Made by a program: the position numbers and the translations under genes
Origin: Bdellovibrionota bacterium
Lineage (GTDB): Bacteria > Bdellovibrionota > UBA1018 > CAUJDS01
Length of the DNA stretch: 48,591 nucleotides
Direction: 5' to 3'
Assembly: GCA_963169695.1 (NCBI GenBank)
Contig: CAUJDS010000061.1
Location: 1-48,591 of the forward strand
Shown here: piece after piece, positions 1-48,591 of the stretch
How the letters are laid out: each line of letters opens with the position of its first letter
Numbering within the stretch: position 1 is the stretch's first letter
The notes under the pieces: generated by a model
Database searches by the model: none
What the model was told of the DNA's origin: nothing
Seen by the model: only the letters and a program-made list of their open reading frames with translations

Positions 1-1386
1 TCTTCGACGGAGGCAACTCCCATATACTATTGTCTGAACACTGTCCTGAAGTCCCTACCAGTTGTAGATGGGTACAACAACCCAATAGAAGACGTCCGGT
101 CCATCAGTGCCGGCAAGGATCATACCTGCGCGGTTGTGGAATCTGTAGGAAAGGTCTACTGCTGGGGCGACAACCAGTACGGCCAACTTGGTGGAGGGCA
201 AGATCTACAAAGTGTACCTGCCATAGACAATGCCAGGTTAGTCGTCAAGTCGGGAGGGGGGCCCAGTGCCGTTCCTCTCACGGGCGCTATTCAGGTCGCT
301 GCCGGACATACGCATACCTGCGCGATTGTAAATGAATTCGGCACCAATGAAGTTTATTGTTGGGGAAGTCAGAATAGTGGGGAAACAGGGCCGAAGGATC
401 CTACCTTTGCCAATAATCTTGAGTTGAAGGATTGTCCTCAGTCCACTTTAAATTCAATTTGTGCAATAAATGCCGCAAAGCACTCTGGACTTAGAACTTC
501 CTACTATCCTACTGACTATGGCAATTCAGCCACAGTAGGGCCTGGGCTACCTGCTTCGTTTCAAGTGGTAAGTGTTCGAAGTGGAGACCGATTTAGCTGC
601 GCAAGTTTTAGTGATGGAACATTGACTAGAATTGGCTGCTGGGGATTGGATACTTCTTATCAATTGGGCGCGAATATTTCGCTTTCTCTCAGCAACCCTG
701 GCTGTACGGGTGCATCCCACCAATGCAATTGCGGATTCAATGGAACAGTGGCAACCTCGCCCAGCGTGCACGCTCCAGCTGTAGCAGTTTGCAGTGGCGG
801 TGCAGGTTTACTTGTTGTTGACGCAGGAGGGTCTGGGTTGAGTTCTGAAGGCATACCGCCCGATGATTCCAACGCAGGGGCTTCACTTCTTCTTGGTTAT
901 GACGTCGGATCTGATCATGCCTGCACGGTCATAGAATCCAATGGTAATCGACGAGTCAAATGTTGGGGCGGAGATGTTAATCATCAGTCACAGAGGGGGT
1001 CAGCCCTTCCCAACGGCTGGTTAGGTGATGATGTCCAGAATACATCCGCAGTTGGGCTATCTGTTTCTGGAAATGCAGGTTCTTCAGAAGGGTTCTCATT
1101 GACATCAGGTCACATGTGGACCTGTGTTACAGGGCATTTTGGCGCTTCGAATGATAAGTATTACTGTTGGGGAGATTCCGCTAATGGCATTGGACAGATT
1201 GCAGTTACTCAAATGGGAAACTTTGACAACACTTATGCCGTACCTGTCGATGGGTGGAAAAACTTCCTCATGGAAGAAACAAGCGGTCATTACCAAGTTA
1301 TTGGAGACAATCTCTTCGGTCAAATTGGCGGGATACTTGGGAGCTTAATAGCTAACTTAACCTCTTCTGAATGGAGTGTTCCATAA
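1..1386 (+). CDS. RCC1-repeat protein, 3' part (5' end outside window)
   Basis: The frame is open from base 1 to a TAA at 1384-1386, so this is the C-terminal 461 residues of a longer protein. At least five RCC1-type beta-propeller blades are visible. Each has a 'G-x-x-H/F-x-C-A/T' strand followed by a 'V/K-Y/G-C-W-G' strand, for example HTCAVV...VYCWGDNQYGQLG near residues 39-60 of the visible part and HTCAIV...VYCWG further on. The paired cysteines per blade are typical of exported bacterial RCC1 proteins. The next gene starts 46 bases downstream and encodes a secreted protein, so the pair may be co-transcribed and act at the cell surface. The specific role is unknown. The GTG at 136 is internal and not the real start. 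The family call is firm. Confidence 0.85.
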   Translation, partial: SSTEATPIYYCLNTVLKSLPVVDGYNNPIEDVRSISAGKDHTCAVVESVGKVYCWGDNQYGQLGGGQDLQSVPAIDNARLVVKSGGGPSAVPLTGAIQVAAGHTHTCAIVNEFGTNEVYCWGSQNSGETGPKDPTFANNLELKDCPQSTLNSICAINAAKHSGLRTSYYPTDYGNSATVGPGLPASFQVVSVRSGDRFSCASFSDGTLTRIGCWGLDTSYQLGANISLSLSNPGCTGASHQCNCGFNGTVATSPSVHAPAVAVCSGGAGLLVVDAGGSGLSSEGIPPDDSNAGASLLLGYDVGSDHACTVIESNGNRRVKCWGGDVNHQSQRGSALPNGWLGDDVQNTSAVGLSVSGNAGSSEGFSLTSGHMWTCVTGHFGASNDKYYCWGDSANGIGQIAVTQMGNFDNTYAVPVDGWKNFLMEETSGHYQVIGDNLFGQIGGILGSLIANLTSSEWSVP

Positions 1387-1432
1387 AATGTTACAAGCGA
1401 ATGATGAGAGATTGACTAGGGGAGAAATAAGA

Positions 1433-3103
1433 ATGAATAAAATAGGTATTTTCCTTATTGGGCTTATGGCTTTTTTCCTTTCAAGCACTAGCTATGCTGT
1501 CAGAAGACCTGTGCTTTGGACTTCGGTGGAGATGTTGGCCCCGTCCGCCGGAAGCACATCGTTGGCTAACGATGGAACCTATATTTACTCTGCAGATCCA
1601 TCGCGTGGAGTACTTAGGGTTTTCAATAAATTAGGTGCTCTCGTTGGATCATTAAACACAGGAATAGTGAGCTTTCGACTGGGTGCTGCCCTTTACGCTT
1701 TTCAAATCGGAGGTGTTCATTATTTGGGAGCCTGGACTCCCGGACGAGCAACTAGCGGAATCAATATTTACCGAATTGATGAAAATATACCATCAAATGG
1801 CCAAGTGACGCTTATTCTCTTTCGCGCCCTTCTCCCTCCAAATGTGTCGCCGCCTTCTGGAATGCAGGCCGGGCAACTTGGTATGAGTAGCCAGATTCAA
1901 GTAGGAGGATCTGAGATTTCTGGAAGTGGACAAGATTCCGGTCCTCAGTCATTGGCTTGTAATGGAACGTGCTTTGGACGTTACATAACGGCACTCAGCA
2001 ACGGTATCATTGCTGTTAGTGCAGAATATCAGTATCAGGGTGCAATACATCTCATTAATCTTGCGACGGGTACTCTCGTGAAAACCATTTGGGGGAATTC
2101 AGCTAATCCAAATGGTCAATTTTCAGCTGCACTCTCGACAAAGTCCTTTTTTCTAAATGGGAGAGAACTTTTGGTTGCCGGGTCACCAGGAGCGAGTACT
2201 TTTTCAGTAATTGATGTGACTGTACCTTCAAATGCCTTTGTTATTTTCGAAGCAAATACATCTCCCTATAGCGAGTTAGGGCGTTCAATATCGGAGACTT
2301 GTATTCCAGTTAGCTTGACTGAATGTTCACTCGCGGTAGGCGCAGCTGATCTTATTGTTTTCTATAGAGTAATAGCAAACACTGAGGGGCTATATGTCTC
2401 GATGCGAGAGGTTATTTCCGCTAGCGGACTTGCAAACGACAACATTCTTACTAGTACTAAGGCTATTTATCTACACTCTGTAAGGAGTCTCTTTATGATT
2501 CCAAATACAAGTGGAGAATTGGCTCTCTATGACGCAAGTACTTACGGTTTGGTAGGTAACCTCAATTTGCCTGGAGTAAGTGCTCTGACCCAGATTGCTA
2601 TCAATGATCTCCAACCTGGTTACCTGGACCTAATTGCTATAAAAAGCGACGCGGCATCAGGATATATTCGAGCTGTAGCAGTCAGCCTAGGTACGCCTCT
2701 TCGCGCGATGAATTCGCAGGTAACTAACAGCTCAATACAACCTTTCAGTATTTCTGAAGAAGCTATGATTAGATTTACCTCCGGATATGGTGAACAGGCG
2801 GATTTGAGTGTCGATAATTCATCCGGGATATTTGCATTTGCAGGGGCAAGTATTGGCGATGGTCCTGGATTGCCCTTTCTGTTACCTGGAAATGTTAATG
2901 TGTCTGACGCTGATTTAATCACTTTGAATGTCCTAGGTGGATATGCAAATGTTCAAGGGGGATTTACTCATTTTTTCAATATTCCCTACAGTCCAAATTT
3001 AGAAGGACTCCCGCTTAAGATGCTTTGGTATGCAATAACCGCTACGAATAATGTAGTGGCACTCTTTGAGTATCGCTTTGTCATAGATGCTCCCGGAAAT
3101 TAA
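1433..3103 (+). CDS. Secreted protein of unknown function, propeller-like repeats
   Basis: This encodes 556 residues from the ATG at 1433, which has the purine-rich GGGGAGAAATAAG just upstream. Longer in-frame readings from 1376 would bury the signal peptide. Residues 1-22 form a clear Sec signal peptide: MNKIG, a hydrophobic core, and a cleavage region ending TSYA. The mature part has repeated short strands such as 'DGTYIYSADP...GVLRVFNKLGALVGSL', which resemble beta-propeller (WD40/FG-GAP-like) blades, and a C-terminal beta-rich domain. I do not recognise the family. It follows the RCC1 gene with a 46-base gap and is probably in the same operon. Both genes look more AT-rich in codon use than mutS2 next door, a pattern seen for fast-evolving surface proteins. 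That remark is by eye. Confidence 0.7.
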   Translation: MNKIGIFLIGLMAFFLSSTSYAVRRPVLWTSVEMLAPSAGSTSLANDGTYIYSADPSRGVLRVFNKLGALVGSLNTGIVSFRLGAALYAFQIGGVHYLGAWTPGRATSGINIYRIDENIPSNGQVTLILFRALLPPNVSPPSGMQAGQLGMSSQIQVGGSEISGSGQDSGPQSLACNGTCFGRYITALSNGIIAVSAEYQYQGAIHLINLATGTLVKTIWGNSANPNGQFSAALSTKSFFLNGRELLVAGSPGASTFSVIDVTVPSNAFVIFEANTSPYSELGRSISETCIPVSLTECSLAVGAADLIVFYRVIANTEGLYVSMREVISASGLANDNILTSTKAIYLHSVRSLFMIPNTSGELALYDASTYGLVGNLNLPGVSALTQIAINDLQPGYLDLIAIKSDAASGYIRAVAVSLGTPLRAMNSQVTNSSIQPFSISEEAMIRFTSGYGEQADLSVDNSSGIFAFAGASIGDGPGLPFLLPGNVNVSDADLITLNVLGGYANVQGGFTHFFNIPYSPNLEGLPLKMLWYAITATNNVVALFEYRFVIDAPGN

Positions 3104-3140
3104 GGAAGCAATTTAGGTCTCATGCTAAGCTCCCTTTGCT

Positions 3141-5552
3141 ATGGCAAAAGGTGATTTAGTAGAATGGCGTCGTTGGATTGATTATGCTAGCGAGTGCGCT
3201 GCTTCCTTGCCTGCTCGCAAGGAAGTTCAAAGTTGGGCAGACCCGGAGAGCTGGGCACCCAATCTAGCATCCGCAACTCTGCTTCAGTCAGAAACTCTCG
3301 AAGTTGAACCGTGGAGCGACGCTGCTTTTTGGAGCTCCTTCACCGATCTGCCAGAGCTCGATCCCGTCTTTCTGAAATTAGAGAAACAAGCTGCCCTCAG
3401 CATCGAAGAAATGGGACGAGTGCGTGACTGGATTATTGGGTTCTTGGAGTGGGCAGGATTGGTAGAAGGTCGGCCCGAATTAGCGAAGTCGCCGCTGAGT
3501 CAATGCATTTCATTGGCTCCAGGATTGAATCGCCTTGTGCAAGCCATTCAGAGGGTCCTTTCTCCACGAGGTGAAATCCTCAGCAATGCATCTCCCAGGC
3601 TCAAAGAAATCGTCGATCAAACCGAAAACTATAAGCGCATGATCGAGAAAGAGCTTGCTCGCCTGATGGAGACTTATCAGCATCAAGGTTATCTCCAAGA
3701 TAAAGTCACGGATCGGCGAGACGGTCGCTATGTCGTTCCGGTCAAAATTTCTGAGCAGCGCAATCTGGATGGCATTGTCTATGGCGCTTCGGTGTCGGGC
3801 CGAACGGTCTTTGTAGAACCTCGCGAAGTTGAGCGCCTCAACAATCAAGTGCAAGAATTGGAGATTGCTCGTCAGGAAGAAGTCTTCCGTATCTTGTTAG
3901 AATTGAGCCTCAAGGTCACCGAGCATCGCTCGGCGATTCAGAGTTGGTACCTCCATGCAGTCCACTGGGATGCTGTGCGCGCTCGTTGGAAAATGGCGGA
4001 GAAGGTGCAAGGAAAGCGAATCGAAATTAGCACGGATCGACGCTTTGATTTGCCACAGTCTGCACATCCCTTGCTTTGGTGGTCTTTGAAGGAGGAAGCA
4101 ATCATCTTCAATGACTTAGAGTTTGGATCTCCACATAGCGTCTACCTTATGACAGGACCTAATACTGGCGGCAAGACAGTAGTATGCAAGAGTTTTGTTT
4201 TTGCTGGGATGTGCGCGAGGACCGGGTTCTTCTTTCCTTGCGCTACCGAGGGGTCTCGCTCAGATGCTACGCCGGTCGTCCCATACTTCGATGCGTTCTT
4301 CTTGGATCTGGGAGATCCACAATCCATCGAATCGAGCCTGTCGAGTTTTTCGGGGCGCGTGCTTCGGCTGAAGGACATTCTTTCGAGGGTTCAGAGCCGG
4401 AGCTTAGTTTTTTTAGATGAATTGAATTCTGCGACAGATCCCGTCGAGGGAGCGGCGCTGAGCCGAGCTATCCTTGAAAGCCTCATGGAAGATCATGGTG
4501 GAAAATCAGGGACCATGGTCTTGGTCACTACTCATGATTCTTCCCTCAAAGGACTTGCTCAACAAGACGAGCGCATTGCCAATGTGAGCATGGATTTTGA
4601 CGAGACGAAGCTCGTCCCATCCTTTCGCGTACGCATGGGGGTACCAGGGCGATCGCGGGCTCTAGAAACCGCACAACGCCTTGGCCTGGAGATAAAAATC
4701 ATCGAGAAGGCTCGAGGTTATTTGGACCAACGTGATCAAAAGCTCGACTCACTCCTTGCCGATTTGGAAGTACGAATCCGTGCTGCTGAAGTCTCACGCA
4801 AAGAAGCAGAAGCAGCACTGGCGGATGTGCGTAAAATGGAAGAGGACTGGAAAGAAAAAGTCGCCAAAGGCGTTCGGGCAAAAGTTGCAGATGTGGAAGA
4901 ACGGCTCCGCCACGTCTATGCCAAAGCCGAAGCTGAGGCGAGAGACCTGGTTCGTAAATCAGGTGGGGTGGCCAAAGAGTCCATTGGCTTCAATCCCGTC
5001 AAGGCCACGCAGCGTGCTCTTTCTGAAAAACTGGAAAAAGTTAGTTCTGTCATGGATGAAGTCAAGCCCCGCGCACCCGATCGCAATCACCTCCATGCAG
5101 TAGCCGTGGGTGATCGAATTCTGTATCGGAGATGGAATCAAGTAGGGCGAGTCAAAGAATTGCGCGGCAAGAAAGTGCTTCTTCAACTTGAAGGAGGACT
5201 TCAAGGAACGTTGTGGGCAGAGCTGCATGAATTAGAAGCAGGACCTCCCGAAAAGAAGAAGCCTCGAGCTCAAGTCAATATTGGGTTTGATCGTTCGGGG
5301 ATTTCTACTTCCTTGGACCTTCGAGGCAAGAGACTGGAAGACGCGATGAATGAACTCGAAGGATACTTGGATGAGGCCTATCGTGCGGGACTTGGCGAAG
5401 TGCGTATCATCCATGGAGTAGGCACGGGAGCCCTGCGCGAAGGCACCTTAAAAAAATTGAAATTGACGAGCTATGTAGCGAGTTATGAGGATGATGGAAC
5501 TGGAATGGGTGGGGCAGGTTGCACGCGCGTAAAGTTTGAAGGCCATTCCTAG
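3141..5552 (+). CDS. mutS2: Endonuclease MutS2
   Basis: An 803-residue protein of normal MutS2 length. The N-terminal core and lever/clamp helices span about residues 1-310. The ABC-type ATPase has Walker A GPNTGGKT at 339-346 and Walker B 'LVFLDELNSATDP' near 423. A long coiled coil follows (about 530-630). The C-terminal Smr nuclease domain carries the LDLRG motif near 724 and HGVGTG near 757. MutS2 binds branched DNA to suppress recombination and, as shown in other bacteria, rescues collided ribosomes; which role applies here is not visible. The ATG at 3141 is the only possible start at the N-terminus, because an in-frame TAA lies at 3126, though its ribosome-binding site is weak. It is followed by a palindromic element and convergent genes. 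Confidence 0.97.
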   Translation: MAKGDLVEWRRWIDYASECAASLPARKEVQSWADPESWAPNLASATLLQSETLEVEPWSDAAFWSSFTDLPELDPVFLKLEKQAALSIEEMGRVRDWIIGFLEWAGLVEGRPELAKSPLSQCISLAPGLNRLVQAIQRVLSPRGEILSNASPRLKEIVDQTENYKRMIEKELARLMETYQHQGYLQDKVTDRRDGRYVVPVKISEQRNLDGIVYGASVSGRTVFVEPREVERLNNQVQELEIARQEEVFRILLELSLKVTEHRSAIQSWYLHAVHWDAVRARWKMAEKVQGKRIEISTDRRFDLPQSAHPLLWWSLKEEAIIFNDLEFGSPHSVYLMTGPNTGGKTVVCKSFVFAGMCARTGFFFPCATEGSRSDATPVVPYFDAFFLDLGDPQSIESSLSSFSGRVLRLKDILSRVQSRSLVFLDELNSATDPVEGAALSRAILESLMEDHGGKSGTMVLVTTHDSSLKGLAQQDERIANVSMDFDETKLVPSFRVRMGVPGRSRALETAQRLGLEIKIIEKARGYLDQRDQKLDSLLADLEVRIRAAEVSRKEAEAALADVRKMEEDWKEKVAKGVRAKVADVEERLRHVYAKAEAEARDLVRKSGGVAKESIGFNPVKATQRALSEKLEKVSSVMDEVKPRAPDRNHLHAVAVGDRILYRRWNQVGRVKELRGKKVLLQLEGGLQGTLWAELHELEAGPPEKKKPRAQVNIGFDRSGISTSLDLRGKRLEDAMNELEGYLDEAYRAGLGEVRIIHGVGTGALREGTLKKLKLTSYVASYEDDGTGMGGAGCTRVKFEGHS

Positions 5553-5678
5553 TTAAAAGGCTGTTGAAAAGTCGCTGAGGGGATTCTCACAAAGCGTGAC
5601 GCGGTCGCGGCGAAGCCGTGATTGTGAGAAAGGCACGAGCCCGCTCCCCGACACCCGGTTTTTTCAGCGGCTTGTTAA
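5553..5678. repeat. Palindromic intergenic element between convergent genes
   Basis: Two nested inverted repeats fill the space after mutS2. The inner one is perfect: TTCTCACAA at 5584-5592 against TTGTGAGAA at 5622-5630, enclosing a GC-rich hairpin CGGC-GAA-GCCG near 5609-5619. The outer one is imperfect: 5553-5570 against 5661-5678 matches about 14 of 18 positions, plus two G-U-compatible mismatches. The right arm begins with a T run. It could act as a bidirectional terminator for mutS2 and the convergent PII-like operon, or be one copy of a REP/MITE-type family. The right arm slightly overlaps the 3' end of the PII-like gene. Confidence 0.6.
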
Positions 5679-5995
5679 CGAGATGGAGGCAGAGGCACAA
5701 AGGGTTTGAGTTCCTGCAAGGGGCTCTGATAAATAAATCCGTGATGGGGCTCAAAGATTTTGGCCTCCCAATAAATCCATTCAAAGACTTCGTCTGCTTG
5801 TTCATCCTGAACTGCAAGCAGGAGAACATCTTTCTCTAGTTGCCGGCCAATGCCCTTGAGCCCCTGTGGAGCGGCAGTACCTGATCCACGACAGTGATGC
5901 GTTGCGATTTCTTGAATCGAAAATTGACTTTTTATTTTTTCGGCCAAGTCGAGTGCTGAATGAAGTGGAAGGATGCATGTAATAAGCTTAGGCAT
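5675..5995 (-). CDS. PII-like signalling protein (second copy)
   Basis: 106 residues from the ATG at 5995-5993. This start overlaps the stop of the upstream PII-like gene (5990-5988), giving an ATGCCTAA junction typical of translational coupling. A longer reading from 6040 would lie inside the upstream gene. The N-terminus 'PKLITCIL' and the C-terminal 'HHGFIYQSPLQELKPFVP' match the first beta strand and the C-loop (signature II) region of the PII/GlnB fold. The canonical T-loop tyrosine signature is absent, so this is a divergent PII-like protein, not GlnB/GlnK. It probably pairs with the first copy to regulate the DUF1538 membrane protein of the same operon. That is inference from gene order. 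Confidence 0.65.
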   Translation of the reverse strand: MPKLITCILPLHSALDLAEKIKSQFSIQEIATHHCRGSGTAAPQGLKGIGRQLEKDVLLLAVQDEQADEVFEWIYWEAKIFEPHHGFIYQSPLQELKPFVPLPPSR

Positions 5996-6344
5996 GTTTG
6001 GCAAGCACCGCAGGTGGAACATAGGTTGCCGCTTTTTCAACCGGAGTCACATAAGCGATTCCCATACCGGGCGTATCCAGTTGTCCTGCTAAGTAGATGC
6101 GCTCCAAGATGCTGTCGACCTGTTCGGAGGCGACAACAATTTGAATCACTTCTTTCTCTGCCTCAAGGGTGACAGCGAGGATTCCTAGTCGTTCGCGTAT
6201 TCCGCTTCCTTTGGCATAGAATAAAGTCGCACCTTGCGCGCCTCCTTCTTTGGCCGCTTGAACAATGGCATCGCCTTTTCCACGCTGGACTATGCAGGTG
6301 ATGAGGGCGGCGCCCGTAAGGATCGTGATTTCTCGCTGTTTCAT
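5988..6344 (-). CDS. PII-family nitrogen-regulator-like protein (first copy)
   Basis: 118 residues. The start ATG at 6344-6342 overlaps the TGA of the DUF1538 gene (ATGA). The PII fold is recognisable: 'LITCIVQRGKGDAIVQAAKEGG' (beta1-alpha1), 'EKEVIQIVVASEQVDSILERI' (beta3-alpha2), and 'DTPGMGIAYVTPVEKA', which corresponds to PROSITE PII signature II (GDGKIFVxPVxxA). The T-loop lacks the uridylylated-tyrosine motif of GlnB, so nucleotide sensing without classical GlnD modification is expected. PII and PII-like proteins often gate a transporter encoded beside them, as GlnK does AmtB and SbtB does SbtA, and the coupled DUF1538 gene fits that pattern. The ligand is unknown. Confidence 0.8.
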   Translation of the reverse strand: MKQREITILTGAALITCIVQRGKGDAIVQAAKEGGAQGATLFYAKGSGIRERLGILAVTLEAEKEVIQIVVASEQVDSILERIYLAGQLDTPGMGIAYVTPVEKAATYVPPAVLAKHA

Positions 6345-8050
6345 GCAGTCTCCTTTGCTTCTCGTTCATCATGAGCGATGCGCTTCTTTTCTCTCCAGGC
6401 CAAATAGATGCCTGTTGCTAATACGGTGAGGACTGGTCCGATGGAAGCAAAGGCCAAAATTCCAAATCCGTCGGGTCGTTGCAATGCTTGTCCCAATCCC
6501 AGCCCCAACGCCAAAACCAACGGGACTGTCACGGGGCCTGTCGTGACACCCGCACCATCCCAAGCAATATTGACCATTTCTTCAGTGGAGAAGAAAGTCA
6601 ATCCGAGTGCAAAAGTGTAGAGCATTACGAGGATGGGACCTGTCGACCAATCAAAAAGAAGTTTCATCACTCCGATGGCAAGCCCCATCCCTACGCCACT
6701 GGCGATGGCCCACATCAGTGTTCTTTTTTGAAAAGCGCCATGGGTGAGATTCTGAACGGTCGCTCCTAATGCATTGAGCGCCGGTTCTGCAAGCGTAGCT
6801 CCTAAGCCAAGGATTCCTGCAAAGAGAATTGCAATCATGATTCCCAAAGCCGGAGGATAGAGAGGAGATGTGGCAATGGCGGGTAGTCGTAAGAAGGATG
6901 CTGGCACGAGACCTCCAGCTTGACTTCCTAATTTCGACAATCCATAGGTCAACCCAAGTGAAAACAAAATCATCCCAATGAGAGTAAGGAAGATTCCGTA
7001 GGCTCGGATCCTTGGCTGTAGCAGCGGCGCGCGGACTACCCAACGAATCAAAATCCAAAGGAAAAACACCAACGGTAGAATCGCTTGAAGGCTTGCCAAG
7101 ATTTCTGCCCAGGGAGAAATCTCCCACCACGGTGAAGTCGTGAGTGCATCGGGTAGATTCTGAATTGCCACGGAAGGTTCGTTAGCCATAAGGATGCCAA
7201 GGAGCAAAACCACGGCAACAGGTAAGAGTGAGGCGAGGGTTACAATACCAAATCCAGCGAGGGTCGCATTGCCCTTACCTACCGAGGATGCCACTCCAAT
7301 TCCAAGAGCGAGTACCAAGGGCACCGTCACTGGTCCTGTAGTGATTGCTCCACAGTCCCAAGCAAGTCCTACGAGTGAAACCAGCCCCGGTTGAGTCATG
7401 GCATAGAGGGTAAGTCCCAAAAGTGGAATCAACACGGCTGTCAGTACGGCCTTAAGAGACCAACTGTACAAGAATCGTAGGGTTCCAAGAATTGCTGCTA
7501 GCCCGACCCCCAGACCGATACTAAGGGTTAGCTTCGTGGCGTGTTGGTGAAGGAGGTCATAGAGCAGTGGCGAGTTATCCTGCGAGAGAAAGATGCCGGC
7601 AGCTTTCAGGGCGCCAATTGCGGGTTCAGCAAAGGTTACTCCCATACCCAGTAGCCCCATCAAGATCAGCACAACCGGAAGGGAGGATCGTTGAGGAAGG
7701 TAGAGGCCGAGGGTTTCTCCTAGGGGCATAAGGCCCACTTTGAGACCTTCCATAAAAAGCACCAAGCCCGCAATGACCGAGGCAAAGCCAGCACTTACGA
7801 TCCATACGTCTTGCACCCATTGTCGAAGGATCAGAAGTTCAAAGAAAATGAGATAAAATGCCAATGGAAGTACGGATCGAAGCTGGTCAGCGAGACGAAC
7901 CCCTACATAGGGAAAAAGTAATCGATACGCATCTGCCGCGCGGACTTGAACCTCGCCTGGCTTCTGCGAAACCAAGTCTCGAAACGAAATCCGATGCTGA
8001 GTTACAGCAATTTCTCGAAGGAAGTCCCCAAACCGTATCTCTCGCGCCAT
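6341..8050 (-). CDS. DUF1538 family multi-pass membrane protein
   Basis: 569 residues and strongly hydrophobic, with roughly 12-14 membrane spans. The protein is an internal duplication. The block 'GxGxTxAEPAxxAL' occurs twice ('GMGVTFAEPAIGAL', 'GLGATLAEPALNAL'). The block 'WDxGxxTTGPVTVPLVLALG' also occurs twice ('WDCGAITTGPV...', 'WDGAGVTTGPV...'). This two-repeat arrangement is characteristic of DUF1538 proteins, whose transported substrate, as far as I know, is not established. The repeats suggest a transporter with pseudo-symmetry. It is followed with a 4-base overlap by two PII-like genes, so PII-gated transport is the obvious hypothesis. The start at ATG 8050-8048 has a weak ribosome-binding site; the 759-aa gene ends 33 bases upstream. 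Confidence 0.85.
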   Translation of the reverse strand: MAREIRFGDFLREIAVTQHRISFRDLVSQKPGEVQVRAADAYRLLFPYVGVRLADQLRSVLPLAFYLIFFELLILRQWVQDVWIVSAGFASVIAGLVLFMEGLKVGLMPLGETLGLYLPQRSSLPVVLILMGLLGMGVTFAEPAIGALKAAGIFLSQDNSPLLYDLLHQHATKLTLSIGLGVGLAAILGTLRFLYSWSLKAVLTAVLIPLLGLTLYAMTQPGLVSLVGLAWDCGAITTGPVTVPLVLALGIGVASSVGKGNATLAGFGIVTLASLLPVAVVLLLGILMANEPSVAIQNLPDALTTSPWWEISPWAEILASLQAILPLVFFLWILIRWVVRAPLLQPRIRAYGIFLTLIGMILFSLGLTYGLSKLGSQAGGLVPASFLRLPAIATSPLYPPALGIMIAILFAGILGLGATLAEPALNALGATVQNLTHGAFQKRTLMWAIASGVGMGLAIGVMKLLFDWSTGPILVMLYTFALGLTFFSTEEMVNIAWDGAGVTTGPVTVPLVLALGLGLGQALQRPDGFGILAFASIGPVLTVLATGIYLAWREKKRIAHDEREAKETA

Positions 8051-8083
8051 CGCGAAGAGAATAACTCAGATTTTTATTGAACG

Positions 8084-10363
8084 CTATTTTCCGTTCATAC
8101 CTTTTTCCCAAGCGCCGAGGATGGGCTCTTCGGGAAGTCGAAGTTTGAAGTGCTCTCCGTCGTGAATATAGTCGTACTCAATAAACTGCGGAACGTCTTC
8201 GGCCCCTGGCTTCTTGGCGACAATGTCCCATGCCTTCTCATGCATGACCCAGAGTTTATTGCCTAAGAAGTTATTCCCAAAGCGAATCCCGTAGCGTGAC
8301 CCAGCGTCAAGCGTGTTGTAGGTGAGCTTTTTCCAAACTGGAATCCGGAGTGCCGTCACTGCAATATTTTGAACGGCTGGATTGCTAGTGAGATCTCCCA
8401 CAAGTTTGCTTTTGAAGAACTTTGCGATCTTCGAATTGAGAAACCCAGCAATGGAATAGCGAGTCGTCGAGGTGGCCAAGAGTGGCATACTGCCCAAAGT
8501 AAATGGCCCTTCAATTCCAAAGACATTGAAGCCTGAGGTGTAACTACTCATAAAGGTAGACCACGCTAAGCCCATCTTGATATCGCCGGGCATTTCGGCT
8601 TCTTGACCTGGGTTTACTCCAAAAAATTCTGCCATATCCGCTGCATGACGAACCGTGAAGTTGGCCGCCGCTCCACTGACCAGTCCAGTAGCGGCAAAAA
8701 GTGCGCCTTTTTGAAAATAAGATCCTACGCGTTGAACGGCGGTGAAGTCCTTCCAGTTACCACCCAATGGTGTATCCGGAAGGCTCTTGTTCCATCGCAG
8801 AGAAGCCCCGAGAGTGGCATCCAAAACGGGATTCTTAAATTCCACAGGCTTCATGGCAAATTGCCCCTTGAGGTCCCAGTAATGAAACCGTGGCGAGAGA
8901 AAATAGACCAATGCCGTGTCGACCATAAAAACACAGAGGACATCGACACCAAACTGCAACGGACGCTCCGATATGGGAAGCGCATCCTTGTCCAGGTGAT
9001 TGGCGAGCCAGAGCATAAAGAATCCAGCAGCCATTTCTAGGGTCCACTCAAACTGAAACTCGGTTGTCACCCAAGAGTACTCCGGCGTAGCCATCATGGC
9101 GCCGCGATAGTTTCGGGGCATATTGACCACGCTCGGAAGTCGTTTCCAATTGGGAAGTTTGATCGCAAACGAAGCGCCCGATGTGAGGACGTTGGAGGCC
9201 AGGCGGTCCCCGCCGGCAATAAGTCGGTTGACGCCGGGAACTTTGTCTTCGATTTTGGCAAGTCCGCGTAGAGGCATTCCAATCGCTGGGCGTTTGGCGA
9301 TGGCTTCTCGGACGTTTTTTCCGCGGTAGACAATATTGAAGTAGGTCGCCATCATCTGATCCGTCACGAGATGGTCTTCCACCATGGGAGTCGTGATGCC
9401 AGCCTTCAGCTGATCAGCAATCGCCTCTTGTCTTGGGCGGTCCAGGAATTTGCTTGCTTGTGCGCCTGGATAACCCTTCTCTTTGATGCCTGATTTCATG
9501 ACGGCTCTTAGGTCACTTGGAAGGAATTTACTCTCAGCAAATGCCTCGCGCATATTTTCTTTGCCTTGGACGTCGGCTCTGGGGCCAAAATCTCTGGCTA
9601 GCTTATCGAAGACTGCGCGCTGGATTCCTTTGGGGATGGTTGAATCCTTAAAGAATTCGGCAACCGGTTTGCCATCCTTTCGGATGACATAACTCATAAA
9701 AGTTTCGTAGTAGTCTTCAGCCGCTCGACGTGATTGGTATCCAGAAATAGAAAGAGGGTTTACGAAGAGGCGACGCTCTGGAATGAGTACATTATCTCCT
9801 CTTGCCTTCATTCCATCCAGCTTTTGGTTCAGCGTGCGAATTTTGTCTTCGGCAAAAAAGCCCTCGTCCATGATTCGTCGCAGCTCTTGTGCAATCTCAG
9901 GCTTCTCTCTGTTGAGCTCTTGCCAACTAAACTCGGGCGGAACTTTCTCGTCCCTGAGGAGTTGCTTTGCAAGTACGGGAGAAAAGTCATCCATTCGCTT
10001 GAGGAGGTAATTCATTTCGGGAAGGCGAGTAACGATCTCGTCAACCTGGTTCAGTGCGTGGGTGTCGAGTTTGAGAATGGCAGTAGCGAATTCATCGAGA
10101 CTACCCGCACTCGCGGCCGTTTCCAATCCAGGCACCGCTTTGATTTCTGTTTGGATCCTTCTTAGTACCAGCAACTCGTAGTCGTGACCGCGTTCTAAAG
10201 AGAAAACCACCCGCTGGTATCCCTTGCCTAGAAAGTCTACCAATTTGCTAATGGCTCCCTGAGCATTGGCGTGAGTTGGAATCAGCGATATCGCAGTAAA
10301 AAAGAACAATCCAAAAAAGGCACCCCGGCCTCGACTTCGAGGTCTGATCCAATCCACCCACAT
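8084..10363 (-). CDS. Large exported/membrane protein of unknown function
   Basis: 759 residues from the ATG at 10363-10361, chosen because a GGGGAA sequence precedes it and it puts a signal peptide at the N-terminus: basic 'RPRSRGRG', core 'AFFGLFFFTAISLI', cleavage after 'THANA'. Longer readings to 10525 would overlap the divergent gene's upstream region. The first 400 residues are hydrophilic and helical. The C-terminal half has several probable membrane segments ('AAGFFMLWLANHL', 'VDVLCVFMVDTALVYFL', 'FAATGLVSGAAANF'). I do not recognise the family. It precedes the DUF1538 and PII-like genes by 33 bases, so it may be part of the same operon and system, but nothing in the sequence proves this. 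Confidence 0.7.
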   Translation of the reverse strand: MWVDWIRPRSRGRGAFFGLFFFTAISLIPTHANAQGAISKLVDFLGKGYQRVVFSLERGHDYELLVLRRIQTEIKAVPGLETAASAGSLDEFATAILKLDTHALNQVDEIVTRLPEMNYLLKRMDDFSPVLAKQLLRDEKVPPEFSWQELNREKPEIAQELRRIMDEGFFAEDKIRTLNQKLDGMKARGDNVLIPERRLFVNPLSISGYQSRRAAEDYYETFMSYVIRKDGKPVAEFFKDSTIPKGIQRAVFDKLARDFGPRADVQGKENMREAFAESKFLPSDLRAVMKSGIKEKGYPGAQASKFLDRPRQEAIADQLKAGITTPMVEDHLVTDQMMATYFNIVYRGKNVREAIAKRPAIGMPLRGLAKIEDKVPGVNRLIAGGDRLASNVLTSGASFAIKLPNWKRLPSVVNMPRNYRGAMMATPEYSWVTTEFQFEWTLEMAAGFFMLWLANHLDKDALPISERPLQFGVDVLCVFMVDTALVYFLSPRFHYWDLKGQFAMKPVEFKNPVLDATLGASLRWNKSLPDTPLGGNWKDFTAVQRVGSYFQKGALFAATGLVSGAAANFTVRHAADMAEFFGVNPGQEAEMPGDIKMGLAWSTFMSSYTSGFNVFGIEGPFTLGSMPLLATSTTRYSIAGFLNSKIAKFFKSKLVGDLTSNPAVQNIAVTALRIPVWKKLTYNTLDAGSRYGIRFGNNFLGNKLWVMHEKAWDIVAKKPGAEDVPQFIEYDYIHDGEHFKLRLPEEPILGAWEKGMNGK

Positions 10364-10514
10364 AAGGTTTCCCCACACTTTTTCAACTATGAAAGATCTG
10401 CTAGCGACACTCATCCTTAGTCGCTGGCGCGCTTCACCATCAAGGGTTGAAAAGCTAGCAAGGAAGTTGCGCGCTATCAAGTGGGGGGCTAAATTAAACT
10501 TCGATAGGGATTCA

Positions 10515-11081
10515 ATGGCTGACAAATCTTATCTAGAAAAAATATTTGCAGAATGGAATGCCTCGCACTTTCAGGGAATGCTCCATCCGCCCGAGCTTCG
10601 TTGGAATGCTCGGCTCAGTAGCAGCGCGGGGCGTTTCTATCCCAAGCGCGCCTCGCGTTGGAGCCTCTGGCCCAAAACGCCCGTAATCGAAATTGCAACC
10701 TACCTTCTTAAGGAAGACGATTCCGAAAAATGGATTCGAGACACCTTGGGTCACGAGATGATTCACCAATGGTTGTGGCAATTGGGGCGACCGTACGGAC
10801 ATACGGCGGAATTTAGAAAGAAGATGAAAGAGCTGGGAGTCAGTCGCTACAATCTCGTGCCGCGAAGGCGCGCAGTGAAATACCAATACCACTGCCCTAG
10901 CTGTGGCCTCGCTTATCCTTCTCGCAAACGGATTGTGATGAAGGCGTGTGGAAGATGCTGTCGTGCTCACGCGGGCGGCAAGTATGATTCAAGGTTTAAA
11001 TTGATTTTGGATAATAAATTGCCGTCTCTGGAAGCCCTAGGGGGGAGTGTGGGGGGGGGACCGGCTTCCAGAGACGGTTAA
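10515..11081 (+). CDS. SprT-like zinc metalloprotein
   Basis: 188 residues from the ATG at 10515, which has AGGGA five bases upstream. An in-frame start at 10389 would add 42 unlikely residues. The SprT-like domain is complete: 'LEKIFAEWNASHF' at the N-terminus, the zinc-peptidase motif HEMIH at residues 80-84 within 'LGHEMIHQWLWQLG', a third histidine at 96 (GHTAEF), and a C-terminal zinc ribbon CPSC...CGRC. The family includes bacterial SprT and the eukaryotic DNA-protein-crosslink protease SPRTN; the bacterial role is poorly defined. The last 20 residues (after KYDSRFK) are low-complexity and are encoded by the hairpin at 11022-11077. It is convergent with the bEBP-like gene; the two stop codons share TTAA. 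Confidence 0.85.
   Translation: MADKSYLEKIFAEWNASHFQGMLHPPELRWNARLSSSAGRFYPKRASRWSLWPKTPVIEIATYLLKEDDSEKWIRDTLGHEMIHQWLWQLGRPYGHTAEFRKKMKELGVSRYNLVPRRRAVKYQYHCPSCGLAYPSRKRIVMKACGRCCRAHAGGKYDSRFKLILDNKLPSLEALGGSVGGGPASRDG
11022..11077. terminator. 15-bp perfect hairpin with G-run loop at convergent gene junction
   Basis: CCGTCTCTGGAAGCC at 11022-11036 is the exact reverse complement of 11063-11077. The 26-base loop holds two G runs, six at 11040-11045 and nine at 11051-11059. The structure lies in the last codons of the SprT-like gene and immediately before the stop of the opposing gene, so it may be a bidirectional terminator. No long T tract follows on either strand, so it is not a textbook intrinsic terminator. 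Confidence 0.55.
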
Positions 11082-11941
11082 GGACTTAACCGGTCAGAGA
11101 CCGAATCAAGTCCATACTTTTTAATTTTTTTCAACAAAACTTCTTTATCAAGGCGGTTCACTTCGCAGGTGCGATCGATCTGCCAATCAAAGGTCTTTAA
11201 TAACTCAGTAATGTAGATCTTTTCAAACTCTTCTCGCGTTGCTTTGAAATCAATTCGATCACAGCCCAAATCAGGAAGATCACAAGAATCGATTCCGTCG
11301 GTTTTGCACTGAATAACCGCGTAGCGCAAGACGTTTCTTAATTCGCGCAGATTGCCTGGCCATGTATAGCCTTTAAGTAGCGTCCAGGCGGCTTCGGTGA
11401 TGGAGCGAATGTGCTCGCGATGAAGTTCGCGTGTGATTTCCTTAACGATGCCACAAGCGATATCTTCAAATTCTTCTTTGCGCTGATTCAAATCAGGCAT
11501 TTCGATTCGAAAAACGTTGAGGCGTTGTAACAATTCAGAATTGAAAAGCCCGCTCTGCGCGCGACCTTCTAAGGCTGAACTTGTTGTAGCGATGATGCGT
11601 GCATTGACCAAGAGACGAGTCCCATTGCGCTCGGGATGAGGAATGGAACGTGTTTTCAAAAATTCTAAAAGTATTTTTTGCTCCGCCAATGGCCATTCGC
11701 CAACTTCCGCAATAAGGAAGCTGCCACCTTGGGCGGCCGGAATCTGCTGAGCCAGTGATTGATTGTGATCTGCTACCACCAATGGGAGCGCGGCACGTGG
11801 ACCGTTGGAGTGAATCCAGCGCGCAAGTGCGCTTCGACCGGTTCCGCTCTGGCCATAAATGAGCACGGGTGCACCTTCGGCTTGAGCTGCAAGAACTGCT
11901 AATCGGCGTTGGCTAGGTGGCACGAAGTGAACGAGTTCCAT
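11078..11941 (-). CDS. Degenerate sigma-54-activator-type AAA regulator lacking GAFTGA
   Basis: 287 residues from the ATG at 11941; a TTG four codons upstream at 11953 is the alternative. The domain order is AAA+ core then Fis-type helix-turn-helix, with no N-terminal sensor domain. Walker A is GQSGTGRS (30-37). The usual GAFTGA sigma-54-contact loop is missing, because the segment between Walker A and B is shortened. The Walker B 'LFLDEIG' is replaced by 'SFLIAEVG' (about 74-81), so the aspartate is lost. 'YTWPGNLRELRNVLRYAV' (sensor II) is well kept. The C-terminus 'TCEVNRLDKEVLLKKIKKYG' resembles a Fis HTH. It probably binds DNA but is unlikely to activate sigma-54 promoters in the normal way. 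The targets are unknown; it is divergent from the aminotransferase gene. Confidence 0.75.
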   Translation of the reverse strand: MELVHFVPPSQRRLAVLAAQAEGAPVLIYGQSGTGRSALARWIHSNGPRAALPLVVADHNQSLAQQIPAAQGGSFLIAEVGEWPLAEQKILLEFLKTRSIPHPERNGTRLLVNARIIATTSSALEGRAQSGLFNSELLQRLNVFRIEMPDLNQRKEEFEDIACGIVKEITRELHREHIRSITEAAWTLLKGYTWPGNLRELRNVLRYAVIQCKTDGIDSCDLPDLGCDRIDFKATREEFEKIYITELLKTFDWQIDRTCEVNRLDKEVLLKKIKKYGLDSVSDRLSP

Positions 11942-12079
11942 GGTCTGTCCCAATTCAAAAAACCTAATGTTTTATGCTGATCCCCGATAAAAAGTTCACC
12001 TGACGTAACGCGGCGTTGCGTTGAAGTCAAGTGCGAAAGTAGAAGCCGATCTCAGCTGGCTTGGGGTAAGGTAGGGGCC

Positions 12080-13192
12080 ATGAATTCTTTTCGAAGCGAA
12101 TTTTTGGATTTTGAAGGCAAGATTCACCTCAATAATGCGGGCATTGCTCCTATGACTCGAGTGGCTCATGAGGCGATCGTTCATTGGAGTCACACGCTTG
12201 CGACTCAGGCAAGCCTCGGTCGAAATTCAATTGTCGAAGTTTATTCACAAAGCCGAAATCAAATTGCCAACTTTTTGCATTGTCGGCCTACGGACCTCGG
12301 ATTTTTTCAAACCTGCGCAGTGGCTATTTCGCAGCTGGCCCTTGGTTTGAAATTGTCGAAAGGCGATCAAATCCTTACCTGGGAGATTGAATACCCCTCG
12401 AATGCCTATCCTTGGTTAGAGGCGTGCCGTCGTTCGGGTGCTGAGCTGATACGGATTCCCTGTGAGGACGGCACCATCCGAATGGAACGCCTCCTAGAGG
12501 CGATAGGGCCTTCGACCAAGGTGGTGGCGATCTCTTGGGTACAGTTTCAGAGTGGCGCGATAACCGATCTTACGCCGCTTTCTCGCCGATGCCGTGAAGT
12601 GGGCGCACTTTTGGCGGTCGATGGCATTCAGGGCTTGGGTGTCCTTCCTTTTGATTTCGAAAAATCTGGAATCGATGCGCTCTGTGGTGGTCCGCATAAG
12701 TGGATTTGTGGTCCGCTGGGTTTGGGATTTATGGCGTTGCGCGAAGAGTGGCAATCGCGATTGCGCCCCCTTGCGTTGGGTGCGTTCTCTTACGGCACTT
12801 CTGAGGATCCAGTTGATCCTTCGCGTCCACTTCGAGATGGAATGGCGCGATTTGAGCCTGGCTCGCCTAGTTTTCTTCCCGTTCTGGGGATGGCAGCGAG
12901 CATGATAGCCATTCAGAAAAATGAGAAAAGTATTGCTGCGCTTGCACAGCAGCATGCATTGAAACTGAGGGATGGATTTCGGGCGCTCGGGGCCAAGCTT
13001 TTAGGCGAAGGGAACTTGAGTCCTATCGTCACACTTCAGCATGAACGTCAAAAGCAATTGACCCAGGCATTCGACCGTCGAGGAGTTTCTTACGCATCGC
13101 GCGGAGGCGGCATTCGCCTTTCGCCGCATGGCTTCAATACGGAAGAAGAAATGGAAGAAGTCTTGGCGATTGCTGCCTCTCAATTACAGTGA
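12080..13192 (+). CDS. Class V aminotransferase (cysteine desulfurase-like fold)
   Basis: 370 residues from the ATG at 12080 with GGTAGGGG close upstream. The N-terminal 'IHLNNAGIAPMTRVAHEAI' and 'VVAISWVQFQSGAITDLTPLSRRCREVGALLAVDGIQGLG' are hallmarks of the class V PLP-dependent family. The Schiff-base lysine is K207 in 'CGGPHKWICGPLG'. The family includes isopenicillin-N epimerase-like enzymes, cysteine desulfurases and kynureninases. No catalytic cysteine loop typical of SufS/IscS is evident, so the substrate cannot be assigned. It heads a run of same-strand genes that reaches clpA; the next gene starts 31 bases downstream. Confidence 0.85.
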   Translation: MNSFRSEFLDFEGKIHLNNAGIAPMTRVAHEAIVHWSHTLATQASLGRNSIVEVYSQSRNQIANFLHCRPTDLGFFQTCAVAISQLALGLKLSKGDQILTWEIEYPSNAYPWLEACRRSGAELIRIPCEDGTIRMERLLEAIGPSTKVVAISWVQFQSGAITDLTPLSRRCREVGALLAVDGIQGLGVLPFDFEKSGIDALCGGPHKWICGPLGLGFMALREEWQSRLRPLALGAFSYGTSEDPVDPSRPLRDGMARFEPGSPSFLPVLGMAASMIAIQKNEKSIAALAQQHALKLRDGFRALGAKLLGEGNLSPIVTLQHERQKQLTQAFDRRGVSYASRGGGIRLSPHGFNTEEEMEEVLAIAASQLQ

Positions 13193-13223
13193 TAGATTTA
13201 TTGCATCAATAGAGGGGGTCTCA

Positions 13224-13997
13224 ATGCAACGTTGTGGTGGGTCGCGGATTTCTTGGTTGGTAAGTGTTTTTGCATTGGTTGCGCTAATGGGCGGGCGAGC
13301 AAACGCTCAATTCACCGCGCTTAGCAATTTGAGCAGCGTCACTCAGTCGGATGCTGACGGAATGTTGAAGCTCATTGGATACGGAACCATTCATCGCTTC
13401 TACCAGCCTTCGGCAAGTCTTGGACCTTGGGGGTTTGAGCTTTCTCTCCAAGGAACGGCAGTCCTTATCGGAAGCGACACGAAGACGACGATTAAAAAGT
13501 TTACGAGCTCTAGTGTTCCAGCCGTTCTACCCGTTCCAGCTTTGCAGGGTTATTTGGGATTTCCATTGGACATCGAAGCGGGATTCTCTTGGGTAGGCGG
13601 AGTTCAAGACTTGTCTCTTTTTTCGATGGGAGTTTCTTGGGGCGGCTTGAAGCTTCCCTTTATGACGATTACTCCACGAGCTTCTTTTACGACCAATAAA
13701 ATTTCTTTCGTCAAGAGTTCGGGATGGAGCCTAGAAGTTGCCGCGTCTTACCCACTTGGATTGACTGAACCTTATATTTTTCTCGGAATGACAGGTGCTT
13801 CAGCCAATATGAATGGCCTCTCTCAGTCTGCACTTTTGACTGTGGCGACCGGAATCAGCCTGGATCGTTCCTTCACGTCTATGGTGATTGGAGCGGGCGT
13901 GCCGTTGAAGCTTGGGTTTTTTCATTTGAGACCTGAGTTTCAGTATTACACTGCAGGCGTGACCTCTGCGGGTGTGAAACTGGCCTTTGTATTTTAG
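13224..13997 (+). CDS. Putative outer-membrane beta-barrel protein
   Basis: 257 residues from the ATG at 13224, preceded by AGAGGGGG. A longer in-frame reading from 13128 would overlap the aminotransferase gene. The signal peptide is 'MQRCGGSRISW' plus a hydrophobic core ending 'GGRANA|Q'. The rest alternates polar and hydrophobic residues in short strands with glycine and aromatic residues ('GWSLEVAASYPLG', 'LRPEFQYYTAG'), and the protein ends 'VKLAFVF', with a terminal aromatic residue as recognised by the BAM machinery. This is a typical small barrel of unknown specificity. It is followed after 11 bases by another exported protein and probably shares an operon with it. Confidence 0.75.
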   Translation: MQRCGGSRISWLVSVFALVALMGGRANAQFTALSNLSSVTQSDADGMLKLIGYGTIHRFYQPSASLGPWGFELSLQGTAVLIGSDTKTTIKKFTSSSVPAVLPVPALQGYLGFPLDIEAGFSWVGGVQDLSLFSMGVSWGGLKLPFMTITPRASFTTNKISFVKSSGWSLEVAASYPLGLTEPYIFLGMTGASANMNGLSQSALLTVATGISLDRSFTSMVIGAGVPLKLGFFHLRPEFQYYTAGVTSAGVKLAFVF

Positions 13998-14008
13998 GTA
14001 GGTTTGGC

Positions 14009-14749
14009 GTGCGAGGTTGGGTCCTCCTGGCTTTTTTGGGTTCGGTGGCCCTTGCCGGACCGCAAAAGCCTTCACCAAAAGCGCTTGAAGCTAAGCGCAA
14101 TTCGGAATTATTTTCAGAAATGTTTCGCGTGGTTTTTGATCGGAAGATCGAAGACCGCGCCTTTTTTGGGAATTGGGTGGACACGCTCAATCAGGGCGCT
14201 TCTTTGGATGGAATGTACAATACACTCACTCACTCGGAGTGGTACCGGCTTCTAGAAACCCAATTCGCCAAGGGCAATAGCAATGCTGCAAAGTTCTTTT
14301 CTGAGGAAATGGAATTGCTGCAAAAGGATTTGCCCTATTTTACGATGATGGACAAGTCACAGACCGGGCCTTTGCCGGTTATGGGGATGGAGAGTCTACT
14401 TCAGGTCGACCGAAATCCCGTCCAACCCCAAAAGCGTCTACCGGCCGCAGAGATGGAAAAGCTTTTTCAAAAATCCTCGATCTATGTTTTGAAGCGCCTC
14501 TTGGGAGATGAAGCCCTGAAGTGGATTGAATTTCGAAGCAACGATCGTGGCAAACTAGCCGAGTGGTATGGACCCTGGACATCACGGATGGCAAAGCTTG
14601 GAATTTATTTTGGGCTAGAACAACGCAATTGGGATCGAGTGGATTTTCATACGAAGTGGGCTATGACCGCGGACCCCGTTTTACTGAAGTGGGAAGTATT
14701 GAATCGCTACCATCGAGTTCTCAATGCTTTTTTGAATTCCAAGGAGTAA
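14009..14749 (+). CDS. Exported protein of unknown function
   Basis: 246 residues from a GTG at 14009, chosen because AGGTAGGT lies upstream and the reading begins with a short signal peptide (RGWVLLAFLGSVALAG, cleavage before PQKP). The mature protein is mixed alpha-helical with many charged and aromatic residues ('RVVFDRKIEDRAFFGNWVDTL'). I see no known motif. It lies 11 bases after the outer-membrane protein gene and 9 bases before the PilZ-like gene, which suggests co-transcription. Confidence 0.7.
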   Translation: MRGWVLLAFLGSVALAGPQKPSPKALEAKRNSELFSEMFRVVFDRKIEDRAFFGNWVDTLNQGASLDGMYNTLTHSEWYRLLETQFAKGNSNAAKFFSEEMELLQKDLPYFTMMDKSQTGPLPVMGMESLLQVDRNPVQPQKRLPAAEMEKLFQKSSIYVLKRLLGDEALKWIEFRSNDRGKLAEWYGPWTSRMAKLGIYFGLEQRNWDRVDFHTKWAMTADPVLLKWEVLNRYHRVLNAFLNSKE

Positions 14750-14758
14750 GCTTGCTTC

Positions 14759-15553
14759 ATGGGGTTTTTGCGCGCGTTTTTTAGAAATGCCTCTGCCGAA
14801 TCAAAGGAAGCCTCGGCTCCAATCAAGCATACATCCACTCCACCCATACCTCAGCCTATTCAGCGAGCCGTGCGAGTGCAGGTCACCCCATTGCATGATG
14901 TAGAGTTTGAAATCATTGAAGGGTCCTTAAGAAAAACGGTTCGTGTAGCCAATATTTCTGTCTATGGTCTGGGACTCGTTCGGGACGACACCATGGCATG
15001 GCCAGCAACGGGTGAAGTCCTTCATGGCATATTGACGCTTCAAAAAACTCAGACTCCCTTAAAGCTCAAGATTCGCCACCACGCACCGCGTGTGGTTGGT
15101 TGCGAGTTTATGGAAGCACCCGCACCTCTCAGAAATCAGATCCTGAGTTTTTTTGAGGTCGAGTTGGCTGGTGTGGAAATGATCAAGGTGAGGTCCGATC
15201 TTCTGCAAAAGCCTCCCAAGGGTGAGCCGCATTGGTATCGGGGTGGTGATCAGGCAGAACTCTATTTTGTAACTTTGCAGGATCAAATTGAGAGTTTTCA
15301 TATGAGCTTTCTAGGGTGGTATCTGCAAGCAAGTGAGCGAGAGTCTCTGCGTATGGGTCGGGTGATGGATGATGATAGCGTTGCAAAAGATCGCCCTGCT
15401 TACAAGCCCAGCGACCTGATTCGGTTTGAACCTTTGTCCGATCCTGTGCTCAATGCAGCGGCGCGCCTCATTTTGAGTGTACAGGGTTTGTCAGAGCAGC
15501 ATCGCAAAACGCTTCTAGGGTGGATCAAGAATGTCCAGCGAACAGGTACCTAA
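14759..15553 (+). CDS. PilZ-like domain protein
   Basis: 264 residues, ATG at 14759; AAGGAG lies 12 bases upstream, slightly far. Residues about 35-130 resemble a PilZ domain: an arginine cluster 'QRAVRVQV' followed by a strand with 'ANISVYGLGL', matching the N/D-x-S-x-x-G motif, and 'GCEFMEAP' at the end of the barrel. The first motif has RxxR rather than the classical RxxxR, so cyclic-di-GMP binding is uncertain. The C-terminal half (about 140-264) is an unknown helical domain. Its 3' end overlaps clpS by 23 bases, giving tight co-expression with the ClpS/ClpA degradation machine. Confidence 0.6.
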   Translation: MGFLRAFFRNASAESKEASAPIKHTSTPPIPQPIQRAVRVQVTPLHDVEFEIIEGSLRKTVRVANISVYGLGLVRDDTMAWPATGEVLHGILTLQKTQTPLKLKIRHHAPRVVGCEFMEAPAPLRNQILSFFEVELAGVEMIKVRSDLLQKPPKGEPHWYRGGDQAELYFVTLQDQIESFHMSFLGWYLQASERESLRMGRVMDDDSVAKDRPAYKPSDLIRFEPLSDPVLNAAARLILSVQGLSEQHRKTLLGWIKNVQRTGT

Positions 15554-15866
15554 AACCGAAGAGCAAGGAGAAGTGGACCTGCAAGATGAGGCCGCAAGTG
15601 CTCTCCCCCCCAAGTACGCCAATGTGCTCCACAACGATGATTACACCTCGATGGAGTTCGTCATACTGGTTCTAAAAAAATATTTTCAGAAGAATTCTGA
15701 CGAAGCTGATCAATTAATGTGGCGGGTTCACAAAGAAGGTCGCGCGGTGGTCGGCATTTATCCCTATGATATTGCTGAAACAAAAGCTATGCAGGTTAGT
15801 CAGGAGGCCCGAAGGCGAGGGTTTCCACTTTGTTGTACCGTCGAGCCCATCGATGGGGCTAGTTGA
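15531..15866 (+). CDS. clpS: ATP-dependent Clp protease adaptor ClpS
   Basis: 111 residues. After a flexible acidic N-terminus (about 1-28), the conserved core 'YANVLHNDDYTSMEFV' carries the Asn-Asp substrate-pocket residues near 35-37. 'VHKEGRAVVGIYPYDIAETKAMQVSQEARRRGFPLCCTVEP' completes the ClpS fold. ClpS delivers N-degron substrates to ClpAP. It is followed by clpA after 69 bases, the usual arrangement. The start ATG lies inside the 3' end of the PilZ-like gene, so its translation is probably coupled. Confidence 0.96.
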   Translation: MSSEQVPKTEEQGEVDLQDEAASALPPKYANVLHNDDYTSMEFVILVLKKYFQKNSDEADQLMWRVHKEGRAVVGIYPYDIAETKAMQVSQEARRRGFPLCCTVEPIDGAS

Positions 15867-15935
15867 CTCTGAGGAAATAGGACCCATTTAGATAGGAAGT
15901 GGTAGAACCGCGATGGCGGAGGAGGTCCTTCATTC

Positions 15936-18350
15936 ATGATAGGTCGTCGAGCAGAAGAAGTACTAAATAGAGCCGTGCGCTTTGCATATGAGCGTCAGCA
16001 TGAGTATTTTACGCTCGAGCACATCCTTCTTAGCCTTCTGGAGGAGCCGGAAATCTTAGAGGTCTTGCAGGCGTGCAATGTCAGCTATTTGGACGTCCAA
16101 AAGGAGTTGGAGACCTACCTTAGTAAGGAAATACCTTCTAAAGAATTTGCAGAGCGTGAAGGGATTTCAGAAACTGCGCTTACGCCGAAAAAAGGCGAAG
16201 ATGAAGAGGGTATTCCACAACACCCCATTGCAACGCTCAGCATTCAACGTCTGATTCAAAGGGCGTTGTTTCATGTGCAGTCGGCAGGGAAGGATGAAAT
16301 TACTCCTGAAGATTTATTGGTATCCCTATTTCAATCCAAGGATTCTTTTGCGCTTCACACACTAAAGAAGCGAGGGGCTCAGCGCCTCGATGTGATTCAG
16401 TTCTTGAGCCATGGCAGTACTTCTCAGGACGGTGCTTCCGTGAACTCGGATGATGTTGAGAATGAAGGCGTTAATGAAATCGCTAGGGAAGCTACTGGAA
16501 CTCCCAAGAATAAGGTTCGAGGGAGGGATGTATTAGATCAGTACACACTCTGTCTCAATGACCTCGCTCGCGATGGCAAAATGGATCCCTTGATCGGCCG
16601 AAAAGATGAGCTTGATCGAATGATTCAAACCCTTTGTCGCAGAACCAAGAATAACCCGCTGCTCGTTGGAGAAGCAGGAGTTGGTAAGACGGCACTAGCG
16701 GAAGGGCTCGCGCTTAAAATCGTGAAGGGCGAAATCCCAAAACTTTTGGCAAATGCTGAAATCTACAGTTTGGATATGGGTTCTGTGCTCGCCGGCGCAA
16801 AGTTTCGTGGAGACTTTGAGCAACGTCTGAAGAAAATTTTGAAGGCCTTGCAAGAACGTCGTGAAGAAGGAAAGAAGCCGATTCTTTTTATTGATGAGAT
16901 TCATACGATCGTAGGCGCTGGTTCAGTAAGTGGAGGCGCACTTGATGCGGCCAACCTTCTCAAGCCTTTTCTTTCGCGAGGAGAAGTGCATTGCATTGGG
17001 TCGACTACTTATCAAGAATATCGAACCGTTTTTGAGAAAGATCACGCCTTGGCCCGACGATTTCAGAAAATCGAAGTCAATGAACCTTCGATGGAAGAGG
17101 CGATTCAAATCTTGGAGGGACTCAAAGAGCGATTTGAGGCGCACCATCACGTTTCTTATACGAGCGAGTCACTCAAAGCTGCGGTGGAATTGTCTTCCAA
17201 GCATATTACCGATCGGCACCTTCCTGATAAAGCGATTGATGTCATTGATGAAGCGGGGGCACGATTGCGCTTGGAGCGCATGGGTGCTGCGGAGACCAAC
17301 GAAGTCCCTGTGATTGAAGCGACACAAATTGAAGAAATGATTGCAAAGATTGCCCGCATACCTGCGCGCACGGTTTCAACTAGCCAGAAAAACCGCATTC
17401 AAAACCTCGATCGAGATTTGAAGCTTGCGGTTTTTGGTCAGGACCAAGCGGTAGAAACAGTGGTGGGAGCGATTCGACTCGCACGTTCGGGTCTTCGATC
17501 GGGTGATCGACCCATGGGCTCCTTTCTATTTTGTGGTCCCACAGGCGTTGGAAAAACAGAACTTGCTCGACAGCTGGCGCATTGCCTTGGCATTCCATTG
17601 CTACGTTTCGACATGAGTGAATACATGGAGAAGCATACGGTTTCTCGCTTGATAGGCGCCCCTCCAGGCTATGTAGGATTTGACCAAGCTGGCTTGCTTA
17701 CAGATGCGCTTCAAAAAAATCCACATTCGGTTGTCCTTTTGGATGAAATTGAAAAAGCACATCCTGATCTATGGAATATCCTCCTGCAGGTTATGGATCA
17801 CGGATTTCTTACGGACAATAACGGCAAGAAGTCTGATTTTAGAAATGCCTTGCTCATTATGACTTCCAACGTTGGATCACGCGAAAATGATCGCCGCACG
17901 ATGGGCGTACGATCGCAGGACAATGTTCAAAGCTTTTCGAACAAAGAGGTAGAGCGTACGTTTAGTCCAGAGTTTCGAAATCGATTGGATTCGATTGTGG
18001 TGTTCAATGGACTCGATCCTTTGACGATTGCGCAGGTCGTTGGCAAGCAGCTGATCGAGTTAGAAAGCCAACTCTTGGCTAAAAAAGTCGAAATGGAAGT
18101 AACACCAGAAGTGCGGGAGTGGTTGGCTCAGACTGGCTACGATGCAAAGATGGGAGCGAGGCCAATGGCCCGTCTGATTCAAGATAAGATCAAAAGGCCA
18201 CTTTCAGAGGAAGTGCTCTTTGGTAAGCTTGAAAAAGGCGGACAGGTTCGCCTCACGATTGTGGATGATAAGATTCATTTTGAATTTGTGGAATCGCAAC
18301 ATGTCCGAGAAGAGCAGACGCCTGTTGGATTATTGCCTCATACGCTCTAA
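15936..18350 (+). CDS. clpA: ATP-dependent Clp protease ATP-binding subunit ClpA
   Basis: 804 residues from the ATG at 15936 with a strong GGAGGAGG ribosome-binding site. The N-terminal Clp repeat domain (about 1-150) has 'HEYFTLEHILLSLLEEPE'. AAA-1 has Walker A GEAGVGKT near 246-253 and Walker B 'ILFIDEIH'. AAA-2 has Walker A GPTGVGKT near 534-541 and Walker B 'VVLLDEIEKAH'. There is no ClpB-type middle coiled coil. The ClpP-docking tripeptide, IGL in E. coli ClpA, is here MGV at 656-658. This departs from the [LIVM]-G-[FL] consensus and is worth noting. It unfolds substrates for ClpP, which is not encoded in the window. It converges on fadI with only 7 bases between the stops. Confidence 0.96.
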   Translation: MIGRRAEEVLNRAVRFAYERQHEYFTLEHILLSLLEEPEILEVLQACNVSYLDVQKELETYLSKEIPSKEFAEREGISETALTPKKGEDEEGIPQHPIATLSIQRLIQRALFHVQSAGKDEITPEDLLVSLFQSKDSFALHTLKKRGAQRLDVIQFLSHGSTSQDGASVNSDDVENEGVNEIAREATGTPKNKVRGRDVLDQYTLCLNDLARDGKMDPLIGRKDELDRMIQTLCRRTKNNPLLVGEAGVGKTALAEGLALKIVKGEIPKLLANAEIYSLDMGSVLAGAKFRGDFEQRLKKILKALQERREEGKKPILFIDEIHTIVGAGSVSGGALDAANLLKPFLSRGEVHCIGSTTYQEYRTVFEKDHALARRFQKIEVNEPSMEEAIQILEGLKERFEAHHHVSYTSESLKAAVELSSKHITDRHLPDKAIDVIDEAGARLRLERMGAAETNEVPVIEATQIEEMIAKIARIPARTVSTSQKNRIQNLDRDLKLAVFGQDQAVETVVGAIRLARSGLRSGDRPMGSFLFCGPTGVGKTELARQLAHCLGIPLLRFDMSEYMEKHTVSRLIGAPPGYVGFDQAGLLTDALQKNPHSVVLLDEIEKAHPDLWNILLQVMDHGFLTDNNGKKSDFRNALLIMTSNVGSRENDRRTMGVRSQDNVQSFSNKEVERTFSPEFRNRLDSIVVFNGLDPLTIAQVVGKQLIELESQLLAKKVEMEVTPEVREWLAQTGYDAKMGARPMARLIQDKIKRPLSEEVLFGKLEKGGQVRLTIVDDKIHFEFVESQHVREEQTPVGLLPHTL

Positions 18351-18357
18351 GGGTGAC

Positions 18358-19638
18358 CTAATACGCCTCTACCAACATGACTCCGCTGAGTCCTCCTGCT
18401 GCACAGACCGAAATAAGACAAAGCTTCTTTTTGCGTGCTCTGAGTTCGTGAAGGGCCCCAAGAATCATTCGAGTGCCTGTGGCTCCAAAAGGATGGCCGA
18501 GCGGAAGTGAACCGCCATTGACATTGAGTTTGGCAGGATCGACCTGACCCACAGGTTCTTTGAGGTTTAATTTTTCTCGCGCAAACTCTGGTGAAGCCAA
18601 CGCTTTCAGTGTCGCAAGAACTTGCCCAGCAAAAGCTTCGTGAATTTCGAAGAGGTCGATTTCATCCCAACGAACATTCGCCTTTTTTAGCATTTGAGGA
18701 ATGGCGTAGACCGGCGCAATGAGGAGAGGCTCTTTCTTGATGTCGATAGCTGCGGTCGCATAGCCACGGAGGGCACCCAATGGCTCTAGCCCCAATTCTT
18801 GTGCTTTGGATTCGGTGGTAAGTACAACGGCACTGGCGCCGTCGGTAAGGGGCGATGCGTTTCCTGCGGTAATGGTTCCATCTTTGAAAAAAACAGGTTT
18901 GAGTTTGGCGAGCTTTTCGTAAGTAGAGTCGCCACGAATATCGGTATCGCGATGGACAATCTCGCCTTTGCTAGTAGGGACGGGTACTACATGAGAATTA
19001 TAGAATCCCCTTTCCCAAGCCTTGGCGGCTTTGAGGTGGCTATCGACAGCGTAACGATCTTGGTCTTCTCGAGAGATCTGGAATTTTCGGGCCATAAGGT
19101 CGGCTGATTGACCCATAGTCTCACCGGTGGTGGGCTCTTTTATTCCGGGGGCATGAGGAGCCAGGTAGGCGAGTTGAAACTGGGAGAGCATGCCGAGTTT
19201 TTGTCCCAGCGTTTTTGCGCGAGGTATTGCAGAAAAATAATCAGTCGCTTTCTTGCTGAACAGCGCCTGAATGGAACTGATAGATTCTACGCCGCCCGCT
19301 GCTCCTATAGAGATATGGCCAGCCTGCAATTTGGCAGCAATGGCAGCAGTAGCCTCTAAAGAAGATGCGCAATAGCGATTAATGCCTGTGCAAGGAATGC
19401 TAGGCGGTAGACCCGAATCAAAGAGGGCTTCTCGTCCAATATTAGGACCTTCTGCTGGTGCAGAAACGATTCCGAAATAAATTTCTTCGATCTTCTCGGG
19501 GTCAATTTGTGATCGTTGAACGGCTTCTCTCAACGCGATTCCACCCAAGGCGGATGCAGGCATATCATTGAAGACGCTCCTGGCTCGGGCGAAGGGCGTT
19601 CGGGCACCATTGACTACAACAACTCGGTCTCGACTCAT
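18358..19638 (-). CDS. fadI: Acetyl-CoA C-acyltransferase (FadI-type thiolase)
   Basis: 426 residues. The thiolase active site is complete: the acyl-accepting Cys90 in 'NRYCASSLEA', His382 in 'LPLGHPFGATGTR', and Cys412 in 'ISVCAAGGLSG'. Length and motifs fit the FadI branch (trifunctional enzyme beta subunit, final step of fatty-acid beta-oxidation) rather than the roughly 390-residue FadA or biosynthetic AtoB. No fadJ-type partner is in the window. It is the last gene of the minus-strand run starting at the CPBP protease, 38 bases after the HPt-like gene. Co-transcription with tol genes is suggested by spacing alone. Confidence 0.93.
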   Translation of the reverse strand: MSRDRVVVVNGARTPFARARSVFNDMPASALGGIALREAVQRSQIDPEKIEEIYFGIVSAPAEGPNIGREALFDSGLPPSIPCTGINRYCASSLEATAAIAAKLQAGHISIGAAGGVESISSIQALFSKKATDYFSAIPRAKTLGQKLGMLSQFQLAYLAPHAPGIKEPTTGETMGQSADLMARKFQISREDQDRYAVDSHLKAAKAWERGFYNSHVVPVPTSKGEIVHRDTDIRGDSTYEKLAKLKPVFFKDGTITAGNASPLTDGASAVVLTTESKAQELGLEPLGALRGYATAAIDIKKEPLLIAPVYAIPQMLKKANVRWDEIDLFEIHEAFAGQVLATLKALASPEFAREKLNLKEPVGQVDPAKLNVNGGSLPLGHPFGATGTRMILGALHELRARKKKLCLISVCAAGGLSGVMLVEAY

Positions 19639-19676
19639 GGCCGCATCCTTTTCTGACTGTTAAGAAACGCTAGCCT

Positions 19677-20006
19677 CTAGTGTAGCCAAGAGTTCTTGCC
19701 AAGAACAGTGTCAATCGTGTTGAGAAGCTGAGTTGTTGCTTCATAGGCACCGCGAGGTGCCGTGGCGGGACTTAATGCGCGATGTTCAGAAAAGATGCCC
19801 TGTATCATTTCAGTGGGCTCTACCAATTCTGGAAATCCAAACTCTCGAGAAGTTTGCTTCAATAGTGAGAGTTGATCCTGGAGTTCTGACCAGCGCCGTT
19901 GAAAGAGCAACTGGCGGATCAATTTGGCGCGAGGTTCGAGACGACGCGCGTAACTTCTTCGGAGGCTCTCTTGGATTTCTGCTTTATTGTGAGAGGTGTT
20001 CGGCAT
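19677..20006 (-). CDS. Small protein resembling an HPt domain without the histidine
   Basis: 109 residues from the ATG at 20006 with AAGG five bases upstream; a GTG at 20012 would lie inside that site. The segment 'LSLLKQTSREFGFPELVEPTEMIQGIF' resembles the HPt core 'HxLKGxAxxFGxxxL', but the phosphorylatable histidine is leucine. The rest is helical and charged. If the resemblance is real, it is a pseudo-HPt scaffold. The resemblance is short, so an unrelated helical bundle is possible. It sits between tolB (45 bases upstream) and fadI (38 bases downstream). Confidence 0.55.
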   Translation of the reverse strand: MPNTSHNKAEIQESLRRSYARRLEPRAKLIRQLLFQRRWSELQDQLSLLKQTSREFGFPELVEPTEMIQGIFSEHRALSPATAPRGAYEATTQLLNTIDTVLGKNSWLH

Positions 20007-20057
20007 AGGCACCTTTTCTATCTCAGAAGGTGCCCTGATGCAAATGACTCGCCCTAG

Positions 20058-21407
20058 CTAAGGAGGATTTGACCATTTAGGGGCCATGCAGTTGCCCAAA
20101 CCGTAAGTAATGCGCTTTACGAAGCTTCCATCTACGTTCATCACGTAGACGTTGCGCTTGCCTGTGCGGTCCGAACTAAAAGTTATAAAATTGCCATCAG
20201 GACTAAAGTGAGGATCCTCATTGCTTCCTTGGCCTTTGGTGAGGCGATCAATTTTGGTCCCATCGGGGTTCATTGTAAAAATATCAAAGCGATTGTCCAG
20301 CCAGCCTGCAAACGCGATTTTATTATTTTGTGGAGACCAGGTGGGCGATGCGTTGTAGCGACCAGCAAAAGTCAGCCGCTTCTCATTCTTACCGTCTGCG
20401 TCCATGAGGTGAACCATAGGCCGACCCGTGCGAGAAGAAACAAAGGCCATCTGAGTTCCCTTGGGACTCCATGCCGGGTCTACGTCGAATCCAAAGGACT
20501 TGGTGAGGCGGGTTGCCTGACGCGATTGCCGATCCAATGAGAATATCTCCGGATTTCCTAAAAAGCTCATGGTCATGGCGACGGATTTTCCATCCGGGTT
20601 GTAGTTAGCACCGCTATTGATGCCTTCGCGATTAGAAAGCAGTCGAAGTTCTCGAGTTGCAAAGTCAAATTCGTAAAGGTCCATATTCTTAGTGACGATC
20701 TTTTGTCCTTCTGAATTTTCGCGGTGGTGCCTTACATAGAGAGAGTAAGCGATCTTTTTACTGTCTGGGCTCCAAGCGGGAGCAAAGGCATTCGAACGAT
20801 GACTCGTGATTTGTTTGACATCGGTTCCGTCGATGTTCATGACATAAATTTCTTTCTTTCCAGTGCGGTCGCAGCTCATCACAATTTTGGTAAGAAAAAC
20901 TCCAGGCAATCCTGTCAGCTTAGTCACTATTTCATTGGCGATAGAGTGGGCCAGCGTTCGAACTTCGTCTGTATTAGCAATGAATTTTTTCGCGAGAAGT
21001 TGTTCTCCTTTTGAGACGTCATAAAGATAAGTTTCTAGCGTTACCCGGTTTCCATCCAACTGGATTCCGGTCTTCAACAGGATTTGAGTCTGAATAGTAG
21101 TCCAGTCGGCGTACTTAAATTGATCAGGAGTGAGGCCAGCGGTTTGACTCTTTTCGAGGTAGGCAGCTTGGTCCAACAGCTTAAAAAGATCCATAAAGAG
21201 CAAATCGTTCTTTATGACTTCGTGAATGGTTTTGATAAGGGGATCAAGTGCTTTGGAGGTACCTAGTTTCTTGATTTGAGGAAATGCAAAGACGGTCTTT
21301 TGAGTCTTGGCCTTTCCAACTGCGATATAAGGCTTGTCCCCCTCAGCACGAGCCATGGAAATAGCGACAAAGCTCAGGGTCAAAAACGCGTAGAGTCTTG
21401 CTTTCAT
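20058..21407 (-). CDS. tolB: Tol-Pal system protein TolB
   Basis: 449 residues with a signal peptide (MKARLYAFLTLSFVAISMARA). The N-terminal TolB domain spans about 24-165 ('YADWTTIQTQILLKTGIQLDGNRVTLETYLYDV'). The C-terminal six-bladed propeller is built from repeats of the type 'IYVMNIDGTDVKQIT...APAWSPDSKKIAYS' and ends 'NVYVMNVDGSFVKRIT...APKWS'. TolB is the periplasmic partner linking TolA and Pal in outer-membrane constriction. It follows tolA after 36 bases. No pal or cpoB gene comes next, unlike the usual tol-pal order; an HPt-like gene and a thiolase follow instead. Confidence 0.96.
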   Translation of the reverse strand: MKARLYAFLTLSFVAISMARAEGDKPYIAVGKAKTQKTVFAFPQIKKLGTSKALDPLIKTIHEVIKNDLLFMDLFKLLDQAAYLEKSQTAGLTPDQFKYADWTTIQTQILLKTGIQLDGNRVTLETYLYDVSKGEQLLAKKFIANTDEVRTLAHSIANEIVTKLTGLPGVFLTKIVMSCDRTGKKEIYVMNIDGTDVKQITSHRSNAFAPAWSPDSKKIAYSLYVRHHRENSEGQKIVTKNMDLYEFDFATRELRLLSNREGINSGANYNPDGKSVAMTMSFLGNPEIFSLDRQSRQATRLTKSFGFDVDPAWSPKGTQMAFVSSRTGRPMVHLMDADGKNEKRLTFAGRYNASPTWSPQNNKIAFAGWLDNRFDIFTMNPDGTKIDRLTKGQGSNEDPHFSPDGNFITFSSDRTGKRNVYVMNVDGSFVKRITYGLGNCMAPKWSNPP

Positions 21408-21443
21408 TTTTTTATATCTCGCTTCGCTTTAAATAATGCCATT

Positions 21444-22115
21444 TTAGAGCGGAAATCCAAATAGAATTCCATTTTTTGCAACACTAGACAGAAAATCCGC
21501 GGGAGGTTTTGAAAAAGGCTGGGAGCGTTGTATCGCTTCCAAGACGGCGTCATCAAACGCAGCGTTTCCCGACCGTCGTATAAATTGTTGGCTGAGAATT
21601 AACCCATCGGGTCCGATTCGAAGCAGAACCTGTGCGCTAAGGGACTGGCGGGCGATCCATACGGGGAGTGACCAATTCGCGCGAATTTTTTCGAGCACAA
21701 GATCGTAGTAGGATGCCTGCGCATTTTCTTTGGCTTCGCCTGAAAGGGCGGAGCCTTTTGAAATCTGATTGCCTTTGATTTTCTCGGGTGCTTCTATCTC
21801 ACTCTCAACTTGACTCAGTGCTTTGATGCGATCCAGCGCGCCCTGAATTTTCTCTTTTCTTTGATTTCGGTTCTTCAAAATCAAATCGGCCGGATTGTTT
21901 TTTTGTTTCTCTTTTTTTTCAGATTTCCCTTGGCTGATCCGTTCCATTTCTTGCTTGGTTAGGTCTGGAAGATCTACAAGGTCGACCTTGAGCGTCGCAA
22001 CATAGGGCACATAGGCACTTGGAAATACCCACATCCTGGCAATAAGGAAGATCGCCAGTCCAAGATGAAGGGCTAGCGAACCTGTTACGCCGTCTTTGAG
22101 GGACCATGCTCTCAT
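21444..22115 (-). CDS. tolA: TolA-like TonB C-terminal energy transducer
   Basis: 223 residues. There is one N-terminal transmembrane helix (about 14-32, 'ALHLGLAIFLIARMWVF'), a short charged helical linker (about 50-130), and a C-terminal TonB/TolA domain ('YYDLVLEKIRANWSLPVWIARQSLSAQVLLRIGPDGLI...FDDAVLEAIQRSQPF'). The linker is much shorter than the roughly 200-residue helix of E. coli TolA. Position between tolR and tolB supports TolA over TonB. It starts 8 bases after tolR ends. Confidence 0.88.
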   Translation of the reverse strand: MRAWSLKDGVTGSLALHLGLAIFLIARMWVFPSAYVPYVATLKVDLVDLPDLTKQEMERISQGKSEKKEKQKNNPADLILKNRNQRKEKIQGALDRIKALSQVESEIEAPEKIKGNQISKGSALSGEAKENAQASYYDLVLEKIRANWSLPVWIARQSLSAQVLLRIGPDGLILSQQFIRRSGNAAFDDAVLEAIQRSQPFSKPPADFLSSVAKNGILFGFPL

Positions 22116-22123
22116 AGGCTACC

Positions 22124-22558
22124 TTAAAGGTGAGAATTGCGTTCCGCCGGTAGGGTGACGAGACCAATCCTAGTTAGTTGAGCTTGCTTCACTTCAGCAA
22201 TGACCTGCGCAATAAATCCATAACTAAGGCTCTGATCCGCTTGAACGAAGACTTGGACGCCTGGCTTGGCTTTTGCGATAGCGGTCAGTTTCTTCCGTAA
22301 TTCACCCTTGGCAAGGCGCGTGTCATTGAGAAGGATCGATCGATCCTTGCGTACCTGAATATGAATCTGGTTTGGCGCTTCGTCTATGGCGCCAGTATTG
22401 GCCTTGGGAAGGTCCAGTTGCACACCCTGCTGCATCATGGGCGCGGTAATCATAAAAATGACTAAGAGTACCAGCATGACATCCACCAATGGCGTAACAT
22501 TGATTTCTGCTAGCGCCATGGGTGTGCCGCGGGATGAAGGACCCTGGTCGAGCTTCAA
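22124..22558 (-). CDS. tolR: TolR/ExbD-family proton-channel subunit
   Basis: 144 residues from a TTG at 22558-22556 that overlaps the TGA of tolQ (TTGA) and has GGAGG seven bases upstream. The next in-frame ATG, 13 codons in, would remove the cytoplasmic tail but keep the membrane helix. The single helix contains the essential aspartate ('INVTPLVDVMLVLLVIFMI'). The periplasmic domain follows the ExbD/TolR pattern ('IHIQVRKDRSILLND...VFVQADQSLSYGFIAQVIAEVKQA'). With TolQ it forms the motor that energises TolA. Confidence 0.93.
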   Translation of the reverse strand: MKLDQGPSSRGTPMALAEINVTPLVDVMLVLLVIFMITAPMMQQGVQLDLPKANTGAIDEAPNQIHIQVRKDRSILLNDTRLAKGELRKKLTAIAKAKPGVQVFVQADQSLSYGFIAQVIAEVKQAQLTRIGLVTLPAERNSHL

Positions 22559-23250
22559 CGCTTGCCTCCACCTAAAAATCCACGTTGGATGATATTAAGA
22601 AAATCCTGCGAAAAACTGTCAATATCCACCAACATTCTTTTGATTTTGTGCAGAAAATGGTTGTACGCAACAACCGCAGGAATCGCCGCTGCGAGGCCCA
22701 CTGCGGTGGCGACGAGGGCTTCCGAAATACCAGGTGCAACAACGGCTAAGTTGGCCGCACCTGTGGCGCCAATATTTTGAAAGCTATTGATGATGCCCCA
22801 TACCGTTCCAAATAATCCCACAAAAGGTGCCGCGCTGGCGGTGGTGGCCAACCATGAAAGGTGCTTCTCCAGCTGTGCCACTTCATTATTGGAGGCTCGT
22901 GCGAGAGAGCGTTGAACGTTTTCGACCTCTTCCTGTCCGTGATTGGATCGTTCTGTAGCCGAAAGTTTCTTTAGTTCTTTATGTCCTGACCGAAACACGG
23001 ATGCGACAGGAGAAAATTTATATTTTTCGGCCTTTCCAGAGACGTCTTCCAAGCTTTTGCTTTTCCAAAAGAGTTCAAGGAAAGATTGATTCTCTTGGTA
23101 AGCTAATTTGAAGGCCCGCATCTTAATAAGGATAATGGCCCAACAAAAAACGGAGGCTGCTAGGAGCAGAAGCAGGACAGCTTGAACCATTGGTCCGGAT
23201 TGGCCAATGAGGTCGAAGACGGAGGCCTGAACATGCGATGGGTTTTCCAT
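22555..23250 (-). CDS. tolQ: TolQ/MotA/ExbB-family motor subunit TolQ
   Basis: 231 residues with three membrane helices: about 20-43, 'TTASAAPFVGLFGTVWGIINSF' and 'ISEALVATAVGLAAAIPAVVAYN'. The last two carry the conserved MotA/TolQ/ExbB channel motifs. It forms the pentameric stator-like channel around the TolR dimer. It begins 12 bases after the CPBP protease gene ends, and its stop overlaps the tolR start, so the three genes are one transcription unit. Confidence 0.95.
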   Translation of the reverse strand: MENPSHVQASVFDLIGQSGPMVQAVLLLLLAASVFCWAIILIKMRAFKLAYQENQSFLELFWKSKSLEDVSGKAEKYKFSPVASVFRSGHKELKKLSATERSNHGQEEVENVQRSLARASNNEVAQLEKHLSWLATTASAAPFVGLFGTVWGIINSFQNIGATGAANLAVVAPGISEALVATAVGLAAAIPAVVAYNHFLHKIKRMLVDIDSFSQDFLNIIQRGFLGGGKR

Positions 23251-23261
23251 AGAGTCCTATC

Positions 23262-24173
23262 TTATCGAGGCCGACGTAGGAGTCCAAAGATAATTTGTCC
23301 CACAAGCACGAGTTGAAGGGCGGCGCTTGCCAACGGGCCTTCGGCACCTCCCGATAGGAAGCGCATAAGTGCCTCAGCTGTGGGAGAAGCCGCCTCTTGA
23401 AACCGAAAATAGACTACGCCAGAAAATTCAGTCCCAAAAACGGGAAGGCTAAGCCCTAGATGAATTGAGCAAAGAAAGCTTCCCCAGAGCACGGCACCTC
23501 GCGTGAAGGTACCGTGTCGGACGCGAAGCATGCACAGCCTCAGGCTGACAAACACCAAGGTAAGTAGGACGTTTGGACTCAAATCAAATTGTAGCCATTT
23601 GAGAATAACGAAGGCTCCCGTGGAAAGCACCGCGATGGATAGGGGCGGAACCGTTGGCAGCAGGTAGGAGTAAAGCTTGCTTCGGAAAAGAAATTCTTCC
23701 GCATAGACCCATGCCGCAATCAGACCTAAGCGCAGAAGGAGGGTCAATGCTGTCAGCAAAGGATTTTCGGATTGAATAAAGAATCCCCAGAATTGGTAGT
23801 ATCCAGCAATCCACATTGCCAAAGTAAAGCCGATGGCTAGTGCAAAACCACCCAAGAGACCCGAAAGCCATTCTTGACGCGCCCCTTTTTCCGGAAAAAC
23901 CTCACGCCACGAGGTGTTATAGAGAGGATAGGAAGCGCATAGAATACTGACGAATAGAATCGCAGTCGCACTCGAAAGAAAAATATGGTTTCGAACAGTA
24001 AACTCACTGATCTCGGCCATCGGAGTAGCCTCAGACATCAGAAAGTAGGTAGCGACCGTCAAAAAAATGACTCGAAAGAGAACCGTCCATAGGGTGTAGA
24101 AACTCAGCAGACCCAGTGCTCTGGCGAAAACTGGAATTTGTCTGCGGAATGAATTGAGCCTTCGCATTCGCAT
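23262..24173 (-). CDS. CPBP family intramembrane metalloprotease
   Basis: 303 residues with about eight predicted membrane spans. The CPBP/Abi (CAAX prenyl protease 2-like) motifs are present: AEE at 158-160 followed by FLFR with R164 (EExxxR), and 'LCSIHLGLS' (about 236-244) with the second-motif histidine. The first ATG at 24173 and an ATG two codons in are equally possible. It heads the tolQ-tolR-tolA-tolB operon and is divergent from ftsE across 75 bases. A dedicated protease in front of a tol operon is unusual; the substrate is unknown. Confidence 0.85.
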   Translation of the reverse strand: MRMRRLNSFRRQIPVFARALGLLSFYTLWTVLFRVIFLTVATYFLMSEATPMAEISEFTVRNHIFLSSATAILFVSILCASYPLYNTSWREVFPEKGARQEWLSGLLGGFALAIGFTLAMWIAGYYQFWGFFIQSENPLLTALTLLLRLGLIAAWVYAEEFLFRSKLYSYLLPTVPPLSIAVLSTGAFVILKWLQFDLSPNVLLTLVFVSLRLCMLRVRHGTFTRGAVLWGSFLCSIHLGLSLPVFGTEFSGVVYFRFQEAASPTAEALMRFLSGGAEGPLASAALQLVLVGQIIFGLLRRPR

Positions 24174-24248
24174 AAGAAAACAACCTTTTGATTGAGCATA
24201 CTACGCGCATCCAAAAAAAACTGTTACCCTAGAGAGCGGGGGAAGTTT

Positions 24249-24929
24249 ATGATTCGGTTACAGGGAGTGTCAAAACGCTACGTTCAGTCTCCTCCCGTGC
24301 TTGATCGCGTGGAGTTGGAACTCAAGCAAGGGGATTTTCTCTATGTCGTGGGAGATAGTGGCGCTGGAAAGTCTTCTCTTCTTAGAATCCTTGCTACCGA
24401 GGAGGGTCCCACCCTCGGAGAGGTCAGTCTTTTTGGATTCGATCTACAAAAAAGTTCTCAGTCAAGGCTAAGTTCTGTCCGTCGTCAGATTGGTTATGTC
24501 CCACAGAATGTACGAATTTTTCCGGACCTTACGGTATTCGAAAATGTGGCGGTCTCCTTGGATCTTATGGGGCGGCGGATTCCAGCTGCTGAGCGAGAGA
24601 GTCGAGTACAGTATTTTTTGGAGCGATTGGGTCTTCATCGCAAACGAGATCACCTTGGAGTCACTCTGTCTGGCGGAGAGGCTCAGCGAGTGGCCGTAGC
24701 AAGAGCTTTGGTTCGAAATCCCCAGCTCCTCATTGCAGATGAACCGACGGGAGCTCAGGATCGAGAGTTCACGTGGGCATTGATGGAACAGATTGTTCTG
24801 GCCAATAAAAATGGAGCAACGGTAGTCCTAGCAACCCATGATCGTGAAATCGTGCGAAAAGTTCGAAAGCGATGCGCCCTCTTAGAGGCCGGTAAGCTCG
24901 AAATTGAGGAGGATTCATGTACCTTCTAA
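24249..24929 (+). CDS. ftsE: Cell-division ABC transporter ATP-binding protein FtsE
   Basis: 226 residues from the ATG at 24249, with GGGGGAAG upstream; a TTG at 24192 would add an atypical tail. Walker A is GDSGAGKS (about 35-42), the ABC signature is 'LSGGEAQRVAVARAL', and Walker B is 'LLIADEPTG'. The 'MIRLQGVSKRY' N-terminus is typical of FtsE. With FtsX it controls cell-wall hydrolases from the cytoplasm through EnvC. It overlaps ftsX by 13 bases. Confidence 0.95.
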   Translation: MIRLQGVSKRYVQSPPVLDRVELELKQGDFLYVVGDSGAGKSSLLRILATEEGPTLGEVSLFGFDLQKSSQSRLSSVRRQIGYVPQNVRIFPDLTVFENVAVSLDLMGRRIPAAERESRVQYFLERLGLHRKRDHLGVTLSGGEAQRVAVARALVRNPQLLIADEPTGAQDREFTWALMEQIVLANKNGATVVLATHDREIVRKVRKRCALLEAGKLEIEEDSCTF

Positions 24930-25771
24930 AGGTGGCTTTCCGTCCTTGGCGACGGGCGTGGCTTAGCCAATTCTTAGGTCTCTTAGCCTTTGTTTTCCTC
25001 TTGGTAACTGGCGTGTTTTTGTATTCGCTCCATCAAGGACTTTCGGATTTGGCGCGACAGATTGATGCCAAGGAAGTCATCACGGTGTTTCTGCATCCAG
25101 GTACCACTGCCGAAGCTGAAGAGGGATTGGTCGACACGATTCGAACTCAGGTAGGAGCCGCTCCGGAGATTCATTCTCAGGAAGAGTTTCTTCAGAAAAT
25201 GAAGGCTCAAGATCCTCGCCTGTCCGAAGAACTTACAGCATTAGGAGGTGAACTCAAAAATTTAGTTCCGAAGTTTCTCACCTTTGAGCAGTCTCTGCCA
25301 GTTGCTGAAATGGACCGCTTGAAACAAATGCCCTCGGTGGATGCGGTCGAACGCTCTTCCCATCGGTTCACCAATACGGTTGCGGCATTGCGAGCTTTTC
25401 GAGTTCTTTGTTTGGTCCTGTTGGGTGGGGTGCTAACGACCCTTTTTGTGTTGACCTTCCAAATGGTGAAGGTTCATCAAGTTTTCTATCAAGACTTCGT
25501 GCAGTTTTTGTCGCAGTGGGGAAGTCGTTCTTGGCGTCTGAAGAGTCCCATGTTTGTGTCGGTCACGAGTGCCGGGTTGCTATGCTCAGTGGTAGCCGCT
25601 GGGATTTGGTTGGCGATTGGACCTCACGTTCAGTCTCGCATTCGAAACCTTTCACCGGCTATGGGAGAGATTGGATTCGAAATGCATTCCCAACAATGGC
25701 TTTTTCTTTTCGGTGCGGGTGTGGGAATTGCGATGGCTGCTTCATTGTTGAGTCGCGCCCGTGATGCGTAG
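24917..25771 (+). CDS. ftsX: Cell-division permease FtsX
   Basis: 284 residues, ATG at 24917 preceded by GGAGGA. Topology is that of FtsX: an N-terminal helix ('FLGLLAFVFLLVTGVFLYSL'), a periplasmic domain (about 40-150) that binds EnvC in other bacteria, then three helices (about 165-190, 215-240, 258-280). The sequence 'KEVITVFLHPGTTAEAEEGL' matches the start of the FtsX extracellular domain. It overlaps envC by 8 bases, giving a coupled ftsE-ftsX-envC unit. Confidence 0.95.
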   Translation: MYLLKVAFRPWRRAWLSQFLGLLAFVFLLVTGVFLYSLHQGLSDLARQIDAKEVITVFLHPGTTAEAEEGLVDTIRTQVGAAPEIHSQEEFLQKMKAQDPRLSEELTALGGELKNLVPKFLTFEQSLPVAEMDRLKQMPSVDAVERSSHRFTNTVAALRAFRVLCLVLLGGVLTTLFVLTFQMVKVHQVFYQDFVQFLSQWGSRSWRLKSPMFVSVTSAGLLCSVVAAGIWLAIGPHVQSRIRNLSPAMGEIGFEMHSQQWLFLFGAGVGIAMAASLLSRARDA

Positions 25772-26936
25772 ACGCCACTTAGTTGTATGGATGGTTATGG
25801 GTGCCTCAATGTCTTGGGCGTCCGTACCTTCGCAACGTGAGCCGAAAGACCTTTCGAGTGACCTCCATCGAATTCAAGACCGGATCCTCCTATTGGAGCG
25901 GCACCTAGTACAGAGCGGAAAAAGCCAAGATCAACAGAAAGGTCGCTTGGAGAAAATTCGCAGTTTGATCTCGTTGCTAAAACAAGAAAAGCACCTTGGC
26001 GAAAAACGAATGAAGGAGTTGGAATCTTGGATAGGCACCTCTGAAACGCGTCGGGCAGAGCTTTTGGCCCGAGTGAGTCACCAAGAAAAATCGGTGCGCC
26101 TGGCGCTTGCAAAAATTTACAGCTCGCTTCAGCTCCAGCGAGAAGGCGTGGCTGAGGTCATTCAATTGGAGCGATGGGAAGTTGCTCGAAGAAAAGTTTT
26201 GTCGAATATTGTGCATCGAAGTTTGAGAGAAATAGAGGGCATTCGAGCCGACATTCAAGACGTGGAAGTCCTTGAAGAGAAAATTTCGCAAGAAAAGCAG
26301 AACCTCGCCTTTCTTTTTAATGACCTCAAGGAGCAAGAGGCGCTTTTGCAGTTTCATGAAAAACTGCAGCAGCAGGCATTTTTAAAAGACTATCAAGAAC
26401 GGATGGGGCAATTGGAGCGATACCGAGGGCTTAAGGAATCCGAAGGGCAAATTGCATCCCTGATTCAGCAGTTTCATGCGCGCAAAGAATTTGAGGAAGT
26501 CACTGCGGCCGAGCGATCCATTGATCAGGCAATGATGCAAGGTGCCTTTGTCGTAAGGAAAGGCTATTTACCCCTTCCGGTCGTTGGCCCCATTGTTTCG
26601 CATTACGGTCCGAGTTTAGATCCTGGAACCCAGCTAAAGGTATTTAAAAAAGGCGTCGAGATTCGAGGTGGCAAAAACGAACCAGTCCGGGCTGTTTTTT
26701 CCGGGCGACTGGTCTATTCGGGAGTGCTGCCTCGATTTGGTCAAGTGGCTATCTTGGACCATGGCGGTCACTACTATTCACTCTGTGCTCAATTAGGACG
26801 CTTAGACCACAAAACGGGAGACTATCTTAAGGAAGGCGAAGCGGTTGGATTAACCGACGGAAAAAGTACGCCTATATATTTTGAGATTCGCCATCGCAAT
26901 GTTCCAGTCAACCCGTTGCAGTGGCTATCTATTTAG
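25764..26936 (+). CDS. envC: EnvC-type murein hydrolase activator (degenerate LytM)
   Basis: 390 residues from the ATG at 25764; a GTG immediately before is an alternative. A signal peptide (HLVVWMVMGASMSWA) is followed by a long coiled coil (about 25-250) that contacts FtsX in the known complex, and a C-terminal LytM/M23 domain (about 270-390). The zinc ligands of active M23 enzymes are missing: the HxxxD site is 'KKGVEIRGG' and the HxH region 'YSLCAQL' lacks histidine. It is therefore a non-catalytic activator, as E. coli EnvC is for amidases. A catalytically intact M23 protein is encoded three genes downstream. Confidence 0.92.
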   Translation: MRRRHLVVWMVMGASMSWASVPSQREPKDLSSDLHRIQDRILLLERHLVQSGKSQDQQKGRLEKIRSLISLLKQEKHLGEKRMKELESWIGTSETRRAELLARVSHQEKSVRLALAKIYSSLQLQREGVAEVIQLERWEVARRKVLSNIVHRSLREIEGIRADIQDVEVLEEKISQEKQNLAFLFNDLKEQEALLQFHEKLQQQAFLKDYQERMGQLERYRGLKESEGQIASLIQQFHARKEFEEVTAAERSIDQAMMQGAFVVRKGYLPLPVVGPIVSHYGPSLDPGTQLKVFKKGVEIRGGKNEPVRAVFSGRLVYSGVLPRFGQVAILDHGGHYYSLCAQLGRLDHKTGDYLKEGEAVGLTDGKSTPIYFEIRHRNVPVNPLQWLSI

Positions 26937-26952
26937 ATTACCTTTAAATGAT

Positions 26953-28410
26953 ATGAAATCTCTCTTCCAGCGTAGCCTCATCTTTGTTTCAGTGGTCGCG
27001 GCGGCTTGGTTAGGTATGGCGACGGGACAGCTTCTTACCCGACGCGTAGTAGCCATTAGCATTGCACAAGCGGCACCGGAGTCGGCGGAGCTGGAAGCGG
27101 CCAAAGACCGGTATAAAAACTTAGAGCTGTTTCAAAAAGTTCTGAGCTTTGTGGAATCCAATTATGTCGAAGAAGTAAAGCACAAGGATCTGATCTTTGG
27201 CGCGATCAAAGGAATGATGGCGACCTTAGATCCTCACTCCAATTTTCTTCCGCCAGATATTTATAAAGACATGAAGGTCGACACGACCGGAAAATTTGGT
27301 GGGCTTGGAATTGAAATTGGTCTCCGAGACGGCGTATTGACGATTATTGCACCGATTGAGGATACCCCAGCATGGAAGGCCGGTCTCAAGCCTGGCGATC
27401 GCATTGTCAAGATTGGGAATGAAAGTACCAAGGGAATGAATCTCGTAGAAGCCGTGTCCAAAATGCGCGGCGTTCAAGGTTCCAAAGTCTCAATCACGAT
27501 TTTTCGAAAAGGCTTTGATAAAGTTCGGGATGTTACTTTGGCGCGAGCCATCATCAAGGTCCGATCCGTCCGAAGTGAGCTTCTTGAAAACGGATATGGA
27601 TACGTTCGCTTGATGAGCTTTAATGAGAGCGCAGCGTCCGATGTAGAGAAAGCTATCAGGACCCTAGAAGCCAAACAGAAATTAAATGGATTAGTTTTTG
27701 ACCTGCGTACTAATCCAGGAGGCCTCTTGGATCAAGCGGTCGAAGTTTCCTCTCTCTTCGTAGACGACGGAGTTATTGTTTCAACCATTGGTCGCAATAA
27801 GGATCAAAAGGAAGTGAAGCACGCACGCAAGGGGAAGGCGCGTAAGGATTTTGCTGTGGCAATCTTGGTGAATTCTAGTACAGCATCGGCAGCGGAAATC
27901 GTAGCAGGTGCTTTGCAAGATCACGGAAGAGCGGTCGTATTGGGTGAAACCACTTTTGGAAAAGGTTCTGTTCAGACCGTCGTAGAACTTTCTAAGGATA
28001 TGGGCCTTAAGTTGACGGTTGCTCGTTATTACACTCCGAGTGGCCGTAGCATTCAAGAAAAGGGTGTTGAGCCAGACATTGTCTTGGATCAATACGATCC
28101 CAAGTTGCTAGAAAAAGCTAAAGTTGAATCCAACTTCATGAGAGAAAAAGATTTGCCTGGTCATATGATTGGCGAAGGTGAAAGTGAGCCAGCGAAGAAG
28201 GAAAAAGCGGGAGAAGATTTTTCTCAAAAAGAGTTGGAGACCCTCGGTACGACTAAAGGCAAAACTGAGACACCAGAAGATGATGAAATGGCGCCTATGA
28301 AGTTTGATCCTAAGAATGATTATCAGGTAAAACAGGCCGTGAATTACCTGAAGTCCTTTGAAATCCTCAAAGACAAGGTCGTCAAAGAGAAGAAGGCCGC
28401 TAGCCTCTAA
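26953..28410 (+). CDS. ctpA: S41 family C-terminal processing peptidase (CtpA)
   Basis: 485 residues from the ATG at 26953, 16 bases after envC; the ribosome-binding site is weak. A signal/anchor segment (about 6-30) is followed by a PDZ domain (about 95-175, 'GLGIEIGLRDG...AWKAGLKPGDRIVKI') and the S41 protease with Ser312 in 'NSSTASAAEI' and Lys337 in 'TFGKGSVQ' as catalytic dyad. A Lys/Glu-rich tail of about 80 residues follows. Such proteases trim periplasmic proteins and in several bacteria control cell-wall hydrolase levels. The envC-ctpA adjacency is common in proteobacteria. Confidence 0.95.
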   Translation: MKSLFQRSLIFVSVVAAAWLGMATGQLLTRRVVAISIAQAAPESAELEAAKDRYKNLELFQKVLSFVESNYVEEVKHKDLIFGAIKGMMATLDPHSNFLPPDIYKDMKVDTTGKFGGLGIEIGLRDGVLTIIAPIEDTPAWKAGLKPGDRIVKIGNESTKGMNLVEAVSKMRGVQGSKVSITIFRKGFDKVRDVTLARAIIKVRSVRSELLENGYGYVRLMSFNESAASDVEKAIRTLEAKQKLNGLVFDLRTNPGGLLDQAVEVSSLFVDDGVIVSTIGRNKDQKEVKHARKGKARKDFAVAILVNSSTASAAEIVAGALQDHGRAVVLGETTFGKGSVQTVVELSKDMGLKLTVARYYTPSGRSIQEKGVEPDIVLDQYDPKLLEKAKVESNFMREKDLPGHMIGEGESEPAKKEKAGEDFSQKELETLGTTKGKTETPEDDEMAPMKFDPKNDYQVKQAVNYLKSFEILKDKVVKEKKAASL

Positions 28411-28456
28411 AATCCTGGCTCGCGATCTTTCCGGTTCTGCGCTAGGCTGCTGCGGT

Positions 28457-29689
28457 ATGAATGTTGATGATCTGCCATTATTTTCTCAGGGGAATCCTGC
28501 CCCTCAGAGTCCGCAGGCGTGGAGTGTTTCGCAGGTCACTCAAAAAATTCGACAGCAACTGGAAGCCGGTTTCACGGACCTTTGGATTCAGGGTGAAGTT
28601 ACTAACGTTCGACCCTCGGGTTCTGGACACCTCTACTTCAGTCTAAAGGATGATGCCGCTGTCTTGTCTGCTGTGCACTTCGGATGGGCGCGCAAGAAGC
28701 CTGCGTTTGTCATGAAGGATGGTCTTGCCGTTCTTTGTCATGGAAAAATATCGGTCTATCCACCTCGCGGCTCTTATCAAATGATTGTGGATAAAATTCA
28801 GCCACTCGGGGCAGGCATCCTTCAACTTCAGTTTGAAGAACTAAAAGCCAAGTTATTGGCAGAGGGACTTTTTGATCCATCGAGGAAACGACCGCTTCCC
28901 AAGTTTCCCAAAACGGTGGCGGTGATTACTGCCTCATCCGGTGCGGCACTGCAGGACATCCTGACGGTAATGGCAAGGAGGGCACCGCAGGTATGTGTAC
29001 GCATCATTCCAAGTTTGGTTCAAGGTGATGGGGCTCCAAAGCAGCTTTGCACAGCATTAGAAATGGTGAATCGGTGGAAGTTGGCGGATCTTATTTTATT
29101 GGCACGGGGTGGTGGGAGCCTGGAAGACCTCTGGTGTTTCAATGATGAAGCGCTGGCGAGGACCTTGGCGCGTTCTGAAATCCCAGTCATTTCCGCAGTG
29201 GGTCATGAAATAGATTTTACGATAGCCGATTTTGTTTCGGACCTTCGAGCGCCGACACCTTCAGCAGGGGCAGAAATGCTAAGTCAAGCTTGGGTTGAAG
29301 CGCTTCCGTTGGTGCGAGAGTCCTCTCACCGATTGCAGCAACTAGTGCGTCGCGACTTGCAACACCGTAGACAACTTTTGGAGCACCTTCGCGCTCGCTT
29401 AGTCAGTCCACGTGATCGTCTGAGAGAACAGATGCAACGCTGTGATGATTTGATGGTAAGATTGAGGCGAGCGATCGAAGTTATTGTTTCGAGAAGGAAA
29501 GAAACTTTGGGTCGTGCGGCGAGTCAGTTGAATGCGCTTTCGCCTCTCAATGTATTGGAGCGCGGTTATGCGATGGTCCGAAGCACGGATGCTGGAGGAA
29601 GAGTCATTCGAAAAGCTGCGGAATTGCAAATAGGCCAAGAGGTGGAGTTAAAATTTGCGGATGGAGAGAAAAAAGTTAAGGTTCTTTAG
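28457..29689 (+). CDS. xseA: Exodeoxyribonuclease VII large subunit
   Basis: 410 residues from the ATG at 28457, with a weak ribosome-binding site; a reading from 28358 would overlap ctpA. The N-terminal OB-fold has 'IQGEVTNVRPSGSGHLYFSLKDDAAVL'. The catalytic domain carries 'AVITASSGAALQDIL', 'GGGSLEDLWCFNDE' and 'AVGHEIDFTIADFVSDLRAPTPSAGAE'. A coiled coil and 'LNVLERGYAMVR' close the protein. ExoVII degrades single-stranded DNA. The small subunit gene xseB is not next to it; an M23 peptidase gene overlaps the 3' end instead. Confidence 0.96.
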   Translation: MNVDDLPLFSQGNPAPQSPQAWSVSQVTQKIRQQLEAGFTDLWIQGEVTNVRPSGSGHLYFSLKDDAAVLSAVHFGWARKKPAFVMKDGLAVLCHGKISVYPPRGSYQMIVDKIQPLGAGILQLQFEELKAKLLAEGLFDPSRKRPLPKFPKTVAVITASSGAALQDILTVMARRAPQVCVRIIPSLVQGDGAPKQLCTALEMVNRWKLADLILLARGGGSLEDLWCFNDEALARTLARSEIPVISAVGHEIDFTIADFVSDLRAPTPSAGAEMLSQAWVEALPLVRESSHRLQQLVRRDLQHRRQLLEHLRARLVSPRDRLREQMQRCDDLMVRLRRAIEVIVSRRKETLGRAASQLNALSPLNVLERGYAMVRSTDAGGRVIRKAAELQIGQEVELKFADGEKKVKVL

Positions 29690-30572
29690 GTTTGGTTTTG
29701 CGGGCGTTGCACTCTTTGCATCTCTCTTTGCTGTCCTTGTAGAAGCGGGGCTTCTTTCTAAATCACCTCTGGAAGGTTCTGAAATAGTGCTTTCCACGGA
29801 CAAACCCTTTGATGCTTCGCTTGTTTTAGTTACCGTACATATGGCTCGCGCCCTAAAACCATCCCAGAAAGTTTACGCAGAATTTGCGGGTTCGCGATTT
29901 GATTTTTATCCCGTTCCCAAATCGGATCAGGAAGTTTATCAGGGGGTGGTTGCGATACCTTACCTTCAGAAGCCTGGCGCCTATCAGATGGTAGTTGGTG
30001 TTGATCGGGATCAGACTAAGGTTCCGCTCAAAGTTCGAAAATCTACTTATCCGTCTGAAAAATTAACCGTAGATCCTTCCAAGGTTTTTCCACCACCCAA
30101 TGTCATGCCAAGAATCAGTCAAGAAGGGAAGGAAGTCAGCAAGATCTATGCGGAACGGCGACTAGAAAAACTTTGGTCCGGGCCGTTTGCTTTTCCCATT
30201 CATAGTCCATTGACCAGCCCTTTTGGTGTTCAGCGAATGTACAACAAGCAATTCAAGGGATTTCATAAGGGATTAGACCTCAAGGCTGCCGTTGGAGCGG
30301 AAGTCGCTGCACCAGAGGAAGGTGTGGTTCGACTTGCGAAGGATCTCTATTTTACCGGTGGAACGATTATCTTAGACCACGGATACGGATTAATGACGCT
30401 CTATGCTCACTTGAGTGAACTCAAAGTCAAGGTTGGTCAGTCAGTCAAAAAGGGAGAAGTCATCGCTTTGGCCGGAAGCACGGGTCGAGCAACGGGACCC
30501 CATCTTCATTGGGGAGCAATCGTCAATGGAGTAAAAGTGAATCCCACTGAACTCACCAAGGTCCTCAGATGA
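29661..30572 (+). CDS. M23 peptidoglycan endopeptidase with intact zinc site
   Basis: 303 residues from the ATG at 29661, overlapping xseA; a TTG two codons upstream is also possible. An N-terminal hydrophobic segment serves as signal or anchor (about 8-28), a beta-rich domain follows (about 35-130), then the M23/LytM domain (about 170-300). Catalytic residues are present: His202 and Asp206 in 'FHKGLDLKA', and His283 in 'GPHLHWGA'. It should cleave peptide cross-links in peptidoglycan. Because FtsEX and a degenerate EnvC come from the same operon, it is a plausible target of that regulator. It overlaps the next gene by ATGA. Confidence 0.9.
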   Translation: MERKKLRFFRFGFAGVALFASLFAVLVEAGLLSKSPLEGSEIVLSTDKPFDASLVLVTVHMARALKPSQKVYAEFAGSRFDFYPVPKSDQEVYQGVVAIPYLQKPGAYQMVVGVDRDQTKVPLKVRKSTYPSEKLTVDPSKVFPPPNVMPRISQEGKEVSKIYAERRLEKLWSGPFAFPIHSPLTSPFGVQRMYNKQFKGFHKGLDLKAAVGAEVAAPEEGVVRLAKDLYFTGGTIILDHGYGLMTLYAHLSELKVKVGQSVKKGEVIALAGSTGRATGPHLHWGAIVNGVKVNPTELTKVLR

Positions 30573-31525
30573 AAACGTTCCTTGCTGCTTTTGCAGTCCT
30601 TTGCTTTTTTGCAGGGGATGTTTCGGCTGCACAACTTGCCAAAGTGGAAGCAGCGGAAGTGGAAGTCTATACTGAGCCCTCTGCACAGTCTGCTGTTGTT
30701 GGGAAGCTAAAGAGTGGAGACTTGGTTGCAGCCAGCAACCTGCCTACCCGAGGTTTTTATAAAATTCGAATGCCCCAAGGCGAAGTAGGTTGGGTTTCGG
30801 CGGAGGTGTTGATACTCAATCCACCACAGGAAGAAGGGGCTAACTCCGAGGAAACCCCGGAAGTTTCGCAAGAAATTCAAAAGACACCAAAGCTTTCTGC
30901 TAAGCCAAAAGAATTTGAAACCGCAATGAAAGAGGAGCACTTACATCACTATGTGCTTCGTGGGTTTTTTGATTTGCAATTGCTTAGTTGGAGTGACTTT
31001 GCAACGGTTACTGGATTCAATGCCCCTTCGAGTTTGAAGTCCTTGTCTTTGGAGTTGGAGGCCTATGTTTCTTCCTCCATCTCGTTATTGATGCGATTTG
31101 ACTACCTCTATGCGGGAGCAATTGGCACAACGGATGCCGGAAAAAATTACGAATTCTCCGTGGCGTCCACGCCTTTAATAATTGGAGTGGGATACACGAT
31201 CGGGAGAGATCAAGCCTTTAGCCTAGGAGTTTCTGCAATGGGGGGCTTAGGATTTGGAACAGAGCTGTCGGTTCTGTCTACTTCTGATCTCTCTCCCAAT
31301 GAAACAATCTTGAGCAGTAGCCCACTTGTTTTTGTTGGCAAGGTGCACCTGGCTCATACTTGGAAGAGTGGATTTTGTCTCGCTGCCGAGGCGGGATACC
31401 GCCTTCTCTCTACCTCGCTTCTTGCCCCCTCCACCATTGGAAGTGGATCTTCCATTATTGGTTCGGGCATAGCACTAAACTACAGCGGAATTTTCTTTGG
31501 TGCTGGCCTGGGCATCGCTTTCTAG
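30569..31525 (+). CDS. SH3-domain outer-membrane beta-barrel protein
   Basis: 318 residues, ATG overlapping the previous stop (ATGA). A signal peptide (MKTFLAAFAVLCFFAGDVSA) is followed by a bacterial SH3 domain (about 25-85, 'VEVYTEPSAQSAVVGKLKSGDLV...GEVGWVSAEVL'). After a linker (about 90-125), a C-terminal domain of amphipathic strands ends 'GAGLGIAF', as in an outer-membrane barrel. SH3b domains bind peptidoglycan, so the protein may tie the wall to the outer membrane alongside the M23 enzyme. It is convergent with the GYF-domain gene: the last four bases (CTAG) hold the stop codons of both. Confidence 0.78.
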   Translation: MKTFLAAFAVLCFFAGDVSAAQLAKVEAAEVEVYTEPSAQSAVVGKLKSGDLVAASNLPTRGFYKIRMPQGEVGWVSAEVLILNPPQEEGANSEETPEVSQEIQKTPKLSAKPKEFETAMKEEHLHHYVLRGFFDLQLLSWSDFATVTGFNAPSSLKSLSLELEAYVSSSISLLMRFDYLYAGAIGTTDAGKNYEFSVASTPLIIGVGYTIGRDQAFSLGVSAMGGLGFGTELSVLSTSDLSPNETILSSSPLVFVGKVHLAHTWKSGFCLAAEAGYRLLSTSLLAPSTIGSGSSIIGSGIALNYSGIFFGAGLGIAF

Positions 31526-31980
31526 AGATCCGGATGTTTTTCCCATTGAAAGTGATACACCCAGCAGCCCGAGTCTCTGCGAGCCCTTGTCATGCGAGCC
31601 TGCACATTCATGGAGCGTCCCTTTTTGGTATGAAGGACGTTGAGAGTGACGGGCGTATTTTCTCCGAAGACAGGTTCTACCCCTCGATCCATCGTAGTAA
31701 GTTCGCAGCCCAAATCAGAGGTGTTTCGTAAGAAGCCATTGATCGCCGCTTCATTGTTGAATCCAATCGCTTCCCAATCTACTGAGGAAGCAGCTTTAGG
31801 CTTCGCTGTATGACCAATAGGAGGCGGTGGTGGATCGATGGGCATCCACTCCTTTGCGCCATCTGGCCACATCCAAGTGTATTGAGAAAGTCCGTTGGAG
31901 TGCCGAATCTGTTCGAGTTCCATTTCGGAGTAGGGACCAAAGACTTGGCCATTTCTTGCTAAATAAGTGAGACGGCTCAT
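31522..31980 (-). CDS. GYF-domain protein with possible PilZ-like tail, end of Glt-type cluster
   Basis: 152 residues. Residues 1-55 form a GYF_2-type domain ('YLARNGQVFGPYSEMELEQIR...YTWMWPDGAKEWMPI'), followed by a proline run. Residues about 70-152 are a beta-rich domain with 'VNVQARM'-like strands that could be PilZ-like; this is weak. Myxococcus GltJ contains a GYF domain along with a zinc finger and TonB part, so this could be a reduced, stand-alone equivalent of its cytoplasmic segment. It overlaps the upstream TPR gene by ATGA and is therefore coupled to the gliding cluster. Confidence 0.65.
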   Translation of the reverse strand: MSRLTYLARNGQVFGPYSEMELEQIRHSNGLSQYTWMWPDGAKEWMPIDPPPPPIGHTAKPKAASSVDWEAIGFNNEAAINGFLRNTSDLGCELTTMDRGVEPVFGENTPVTLNVLHTKKGRSMNVQARMTRARRDSGCWVYHFQWEKHPDL

Positions 31981-33926
31981 GGAGTAGGCCCTCCTCTTTT
32001 GACTTCTGATTTGGAAGAGATCGAACGTCCTTTTGAAAGCTCTTGGAGTTTTGTGAGGGCGCGCTCTCGAATGAGCTGACTTTTCACCGCAAGGTACTTT
32101 TCTTTGCTAGAACAGTTGTCGTATAAATCAGCTTTAAAAGACCCTAGCTCGTCTTCCCAAACTTCCTCGCCGCCATAGAGGCCAGAACGAGAGGTCCCCC
32201 AGTTCCATACTTGATCTTCATTATTACCCTGACCCTGACCCTTAAGCTGTTGGGCAACTTGCTCATAGTCTGGATGGGCATTTTGCCAAATGATGTCTTG
32301 GCTAGCGCCGTTGTAGATTTCGACTTCGATGAGCTGATTGTTTTCGGCTATGGAGTCTAAAGTGCGAATCATTCGTAGATTTGCTCTCATCATTTCGCCA
32401 TTAATCTGGTGAAGCAATTGACCTTCGATCTCCGGGGATAGTTTCTGATCAATGGCAAGCAGGCTTACCCAGACAGGCGCCGCTGCGCGAAGGCGTTGGT
32501 AGTGATCGGCATTGTCCTTGAGAGCTTTCAGCCTTGCAAGGATCTGGGCAGAAAGTGTTTCGCCAGGAGCCAACTTGAGTTTAGCTAATTCATATTCCTT
32601 TCGCACTTTTCTTAAAAGCGTCAAAAGCTCGGCCGCTCGCTGTTGCTGTTCTCGATCTCCCGCACGACTCACCTTGGGGCCACGACTCCGTTCATCGAAT
32701 AGCAAATTCATTTCTGACTGTCGGGCAATAAATTGCGAGGATCGAACCCATTCTGTCACAACTTTATCAGGCACCGTTCCCTTCCCTTTCAAATAGGCAA
32801 TAGCGTGGGGATAAAGATTTCTGGATGATGGATCCTTGGCTTTGATCTTTGCTTTCCACTGACTAAGCCAGAGATAGCTATCTTTATAGTTACTTCGAAA
32901 GATATCGATAGCGCGAATAGACTGCGGATACTGGCAAAGCTCGTTTAACGCCATTGCCATCACCATGATAGATTCGGGAGCAAAGGTTCTAAAGAGGGCG
33001 CCCTGTTGCAGGTTCATTGCGGTTCCAATGGCTTCTCCATACTTGTGATCCTTTAGAAAGTTCCAGCTTAGTTCTGAGAGGACTTGTGCCAAATCATTGT
33101 TCTTGCGTTCAACCTGATTTAAATGCTGCACAGACTTCTGGAAGTCTCCGAGTTCAAAATAAATTCGCGCAAGATAAATTCTGGAGAAATCTTCGAGCTT
33201 TACCAATGCGTTTGGCTTCTTAGGATACTTCAGTAGCTTCTCCATACTCATTGCAGCTTCTTTGAGCTTGCCCGCTTTTAAGGACTCCACTGAAGTGGCA
33301 AAATCATAATGTGGCCCGCTACCCTTCAATACCTGAAGAAGTGAGGCATCATAGGTCTGACGGTACAGAGAAGCGGCGCCCTCCCAAATAATTCTCTGAA
33401 TTTCCAATCGGGAGGGGTCGTTTTTCCATTCGCTTCCGCTAAGAGTAGTCTGCAGCTCCTTGACGCGATTTGGATGGCCTTTGGCCCAACCGAGTGATGG
33501 ATACTGACTTTGTAGCGTAGTGAGGCATTGGAGTGCAGCAAGTTGAATTCCGGCGGTTTCCGGGGTGATGGGTTTACTCAACATGGCTGAAAATGCTCGA
33601 TGAGCCATATGTGGCATACTTGCGTAAATCAGTGCTCTCGAAATCCAGTACTCAGAGAAGTAAGTGGTTTCTCCCTCAATTCCTAGCCTTCTTAAGGCTA
33701 GGGCTTCCGAGAATGCCTGTACGGATGATTGCTTAGATTTGAGGAGCAGCTCAAACTCCTGTCGCCAGTCCCTAGGCAATTGCGAGCCAAACCGCCAAGC
33801 TTCGGAACGTGAACAGGCATTTTTGGCAAAAGAAAAGACCGGGGTAGTCCCAGCGCCTTGCGTGGCGAAAGGTAGGAACCAAATGAGGCTGAGTAAGAGG
33901 AGTCGTCGTCTCAACTTATTCTCCAA
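31977..33926 (-). CDS. Exported TPR-repeat protein, GltE-like position in gliding cluster
   Basis: 649 residues from a TTG at 33926-33924 with AAAGGA upstream; no in-frame ATG precedes the signal peptide (ENKLRRRLLLLSLIWFLPFATQGA), and the start overlaps the preceding gene by 11 bases. The body is alpha-helical with TPR-like pairs ('DFSRIYLARIYFELGDFQKSVQHLNQVERKNND', 'YGEAIGTAMNLQQG'). The C-terminal segment 'NWGTSRSGLYGGEEVWEDELGSF' is distinctive. No lipobox cysteine is evident, whereas Myxococcus GltE is a lipoprotein, so GltE is only a positional label; GltC is another TPR possibility. Its place in the cluster suggests a periplasmic scaffold. Confidence 0.65.
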   Translation of the reverse strand: MENKLRRRLLLLSLIWFLPFATQGAGTTPVFSFAKNACSRSEAWRFGSQLPRDWRQEFELLLKSKQSSVQAFSEALALRRLGIEGETTYFSEYWISRALIYASMPHMAHRAFSAMLSKPITPETAGIQLAALQCLTTLQSQYPSLGWAKGHPNRVKELQTTLSGSEWKNDPSRLEIQRIIWEGAASLYRQTYDASLLQVLKGSGPHYDFATSVESLKAGKLKEAAMSMEKLLKYPKKPNALVKLEDFSRIYLARIYFELGDFQKSVQHLNQVERKNNDLAQVLSELSWNFLKDHKYGEAIGTAMNLQQGALFRTFAPESIMVMAMALNELCQYPQSIRAIDIFRSNYKDSYLWLSQWKAKIKAKDPSSRNLYPHAIAYLKGKGTVPDKVVTEWVRSSQFIARQSEMNLLFDERSRGPKVSRAGDREQQQRAAELLTLLRKVRKEYELAKLKLAPGETLSAQILARLKALKDNADHYQRLRAAAPVWVSLLAIDQKLSPEIEGQLLHQINGEMMRANLRMIRTLDSIAENNQLIEVEIYNGASQDIIWQNAHPDYEQVAQQLKGQGQGNNEDQVWNWGTSRSGLYGGEEVWEDELGSFKADLYDNCSSKEKYLAVKSQLIRERALTKLQELSKGRSISSKSEVKRGGPTP

Positions 33927-34677
33927 GTCCTTTACCGATCAAGAAGTCCACCCCAAGAGTAATGACGTGGCTGAAGGCATTTCGTGGCCCTTTGAGCGTA
34001 CCCAGTTGACTCGTAATTTGTTGTTCGTAGAAACTCTCTCGGCGGTACATCAGGCGATAGTCGAGTCGCAAAGACATGACCTGGGTGATATAAAATCGCT
34101 GGCCGATCATTATCGACGGAGCAATGTATTTGCCAGATTCAGTAAAATCAAGGCCAAGTCCGGCGCCAACGTGAAGGTCGAAATAGATAATCTGCTTTCC
34201 AAGAAGACTAAGCTTTCCGTAGAGTAGGCTCCAATTGTTCTCAAGGCCAAGGTAGCCATTTGGCTTATTGGTATTTATTTTTCCGTCTTTTTCGGCCTTA
34301 TAGCGCTCATAAGCGAGAGAATCGGCTACAAAGTTATACATTCCAGTAAGGTGGAGCGAGTAGGTTTCTGAAAAGTGATAACCAAAGCTAGATCCTAAGG
34401 TCTGTACGCTAAGAAAAGGATCGACTGCTACGATTCCACCAAATACGCCAAATTGAAATTTATTGGATTTGGAGAATTTTCTATTTTGGACGACCCCAAC
34501 CTCGGCTGACTTCCCTTTGGTCCAGTATCGGTCTTTGATGTTATTGACATCAACTTTTTCGCCACCCGAGGTTTTCTCTTCCTGGGCAGGAGTGGGTTGG
34601 GATTCTTCAGCTAGTGCAATCTGCCAATGCGTGAGGAAAGCCATCAGAAAGAGGCTGCGCTTTATTGTTCGTTTCAT
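33916..34677 (-). CDS. Outer-membrane beta-barrel protein, GltH/CglE-like
   Basis: 253 residues with a signal peptide (MKRTIKRSLFLMAFLTHWQIALA). A charged linker (about 24-60) precedes the barrel, which starts 'VGVVQNRKFSKSNKFQFGVFGG...SSFGYHFSETYSLHLTG'. This pattern matches the outer-membrane barrel family found mainly in Myxococcota and relatives, which I remember as TIGR04565. Myxococcus gliding clusters encode such barrels (GltA, GltB, GltH/CglE) that form the outer-membrane platform. It starts 5 bases after the GltG-like gene ends. Confidence 0.7.
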   Translation of the reverse strand: MKRTIKRSLFLMAFLTHWQIALAEESQPTPAQEEKTSGGEKVDVNNIKDRYWTKGKSAEVGVVQNRKFSKSNKFQFGVFGGIVAVDPFLSVQTLGSSFGYHFSETYSLHLTGMYNFVADSLAYERYKAEKDGKINTNKPNGYLGLENNWSLLYGKLSLLGKQIIYFDLHVGAGLGLDFTESGKYIAPSIMIGQRFYITQVMSLRLDYRLMYRRESFYEQQITSQLGTLKGPRNAFSHVITLGVDFLIGKGLGE

Positions 34678-34682
34678 GAGGT

Positions 34683-36239
34683 CTATCTCCCAAGTGACTT
34701 AAAGATGAATGGATAGGTGACGCCCACGGTGACACCACCCTTCGGATGTGGAAACTGCCATCGCTTGAGCCGCCGTATAAGGCAGTCGTCAAGCCTTGGA
34801 TCTGGAACAGTTGAACTTTTTACGGCTGCAGTTCGAACGAGACCAGCTGGTCCGATTGCAAAGTCGACAATGAGTTTTCCTTCGATATCAGGTGTGTGAA
34901 TCATGGCGGATTCATAGCAATAGCGAACTTCGTTGAGGTGAGCATGAATGACTTTGCCGACCTCGTCTTTGGTAAGTCCTTCTTCAACTTGGGATCCACC
35001 AGAATCCAGGGAAACAAAAGACGAACCTTGTCCCGCTACGGCGGCAACAGATCCTTTGCCATAGCCAACTTGCTTACCTTTGGCATCTCCGCCCAAAGAA
35101 GAAACTTTAATCTGCCTAGAAGAAGTAAGGTGTTTGTCGGAAACATTGCCTACAGTAGCCGACGAATTAAAAACTTTCTTCGAGGCGCTTCGATCACCGC
35201 CGACAAGGTCTGATTGGGCGAGTAGGGTGGTGAGTCCACCCTTGAGAAGGCCTTGAACAGCATTCTGTACGGCTTGTGCACGGAAAGCTTGGACCACTTC
35301 TGTTTGCGCGGCCTTGGTTGGGGCAGGTGTTCCTCCGCCTTCTTTAATGCCATCTGACTTGGGCGCTTCCTGCGGTGTCATGACGATTTTGGCATATTGT
35401 TCTGGTATGAGTTCATTGGGATCTTCTTGCGGCTTTGGCATGAAGTAAGAAATAGCTAAGAACAGCGTAAGGAGCGCGCCAGCGATCTGAACGGACCGCT
35501 TTAAGTTCGAGAGGTCCTCGGAAGATTCTCTGGAAACGCGTACATCTATGCTGGGAATTTTTTTGGCATTAGCAGTGCCAAAGTGCCAACTATGTGCATT
35601 CCATTGCAAAGTGGATTCAAGAATTTCGCTTTTTCCAAGGGTTGATTCGTTAGAACCCATTGCCGCGCCTTCCGAATCTTTGTTTCCAAGCGTAAGGCCG
35701 TCGCTGAGTGGGTGAATTCTGTACTGAGATCCCTGAACCGTTATTTCAAAAAGGGTCTTGCCTGAGGCTGTACCAACATACTTCTTTTGTATTCGAGTTA
35801 CGTCATGAACCCAGTTGCCAATGCATTGATAGATTCGTAGTGGGTCAGATTCAGAAGATTCCTGGAGAAATGGGGCTTCAATCGTTTGAGCGGTTGTGAC
35901 TCGAATGCTATAGTCTCGACAGAAATCTTTAGGGCCAGGCAGAGTCTGGTCTGAGGCATTGCGGAGGTCCTTTTCTGTCATTTCAAGGAAAGCATCTTCG
36001 ACACGCTCGTTGACGGGGCTTCCTACCCAGCGAATTCGAATGCCAGCATCTGTCGTCCGTTCAAGAAACCAAAGGACGGGATAGCCAAGTGCTAGTGGGC
36101 GATCTGGATTCCATATGATTGTTTGTGTCGTAGAATCTTTTGAGGAAATTTTTCGAGTTAGGGCGACGACGAACCGCTTCGGCTGACGCTGCTTTTTCTT
36201 TGTGCCTGTGCTGCGTGCCGCTGTGGTGTTTAGACTCAT
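34683..36239 (-). CDS. AgmX/PglI-type TonB-like transducer, GltG-like
   Basis: 518 residues: a cytoplasmic N-terminal domain (about 20-255), one membrane helix (about 257-277, 'AGALLTLFLAISYF'), a glycine/serine-rich periplasmic linker, and a C-terminal domain (about 425-515) 'EEGLTKDEVGKVIHAHLN...VRYCYESA' and 'VVDFAIGPAGLV'-type strands. The last domain matches the AgmX/PglI C-terminal family related to TonB, with conserved cysteines. In Myxococcus, GltG and GltJ have this architecture and carry the AglRQS motor's force through the periplasm to the outer-membrane complex. It overlaps the small upstream gene by ATGA. Confidence 0.78.
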   Translation of the reverse strand: MSLNTTAARSTGTKKKQRQPKRFVVALTRKISSKDSTTQTIIWNPDRPLALGYPVLWFLERTTDAGIRIRWVGSPVNERVEDAFLEMTEKDLRNASDQTLPGPKDFCRDYSIRVTTAQTIEAPFLQESSESDPLRIYQCIGNWVHDVTRIQKKYVGTASGKTLFEITVQGSQYRIHPLSDGLTLGNKDSEGAAMGSNESTLGKSEILESTLQWNAHSWHFGTANAKKIPSIDVRVSRESSEDLSNLKRSVQIAGALLTLFLAISYFMPKPQEDPNELIPEQYAKIVMTPQEAPKSDGIKEGGGTPAPTKAAQTEVVQAFRAQAVQNAVQGLLKGGLTTLLAQSDLVGGDRSASKKVFNSSATVGNVSDKHLTSSRQIKVSSLGGDAKGKQVGYGKGSVAAVAGQGSSFVSLDSGGSQVEEGLTKDEVGKVIHAHLNEVRYCYESAMIHTPDIEGKLIVDFAIGPAGLVRTAAVKSSTVPDPRLDDCLIRRLKRWQFPHPKGGVTVGVTYPFIFKSLGR

Positions 36240-36517
36240 TTTCGAAATCTCACTTCATCAAGAGAATCAGCTAGCTCCGGTCGGAAGTGAGTGCGCTTTT
36301 CATAGAGCCTGGACTGGTCACGCTTGCGGTCTTTGTTGGCGAGGGTGTTGAGGTAGTCAAAGGGGCGTTTGTTCATGCCCTCAACGACTTGGTCTTCAAA
36401 ATCTAAGGAGGTTTCGCGAGAAGAGCCCGCGACGTGACTCTGCGCAAAAGCACTGGTGCTCACCGCTATCCCAAATGCCAAGAATGCGAGCGCTCGAATC
36501 GCGCTGCTATGTTTCAC
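36236..36517 (-). CDS. Small exported protein, GltF/CglF-like
   Basis: 93 residues from a GTG at 36517-36515 with GGGGG five bases upstream; no in-frame ATG exists before the signal peptide (AIRALAFLAFGIAVSTSAFA). The mature part is short and charged, with 'LDFEDQVVEGMNKRPFDYLNTLANKDRKR' and 'LYEKRTHFRPE'. I associate this pattern with the small periplasmic gliding proteins encoded before gltG in myxobacteria; this is recall, not a computed match. It is the first gene of the second gliding operon. Confidence 0.65.
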   Translation of the reverse strand: MKHSSAIRALAFLAFGIAVSTSAFAQSHVAGSSRETSLDFEDQVVEGMNKRPFDYLNTLANKDRKRDQSRLYEKRTHFRPELADSLDEVRFRK

Positions 36518-36542
36518 GTGGCCCCCTAGTTTGATCTAAGAC

Positions 36543-36583
36543 TTAATATTAATAATAATTCATATAGTTAAATAATGCAAACA
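36543..36583 (-). promoter_or_regulatory. Sigma-70-like promoter of second gliding operon
   Basis: On the minus strand TTGCAT (36580-36575) is followed after 17 bases by TATTAT (36557-36552). Initiation is expected near 36545, about 28 bases before the GTG start. Over 41 bases this site matches the promoter at 46254-46294 at 32 positions, including spacer bases and the stretch after the -10 box. Confidence 0.6.
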
Positions 36584-36642
36584 ATGAATTAGCAATGTAA
36601 TCAAGTACTTAGGTTAAGCAAGAGCATTGATCCTGGCGAGCA

Positions 36643-36715
36643 ACAGCCCCAGCAAGGCGGGTTTGATGCTTCTAAGTTAGCAATGGGTGACAGGAAGGGG
36701 AGCAGCGAGGGGGGG
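36643..36715 (+). repeat. Left inverted-repeat arm of HNH cassette
   Basis: Contains CCCCAGCAAGGCGGGTTTGA at 36647-36666, the exact reverse complement of 38176-38195. Further matches inward include AAGTT, TGACAGGA and GCGAGG. Confidence 0.7.
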
Positions 36716-37116
36716 CTGCAGCTTCGATTTAGTACATTTATAATATGTATATTAACGAATCCGCACTAGGATCTGAAGGCTACCGCTTGGTCGTACTGTA
36801 CGATGAGGGTTTGGTGCCCGAGAAGCCTGCAGCAAGCTACCTTTTCTGATTGTGACTTATTTGTGAGTGCAAAATAAAATGCAGATGATTTTTTTCTTGG
36901 CTCATTGAAGAGCTGTTTTCTTTTTCATTTCTTGGCAATCGTCCAACTTTTCTCATTACGGAGCTAAGCCTTCACATTTTCATTTAGAGCGGAGAATGTT
37001 CACTTCACGGGAAGGATCTTAATTTTGAGAATGAAACTCATTAGCGGCTAAAGAAGCGAGAAAAATCGCGCATTAAAACCCGTGGTAAGTTCCTCCTCGT
37101 TGAAAGGAACTCTCCA

Positions 37117-38076
37117 ATGTCACACGTATTTTGCACGCTCCATGATCAAGCTTTGAAGCTCTCTAGGCAATACCTTGCTTGCGAGAAAGCACTTTTAGAA
37201 ATTCTTGTGCAGATTGAGGCTAAGAAAATTTATCTTCAACAAGGCTATGCAAGCCTAACCGAGTATTCTCAGAAGGCACTTGGGCTATCTCGAGATGTCA
37301 GCTGGAACCTTGTTACCATTGTTCATAAAACCAAAGCCGTACCAGAGCTTAAGCACGCGGTGCAAATGGGGGTACTTCCTCTGAGTAAAGCTAGGCAGAT
37401 CGCCCCCCATTTGACGAAAGAAAATTCTCAGAAGTTCATCGCCTTGGCTCAGGCCATGCCAAGAGAGAAGCTTCAAGAAGCGCTCGCCAAAGAATGCCCC
37501 AAGATTCCAAGCGTGGAAGAGCGTGCCCGGGTAATCAACGCGACACAGACTGAGCTTTCTTTGTGTTTGCCAAAAGACGTCATGGAGAAACTTAGGCGAG
37601 CCCAAGATCGAGTCTCTGAGTCGCAAAAGAAGTGGGTTGGACTAGCAGAGACCTTAGAGCAGGTCATCGAATTCTACCTTCAGCACAAAGATCCAAAAGA
37701 AAAAGCCAAGCGCCATGAAGTTCGAAAAAACAAAGCAGCTCTGAAGGCAATTCAACCCCGTCGTACAGTACGAGAATCTGACGCGGCTGCTAGAAATTCT
37801 GAATTTAATCTTATGCCTATCAATAAGCCTATAGCCAAGATTCAAGCAAAAGGCCGAGTCCCCATTCCTGCGGGTATCAAACACGAGGTGACTATCAAGA
37901 ATGCACATCAGTGCACCTATCGAGACTCTAGGACCCAGCTTCGATGTATGAAAGAAAGGTTCTTACACATCCATCACAAGCTTCCGGTAGCAATGGGTGG
38001 AACTAATGCGTTAGAGAATCTTACTTTGCTTTGCAGCGCCCATCATCGCTTAGAGCATTATCGAGGAGGCGGGTAG
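37117..38076 (+). CDS. HNH endonuclease domain protein
   Basis: 319 residues from the ATG at 37117 with AAAGGAA upstream. The helical N-terminal region ('CEKALLEILVQIEAKKIYLQQGYASLTEYSQKALGLS') is of the DUF222-like kind seen in multicopy HNH proteins. The C-terminal nuclease (about 260-319) has 'HQCTY...LRC', 'HIHHKLPVAMGG', 'NLTLLCSAHHRLEH', that is the His-His, Asn and His residues of the HNH beta-beta-alpha-metal fold plus zinc-binding cysteines. The gene is intact. It runs against the flanking gliding genes and lies between long inverted repeats, so it is probably cargo or agent of a mobile element. Its cleavage site is unknown. Confidence 0.85.
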   Translation: MSHVFCTLHDQALKLSRQYLACEKALLEILVQIEAKKIYLQQGYASLTEYSQKALGLSRDVSWNLVTIVHKTKAVPELKHAVQMGVLPLSKARQIAPHLTKENSQKFIALAQAMPREKLQEALAKECPKIPSVEERARVINATQTELSLCLPKDVMEKLRRAQDRVSESQKKWVGLAETLEQVIEFYLQHKDPKEKAKRHEVRKNKAALKAIQPRRTVRESDAAARNSEFNLMPINKPIAKIQAKGRVPIPAGIKHEVTIKNAHQCTYRDSRTQLRCMKERFLHIHHKLPVAMGGTNALENLTLLCSAHHRLEHYRGGG

Positions 38077-38291
38077 GATTTTGATGATCGCTGCGCATTT
38101 CTAATCGTAGGGTTACTTTGGCGCTGCCCACCTCGCGGCATCCTCCTCCTGTCATCCCGGCCAAACTTCCTAGCTTCAAACCCGCCTTGCTGGGGATGTG
38201 ATAACTCTGTCTGGTCGCCTATGGGGCAAGCATTTATGAAATAGATTTGTTTACACAGAGAATTAGCCAGTAAGAACTCTATAGTCTCGCT
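38077..38291. other. Intergenic region between HNH gene and TPR gene
   Basis: Holds the right inverted-repeat arm (38124-38199). The remaining 90 bases up to the stop of the 1222-aa TPR gene are AT-rich, with no clear intrinsic terminator. Confidence 0.5.
38124..38199 (-). repeat. Right inverted-repeat arm of HNH cassette
   Basis: Reverse-complement partner of the left arm; the perfect block is 38176-38195. The outermost bases ACA/TGT also match across one mismatch. Confidence 0.7.
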
Positions 38292-41200
38292 CTATTTTTT
38301 TGTTTCGGTACTTTTTGGCGTTGGGTCTTGGAGTTGTTGAATGCGACGCAATTCAGTGCGGGCCCAATAGGATTCGTCATTGTTATCTGACTTTTGAGCC
38401 ATCAAGAGAAGGTCCATGCGATTGCGATCGGATACCTTTGCCTGGGTCCAAGCGATTCCGTAACTGAGTAGAAATGCTTCTCGTTCATTTGAGATAGCGG
38501 TCTTCATGAGATGGCTAGAACTTTCATCTTCGAGCTTCTTTATCCAATCCAACGTAGCTTCCTTTGAAAATGTTTTGATGTAGTGGCTCAGTGCTATGAC
38601 CGTCGCCTGATTTCGATAGTCATCACCCAGTTGACTTCGCACATCCAATAGTTCCTTAAGTGCTTCTGCCCTTGCGCCGGCATAAGCCAAAGTTACGGCT
38701 CGCATTAGAGCTAGCCCGGATGATGTCGTCAAGTTTCGATCCTTGAGTTCTTGGAGGAAATACGAAACCTGTTGCCACTTTTGTTCCTTGAGGGCGAGGC
38801 TCCATCGGGATTTGAGATAGAGTTCAGTTACTTCTCCTTGAAGCTTCATTTCAAGATTGATTGTTTCCCATAGTCCTTTGGGGTCCAGCCTTCTCAGGGT
38901 TTTGTGCGAAAACCGGATTGGCTCAATACTCTTAACTCCTCCAGTGATCTGACTCGCTTGAGACGGATTGTCTGCAAAAAATAGATTGGCGATCTTCACA
39001 AAATCGGAATCTTCAATGGAATTCGTAGAAGCGATTTCGAATGACTTGCTTCGAAGTTCCTGTCCCTTTTCCTCAAAAGGCAGCACCAACTTTTGAATGG
39101 TCTCTTGATACGACGCTGCTTCATTTTCAGGGAGGCCCTTGGGTGGGGCTAATTGAGAAAGTGATTTAGAAAAATCGATGTACAATTGAGCAATCTCAAG
39201 CATAACTCTCGCTCGAATTCTTGCCCAAGGCAGTTTCATGGAACTCTTTGCGGACTCTTCAATTTCTTTGATCTGGGCAACTCGATGAGTGATTGATTTC
39301 TCACTTGATTTTAGCGGAGTGAGTCGATCAATGTCCTGCCTGTTCAGTTCAAAGCTTTTTGGAATTGAGATGGACACTTTAGGTAGTAGTGCCAGTTGCA
39401 AGTCAGGTTCTAAATCATTCCATCTTCCAGCTACTTGCTTTGATAGTAAGAGCCTATCTGGATACCGCAGAGCTTCCTGTTGTTCTAGGGCAGCGGCTGC
39501 CCAAATTGGGCGATTATCTCTAGGGGCATTAAGAGCGAGCTTCATCAATTCTTCGGGTTTTCGGTCGCGTGTTTGCAGGGAATTGAGTGCTAAATAGCGA
39601 TTACAAAAAACTTCTAGCTCTTTATTGCAAATTTCAGGGCTCTCCAAAGACGTGATCAATTGCTTCCTGTCTCCGGAGATCCATCCGAGGTGCACAATTT
39701 TCTTTCTTAAATCAGTGAGCTCCGATTCAGACATCTTTACTTTGTCTTTAGGTAGGCGGGTGTAGGCGAGGTAATCTGATGCGGCATCAGAAAATCGATA
39801 TAGCGCCTCGCCAATTTTGCCAGAAGATAGGTAACTTGCCGGTAGGTGCTCTGATTTTGGAAAAGTCTTGATCAGTTTCTGGTAAAAATTTCCTGAGCTA
39901 ACTAGGTCCTTCGTACTCTCCGATGCTCTCGCTGCAAGATAAAGGGCGTCTTGAATTCTGGGGCTGCCAGGATAGCGAGTTTCGAAGGATCCAAATGCCG
40001 TAACGACCTCGAGGTATTTTTTATCCCTAAAGTCCGTCTCCATCAATTTGTAGCTTGAGTCAGCAGCAACCGAAAAAATCTTTGTTTTGAACTGAGGGTC
40101 GTTCCAATTCTGAACCTTGAGGTACTCATGCGCAAGGTCACGCGCATCTTTCCAGCGTGCATTCTTGACATAGGTGTCTAGCACTAAACTGCCAGCTGGC
40201 ACGGCAAAGAGTGAAGTGGGATATGCTCTTGAGATATGAAGAAGTCGTTGAAGCGAAGCTTCGAGGTAGTTCTTATAGTAGAGTGAGCGCGCGCTCTCGA
40301 AAAGAAAGCTATCAAATTTCTTAAAATCCTTCGAAAAGTGAGATTCGTGCCAATCAATCCAGGCAAGCCATTCCGTAAGTAGTGGATCCATGGAGTTTTT
40401 TGAATTTTCGTCTAAGTTTTTAACTTCGAGTTTCTTGGGTGAGAAGTCTTTCGTCTTGAAGACTTCATAGCGGCTTGCAATTGCCTTTAGGCTCGAATCC
40501 TCCAATTGGACGCCATCCTTCACGGCCCAGGCGTTGGTCCACTTGTTGACAATCCAGCGATAGTGAAAGGTGGATTCTTCAAAGCGCCCAATCGCAAATA
40601 AAGTTTCAGCTAAGTTGTAATGTACTGCGGGAACTCGAGGGTCCGTTTCCTTTACAATTTTGGTAAAGGTGTCGTAGAGATTGGCTAATGGCTCGCTCCA
40701 AACTTTTAACGCATTGCCTTTGTCTTTGTTTTTGAGAATAGAAGTTCTGAGCTCATTGGCCTTATCGAGTATGACATTTTGGGAGCGTTGATAGGCATCA
40801 AATTTTGAGAGGTCAGTTTTATTGGTTTCGTAAAGCGCAATGATGCTTTGAAGTGGTTGAGGCATTTCGGGATAGAGCTTCTGATTCCAGAGGTGTTCAA
40901 AGGCAATGAGCGCAACCTCCATAGATTCGGGTCTTCGAGGTTCTCCCTTAGCGACGACATTCTGCCATTCAAGAAGTGCCTCGGTCTTTCCATTGGTTCT
41001 TAGGACTTTGGCGAATCGCTCGAGCATTTTCCCGAAAGTTATCCCTGATTCCAGGCTCTTAAAGTAGGGAAGAGCTTTGGAGACAGCATAAGAGCCAGGT
41101 TCTCTTGCAAAGCCTTCATAGTAGAATACGGCCGTATCCAATAAGCTAGTATCTCGAATGGCGAGGTCGGATTGGGAGTACCCGGTTTCGACTTCAAATT

Positions 41201-41960
41201 TGGAATTGTAATAGATAATGTGTGATTCGAGATAGGAAAGGGCTTTTGAGATCTCGCCCAAGTTGTAATAGGACCATGCCAGCTTATAGAGTGCATAAGG
41301 ATACTGCGGATGCTCAGGCTTTTTTTCCACCTGCAGAAGGTATCCAATGGCTTCTTGATGATGGTTGTCTTCAATCGCAAATTGAGCCAAAGCCATGTAG
41401 GCAAGAGGCACTTCAGGGGCCTCAGGAAACTTCTGTGTGAAGGCCAGGTAGTCTGATTTCGCATCCTTCTTTTGCTCTAGTTCTTCGCGAGCCTTGGCTT
41501 GCATAAAGTAGGCGCGCCCACTATCCGTATGGTCTGGATAACCTCGGATGAGTTGTTGTGTCGTTGAGATGATGGATTTTAGAGTGGTATTATAATCTTT
41601 GAGATCGAGGGGGCCGTTGTTGTAGTGAGCCTTAGCGTGCGCAATGCGGAATTGAATCGCGCCAGCTTGCTGATGGACATCGGCAAGTCGAAGCAGAAGT
41701 TCTGGAATGCGCCGTGTGCCTTGGTATTTCTTGATGAGTTCATGGATCTTTTTTTCGGCTATTTTTTGGGTGTCGAGGGCTACCTTGTCTACTTGGCGAT
41801 CATAGTTTTCGCGACTATTGGGATTTTTCACTTTTGAAGAACCGGGTCCTGCGACAATATCGGTAGCTTTCTTTGGTGGTTTTTTTGGTGCGGCGACGGA
41901 TAGGGCACCCGTGAGGCTCAAACCGATCAATAGTCCAAAAGCAAGAAACCTTTTTTGCAT
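38292..41960 (-). CDS. Large periplasmic TPR protein, GltD-like position
   Basis: 1222 residues with a signal peptide (MQKRFLAFGLLIGLSLTGALSVAA) and a Lys/Pro-rich start to the mature protein. Helical TPR-type pairs run through the length, for example 'LADVHQQAGAIQFRIAHA', 'AYFMQAKAREELEQKKDAKSDYLAFTQKFP' and 'YALYKLAWSYYNLGEISKALSYLE'. It directly follows the AglRQS-type motor genes (15 bases after the last). Large TPR proteins (GltD/AgmU, GltE, GltI/AgmK) are parts of the Myxococcus gliding complex; the signal peptide favours a periplasmic GltD-like role. It is the last gene of the first gliding operon, and the HNH cassette follows. Confidence 0.75.
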   Translation of the reverse strand: MQKRFLAFGLLIGLSLTGALSVAAPKKPPKKATDIVAGPGSSKVKNPNSRENYDRQVDKVALDTQKIAEKKIHELIKKYQGTRRIPELLLRLADVHQQAGAIQFRIAHAKAHYNNGPLDLKDYNTTLKSIISTTQQLIRGYPDHTDSGRAYFMQAKAREELEQKKDAKSDYLAFTQKFPEAPEVPLAYMALAQFAIEDNHHQEAIGYLLQVEKKPEHPQYPYALYKLAWSYYNLGEISKALSYLESHIIYYNSKFEVETGYSQSDLAIRDTSLLDTAVFYYEGFAREPGSYAVSKALPYFKSLESGITFGKMLERFAKVLRTNGKTEALLEWQNVVAKGEPRRPESMEVALIAFEHLWNQKLYPEMPQPLQSIIALYETNKTDLSKFDAYQRSQNVILDKANELRTSILKNKDKGNALKVWSEPLANLYDTFTKIVKETDPRVPAVHYNLAETLFAIGRFEESTFHYRWIVNKWTNAWAVKDGVQLEDSSLKAIASRYEVFKTKDFSPKKLEVKNLDENSKNSMDPLLTEWLAWIDWHESHFSKDFKKFDSFLFESARSLYYKNYLEASLQRLLHISRAYPTSLFAVPAGSLVLDTYVKNARWKDARDLAHEYLKVQNWNDPQFKTKIFSVAADSSYKLMETDFRDKKYLEVVTAFGSFETRYPGSPRIQDALYLAARASESTKDLVSSGNFYQKLIKTFPKSEHLPASYLSSGKIGEALYRFSDAASDYLAYTRLPKDKVKMSESELTDLRKKIVHLGWISGDRKQLITSLESPEICNKELEVFCNRYLALNSLQTRDRKPEELMKLALNAPRDNRPIWAAAALEQQEALRYPDRLLLSKQVAGRWNDLEPDLQLALLPKVSISIPKSFELNRQDIDRLTPLKSSEKSITHRVAQIKEIEESAKSSMKLPWARIRARVMLEIAQLYIDFSKSLSQLAPPKGLPENEAASYQETIQKLVLPFEEKGQELRSKSFEIASTNSIEDSDFVKIANLFFADNPSQASQITGGVKSIEPIRFSHKTLRRLDPKGLWETINLEMKLQGEVTELYLKSRWSLALKEQKWQQVSYFLQELKDRNLTTSSGLALMRAVTLAYAGARAEALKELLDVRSQLGDDYRNQATVIALSHYIKTFSKEATLDWIKKLEDESSSHLMKTAISNEREAFLLSYGIAWTQAKVSDRNRMDLLLMAQKSDNNDESYWARTELRRIQQLQDPTPKSTETKK

Positions 41961-41975
41961 CCCCGAAACCTCATC

Positions 41976-42482
41976 TTACTGATTTTGTACGACAGCAAGC
42001 TTGAAGTCAGTGTAACCATTCACTGCTGCTGATGCGAGCACTGTCTTGATGGTAGAATAGGGTGCCTTTTGATCAGCGACAATGAGAATTTTCGGATCGA
42101 TCTTCACCTGGGAATTTGCCTGAGCAATGGTCATTTGCCTTTTTCTCTCTTTGGCTAGCGCTTGAGAGAGTGATTTGGATGTCTTATTGCCATCCATGTC
42201 GCCCATAGCAAATTGATAATCTTTGAGGTCCAAAACGGGTTGGTTTTCGATAAGGACTGCGGTGGATGATATCTCTACTTTGAGTGCATCCGTGGGGACT
42301 TGATTAGAGGAGAAAACCTCTGGAAGCACGAGTCCAGCGGAAGGAGAGAGCGTCACAGCAGACGTTGTGAAGCTTTTAAGTAGAAAAACCAGAAGAACCG
42401 TAAAAATATCCGCCATGGCCGTAATGTTGAGCGACATGTCTTGGGCTTGGGCTGCTTTTTTGTGAAAGAGCTTGCGACTCAT
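41976..42482 (-). CDS. aglS: TolR/ExbD-like gliding motor subunit (AglS-type)
   Basis: 168 residues, ATG one base after the preceding stop. A single helix (about 20-40, 'ITAMADIFTVLLVFLLKSF') carries the conserved membrane aspartate D25. The periplasmic domain is of TolR/ExbD type ('VKIDPKILIVADQKAPYSTIKTVLASAAVNGYTDFKLAVV'). A TolQ homologue followed by two TolR homologues is the signature order of Myxococcus aglR-aglQ-aglS, the proton-driven motor of focal-adhesion gliding. The label depends on this order and on the adjacent Glt-like genes. Confidence 0.75.
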   Translation of the reverse strand: MSRKLFHKKAAQAQDMSLNITAMADIFTVLLVFLLKSFTTSAVTLSPSAGLVLPEVFSSNQVPTDALKVEISSTAVLIENQPVLDLKDYQFAMGDMDGNKTSKSLSQALAKERKRQMTIAQANSQVKIDPKILIVADQKAPYSTIKTVLASAAVNGYTDFKLAVVQNQ

Positions 42483-42483
42483 G

Positions 42484-42936
42484 TCAAAATCCCCCTAGGA
42501 GAACGCCAGGGAAGATTTTTCGGAGGGCTTCCATGGTTTTTACGACATCACGGTATTCTACTTGCGCATCCGCCGACAATGTCACGGCGCCGACAGTCGG
42601 AAAGTCCTTTCGGTAAGCTTGAAGACTCTGACTCATTCGGTCATAACCCCAGTTTTCCCCGACTGCAGAAATGGAGATGGTCTTATTCACTTTTCCAGTG
42701 ACGCGAATCTCCAGGTTATGTTTGGATTGGAGGTGAATTCCCAGTGTAATGGGTGGCTTGGCAGTTGACGTTGAGCTTGCCCCTCCAGCGGATATTCCGG
42801 CATCTAGGAATCCAATAGAAAGGAAGGCCGCTGAAGCAAGCATGAACGAGATGAGAACAACCAGCGCGTCAATGATCGGCGCTAGGTTGAGATCAACATC
42901 TTGGTCATTGCCGCCTGGTAGTTGCCCGACGCTCAT
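42484..42936 (-). CDS. aglQ: TolR/ExbD-like gliding motor subunit (AglQ-type)
   Basis: 150 residues, ATG overlapping the stop of the TolQ-like gene (ATGA). The helix 'LNLAPIIDALVVLISFMLASAAFL' (about 16-39) has the membrane aspartate D23. The corresponding residue of Myxococcus AglQ (reported as D28) is needed for gliding. The periplasmic domain follows the ExbD pattern ('VTLSADAQVEYRDVVKTMEALRKIFPGVLLGGF'). Together with the neighbouring subunits it should form a proton channel powering gliding. Confidence 0.75.
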   Translation of the reverse strand: MSVGQLPGGNDQDVDLNLAPIIDALVVLISFMLASAAFLSIGFLDAGISAGGASSTSTAKPPITLGIHLQSKHNLEIRVTGKVNKTISISAVGENWGYDRMSQSLQAYRKDFPTVGAVTLSADAQVEYRDVVKTMEALRKIFPGVLLGGF

Positions 42937-43628
42937 GCTGATTTCCTCAGCGGAACGATATTGTCAGAGCTGCTAGACTCTGCGCCTTGACGGCCCGTAA
43001 CATAATACCGCTGTTTGAGGATCTCAAGTACGCGAACAGAGCTATGCTCGAGTTCTGCAACCAGCCGTGAGGCGCGATTCACCAAGAAACTAAAAGCAAT
43101 CATGGATGGAATCGCAACAGCGAGTCCCATCATCGTAGCGTTCATGGCAGTTGCAATACCTGCAGCAAGAAGTGCAGACTTCTGCTGTGGATCAGCGTGT
43201 CCAACGGCATCGAAGGACTGGATCAATCCCACAATCGTTCCAAATAGGCCCAAAAGAGTTGCTACGTTTGCAATGGTTGCAAGGAAACTGGTTCTCTTCT
43301 GGATCATCTGGGTAGCTAATCCTACTTCGTATTCAATACCATGTTCAACCATGCTCTCAGGGAGGTGTGCTCGAATCAGCGCACCTTTGATAACTCTGGC
43401 AAGGGGTTTGGACTTTTCATACTCATCGCAAAAAGCAACGGCCTGAGAAGTCTGTCCCGATAAGACCATTTCGGTAATTTTGTCTAAAAACGCTCGTGGG
43501 TTTCCGATCGGATAGGTCACAAACAGCGCCTTTCCTCTCTCCAAAACGATTGCAAGCGCGAAGGCACCCACAATCAAAATAGGCAGCGCATGCGAGAAGT
43601 GATCCCTGATAAAGTCTAAGATTCCCAT
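42933..43628 (-). CDS. aglR: TolQ/MotA-like gliding motor subunit (AglR-type)
   Basis: 231 residues with the MotA/TolQ/ExbB fold: a first helix about 12-30, then 'FLATIANVATLLGLFGTIVGLIQSF' and 'GIATAMNATMMGLAVAIPSMIAFSFL', which hold the channel motifs. A second TolQ homologue in the window, separate from tolQ at 22555-23250. It lies 25 bases after the CglB-like gene and overlaps the AglQ-type gene by 4 bases. Function by position is the stator of an Agl-type gliding motor; an alternative is an ExbB of unknown cargo. Confidence 0.78.
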   Translation of the reverse strand: MGILDFIRDHFSHALPILIVGAFALAIVLERGKALFVTYPIGNPRAFLDKITEMVLSGQTSQAVAFCDEYEKSKPLARVIKGALIRAHLPESMVEHGIEYEVGLATQMIQKRTSFLATIANVATLLGLFGTIVGLIQSFDAVGHADPQQKSALLAAGIATAMNATMMGLAVAIPSMIAFSFLVNRASRLVAELEHSSVRVLEILKQRYYVTGRQGAESSSSDNIVPLRKSA

Positions 43629-43653
43629 TTTATGTTCCCCCTTTTAATTCAAT

Positions 43654-45327
43654 TTATGACTTTGGTTGATAGTTGATAATGATTTGGTCGCCGACTTGGT
43701 AGCCAAGGATCCAATTCAAATTGGTAATTCTTAAAGTTGTGCCAGATACCGTGAAGTCACTGCTTGGAATAGTTGTACTGCTACTGTCAGAATGACGAAT
43801 GCGTACGATCATGTCTTCCGCGCCAGTTGGTGGTCTGGTCAATTGAAATGTACCTGCGCGTTCAATAATTTTGGTTCCAATAGAGTCTAAGACGCTAGCG
43901 TAATTGGACTGGCCCAAATCAGCTACCGAGGATCCGTTTCCAACTTGATTGACTAGGCTTGCAATGCGATCAGGGTAGTCTACTGAGTGCGATAACGTGA
44001 TTCCTGCCGTCTGTTCTATAGCAATTCGAGCACTGTGGAGAGATTGGATTGAGGCTCCAGTAGTTGGAATGATGCCGTATACAAAATACGAATCAGTGCT
44101 TGCAGATCCGTCTAGCGTATTGAAGAAAGTGTCGAGGCGGGATTTGAATGAGCTAACAGACACAAGTTTTGTAGAATCTGGGCAGACGCTAGGTGTGAAA
44201 GTATAGCTATCAACTGTTTTGGATGGGCAGGATAGGCCTGCAGCTCCATAGGTACAGTTGGTGGCGTTGCTGCAGCAATAATTTGTCGTAACGGATGCAC
44301 CGTTGAGGGTGACCAGGCTTGCTTGATCGCATGCATAATCAGAGTTAGGACTAAATGTGCCAGAAGGACTTGATGGAAGGCTCATGGATTGGTCATTTTC
44401 ATCGGTGACAAAAATAATAGCTCGTATGGAACCCGCCCTGAAAAGCGCAGTGGAAGTTCCTTCATTGTCAGTGAGTAACTGATCGATGGATGAGAAATGT
44501 CGTTCGGAGCCGTGTCCCACTGCCCCTGTTGTGAGATTGAGGAGTGCGCGATCAATCAGCGCCGATATCCAAGCCTCGTCACCAGGTGTTCCTGATGGAG
44601 GACGCGTTTCTAAAATGGCTTTTCCAGAATGGACGGAGTCATTCTGAATCGTGTTTACGCATTGGGTGAGTGAAGCTTCGCCGGCTCCTGTGTTTGGAGC
44701 CAGGCAATGAGAGTTGCCTGTGTTGTGAGACTGATCGTCTCGAATACGACACTGTGTTGCACCATTAAGGAAGGCTGGGAGCCCTTCAAAGCAGAGTCCG
44801 GTGATAGGACCATCGTGTGTTCCTGTAAGGAGCCTTGCATAGTTGGAGCCCCAGGATGGAACTAATTCCTTAAATTTAATTCCGCTATCAAAGCGAGCAG
44901 TCGTTGTATTGAGTAGCGTGGTATTCCAGCTAGGATTCTGCCAGGTTCCTAGTCTAGATAAAATATAGGGTGACTGGTAACTCACACTTCCAGGAACAAC
45001 TCGATTCAAGTATCCATTAAAGGTGGAATTGGCTAGGTAGGCGTCACTTGGAATAACAGCCATGCGAATGTCCATGCTAGGTTTCATGTACTTGCGAGCG
45101 AAGGAATCAAAACCGGTGCGTAGGGTTGCTTGATAGGCATCCATGCTAGCGGAATTGTCTACGACCCAAAGAAGGTCAACCTTCACATTGATGTCTTGAA
45201 GTGCTTGAAAAGTCTCTTCACGCTGAGCAAAACGAAAGCTGTCTTGTAGCTGTTCTGTGCATGCAGACATAGTCATTAATGCCGCTGTTGAAACATAGGT
45301 CAAAATTTTATTTGTCTTCAGTTTCAT
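43654..45327 (-). CDS. VWA-domain surface lipoprotein with MIDAS, CglB-like adhesin
   Basis: 557 residues. The signal peptide ends in a lipobox-like 'TMSAC' with Cys23. A von Willebrand A domain follows, with the MIDAS motif DNSAS at 57-61 in 'VDLLWVVDNSASM' and a second acidic site in 'IIFVTDENDQS'. Many cysteines in the middle region suggest disulfides. In Myxococcus, CglB is a surface-exposed, Cys-rich VWA lipoprotein that acts as the adhesin of the gliding complex. Here a protein of the same design is encoded directly before the motor genes. The C-terminal beta region ('RITNLNWILGYQVGDQIIINYQP') resembles a beta-sandwich. Homology to CglB is inferred from architecture and context, not from alignment. 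Confidence 0.75.
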   Translation of the reverse strand: MKLKTNKILTYVSTAALMTMSACTEQLQDSFRFAQREETFQALQDINVKVDLLWVVDNSASMDAYQATLRTGFDSFARKYMKPSMDIRMAVIPSDAYLANSTFNGYLNRVVPGSVSYQSPYILSRLGTWQNPSWNTTLLNTTTARFDSGIKFKELVPSWGSNYARLLTGTHDGPITGLCFEGLPAFLNGATQCRIRDDQSHNTGNSHCLAPNTGAGEASLTQCVNTIQNDSVHSGKAILETRPPSGTPGDEAWISALIDRALLNLTTGAVGHGSERHFSSIDQLLTDNEGTSTALFRAGSIRAIIFVTDENDQSMSLPSSPSGTFSPNSDYACDQASLVTLNGASVTTNYCCSNATNCTYGAAGLSCPSKTVDSYTFTPSVCPDSTKLVSVSSFKSRLDTFFNTLDGSASTDSYFVYGIIPTTGASIQSLHSARIAIEQTAGITLSHSVDYPDRIASLVNQVGNGSSVADLGQSNYASVLDSIGTKIIERAGTFQLTRPPTGAEDMIVRIRHSDSSSTTIPSSDFTVSGTTLRITNLNWILGYQVGDQIIINYQPKS

Positions 45328-45377
45328 AAATTTTCCTTCCTGGGGCCAGTTCGCTTCGATAGTCCTTTCATCTCAGC

Positions 45378-46208
45378 TTAAAAAGATTGGTTACTCGTCT
45401 TGGCATGGCCGGATTCGGCTTTCATGACGCAAGCGCCAGCACGTTCTTTGACAAGCCATGCGCGCGATATAGCGCCCTTTTGATTCAAGGCTTTTGTCAG
45501 TTCATTTTGAAAAGCGTTTAGTTCTTTCTCTAGTGTCTTTTCGTGAGCGGATGGGCCCTTCTTCTTGGCTTGTTTGTCCCAGTTGGTGTATTCCGCGCCG
45601 CCGAGATTGGCCTGTCCCGCATCTCCCAGAGCAGCCATGAATTCATCCACGGGAACTTTGCAGGTTTCTTGGCAGAGAACTTTGCCCACGCAGTAGTGTG
45701 CGGAAATTTCAGCATTCGGACCGGCGGATCCGTTCACTATGACGTCAAGCTTGGCAGGATTTTCGTGATTCTTTGCCGTTTCAAATTTTACGGGAGTGCC
45801 ATTGACTCTAACGCAAAGAGACTGGGGTTGGATTCCGGCCTCCTGGAGCGTAATGATGTTCTGCAGGCGAGCATATTCTTCCAATTTCTTAGGGCTACGA
45901 TCTTTGTCTCGCTTATAGGTCATTTTGTAACAAGCAGGTTTCAGAGGTGTGCTGCTCATCTCGGCAGACTTTGAAGTAGCGGTGTCAGAATTTTTTTCAT
46001 GAGCTTCCAAAGAGGGAGTCTTCGAAGAAACAGAGTCCTGCTTGTCACTTTGACTCTGAGCTTCTTCGCTGTTTGTGACAGAACGGGTTTCCTCTTGTGA
46101 AGATTGAGAAGTGGCATCGCCTCCAGAGGGCTGACGCAGGTGGTACCAGGTTGCCATTCCCATTAGGCAACCCAAGCCAAGGACTAGGTTTCGAATCGAG
46201 TTTTTCAT
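45378..46208 (-). CDS. Membrane-anchored protein of unknown function, first gene of gliding operon
   Basis: 276 residues with an N-terminal helix (about 6-23, 'RNLVLGLGCLMGMATWY'). A Ser/Thr/Glu-rich linker (about 27-90) follows, then a domain with several cysteines ('ACYKM', 'SLCVRVNG', 'YCVGKVLCQETCKVP') and a charged helical stretch. I do not recognise the family. It is preceded by a strong AT-rich promoter shared with the second gliding operon and followed 50 bases later by the CglB-like gene, so a role in the same machine is likely by context only. Confidence 0.65.
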   Translation of the reverse strand: MKNSIRNLVLGLGCLMGMATWYHLRQPSGGDATSQSSQEETRSVTNSEEAQSQSDKQDSVSSKTPSLEAHEKNSDTATSKSAEMSSTPLKPACYKMTYKRDKDRSPKKLEEYARLQNIITLQEAGIQPQSLCVRVNGTPVKFETAKNHENPAKLDVIVNGSAGPNAEISAHYCVGKVLCQETCKVPVDEFMAALGDAGQANLGGAEYTNWDKQAKKKGPSAHEKTLEKELNAFQNELTKALNQKGAISRAWLVKERAGACVMKAESGHAKTSNQSF

Positions 46209-46253
46209 GGGCTACCTCCCAATAAGGACGTTCCGCATCTTTCTTAGGTTGCG

Positions 46254-46294
46254 TTAATGTTAATAATACTTTATTATATTAAATAATTCAAATA
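46254..46294 (-). promoter_or_regulatory. Sigma-70-like promoter of first gliding operon
   Basis: On the minus strand TTGAAT (46291-46286), 17-base spacer, TATTAT (46268-46263); the start is expected near 46257, about 49 bases before the ATG. It matches the promoter at 36543-36583 at 32 of 41 bases, so the two gliding operons probably share control. Confidence 0.65.
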
Positions 46295-46336
46295 TTTAAA
46301 TAAAACGCAATGATATTATATATTTAAACGAAATTC

Positions 46337-47659
46337 TTATTTCTTTTCTGGGAGGAGGGCTTCGAAATCCTTGGCGAGGTTGGGCCAAAGTTCCTTACCC
46401 TTGTCGAGTAAGGACGAGGCCGCATCCTTTAAATTGGTTTGAAGGTAAACTTTGGCTAGGCCCTTGTAGAGGTCCGGATCGGAGATTCCTTGGGCCAATA
46501 TTTTTCTGCCGCGGTCGACACTCATTGCGGGGGGACTAATGGCGGAATGCACCATAAACTCGCAGACCAGAAAATCGGCCTCGCTTTGATTGGCAGATGG
46601 AAAACGTTTGAGGTACTTCTCCGCTTCTGCTGGAAGTTCAGCTTGCAATAAGGTTGTGATAATTTCTCGAAGGATTTTAGTTCTCCCACCCGCTGTTATG
46701 CCCGCCTTTTCGAAAAGTTCAAGGGCTCGCGCATTGTGACTATTCTTCAAGTAATACTTTCCGCAAACGACTAGCGCCGCGCAAACGTATTTGACCAACA
46801 TTTCGTCGCGCTGATCAATTCCCGTAAATGCTTGGTAGTAGCGTTCAATGTCTTCATAGGCGCCCGTCATTATAGCTAGTCGAAGTACGCTGGCGAGGCG
46901 TTGCGGATTGGCAGGAAAGTAGCGAGATATTTTTTTCACGACATCATAGGCTTTTGCGTACTTCTTTTGGCCCATGAGCATTTCAAAAAGACCAACCATG
47001 CACTTGTAGTGAATCTTGTTGTAACTTAGTCCTTGTTGATAATCCCCCTCGGCTAAATCCAAAGCCTTTTTAATTTCTTCAGCTTGGCCCAAGTAAAAGA
47101 AAGCAAGAGCTGGCTTTTTGTCTAAGGTGCGAGCTTTTTTGAATAGAGCAATGGCATCTTCAGGCTTTCCCTCTTCAAAAAGCTTTGCTTTACCTTCGTT
47201 GATGGTCTTCATGTACTCGCTGGGTTGAATTTTTGCCAGGACAGCTTTCATGATAGATTGTCGCAAAACCTCGATCGTGTAAGGTTTGAGAAGGAAAGTG
47301 TCTACATCTTCTTCTGCTGCTTGTGCGACAGCACTTTGAGAGCTGTTCCCTGTAACCAAAACAAAAAGGCTGTTTTTTGAATCAGGGTTTTCTTTGCGCT
47401 GCTGTTGAAGAAGGTCAAGTCCTCTGCCTCCACCAATTTCAAAGTCACAAATGACGATATTGGGTTTGTGTTTAGCAATCGCATCGCGTGCGACTTCGTA
47501 GGTGTTTGCAAGAGTCATGAACTGAGTTTGGGCACCCATATTGGACATGGCCCTTGCAAGTCCCGCTCGGGAAGCGTTGCTAGCATCCGCAACAACAATT
47601 TTTTTATCTCTAATGTAGGTATCGAAGAGCTTTTCGTTGTTGGATTTCGGCTTAGCCAT
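46337..47659 (-). CDS. Response regulator with TPR domain
   Basis: 440 residues. The receiver domain (about 18-140) has the phospho-acceptor Asp72 in 'IVICDFEIGG', a Thr in 'LVTGNS', and the Lys in 'TFLLKPYT', so it looks functional. The rest is helical TPR repeats ('GKPEDAIALFKKARTLDKKPALAFFYLGQAEEIK', 'NSHNARALELFEKAG'). There is no DNA-binding or enzymatic output domain, so output is by protein contact. It starts 3 bases after the preceding small gene. The gliding operon starts just downstream with its own promoter, so a role for this regulator in motility is possible but not shown. Confidence 0.85.
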   Translation of the reverse strand: MAKPKSNNEKLFDTYIRDKKIVVADASNASRAGLARAMSNMGAQTQFMTLANTYEVARDAIAKHKPNIVICDFEIGGGRGLDLLQQQRKENPDSKNSLFVLVTGNSSQSAVAQAAEEDVDTFLLKPYTIEVLRQSIMKAVLAKIQPSEYMKTINEGKAKLFEEGKPEDAIALFKKARTLDKKPALAFFYLGQAEEIKKALDLAEGDYQQGLSYNKIHYKCMVGLFEMLMGQKKYAKAYDVVKKISRYFPANPQRLASVLRLAIMTGAYEDIERYYQAFTGIDQRDEMLVKYVCAALVVCGKYYLKNSHNARALELFEKAGITAGGRTKILREIITTLLQAELPAEAEKYLKRFPSANQSEADFLVCEFMVHSAISPPAMSVDRGRKILAQGISDPDLYKGLAKVYLQTNLKDAASSLLDKGKELWPNLAKDFEALLPEKK

Positions 47660-47662
47660 TTT

Positions 47663-48139
47663 TCAATGGCCCCTCATGGATTGCAAAAGTTCTAGGACTT
47701 CACGTTGCCTTGTTGCAAAAAGCTCCTTCAGATTAGCCCAGGCTACTGAATCAAATTGAGTCAATCGGATAGAGAGCCTTTGGCTCGTTTTCTCGAGGGA
47801 CTCCGATTCAGTGATCATTCCAATCACCTCCTGTTTGATGGTATTGCCCCGGAAATGAGACTGAACCATGATCTTGACTTGATGACCGCTAGAGCCAGCA
47901 TTGGGAGGGCATTCAATGACCATTCCTTGATCTGTGTCTTCTTCCAAAAATTCGATAAAACGGATCTCGTCCTCTGGCTTCAGTGGCTCTGACTTTGTTC
48001 CGAAATACCGCTTTCCATCTCGAATGGAGACTTTCGTTGTGAGATTTTCAAATTCCATCAATAGTACTATAGAACGAAAATCATCCGGATTAATGATAGG
48101 TCCCTGAGAGTCACTATCTTTGGGGTTTTCCTTACTCAT
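47663..48139 (-). CDS. Small cytoplasmic protein of unknown function
   Basis: 158 residues, ATG overlapping the sucB stop (ATGA). No signal peptide or membrane segment. The middle has alternating beta-type strands ('[37 protein letters not shown]', with the '[19 protein letters not shown]' that follows), vaguely like a PilZ or SH3-like barrel but without PilZ motifs. A helical C-terminus follows. Function unknown. It is coupled to a TCA-cycle gene upstream and a receiver-TPR gene downstream. Confidence 0.6.
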
Positions 48140-48591
48140 GAAAGCGTCGCGATAAAATCAAGTTGAAGTTTCTCTGGATGTTCCAAGAGATTTTTTACAG
48201 AAACCAAAAACGACACAGCTCCTTTGCCATCAATGATTCGATGGTCATAAGAGAGGGCTAAATACATCATCGGTCTAGCCACAATTTGACCATCAAGGAC
48301 AACCGGCCGTTCCTGAATGGCGTGCATCCCGAGAATCGCACTTTGAGGTGCATTCAATATGGGGGTAGAAATCAAGGATCCGTAAACACCACCATTGGTG
48401 ATGGTAAAGGTACCGCCGGTCATTTCTTTGATTCCGAGTTTGCCGTCTCTAGCTTTTTTGGCCAACTCTACAATTCCTGTTTCGATTCCAACGAATCCGA
48501 GATTTTGAACATCTCTCAAGACTGGCACCACCAGGCCTCGATCTGTTCCAACCGCAATACCGATATCTTGGTAGTCGTGATAGACGACGTC
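48136..48591 (-). CDS. sucB: Dihydrolipoyllysine succinyltransferase (2-oxoglutarate dehydrogenase E2), 3' part
   Basis: The frame stays open to the end of the window, so this is the C-terminal 151 residues of the catalytic domain. It begins '[21 protein letters not shown]' and includes '[30 protein letters not shown]' and the active-site '[10 protein letters not shown]' with the catalytic His/Asp pair. These motifs favour the succinyltransferase (SucB/OdhB) over the acetyltransferase of pyruvate dehydrogenase. The lipoyl and E1/E3-binding domains lie outside. The downstream unknown gene is coupled by ATGA. Confidence 0.93.

Follow-up and report, generated by a model that had tools for sequence, protein, structure and literature searches.

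A 2026 review gives CglB as the VWA adhesin of the Myxococcus gliding machinery, and describes the gliding machinery of Bdellovibrio as unidentified, with motor, adhesins and force path as a major challenge (PMC13104615). The closest described system to the locus studied here is the Bd1473-1483 set of Bdellovibrio bacteriovorus, to which work of 2008-2012 gave the name of a gliding operon. Strains with a transposon in Bd1481 (aglR) or Bd1483 are reported to do less well on thick biofilms, yet they still form halos (PMC2277423); bd1480 is described as surface-induced and lower without the cGAMP synthase Bd0367, which gliding requires (PMC9140294), and Bd1482 has been suggested as a PilZ effector for gliding (PMC3271064). 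Other reports count against this set as the gliding machine: predation on E. coli is given as normal after deletion of bd1483 (PMC11003981), expression of the operon is said to fall between attack phase and 30 min into predation, and to rise in host-independent growth alone (PMC2797640), and the best gliding candidate of Luciano et al. is Bd0828-0838, not Bd1473-1483 (PMC3169522).

Gene content and conservation of the cluster

The window, by which we mean the whole stretch of 48,591 nucleotides analysed, comes from an 82-contig assembly whose organism is known here from its genes alone. Between positions 31522 and 46208 it holds eleven minus-strand genes, in the order X276, VWA lipoprotein, TolQ, two TolR, 1222-aa TPR protein, CglF-like, GltG-like, barrel, TPR and GYF (Table 1), spaced by -11 to +50 bp with the sole exception of one 1774-bp gap. 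The genes that a first-pass annotation had named (VWA lipoprotein, TolQ, two TolR, TPR giant, small exported protein, AgmX/PglI-type protein, barrel, TPR and GYF) were all found where it placed them, with the MIDAS lipoprotein encoded beside the motor, as its pairing of adhesin and motor implied. That annotation overlooked the 276-aa protein (46208-45378) as a conserved member of the cluster, as well as the HNH gene inside the gap. Neither Rfam matches nor tRNAs were found in the window.

Table 1. Features of the cluster, in window coordinates
Feature	Position	Strand	Basis
X276, 276-aa exported/anchored protein, conserved first gene	45378..46208	-	Cys-rich C-terminal domain; conservation in same-order stretches
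VWA/MIDAS surface lipoprotein, 557 aa, predicted adhesin	43654..45327	-	Models, motifs, fold
TolQ/AglR-like proton-channel subunit	42933..43628	-	PF01618 (MotA_ExbB) 1.2e-25; pore Thr positions retained; trees
First TolR-like subunit	42484..42936	-	PF02472 (ExbD) 4.3e-12; transmembrane Asp retained (alignment)
Second TolR-like subunit	41976..42482	-	PF02472 (ExbD) 2.1e-15; transmembrane Asp retained (alignment)
1222-aa exported TPR scaffold	38292..41960	-	TPR families
HNH-endonuclease mobile element, ~1.55 kb	36644..38198	+	ORF 37117-38076; HNH 5.4e-7; imperfect terminal inverted repeats
Small exported CglF(GltF)-like protein	36236..36517	-	NF033764 9.4e-5, under cut-off; GTG start, true start perhaps some codons further upstream
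GltG-like TonB-type force transducer (predicted), AgmX/PglI tail	34683..36239	-	NF033760 121.5 bits (cut-off 650)
Outer-membrane beta-barrel, OMP_myx_plus family	33916..34677	-	TIGR04565 83 bits (cut-off 60)
Exported TPR protein, distant GltC relative	31977..33926	-	Best model GltC NF033756, 37.2 bits, 1.4e-9 (cut-off 450)
GYF-domain protein, 152 aa, decayed PilZ-like domain	31522..31980	-	PF14237 (GYF_2) 26.5 bits (cut-off 25.8)

The first-pass annotation had called for a comparison of gene order. All eleven genes recur in the same arrangement in 6 of the 20 stretches fetched from the same taxonomic order (L239, L240, L250, L251, L252 and L254), which argues that the arrangement is not due to chance, and many of the eleven are present in the remaining stretches. 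These counts are based on tblastn, since several genes escaped a simple gene caller (TolQ in L250; TolQ and TolR1 in L246; TolR1 in L241; CglF in L244, L247 and L252; GYF in L254). Export signals of the cluster proteins were assigned by eye.

The gap is where the HNH element splits the cluster between its two halves. Its extent is based on blastn matches and inverted repeats. The genome holds 10 near-full-length copies of its HNH gene, this one included, and the element is no part of the machine. The insertion could be polar on the downstream half; promoter and terminator scans gave counts at shuffle level (17 against 16.2, and 15 against 17.5) and are uninformative on transcription across the element. 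The idea that such an element generally accompanies Glt loci was rejected, as the 20 same-order stretches hold no HNH relative.

Properties of the encoded proteins

X276 gave no Pfam match; its tblastn matches lie just upstream in 14 of the 17 same-order stretches holding TolQ, with invariant Cys in the alignment (A2). Its structure model (pLDDT 68.5) matched no PDB fold at E<=0.001, and kinship to the best fold matches, diphtheria-toxin chains among them, was dismissed as chance level (E 0.035 and worse, TM by query length <0.2).

The VWA lipoprotein, which has no Pfam match at E 0.1, is recognised by the MIDASAdhsBdello (7.6e-7; 28.6 bits, cut-off 700) and CglD (1e-3) models, both under cut-off. 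Lipobox Cys23 and the MIDAS motif D57-x-S59-x-S61 are invariant in 13/13 sequences, and the structure model (pLDDT 81.4, pTM 0.84) has a VWA/I-type fold (best Z 13.8); lipobox, DxSxS MIDAS and VWA fold are thus all found, as in a CglB/MIDAS-type surface adhesin. The top Foldseek rows are integrin beta headpieces (E 5.5e-7 and worse; TM by query length 0.23-0.29, rmsd 11-16), and we claim a VWA/I-type fold and nothing narrower because, in VIA-align, the integrin I domains are closely trailed by TFIIH and other VWA domains. Bd1483 is not named among the 50 matches listed for the model, an absence that is uninformative, and a PDB sequence search with the protein returned nothing. With a VWA profile, the best match in B. 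bacteriovorus HD100 is the VWA gene of the Bd1473 set (1.8e-18; next 6.2e-14); in Myxococcus sp. CA023 the matches span only about 50-60 residues around the MIDAS, one of them in a 418-aa frame.

The first-pass annotation had proposed an Agl-Glt-type gliding locus, open to doubt if the TPR, barrel and TonB-like proteins matched other families best. Most of the proteins do match Agl-Glt-type families; gliding itself is a use that sequence can at most predict. For the TonB-like, the small and the second TPR protein, Glt models are best or among the best; for the 1222-aa TPR protein, however, the top NCBIfam model is tol_pal_ybgF (81.5 bits, under its cut-off), and general TPR models and YbgF are all that matched, with no Glt model among them. 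This protein has near-full-length relatives within the taxonomic order (up to 870 bits), and its Glt kinship is drawn from phmmer matches (3e-12 to 3e-20) to TPR proteins encoded in the Glt loci of Anaeromyxobacter and HD100, together with its position. That the GltG, GltC and CglF models score far under their curated cut-offs, and that the TPR giant has no Glt model, counts against the machine proposed below.

The GltG-like protein has one membrane span, assigned by eye, and its tail matches NF033768 (myxo_SS_tail) at 105 bits (cut-off 40). The CglF-like protein has relatives in the same place in same-order stretches. In the GYF protein the PilZ-like domain falls under the PF07238 cut-off (15.2 bits), a motif scan found no RxxxR, and a PDB sequence search gave nothing. 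GltJ is made up of a zinc ribbon, a GYF domain and a TonB-like tail. Of these parts, the cluster offers only a 152-aa GYF protein, and the whole-genome scan was made with the AgmX tail; a search of the open literature on the zinc and GYF parts of GltJ found nothing.

Motor phylogeny and related loci

In the trees, the TolQRR motor of the window lies outside the AglRQS clade (clades A and B, 100/99), and the AU test rejects its union with the myxobacterial AglRQS motors at p 1e-4, for a group named after the first tree was inspected. The window-type motors form a clade of their own (100/100), whose sister is the Bd1473 set with G076_b (91/92 in the concatenated tree, 95/86 with TolQ alone). The motor trees were built without the L250 and L246 motors, and the joined tree also without that of L241. 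The motors of B. bacteriovorus Bd0828-0838, Bd0412-0420 and Bd2368-2377 fall inside the AglRQS clade; given a motor tree of two clades, the name "aglRQS homologue" does not distinguish finely enough among the four Bdellovibrio sets.

A TolQ-like and two TolR-like genes beside a TonB-like protein with an AgmX/PglI tail, with exported TPR proteins and an OMP_myx-type barrel in the same cluster, make membership of the Agl-Glt family well supported on sequence grounds. The proposal that this is a condensed Myxococcus machine did not hold: the motor belongs to a different, strongly supported clade from AglRQS, and neither GltG nor GltC reaches its model's cut-off. Myxococcus sp. CA023 (G077) and Anaeromyxobacter terrae (G078) have in common with the window TolQ-TolR-TolR, GltG with AgmX tail, CglF, a GltC-like TPR protein, a TPR giant and an outer-membrane barrel; the GltG model, however, gives 1095 bits in CA023 against 121 here, with no FHA model matched in the window protein. 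Nor is the order nearly that of Myxococcus gltD-J, as had been suggested, since the run common with the Anaeromyxobacter G1 locus is TPR giant-CglF-GltG, with the rest placed otherwise, and the actual order matches Bd1473-1483. A non-myxobacterial origin was rightly supposed, the genome sharing its phylum with an HD100-like Bdellovibrio genome and lying outside the myxobacteria.

The locus is a member of an already known type, with a near twin in Bdellovibrio. The HD100 Bd1473-1483 set (L317, genome G197) has VWA, GYF-PilZ, TolQ, two TolR, TPR giant, GltG, OMP and TPR genes, nearly the set and order of the window, and a sister motor. It differs in several respects: its VWA protein has 353 aa instead of 557; its GYF-PilZ gene lies between VWA and TolQ, whereas the window GYF gene is last; its PilZ domain is over cut-off and has RxxxR, the strict [DN]xSxxG being absent, while that of the window is decayed; its first TolR is without the membrane Asp that both window TolRs keep; and it has no HNH element. 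X276 and CglF were looked for in this set and neither was found. The compactness of the locus, noted at first pass, is nothing special, being a feature of all four B. bacteriovorus sets by their gene order and as described (PMC2797640); Bd0828-0838 (L316), Bd0412-0420 (L314) and Bd2368-2377 (L318) are compact Agl-Glt-type sets with a different gene order.

Several loci related to that of the window occur in the genome, which holds at least five TolQ-TolR-TolR sets and five GltG-type genes. On contig C11 (L049) a run of TolQ-TolR-TolR-TPR giant-CglF-GltG-OMP-TPR has an order identical to that of the window (counterparts 7e-103 to 1e-9); unlike the window, it has no X276, VWA or GYF gene called and no HNH insertion. 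The window has no MglA, as first noted: an Arf-family search of the genome gave matches on two contigs only, C11 and C26, of which the one on C26 is MglA.

Proposed machine and its possible uses

Taken together, we think it probable that the cluster encodes one envelope-spanning, proton-driven Agl-Glt machine of the Bd1473-1483 subtype, which applies force to its co-encoded VWA/MIDAS adhesin, most likely for surface movement. The predicted proton-pathway residues of the TolQ-TolR-TolR channel are intact. Proton flow would turn or flex the motor, and GltG would pass this movement on across the periplasm, following the TPR scaffold as far as the barrel. Held or displayed by the barrel, the MIDAS lipoprotein would take hold of a surface or of a second cell, and the bacterium would thereby be drawn forward or pressed against it. 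A docking role in the cytoplasm is probable for the GYF protein, which in this taxonomic order seems to have lost the cyclic-di-GMP input that may exist in its Bdellovibrio counterpart Bd1482.

The same force could serve gripping instead of gliding, with the MIDAS adhesin used for attachment to prey or other cells. VWA/MIDAS-type genes lie in or at the end of 3/4 HD100 sets (L314, L317 and L318), all under the MIDAS model cut-off; aglS Bd0838, of another set, is reported as required for prey attachment (PMC6561027), and the related MIDAS protein Bd0875 as acting in prey invasion. However, the report on Bd0875 gives no invasion defect for deletion of the counterpart bd1483 (PMC11003981), and a predatory habit of the window organism is not evident from the sequences analysed, so that we hold this use unlikely. 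We are a little more doubtful still that the machine acts on a surface polysaccharide, by moving or exporting it, and not on the cell, as in the Nfs system: the M. xanthus Agl motor is described as powering both gliding and the Nfs-dependent rotation of a spore-surface polymer (PMC3858216), and GltA-H as paralogues of NfsA-H (PMC4488436), yet a scan of the eleven genes and of neighbours in the window found no family for polysaccharide synthesis or export, and the surface protein encoded with the machine is of the MIDAS type.

It is very improbable that the motor is a common Ton/Tol energiser (ExbB-ExbD-ExbD) serving uptake or the stability of the envelope. TolQ and TolR do match the general MotA_ExbB and ExbD families, but Tol-Pal and Exb-type proteins, including a further TolQ of the window (22555-23250), lie outside the Agl-type clade (100/99, the outgroup not forming one side of a branch), and the cluster TolQ groups with neither, whereas grouping with ExbBDD had been named as grounds against the first reading. 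Moreover, the cluster has no TonB-dependent receptor, and the partners of the motor are an AgmX tail, an OMP_myx_plus barrel and TPR proteins. Surface movement is the single most likely use of the machine, a function that we infer in part from the published Bdellovibrio mutants; alternatively, the gliding machine could be encoded by another of the related loci.

It is possible, if rather less than an even prospect, that Bdellovibrionota possess a second, non-AglRQS lineage of envelope motors, in which a single inherited operon supplies motor, scaffold, barrel and integrin-like MIDAS lipoprotein, as the phylum's own gliding or gripping engine, and that the Bd1473-1483 set is the gliding apparatus of Bdellovibrio. 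A set that fits into one operon, has its order conserved in many genera, places adhesin next to motor and keeps its channel residues intact narrows the search for the gliding machinery of Bdellovibrio, a machine of a type thought to let predatory bacteria crawl, to a defined gene list that is directly testable in B. bacteriovorus HD100.

The eleven-gene cluster and its conservation

The Agl-Glt-type cluster described in the first-pass annotation was borne out as a run of eleven genes with TolQ, two TolR, TPR, TonB-type and GYF family matches. In the family scan, TolQ matched MotA_ExbB (1.2e-25), two proteins matched ExbD/TolR (4.3e-12 and 2.1e-15), TPR repeats were found in the exported proteins of 1222 aa (the TPR giant) and 649 aa, and further matches were a C-terminus of the TonB type and a GYF domain. 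With NCBIfam models, the GltG-like protein scored 121.5 bits against GltG; its AgmX/PglI tail and the barrel (OMP_myx_plus) were above the cut-offs of their models. The small CglF-like protein gave 22 bits with CglF, the 649-aa protein 37 bits with GltC and the 557-aa VWA lipoprotein 29 bits with MIDASAdhsBdello. For the TPR giant the top model was tol_pal_ybgF, at 81.5 bits against a cut-off of 90.1, and no Glt model was among its NCBIfam matches. Gene spacing is -11 to +50 bp, the sole exception being a gap of 1774 bp occupied by a plus-strand HNH gene absent from the earlier annotation. The response-regulator-TPR protein encoded upstream has close relatives in stretches from the same taxonomic order: upstream of the cluster in L240 and L250, near the locus in L253.

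Features in the window
Feature	Positions	Strand	Description
Agl-Glt-type cluster	46208-31522	minus	eleven genes
HNH-endonuclease repeat element	36644-38198		about 1555 bp, approximate ends, imperfect terminal inverted repeats; HNH ORF on plus strand, start 37117
Response-regulator-TPR protein	46337-47659		upstream of cluster
Second TolQ	22555-23250		in separate TolQ-TolR pair

The TPR giant was matched in 38 of 43 same-order genomes, own genome counted (E<=0.001; genomes at least 85% complete), and 20 stretches were fetched around chosen better matches. Because a simple gene caller overlooked genes, gene order was counted by tblastn; the queries were window proteins plus a small number of relatives taken from L240, L250, L251, L255 and L257. 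The window order with all eleven genes was found in six of the 20 (L239, L240, L250, L251, L252, L254). TolQ was found in 17, the others being L245 and L253, cut by the contig end, and L243, with no motor gene found before the TPR gene. Among these 17, the VWA gene stands immediately before TolQ in 12 and at the far end in two (L257, L258), and tblastn did not find it within the stretch in three (L246, L249, L256); X276, the gene for a 276-aa protein that opens the cluster, is present in 14. At the junction of the TPR giant and CglF, 13 of the 19 stretches running past the TPR gene have no inserted gene of at least 150 codons, four have such insertions (L240, L243, L245, L249) and in two (L241, L242) different genes follow, with neither CglF nor GltG among them; this junction is a possible breakpoint hot spot.

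The HNH element has 10 near-full-length copies in the genome, the window copy and nine with 83-88% identical proteins, plus several fragments or shorter derivatives. In the window copy the terminal inverted repeats are 59 nt long with 78% complementarity, and blastn comparison with other copies puts them at about 72 nt; the HNH gene was the part of the element examined, and its HNH part weakly resembles that of IscB. Four of the 10 copies (C61:37117, C63:6070, C56:5343, C12:1269) are inside an Agl-Glt-type locus or no more than 1.1 kb from one, such loci making up 2.25% of the genome (binomial 5e-5, post hoc, the distance being picked after looking); at distance 0 the count is one (p 0.16) and within 700 bp three (p 1e-3), equally post hoc.

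Placement of the motor

Myxobacterial genomes were found by MglA from PDB (best 80 of 585 loci kept), and Myxococcus sp. CA023 and Anaeromyxobacter terrae provided the AglRQS and GltG references. For genome G197, taken as B. bacteriovorus HD100, four TolQ genes at about 398, 787, 1403 and 2282 kb agree with the locus-tag order of four operons, Bd0412-0420, Bd0828-0838, Bd1473-1483 and Bd2368-2377 (PMC2797640). The third set runs VWA, PilZ gene, TolQ, the same as published for Bd1483, Bd1482 and Bd1481 (PMC2277423, PMC3271064). Based on TolQ positions and third-set gene order, we strongly infer that the G197 sets are these operons.

A grouping of the TolQ-TolR-TolR proteins with ExbBDD was checked with a 41-row TolQ tree that also held Tol-Pal and Exb-type proteins and in which the named outgroup is not one side of any branch. 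The window TolQ falls inside an Agl-type clade of 33 rows (support 100/99). Clade A within it (8 rows, 98/90) holds myxobacterial AglR, Bd0828, Bd0412, Bd2368, two G076 rows and own contig C80, whose placement, as that of G079_C67, is less sure because of long branches; clade B (25 rows, 95/73) holds the window, own C11, C12 and C63, Bd1473 and others. The window's second TolQ, the genome's best MotA_ExbB match, was included in the tree; its Tol-Pal label is provisional and was assigned in this analysis.

In a joined TolQ+TolR1+TolR2 tree (32 rows, 543 columns; 9 of the 41 rows, with no second TolR called, left out), the split between the clades is supported at 100/99. All 16 window-type rows group together there (100/100), with Bd1473 plus G076_b as the sister group (91/92). 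Forcing the window-type rows together with the two myxobacterial AglRQS rows, a grouping defined with knowledge of the first tree, was 72.7 log units worse (AU p 1e-4). The window motor thus lies outside the myxobacterial AglRQS clade, and the first-pass reading of a condensed Myxococcus version is not supported.

The roles of the TolQ threonines and the TolR membrane Asp are known from TolQR, and by alignment the window retains the threonines and one membrane Asp per TolR. This Asp, present in the window TolR1, is absent from TolR1 of the Bd1473-1483 set; therefore perhaps the second TolR alone carries protons there.

The MIDAS lipoprotein and the GYF-PilZ protein

The lipobox Cys C23 and the MIDAS D57-x-S59-x-S61 are invariant in all 13 aligned VWA proteins. 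The predicted structure (pLDDT 81.4, pTM 0.84) resembles VWA domains, those of integrin I type among them (best Z 13.8, fiftieth 11.7), with low whole-length TM values in Foldseek; the model shows a predicted fold, not a ligand. In the phylum, 250 of 324 genomes (at least 80% complete; E<=0.001) have a VWA match, mostly limited to the MIDAS region, and matches above 300 bits occur in 23 genomes; 22 of these, counting the own genome, belong to the same order and one does not. Matches in Myxococcus and Anaeromyxobacter span only about 50-65 residues each. In HD100 the VWA profile hits the Bd1473-1483 set's VWA gene best (1.8e-18), ahead of a second match at 6.2e-14. VWA genes also close the Bd0412-0420 and Bd2368-2377 sets and occur in G064 (L319) but not in the Bd0828-0838 stretch; therefore the pairing of a MIDAS-type protein with such a machine is recurrent, not universal.

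GYF-PilZ fusions with both domains above cut-offs occur in HD100, G076 and own C56; all three have RxxxR, and the C56 protein alone adds a strict [DN]xSxxG. RxxxR is absent from 11 of 12 window-type GYF proteins scanned, L257 having it at residue 174 of 193, and of the two motifs the window protein keeps just [DN]xSxxG, with a PilZ score under cut-off. In same-order stretches the last cluster gene often retains the PilZ-like half only: by alignment the GYF part is missing from L239, L243 and L251, and no GYF model matched the L239 protein. These motifs suggest that cyclic-di-GMP input may have been lost in the window-type protein. Hobley et al. (PMC3271064) had earlier put forward Bd1482 as a candidate effector for gliding.

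Related loci and candidate function

The genome encodes 10 MotA_ExbB genes and AgmX/PglI tails (five above cut-off, one below), with TolQ-TolR-TolR sets on C61 (window), C11, C63, C80 and C12. The C11 set nearly duplicates the window set but lacks X276, VWA and GYF. A C56 stretch without motor genes holds OMP, GltC-like (100 bits), TPR, CglF-like, GltG-like and two-GYF-PilZ proteins; the C12 set has no Glt genes within its stretch, and the two may be partners. By GltG score, the C63 (211 bits), C56 (151) and C80 (128) proteins are nearer the Myxococcus model than the window protein, and that of C11 (88.5) farther. The genome thus has other candidates besides the window locus, some of them more Myxococcus-like. 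An MglA gene lies on C26 (about 9e-73 against solved MglA chains).

Papers since at least 2008-2011 (PMC2277423, PMC2797640, PMC3169522) describe compact Agl-type operons of Bdellovibrio. Our additions, of which no statement was found in the open-licence papers searched, are the two-clade motor placement, the eleven-gene arrangement kept across this taxonomic order, X276, the recurrent MIDAS pairing and the decayed PilZ.

In published work on the counterpart operon Bd1473-1483, Bd1481 and Bd1483 mutants had reduced thick-biofilm performance and still formed halos (PMC2277423), bd1483 deletion left E. coli predation normal (PMC11003981), bd1480 is surface-induced and reduced without Bd0367 (PMC9140294), Bd1473-1483 expression drops on the shift to early predation (PMC2797640), and Luciano et al. 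favoured Bd0828-0838 (PMC3169522). If the Myxococcus model (PMC13104615, PMC3169522) applies to the window machine, force would pass from proton flow through TolQRR, GltG, the TPR scaffold and the barrel to the MIDAS lipoprotein. Gliding or surface force is the leading candidate function for the window machine, though not a certain one.

What the first reader, a model, noticed from the sequence alone, without database searches (positions are those of the whole stretch)
36643..38199. HNH gene enclosed by approximately 70-bp inverted repeats inside the gliding locus
Arms at 36643-36715 and 38124-38199 are imperfect reverse complements with a perfect 20-base core. The enclosed intact HNH gene runs opposite to its neighbours. 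This looks like a single-gene mobile unit without a classical transposase, splitting the gliding genes into two operons. HNH proteins with this type of N-terminus recur in Bdellovibrio-like genomes; whether they usually have such ends I do not know.
Basis: partly seen in the sequence, partly recalled or inferred. Interest (0 to 1): 0.7.

Follow-up and report, generated by a model that had tools for sequence, protein, structure and literature searches.

The report
HNH-nuclease jumping element with palindrome address
A small DNA-cutting-enzyme gene that has copied itself about 25 times around one Bdellovibrio-like genome sits between matching inverted ends and carries its own probable address label (a short palindrome), and it spreads with no recognisable transposase.

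Summary
Arms at 36644-36714 and 38127-38198 are inverted repeats with a perfect 20-base core, enclosing an intact 319-aa HNH gene. The arm core occurs 40 times in this 2.79-Mb genome (reversed control 0). At least 39 of 41 arms lie on HNH elements or their remnants. About 25 copies exist, with two HNH lineages (24-28% identical) sharing one arm family. In related genomes the gliding genes on either side are adjacent (gap 52-219 bp, here 1774 bp), so this is an insertion.

The arms are subterminal in copies that keep outer ends. Those copies end in ~20-bp outer inverted repeats, and 3 of 3 with both ends have ~8-bp target duplications. No transposase carries such ends. Most relatives' HNH genes lack arms; two other genomes have them, with different sequence.

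New: the protein pairs a ParB/Noc-like DNA-binding fold with HNH. Its gene carries a palindrome in the interdomain linker (39 of 45 gene palindromes, p=8e-17) that often recurs upstream. In a related genome a 148-bp element sits exactly in that palindrome's centre.

Best reading: a selfish HNH element spreading by self-addressed cutting and repair. Its insertion chemistry is unproven, and trans-mobilisation by an unseen transposase is the main rival.

The parts
36644..36714 (+). left arm: ~72-bp inverted repeat (5' side of the HNH gene), one of about 41 genomic arms
38127..38198 (-). right arm: inverted copy of the ~72-bp repeat
37117..38076 (+). HNH gene, 319 aa; one of ten intact type-1 copies (83-88% identical) in the genome; dN/dS about 0.13
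37234..37506 (+). part coding the helical ParB/Noc-like DNA-binding region (about residues 40-130)
   Evidence: AlphaFold model plus Foldseek to Noc/Spo0J/ParB DNA-binding domains (approximate limits)
37942..38061 (+). HNH nuclease domain (residues 276-315)
   Evidence: Pfam PF01844
36791..36803 (.). upstream palindrome TCGTACTGTACGA
   Evidence: present in the type-1 elements examined, near-absent elsewhere
37761..37773 (.). in-gene palindrome TCGTACAGTACGA, in the linker between the two domains
36848..37116 (+). conserved non-coding leader of the element (promoter/5' region), shared by the type-1 copies
   Evidence: alignment of ten copies
36236..36517 (-). gliding-locus gene (93 aa) on one side of the insertion; adjacent to the TPR gene in relatives
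38292..41960 (-). gliding-locus TPR gene (1222 aa) on the other side of the insertion

Best explanation
This is one of about 25 copies of a single-gene selfish element. Its protein has a ParB/Noc-like DNA-binding region joined by a flexible linker to an HNH nuclease. Shown by sequence: the element is multi-copy and inserted into an ancestral gliding operon. Better-preserved copies are bounded by ~20-bp outer terminal inverted repeats with ~8-bp target duplications, inside which lie the ~72-bp subterminal arms. Two HNH lineages use the same arms, and the coding regions are under purifying selection with conversion-like tracts. The type-1 gene carries a palindrome both upstream and in its linker. 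Inferred: the DNA-binding region recognises that palindrome and the HNH domain cuts there or at the ends. New copies then arise by repair-driven copying or insertion that uses the element's repeated ends, and copies exchange sequence by conversion.
For: Arm count and linkage. Empty operon form in relatives. Outer flanks A and B found essentially only on these elements. Outer repeats: all six genome hits with <=2 mismatches are element ends, none next to a transposase. Target duplications 3/3 at >=7/8, null 0.0054 each. Deletion derivatives keeping both arms or both ends. dN/dS 0.13. Conversion-like tracts. Arm identity independent of HNH lineage. Same architecture with unrelated arms in two other genomes: G058 consistently inward-facing; G059 43 of 52 arm units inward by count from the table. 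ParB/Noc fold for both lineages. Palindromes: 39/45 in the linker, p=8e-17; recurring upstream in 23/62 genes against 3.1 expected, downstream 1/63 (94); 25 copies in 40 kb of element against 1 in 144 kb outside. G009: a 148-bp TIR element sits in the centre of the palindrome with CCGG duplication at four places.
Against: TIR plus ~8-bp duplication is what a DDE-type transposase produces; HNH enzymes are not known to do this (general knowledge). The window copy's own outer ends are not recognisable (p 0.29 and 0.33). Arms are shared by unrelated HNH lineages and differ between genomes, so they are not obviously the substrate of a given HNH protein. The G009 insertion could be the work of an unrelated palindrome-seeking element. 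The ParB/Noc match is by fold only, with Foldseek E about 0.5. Many of the 23 upstream matches are paralogues; about nine palindromes are independent.
Confidence: 0.52

Rival explanations
1. A non-autonomous transposon: the outer inverted repeats are recognised in trans by an unidentified (perhaps lost or unassembled) DDE transposase, and the HNH gene is a passenger or accessory gene.
For: Outer repeats and ~8-bp target duplications; miniature and deleted copies that keep the ends; two HNH lineages carried between the same ends.
Against: All genome hits to the outer repeat with <=2 mismatches belong to HNH elements and at least 39 of 41 arms are on HNH-derived sequence; no other gene was found between such ends. 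HNH genes stay under purifying selection in all ten copies. The HNH gene is multi-copy even in genomes without arms.
Confidence: 0.28
2. The HNH genes serve the host (for example defence or chromosome maintenance); the repeats are host-specific intergenic repeats that only help copies recombine and convert.
For: Strong purifying selection, conversion-like tracts, genome-specific arms shared by both HNH lineages.
Against: Insertion into an operon with an empty ancestral form, deletion derivatives, target duplications, copy number varying from 0 to 33 between related genomes. PADLOC matches were weak and partial only.
Confidence: 0.12
3. REP/RAYT-like or other stand-alone repeats that happen to sit beside HNH genes.
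For: Tandem arm units in G058 and G059 with some outward-facing units.
Against: Arms in this genome are not palindromic and share no conserved fold; no tyrosine transposase family match was seen for the gene; at least 39 of 41 arms are attached to HNH sequence.
Confidence: 0.05
4. An RNA-guided nuclease locus (IscB/HEARO or TIGR-Tas-like), with the arms as guide RNA or arrays.
For: The HNH domain gives weak matches to IscB.
Against: Matches are confined to the HNH domain; no Rfam hit; no conserved arm fold; HNH is C-terminal with a ParB-like, not Nop or RuvC, partner; published TIGR arrays are 8-12-nt repeats with 9-nt spacers (PMC12045711), unlike these.
Confidence: 0.03

Closest known systems
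REP13E12 / DUF222-HNH repeat family of mycobacteria
   Same: Multi-copy repeated elements with an HNH protein and no transposase; REP13E12 loci are gene-conversion hotspots (PMC13061034), as copies here show conversion-like tracts.
   Different: The window protein gives no DUF222 match, only 5 of 15 type-2 relatives do, weakly. Inverted arms, outer TIRs and paired palindromes are not mentioned in the passages read; mycobacterial sequences were not examined here.
Free-standing HNH homing endonucleases
   Same: Single-gene selfish unit with an HNH nuclease; likely cut-and-repair spread (inferred).
   Different: Inserted at many unrelated sites rather than one allelic site, with inverted arms, TIRs and target duplications.
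Insertion sequences / MITEs
   Same: Terminal inverted repeats, ~8-bp target duplications, deletion derivatives.
   Different: No transposase; the only gene is HNH with a ParB-like DNA-binding region.
REPtron (RAYT gene bracketed by inverted REPs)
   Same: A single gene flanked by inward-facing, genome-specific repeats (REP/RAYT description from general knowledge).
   Different: No HUH/Y1 transposase; arms are not short hairpin palindromes and are rarely dispersed alone.
ParB/parS and Noc/NBS
   Same: Helical DNA-binding fold and palindromic sites close to the gene; some relatives' palindromes look like parS (e.g. CTGTTCACGTGAACAG in L198; parS consensus from memory).
   Different: Fused to an HNH nuclease, no CTPase domain seen in the model, not part of a segregation locus.

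Membership tests
Insertion sequence (DDE transposon) | terminal inverted repeats | tested here: met
   Outer repeats in a subset of copies; not recognisable in the window copy
Insertion sequence (DDE transposon) | target-site duplication | tested here: met
   3 of 3 copies with both outer ends, >=7/8; not found for the window copy
Insertion sequence (DDE transposon) | encodes a transposase | tested here: not met
   Only HNH between the ends
Free-standing homing endonuclease | nuclease domain of a homing family | tested here: met
   Pfam HNH
Free-standing homing endonuclease | insertion at the cognate site, empty alleles contain the intact site | tested here: inconclusive
   Sites are unrelated outside the element; cleavage site unknown
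REP13E12 / DUF222-HNH | DUF222 domain | tested here: not met
   No match in the window protein; weak in 5 of 15 type-2 relatives
REP13E12 / DUF222-HNH | multi-copy with gene conversion | tested here: met
IscB / OMEGA (HEARO RNA) | RuvC-split nuclease with associated structured RNA | tested here: not met
   HNH-only matches, no Rfam hit
TIGR-Tas (TasH) | Nop domain plus dual-repeat guide array | tested here: not met
   No Nop match among the listed fold hits; HNH is C-terminal here, N-terminal in TasH
RAYT / REPtron | Y1 tyrosine (HUH) transposase | tested here: not met
   No such domain
ParB / Noc | ParB-type HTH DNA-binding fold | tested here: inconclusive
   Fold match, Foldseek prob up to 0.96 (type 1) and 0.84 (type 2) but E about 0.5-1.7; no sequence-profile match
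ParB / Noc | palindromic cognate site | tested here: inconclusive
   Palindromes conserved in place; binding not testable here

The most novel reading that the evidence does not exclude
An HNH nuclease fused to a ParB/Noc-like DNA-binding region is itself the mobility enzyme of a new class of TIR-bounded elements. It addresses itself through a palindrome carried in its own linker and leader, and in each host genome it adopts that genome's own family of inverted arms.
Probability: 0.25. Interest if true: 0.85.

Novelty: new variant of a known kind. Interest (0 to 1): 0.68.

Why it matters
Multi-copy HNH genes are widespread in Bdellovibrionota and related groups and are usually annotated simply as HNH endonucleases. 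This case gives them ends, target duplications, an empty site and a probable binding site, so their spread becomes directly testable. If the HNH protein itself moves the element, it would be a transposition route without a known transposase. The paired palindrome gives a readable protein-DNA specificity code that changes between copies and lineages.

Tried and rejected
Close-relative scans of genome and viral contigs with the single protein found nothing. Rfam: nothing. Conserved secondary structure of the arms: none beyond a tiny helix. Left/right arm co-evolution within elements: not significant (perm p 0.20). Recognising the outer flanks A/B in the window copy: not significant. Long inverted arms around HNH genes in the first set of order-level relatives: absent. 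An autonomous transposase with the same outer repeats: not found. PADLOC defence families: weak partial matches only. Literature searches turned up no description of HNH genes with inverted arms in this phylum, but the library holds open papers only.

Full report
OBSERVATION. The two arms are real: 36644-36714 and 38127-38198 are inverted copies of a ~72-bp repeat, 78% complementary over the best ungapped 59 nt and identical over CCCCAGCAAGGCGGGTTTGA. They enclose an intact 319-aa HNH gene on the + strand while all gliding-locus neighbours are on the - strand.

COPY NUMBER AND LINKAGE. In the 2.79-Mb genome (82 contigs) the 17-base arm core occurs 40 times with up to 2 mismatches, against 0 for the reversed pattern. 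BLAST with the left arm finds nearly the same set plus C69. The HNH protein has nine further intact paralogues at 83-88% identity, several remnants, and a second lineage at 24-28% identity. Pairing arms and genes gives about a dozen arm pairs enclosing HNH genes or remnants. The other arms belong to elements cut by contig ends (C51, C80), to deleted copies (C8:29186-29811, C57, C8:11555, C69, C75:8375) or to copies that lost one arm. Of 41 arms only two lack recognisable HNH sequence inside: a ~190-bp derivative (C60:150484) and a decayed solo arm (C60:111766).

EMPTY SITE. In order-level relatives L109, L114, L118 and L119 the 1222-aa TPR protein, the 93-aa protein and GltG are adjacent without HNH. 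Across eight relatives the gap after the TPR gene is 52-219 bp; in the window it is 1774 bp. The element therefore entered an ancestral gene cluster. No genome of the same family was available, so a base-exact empty site could not be read.

REAL ENDS. Outside the arms, seven left flanks share ~80 bp (B, starting GGTCTCCGTAATGAACGTTGAA) and seven right flanks share ~130 bp (A, starting GGGACTCCGTAGTAATCGTTGAA), plus one partial A. A and B occur essentially only on these elements (a truncated A end lies alone at C41:40804). Their outer starts are inverted copies of each other, so the arms are subterminal in these copies. Three copies keep both outer ends: C60:150484, C8:29106-29837 and C60:158615-160167. 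All three have ~8-bp direct repeats at the ends (CAATTTTA/CAATTCTA, CAGTTTTA/TAGTTTTA, GATTGTCC/GATTGCCC; >=7/8 in each, null 0.0054 each). A search for the outer repeat gave only element ends at up to 2 mismatches and no transposase. The window copy's own outer flanks are not recognisable (p 0.29 and 0.33), so its membership rests on the arms, interior and gene.

TWO HNH LINEAGES, ONE ARM FAMILY. Arm similarity does not depend on which HNH lineage is inside (difference 0.001, p 0.34). Gene copies are under purifying selection (dN/dS about 0.13 with dS of 0.3 or more), and there are significant conversion-like tracts here and in G058. At the contig ends of C51 and C80 the bases inside the arms look identical while the arms differ, which also suggests conversion; this is a single case.

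OTHER GENOMES. HNH genes of this family are found in 32 of 58 genomes tested (own genome included), up to 33 copies, nearly always without these arms. There the conserved unit is a leader of about 150-300 bp plus the gene. Two further genomes do have bracketing repeats, of unrelated sequence: Bdellovibrionales ND5_Bin_38_2 (G058; arm units of ~200 bp, consistently inward-facing) and Bdellovibrionaceae UBA6776 (G059; ~66-bp units, 43 inward against 9 outward by count from the table). In both, HNH genes of both lineages are next to that genome's arms. Arms are thus genome-specific and lineage-blind.

PROTEIN AND PALINDROME. AlphaFold models of both lineages give a helical N-terminal region, a disordered linker and a C-terminal HNH. 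Foldseek aligns the N-terminal region with Noc/Spo0J/ParB DNA-binding domains (type 1: prob up to 0.96, TM by target up to 0.65; type 2: Noc prob 0.84) but with E about 0.5-1.7; this is a strong lead, not proof. Of 45 perfect palindromes of 14 bp or more in 116 HNH genes, 39 lie in the linker window (p=8e-17). The in-gene palindrome recurs upstream in 23 of 62 genes (3.1 expected) but downstream in only 1 of 63. Many of these are paralogues; about nine palindromes are independent. In G000 the palindrome CGTACNGTACG occurs 25 times in 40 kb of element and once in 144 kb outside, and only in type-1 elements. In the window it is at 36791-36803 and 37761-37773. In G009 the copy L125 has a different palindrome, but the same one in both places. 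So the palindrome goes with the protein while the arms go with the genome.

AN INSERTION INSIDE THE PALINDROME. In genome G009 a 148-bp element with ~18-bp inverted ends lies exactly in the centre of ACTCGCG-CCGG-CGCGAGT, duplicating CCGG, at four places: L120 twice, L121 and L124. In the 40 kb of G009 sequence in hand it is found nowhere else. This marks the palindrome as a cutting or insertion hotspot, although an unrelated palindrome-seeking transposon would look the same.

MECHANISM. Shown: multi-copy, inserted, TIR plus target duplication in better-preserved copies, shared arms, selection on the gene, palindromes fixed in place. Inferred: palindrome recognition by the N-terminal region, HNH cutting, and copying by repair. 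Not shown: who makes the insertion. The chief rival is mobilisation by an unseen transposase acting on the outer ends.

COMPARISON. The nearest known kind is the REP13E12/DUF222-HNH repeats of mycobacteria, which are multi-copy and gene-conversion hotspots (PMC13061034; also PMC10589994). The window protein has no DUF222 match, so membership is not claimed. IscB/HEARO, RAYT and TIGR-Tas were tested and not met.

Noticed in passing
L120, L121, L124 (genome G009): A 148-bp element with ~18-bp perfect inverted ends is inserted exactly in the centre of the HNH palindrome with a CCGG duplication, twice inside HNH genes and twice upstream; L128 may hold a decayed one.
   Followed up: partly
G000 C51:9566-9764 and C80:31422-31620: Two contigs end inside the element; the bases inside the arm look identical while arm and outer flank differ, suggesting conversion of the interior or recent copies collapsed in assembly.
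   Followed up: partly
G000 C13:13310, C31:72535, C60:111766, C63:20184 left flanks; C31:13415; L192:3336-3414: Other palindromic interspersed repeats (GGTGCCAGGCACC type, TTTTTGGCCCGAGGCGCGTCA type) often directly abut the arms or HNH elements.
   Followed up: no
L184:18-1160: In Bdellovibrionaceae UBA6776 an HNH element with long inverted arms sits close to a gene that looks like the window's 649-aa gliding-locus protein (judged by eye); perhaps coincidence, perhaps a favoured region.
   Followed up: no
   Followed up: no
G002 (e.g. L143) and L198 in-gene palindromes: Some linker palindromes (ATGTCACGTGACAT, CTGTTCACGTGAACAG) look like ParB parS sites.
   Followed up: no

Follow-up and report, generated by a model that had tools for sequence, protein, structure and literature searches.

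A VWA/MIDAS lipoprotein encoded with the motor of an agl-glt gliding cluster is a candidate surface adhesin in Bdellovibrionota

The window analysed here is a stretch of 48,591 nucleotides from a member of an order of Bdellovibrionota composed of uncultured metagenome-assembled genomes (MAGs); the earlier note called the organism a predator relative, a description drawn from taxonomy only. The window carries an agl-glt gene cluster in which a gene for a lipoprotein with a VWA domain and a MIDAS directly precedes the motor genes. The features referred to below are as follows.

46337-47659, minus strand: response regulator and TPR protein, upstream of the operon and a conserved neighbour in some relatives
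45378-46208, minus strand: companion envelope protein, 276 aa
43654-45327, minus strand: VWA/MIDAS lipoprotein, 557 aa, with a predicted outer-membrane location (sequence, alignment, predicted fold)
45205-45327, minus strand: its signal peptide, lipobox (LMTMSAC-T) and the short leader that precedes the first beta strand (sequence, alignment)
45145-45159, minus strand: its MIDAS loop 1, DNSAS, aa 57-61 (sequence, alignment)
within ORF 43654-45327, minus strand: MIDAS residues D57/S59/S61, E275 and D309; cysteine-bearing insert regions at roughly aa 100-228 and 320-385; C-terminal beta domain at aa 493-556
42933-43628, minus strand: AglR-type (MotA/TolQ/ExbB) motor subunit, 231 aa, 25 nt downstream of the VWA gene
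42484-42936, minus strand: ExbD/TolR-type subunit 1 (AglQ/S-like), overlapping aglR by 4 nt
41976-42482, minus strand: ExbD/TolR-type subunit 2 (AglQ/S-like)
38292-41960, minus strand: large periplasmic TPR protein, 1222 aa, GltD-like in position and size
37117-38076, plus strand: HNH-endonuclease gene, lying between the TPR and gltG genes
34683-36239, minus strand: GltG-like TonB-type protein (NF033760, E 4e-35; AgmX/PglI C-terminal domain)
33916-34677, minus strand: outer-membrane beta-barrel (TIGR04565, myxobacteria and relatives)
31977-33926, minus strand: GltC-like TPR protein (NF033756, E 1.4e-9)
31522-31980, minus strand: GYF_2 domain protein with a weak PilZ match, of the Bd1482 type

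The VWA gene is an intact ORF with an ATG start. Its product begins with a type II signal ending in LMTMSAC23-T24, in which the threonine is the invariant +2 residue, and continues into the MIDAS stretch LLWVVD57-N-S59-A-S61. Residues C23, T24, D57, S59, S61, E275, D309, E310, D312 and Q313 are identical in all 18 aligned orthologs. Sorting of lipoproteins to the outer membrane by the Lol system is generally read from the +2 residue; the absence of Asp at this position suggests that the protein is sorted to the outer membrane. Ten of its 11 cysteines, i.e., all but that of the lipobox, are found within aa 179-382. The lipobox cysteine, the DNSAS motif and the position of the gene 25 nt before an AglR-type gene, on which the earlier note had built its proposal of a candidate surface adhesin, are all present in the sequence.

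Pfam recognised no VWA domain in the ORF or in its orthologs, sequence searches of the PDB with the protein returned nothing useful, and NCBIfam gave weak matches only (Bdellovibrio MIDAS adhesin model, E 7.6e-7; CglD, E 1e-3). The fold is nevertheless supported by an AlphaFold2 model built from an 18-sequence alignment (mean pLDDT 80, pTM 0.83), which matches integrin I domains with Z about 14 over 185-195 residues (VIA-align against the integrin alpha2 I domain: Z 14.2, 192 residues). By Foldseek, integrin beta headpieces and two pilus adhesins, SpaC and RrgA, rank as the best PDB matches, the pilus adhesins being shared-fold matches only. Because the A domains of TFIIH and vWF score nearly as high as the integrin I domain, these matches establish a VWA fold and not a function. 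The earlier note had held that its proposal would fall with a fold lacking a VWA domain, or with a branch tied to metal chelatases or pilus-tip proteins: the predicted fold contains the domain, and neither Pfam, for any ortholog, nor NCBIfam yielded a match to chelatase or pilus-tip families. In the model, E275 lies between helices 251-265 and 277-288 and D309 just past strand 301-307; judging from the strand order, these residues appear to occupy the expected MIDAS loops 2 and 3. Since the second insert stretch (about aa 320-385) follows directly upon loop 3, it probably decorates the binding face. A small beta domain is built from both the N and C termini.

The stop codon of the VWA gene is separated by exactly 25 nt from the ATG of the AglR-type gene (43628-42933), and the gap holds AGGGGGAA, a Shine-Dalgarno-like site. 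Scans for promoters and terminators gave signals that were not above those of shuffled sequences. Upstream, the 276-aa companion combines an N-terminal transmembrane or lipobox anchor, a low-complexity linker and a Cys-rich C-terminal beta domain, of which aa 91-190 are modelled with a pLDDT of about 92 and have no convincing fold match in the PDB (E above 0.01). The companion gene precedes the VWA gene in nearly all relatives; two paralogous clusters (L050, L051) also carry it, with the VWA gene at the other end. The HNH gene leaves a gap of ~2 kb in the operon, which is small in relatives. The same genome has copies at 82-87% identity, two on contig C12 and another on C63, and therefore looks to harbour a mobile family of HNH elements that often land beside agl genes. 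Proteins with GYF_2 and PilZ domains are frequent in these clusters, the PilZ match being strong in Bd1482 (L097:10127-10747) and weak in the window; from their domains, such proteins could possibly link the motor to cyclic-dinucleotide signals. The minus strand of the window also holds an ordinary Tol-Pal-type cluster (TolQ, TolR, TolA/TonB-like, TolB-like) at 20058-23250, some 8-10 kb away from the side of the gliding cluster that has the GYF and gltC genes.

A survey of 58 genomes from the class placed orthologs of the VWA protein, 43-55% identical to it, in many genera, and the gene order in relatives is companion-VWA-aglR-exbD-exbD-TPR. Across the window's order the median VWA-aglR gap is about 20 nt. 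The gap measures 12-40 nt in 18 of the 20 order relatives measured, with a 4-nt overlap in one; this count is to be read as “nearly all,” since the VWA gene of one locus (L052) has a frame break and yielded no gap that could be used, while that of another (L041) lacks a start codon by the simple rule and can be counted with the 20 only when its missing gap assignment is disregarded. Gaps kept in 18 of 20 relatives at only 43-55% protein identity place the adjacency of the two genes far beyond chance. Among named genomes, full-length orthologs were found only in uncultured MAGs called Bdellovibrionales, Oligoflexia and similar, and matches elsewhere covered the VWA core only. MAG contigs titled Lysobacteraceae and Klebsiella pneumoniae (L031, L059) carry gliding-cluster or VWA genes of the Bdellovibrionota type, and these taxon names are probably wrong. 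Two full-length paralogs lie away from glt genes, one (L048) next to a HAMP-guanylate cyclase gene and the other (L049) next to a transglutaminase-elicitor-like gene.

By profile alignment, the window protein is a full-length homolog of Bd1483, the MIDAS lipoprotein of the gliding cluster Bd1473-1483 of Bdellovibrio bacteriovorus HD100 (hhalign probability 99.1, E 1.6e-18, 343 columns), the alignment running from the lipobox through the VWA-MIDAS core to the C-terminal beta domain. The four aglR loci of HD100 (G160) agree with the four published clusters. The one at 1.39-1.41 Mb encodes a VWA lipoprotein (353 aa), a GYF/PilZ protein, AglR, two ExbD proteins, a TPR protein, GltG and a barrel, an order that agrees with the published tags Bd1483 (MIDAS lipoprotein) and Bd1481 (aglR); the same order occurs in G163, G172, G190, G224 and G273 and in a relative from the window's class (G057). 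Both proteins have a lipobox directly before the VWA/MIDAS domain, both genes lie upstream of aglR-exbD-exbD-TPR-gltG-barrel in the same order, and both motors belong to the same AglR clade. A tree of 49 AglR proteins places every one of the 20 VWA-linked AglRs in a single clade of 27 members (support 90/92), separate from Myxococcus AglR and from the other three HD100 clusters (93/93). The machine of the window is therefore of the Bd1473 type and not of the Bd0828 type, Bd0828-0838 being the cluster nearest to the Myxococcus gliding motor (Luciano 2011). The VWA gene is not indispensable, since some machines of the same clade have none (L198, L199, L110, L100, L099 and contig C11 of the window's own genome). 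The two loci also differ. The window protein is 204 aa longer than Bd1483, with two cysteine-bearing inserts beside the MIDAS; each of its ten cysteines other than that of the lipobox falls within or at the border of a stretch that Bd1483 lacks, and Bd1483 has two such cysteines, outside the inserts. Moreover, the GYF/PilZ gene ends the cluster in the window, whereas it stands between the VWA gene and aglR in the Bd1483 cluster, and the companion gene precedes the VWA gene in the window, unlike in the Bd1483 cluster.

A VWA lipoprotein gene is found in three of the four gliding clusters of HD100. Besides Bd1483, the clusters Bd0411-0421 and Bd2368-2377 end in VWA/MIDAS lipoprotein genes (L208:4216-5487 and L209:4064-5086). 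The first encodes 423 aa and has a 4-nt overlap with gltC; the second encodes 340 aa and is separated from gltC by 2 nt. From gene order, with which published signal-peptide marks fit, these genes are probably Bd0411 and Bd2368. Their products resemble the window protein in having a lipobox and a VWA domain with a DNSxS MIDAS and in being encoded inside agl-glt operons; they differ from it in being smaller, in the distal position of their genes after gltC and in belonging to other cluster types. Equivalents of the gltC-linked genes are present in G163, G172, G190 and G266. No VWA gene was found around Bd0828-0838, the most Myxococcus-like cluster of the four. A rough Poisson estimate puts the chance of finding VWA genes in three of the four clusters at ~0.002 if HD100 has 16 VWA genes, 16 being the number of first-look candidates only. 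In the window's own genome (G000), contig C7 ends in a VWA lipoprotein gene beside a gltC-like gene and contig C80 starts with a cluster broken off after the barrel gene; together they are probably one split cluster, which makes a second VWA-bearing machine in this genome likely. Judged by gene content, several distinct agl-glt machines of Bdellovibrionota thus carry a VWA lipoprotein gene of their own. A rule by which every agl-glt cluster has one was rejected, as there is none in the Bd0828 type or in some members of the Bd1473 clade. A phylogeny of all VWA lipoproteins did not resolve if the gliding-linked ones have a common origin.

The earlier note had compared the protein with CglB, the integrin-like adhesin of Myxococcus gliding, and this comparison stands for the design and fails for the kinship. 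In a Myxococcus-type genome (G496), a VWA lipoprotein of 416 aa that has the motif DTSGS and 17 cysteines in its reading frame (3,564,823-3,566,070) is taken as CglB from its length, its position relative to an nfs-like cluster and its clear Myxococcia orthologs. As in CglB, an outer-membrane lipoprotein, the alignment and the model of the window protein combine a lipoprotein signal with a VWA domain, a MIDAS and many cysteines, and by analogy the window protein may work like CglB as a plausible surface adhesin. The cysteines of the window protein lie in inserts that cannot be aligned to CglB. Its motif, however, is DNSAS and not DTSGS, and the two families show no detectable relation in sequence: hhalign of the window family against 12 CglB sequences gave a probability of 5.7% over 61 C-terminal columns only, and a CglB query found no match in the window's genome or in HD100. 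Orthology with CglB was ruled out by this profile comparison and this search. The genomic setting differs too. The presumed cglB gene of G496 stands alone among neighbours unrelated to gliding and far from aglRQS (8,556,312-8,554,354), which has a divergent unrelated gene upstream; in the window, the VWA gene directly precedes aglR, in an operon whose motor belongs to a different AglR clade from that of Myxococcus gliding. The co-operonic arrangement that the earlier note had regarded as foreign to Myxococcus is thus borne out both by the gaps conserved in the order and by the isolation of the presumed cglB gene. Another Myxococcus protein, CglD, matches the window family in its VWA core (probability 96%, E 4e-9), but is about 1,130 aa long and has long extra regions. 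Bd0875, the tested MIDAS adhesin of Bdellovibrio, shares the lipobox, the MIDAS and the beta domain formed from both termini; membership in its family (NF052240) was ruled out by a score of 28.6 bits against a curated cut-off of 700 and by a profile match of 54 columns only. The Bd0875 gene is part of no gliding cluster, the Bd0828-0838 motor genes being about 38 kb away.

Published data on the Bdellovibrio counterparts are available at several levels. Mutants with transposon insertions in aglR Bd1481 and in Bd1483 were partially and almost equally impaired in biofilm predation: they reduced biofilm by 36.2% and 38.4%, respectively, both significantly less than wild type (PMC2277423). The Bd1483 gene is 1062 bp long and its transposon sits at +1022, close to the 3′ end (PMC2277423); with aglR located downstream, a polar effect on the motor is a serious alternative cause of this phenotype. 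According to the MIDAS-adhesin study (PMC11003981), a clean bd1483 deletion leaves prey invasion unaffected, Bd1483 is detected in the surface secretome, and Bd0875, whose MIDAS Asp is needed for normal prey entry, is on the predator surface; the string “glid” appears in that paper just three times, and the passages covered do not treat Bd1483 as a member of a gliding cluster. By proteomics, Bd0411-0421 are high in early bdelloplasts, whereas Bd2368-2377 are high at prey exit, Bd2368 (log2FC 2.83) together with Bd2369-2377 (PMC12546842). A 2026 review lists the Bdellovibrio gliding adhesin as unidentified, and no publication stating that these clusters encode MIDAS adhesins of their own was found among the open-access papers searched.

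Taken with the operon, the fold and the kinship to Bd1483, the secretome, Bd0875, biofilm and proteome data make it reasonably probable that the window protein is a machine-specific, operon-encoded outer-membrane adhesin, the adhesive “foot” of a Bd1473-type agl-glt machine. Counting against this reading are the normal prey invasion of the clean bd1483 deletant, the possible polarity of the Bd1483 insertion, the VWA-less machines of the same AglR clade, the two paralogs remote from glt genes, the lack of a VWA gene in the cluster nearest to the Myxococcus motor and the poor resolution of the deep VWA tree. One operon would supply the lipoprotein along with the AglR-ExbD-ExbD proton motor and the Glt-type envelope proteins, and the lipoprotein would most likely form the outward-facing, adhesive end of the machine. 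The motor would pull the Glt complex along while the MIDAS protein, which might behave as a catch bond, takes hold of substrate, slime or the prey surface, and the two cysteine-bearing inserts beside the MIDAS would probably set the binding target.

A rather unlikely alternative is that the lipoprotein faces the periplasm as a structural or force-transmitting part, e.g., as a connector between the outer membrane and GltC or the barrel, with its MIDAS binding a protein of the machine. Sequence does not reveal which way a lipoprotein faces, the translational coupling of VWA genes and gltC in two HD100 clusters would suit such a part, and VWA proteins have been proposed as motor-coupled force transducers at other TolQR loci. 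However, the proteins proposed there have an inner-membrane tether while the window protein is a lipoprotein, its variable cysteine-bearing inserts by the MIDAS better suit an outside ligand, and the surface reports for Bd1483 and Bd0875 from the study cited above speak for an outward location.

It is more doubtful still that the protein stands apart from the machine, simply sharing the motor's expression while binding prey or matrix at the cell surface. Both the action of the related Bd0875 in prey entry from outside the gliding clusters and the existence of VWA-less clusters agree with such an arrangement, but the link with agl-glt genes recurs in three cluster types at different operon positions, which is unexpected under simple co-expression. 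Finally, that the cluster is an Nfs- or Ton-like envelope machine for transport or polymer handling, with the VWA protein as cargo receptor or assembly factor, is very improbable: the same motor family serves Nfs spore-coat assembly in Myxococcus (PMC3858216), the window AglR lies outside the branch of Myxococcus AglR and TonB-like functions were left open (Lambert 2010), yet no polymer-synthesis genes were recognised around the cluster, and insertions in Bd1473-1483 impair thick-biofilm predation, as expected for surface movement.

Returning to the adhesive foot, the gene-order rule joins three papers, i.e., the biofilm screen (aglR, Bd1483), the MIDAS-adhesin study (bd1483 deletion) and the stage-resolved proteome, and yields three named candidates for the Bdellovibrio gliding adhesin in a genetically tractable strain, Bd1483, Bd0411 and Bd2368, two of which are tied to machines of known expression stage. 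A more tentative extension is that parallel agl-glt machines might each have a MIDAS foot of their own that determines where it can take hold, Bd0411 working inside prey, Bd2368 at exit and Bd1483 in biofilms or on surfaces, with an enlarged, cysteine-braced form in the window's order, and that adhesin and motor evolve as a unit, unlike in Myxococcus, where CglB is not linked to the motor. If true, adhesin and motor would together be a module that can be exchanged, paralleling in bacteria the gliding of apicomplexans, and the window protein would be a candidate for the foot by which relatives of Bdellovibrio hold surfaces or prey.
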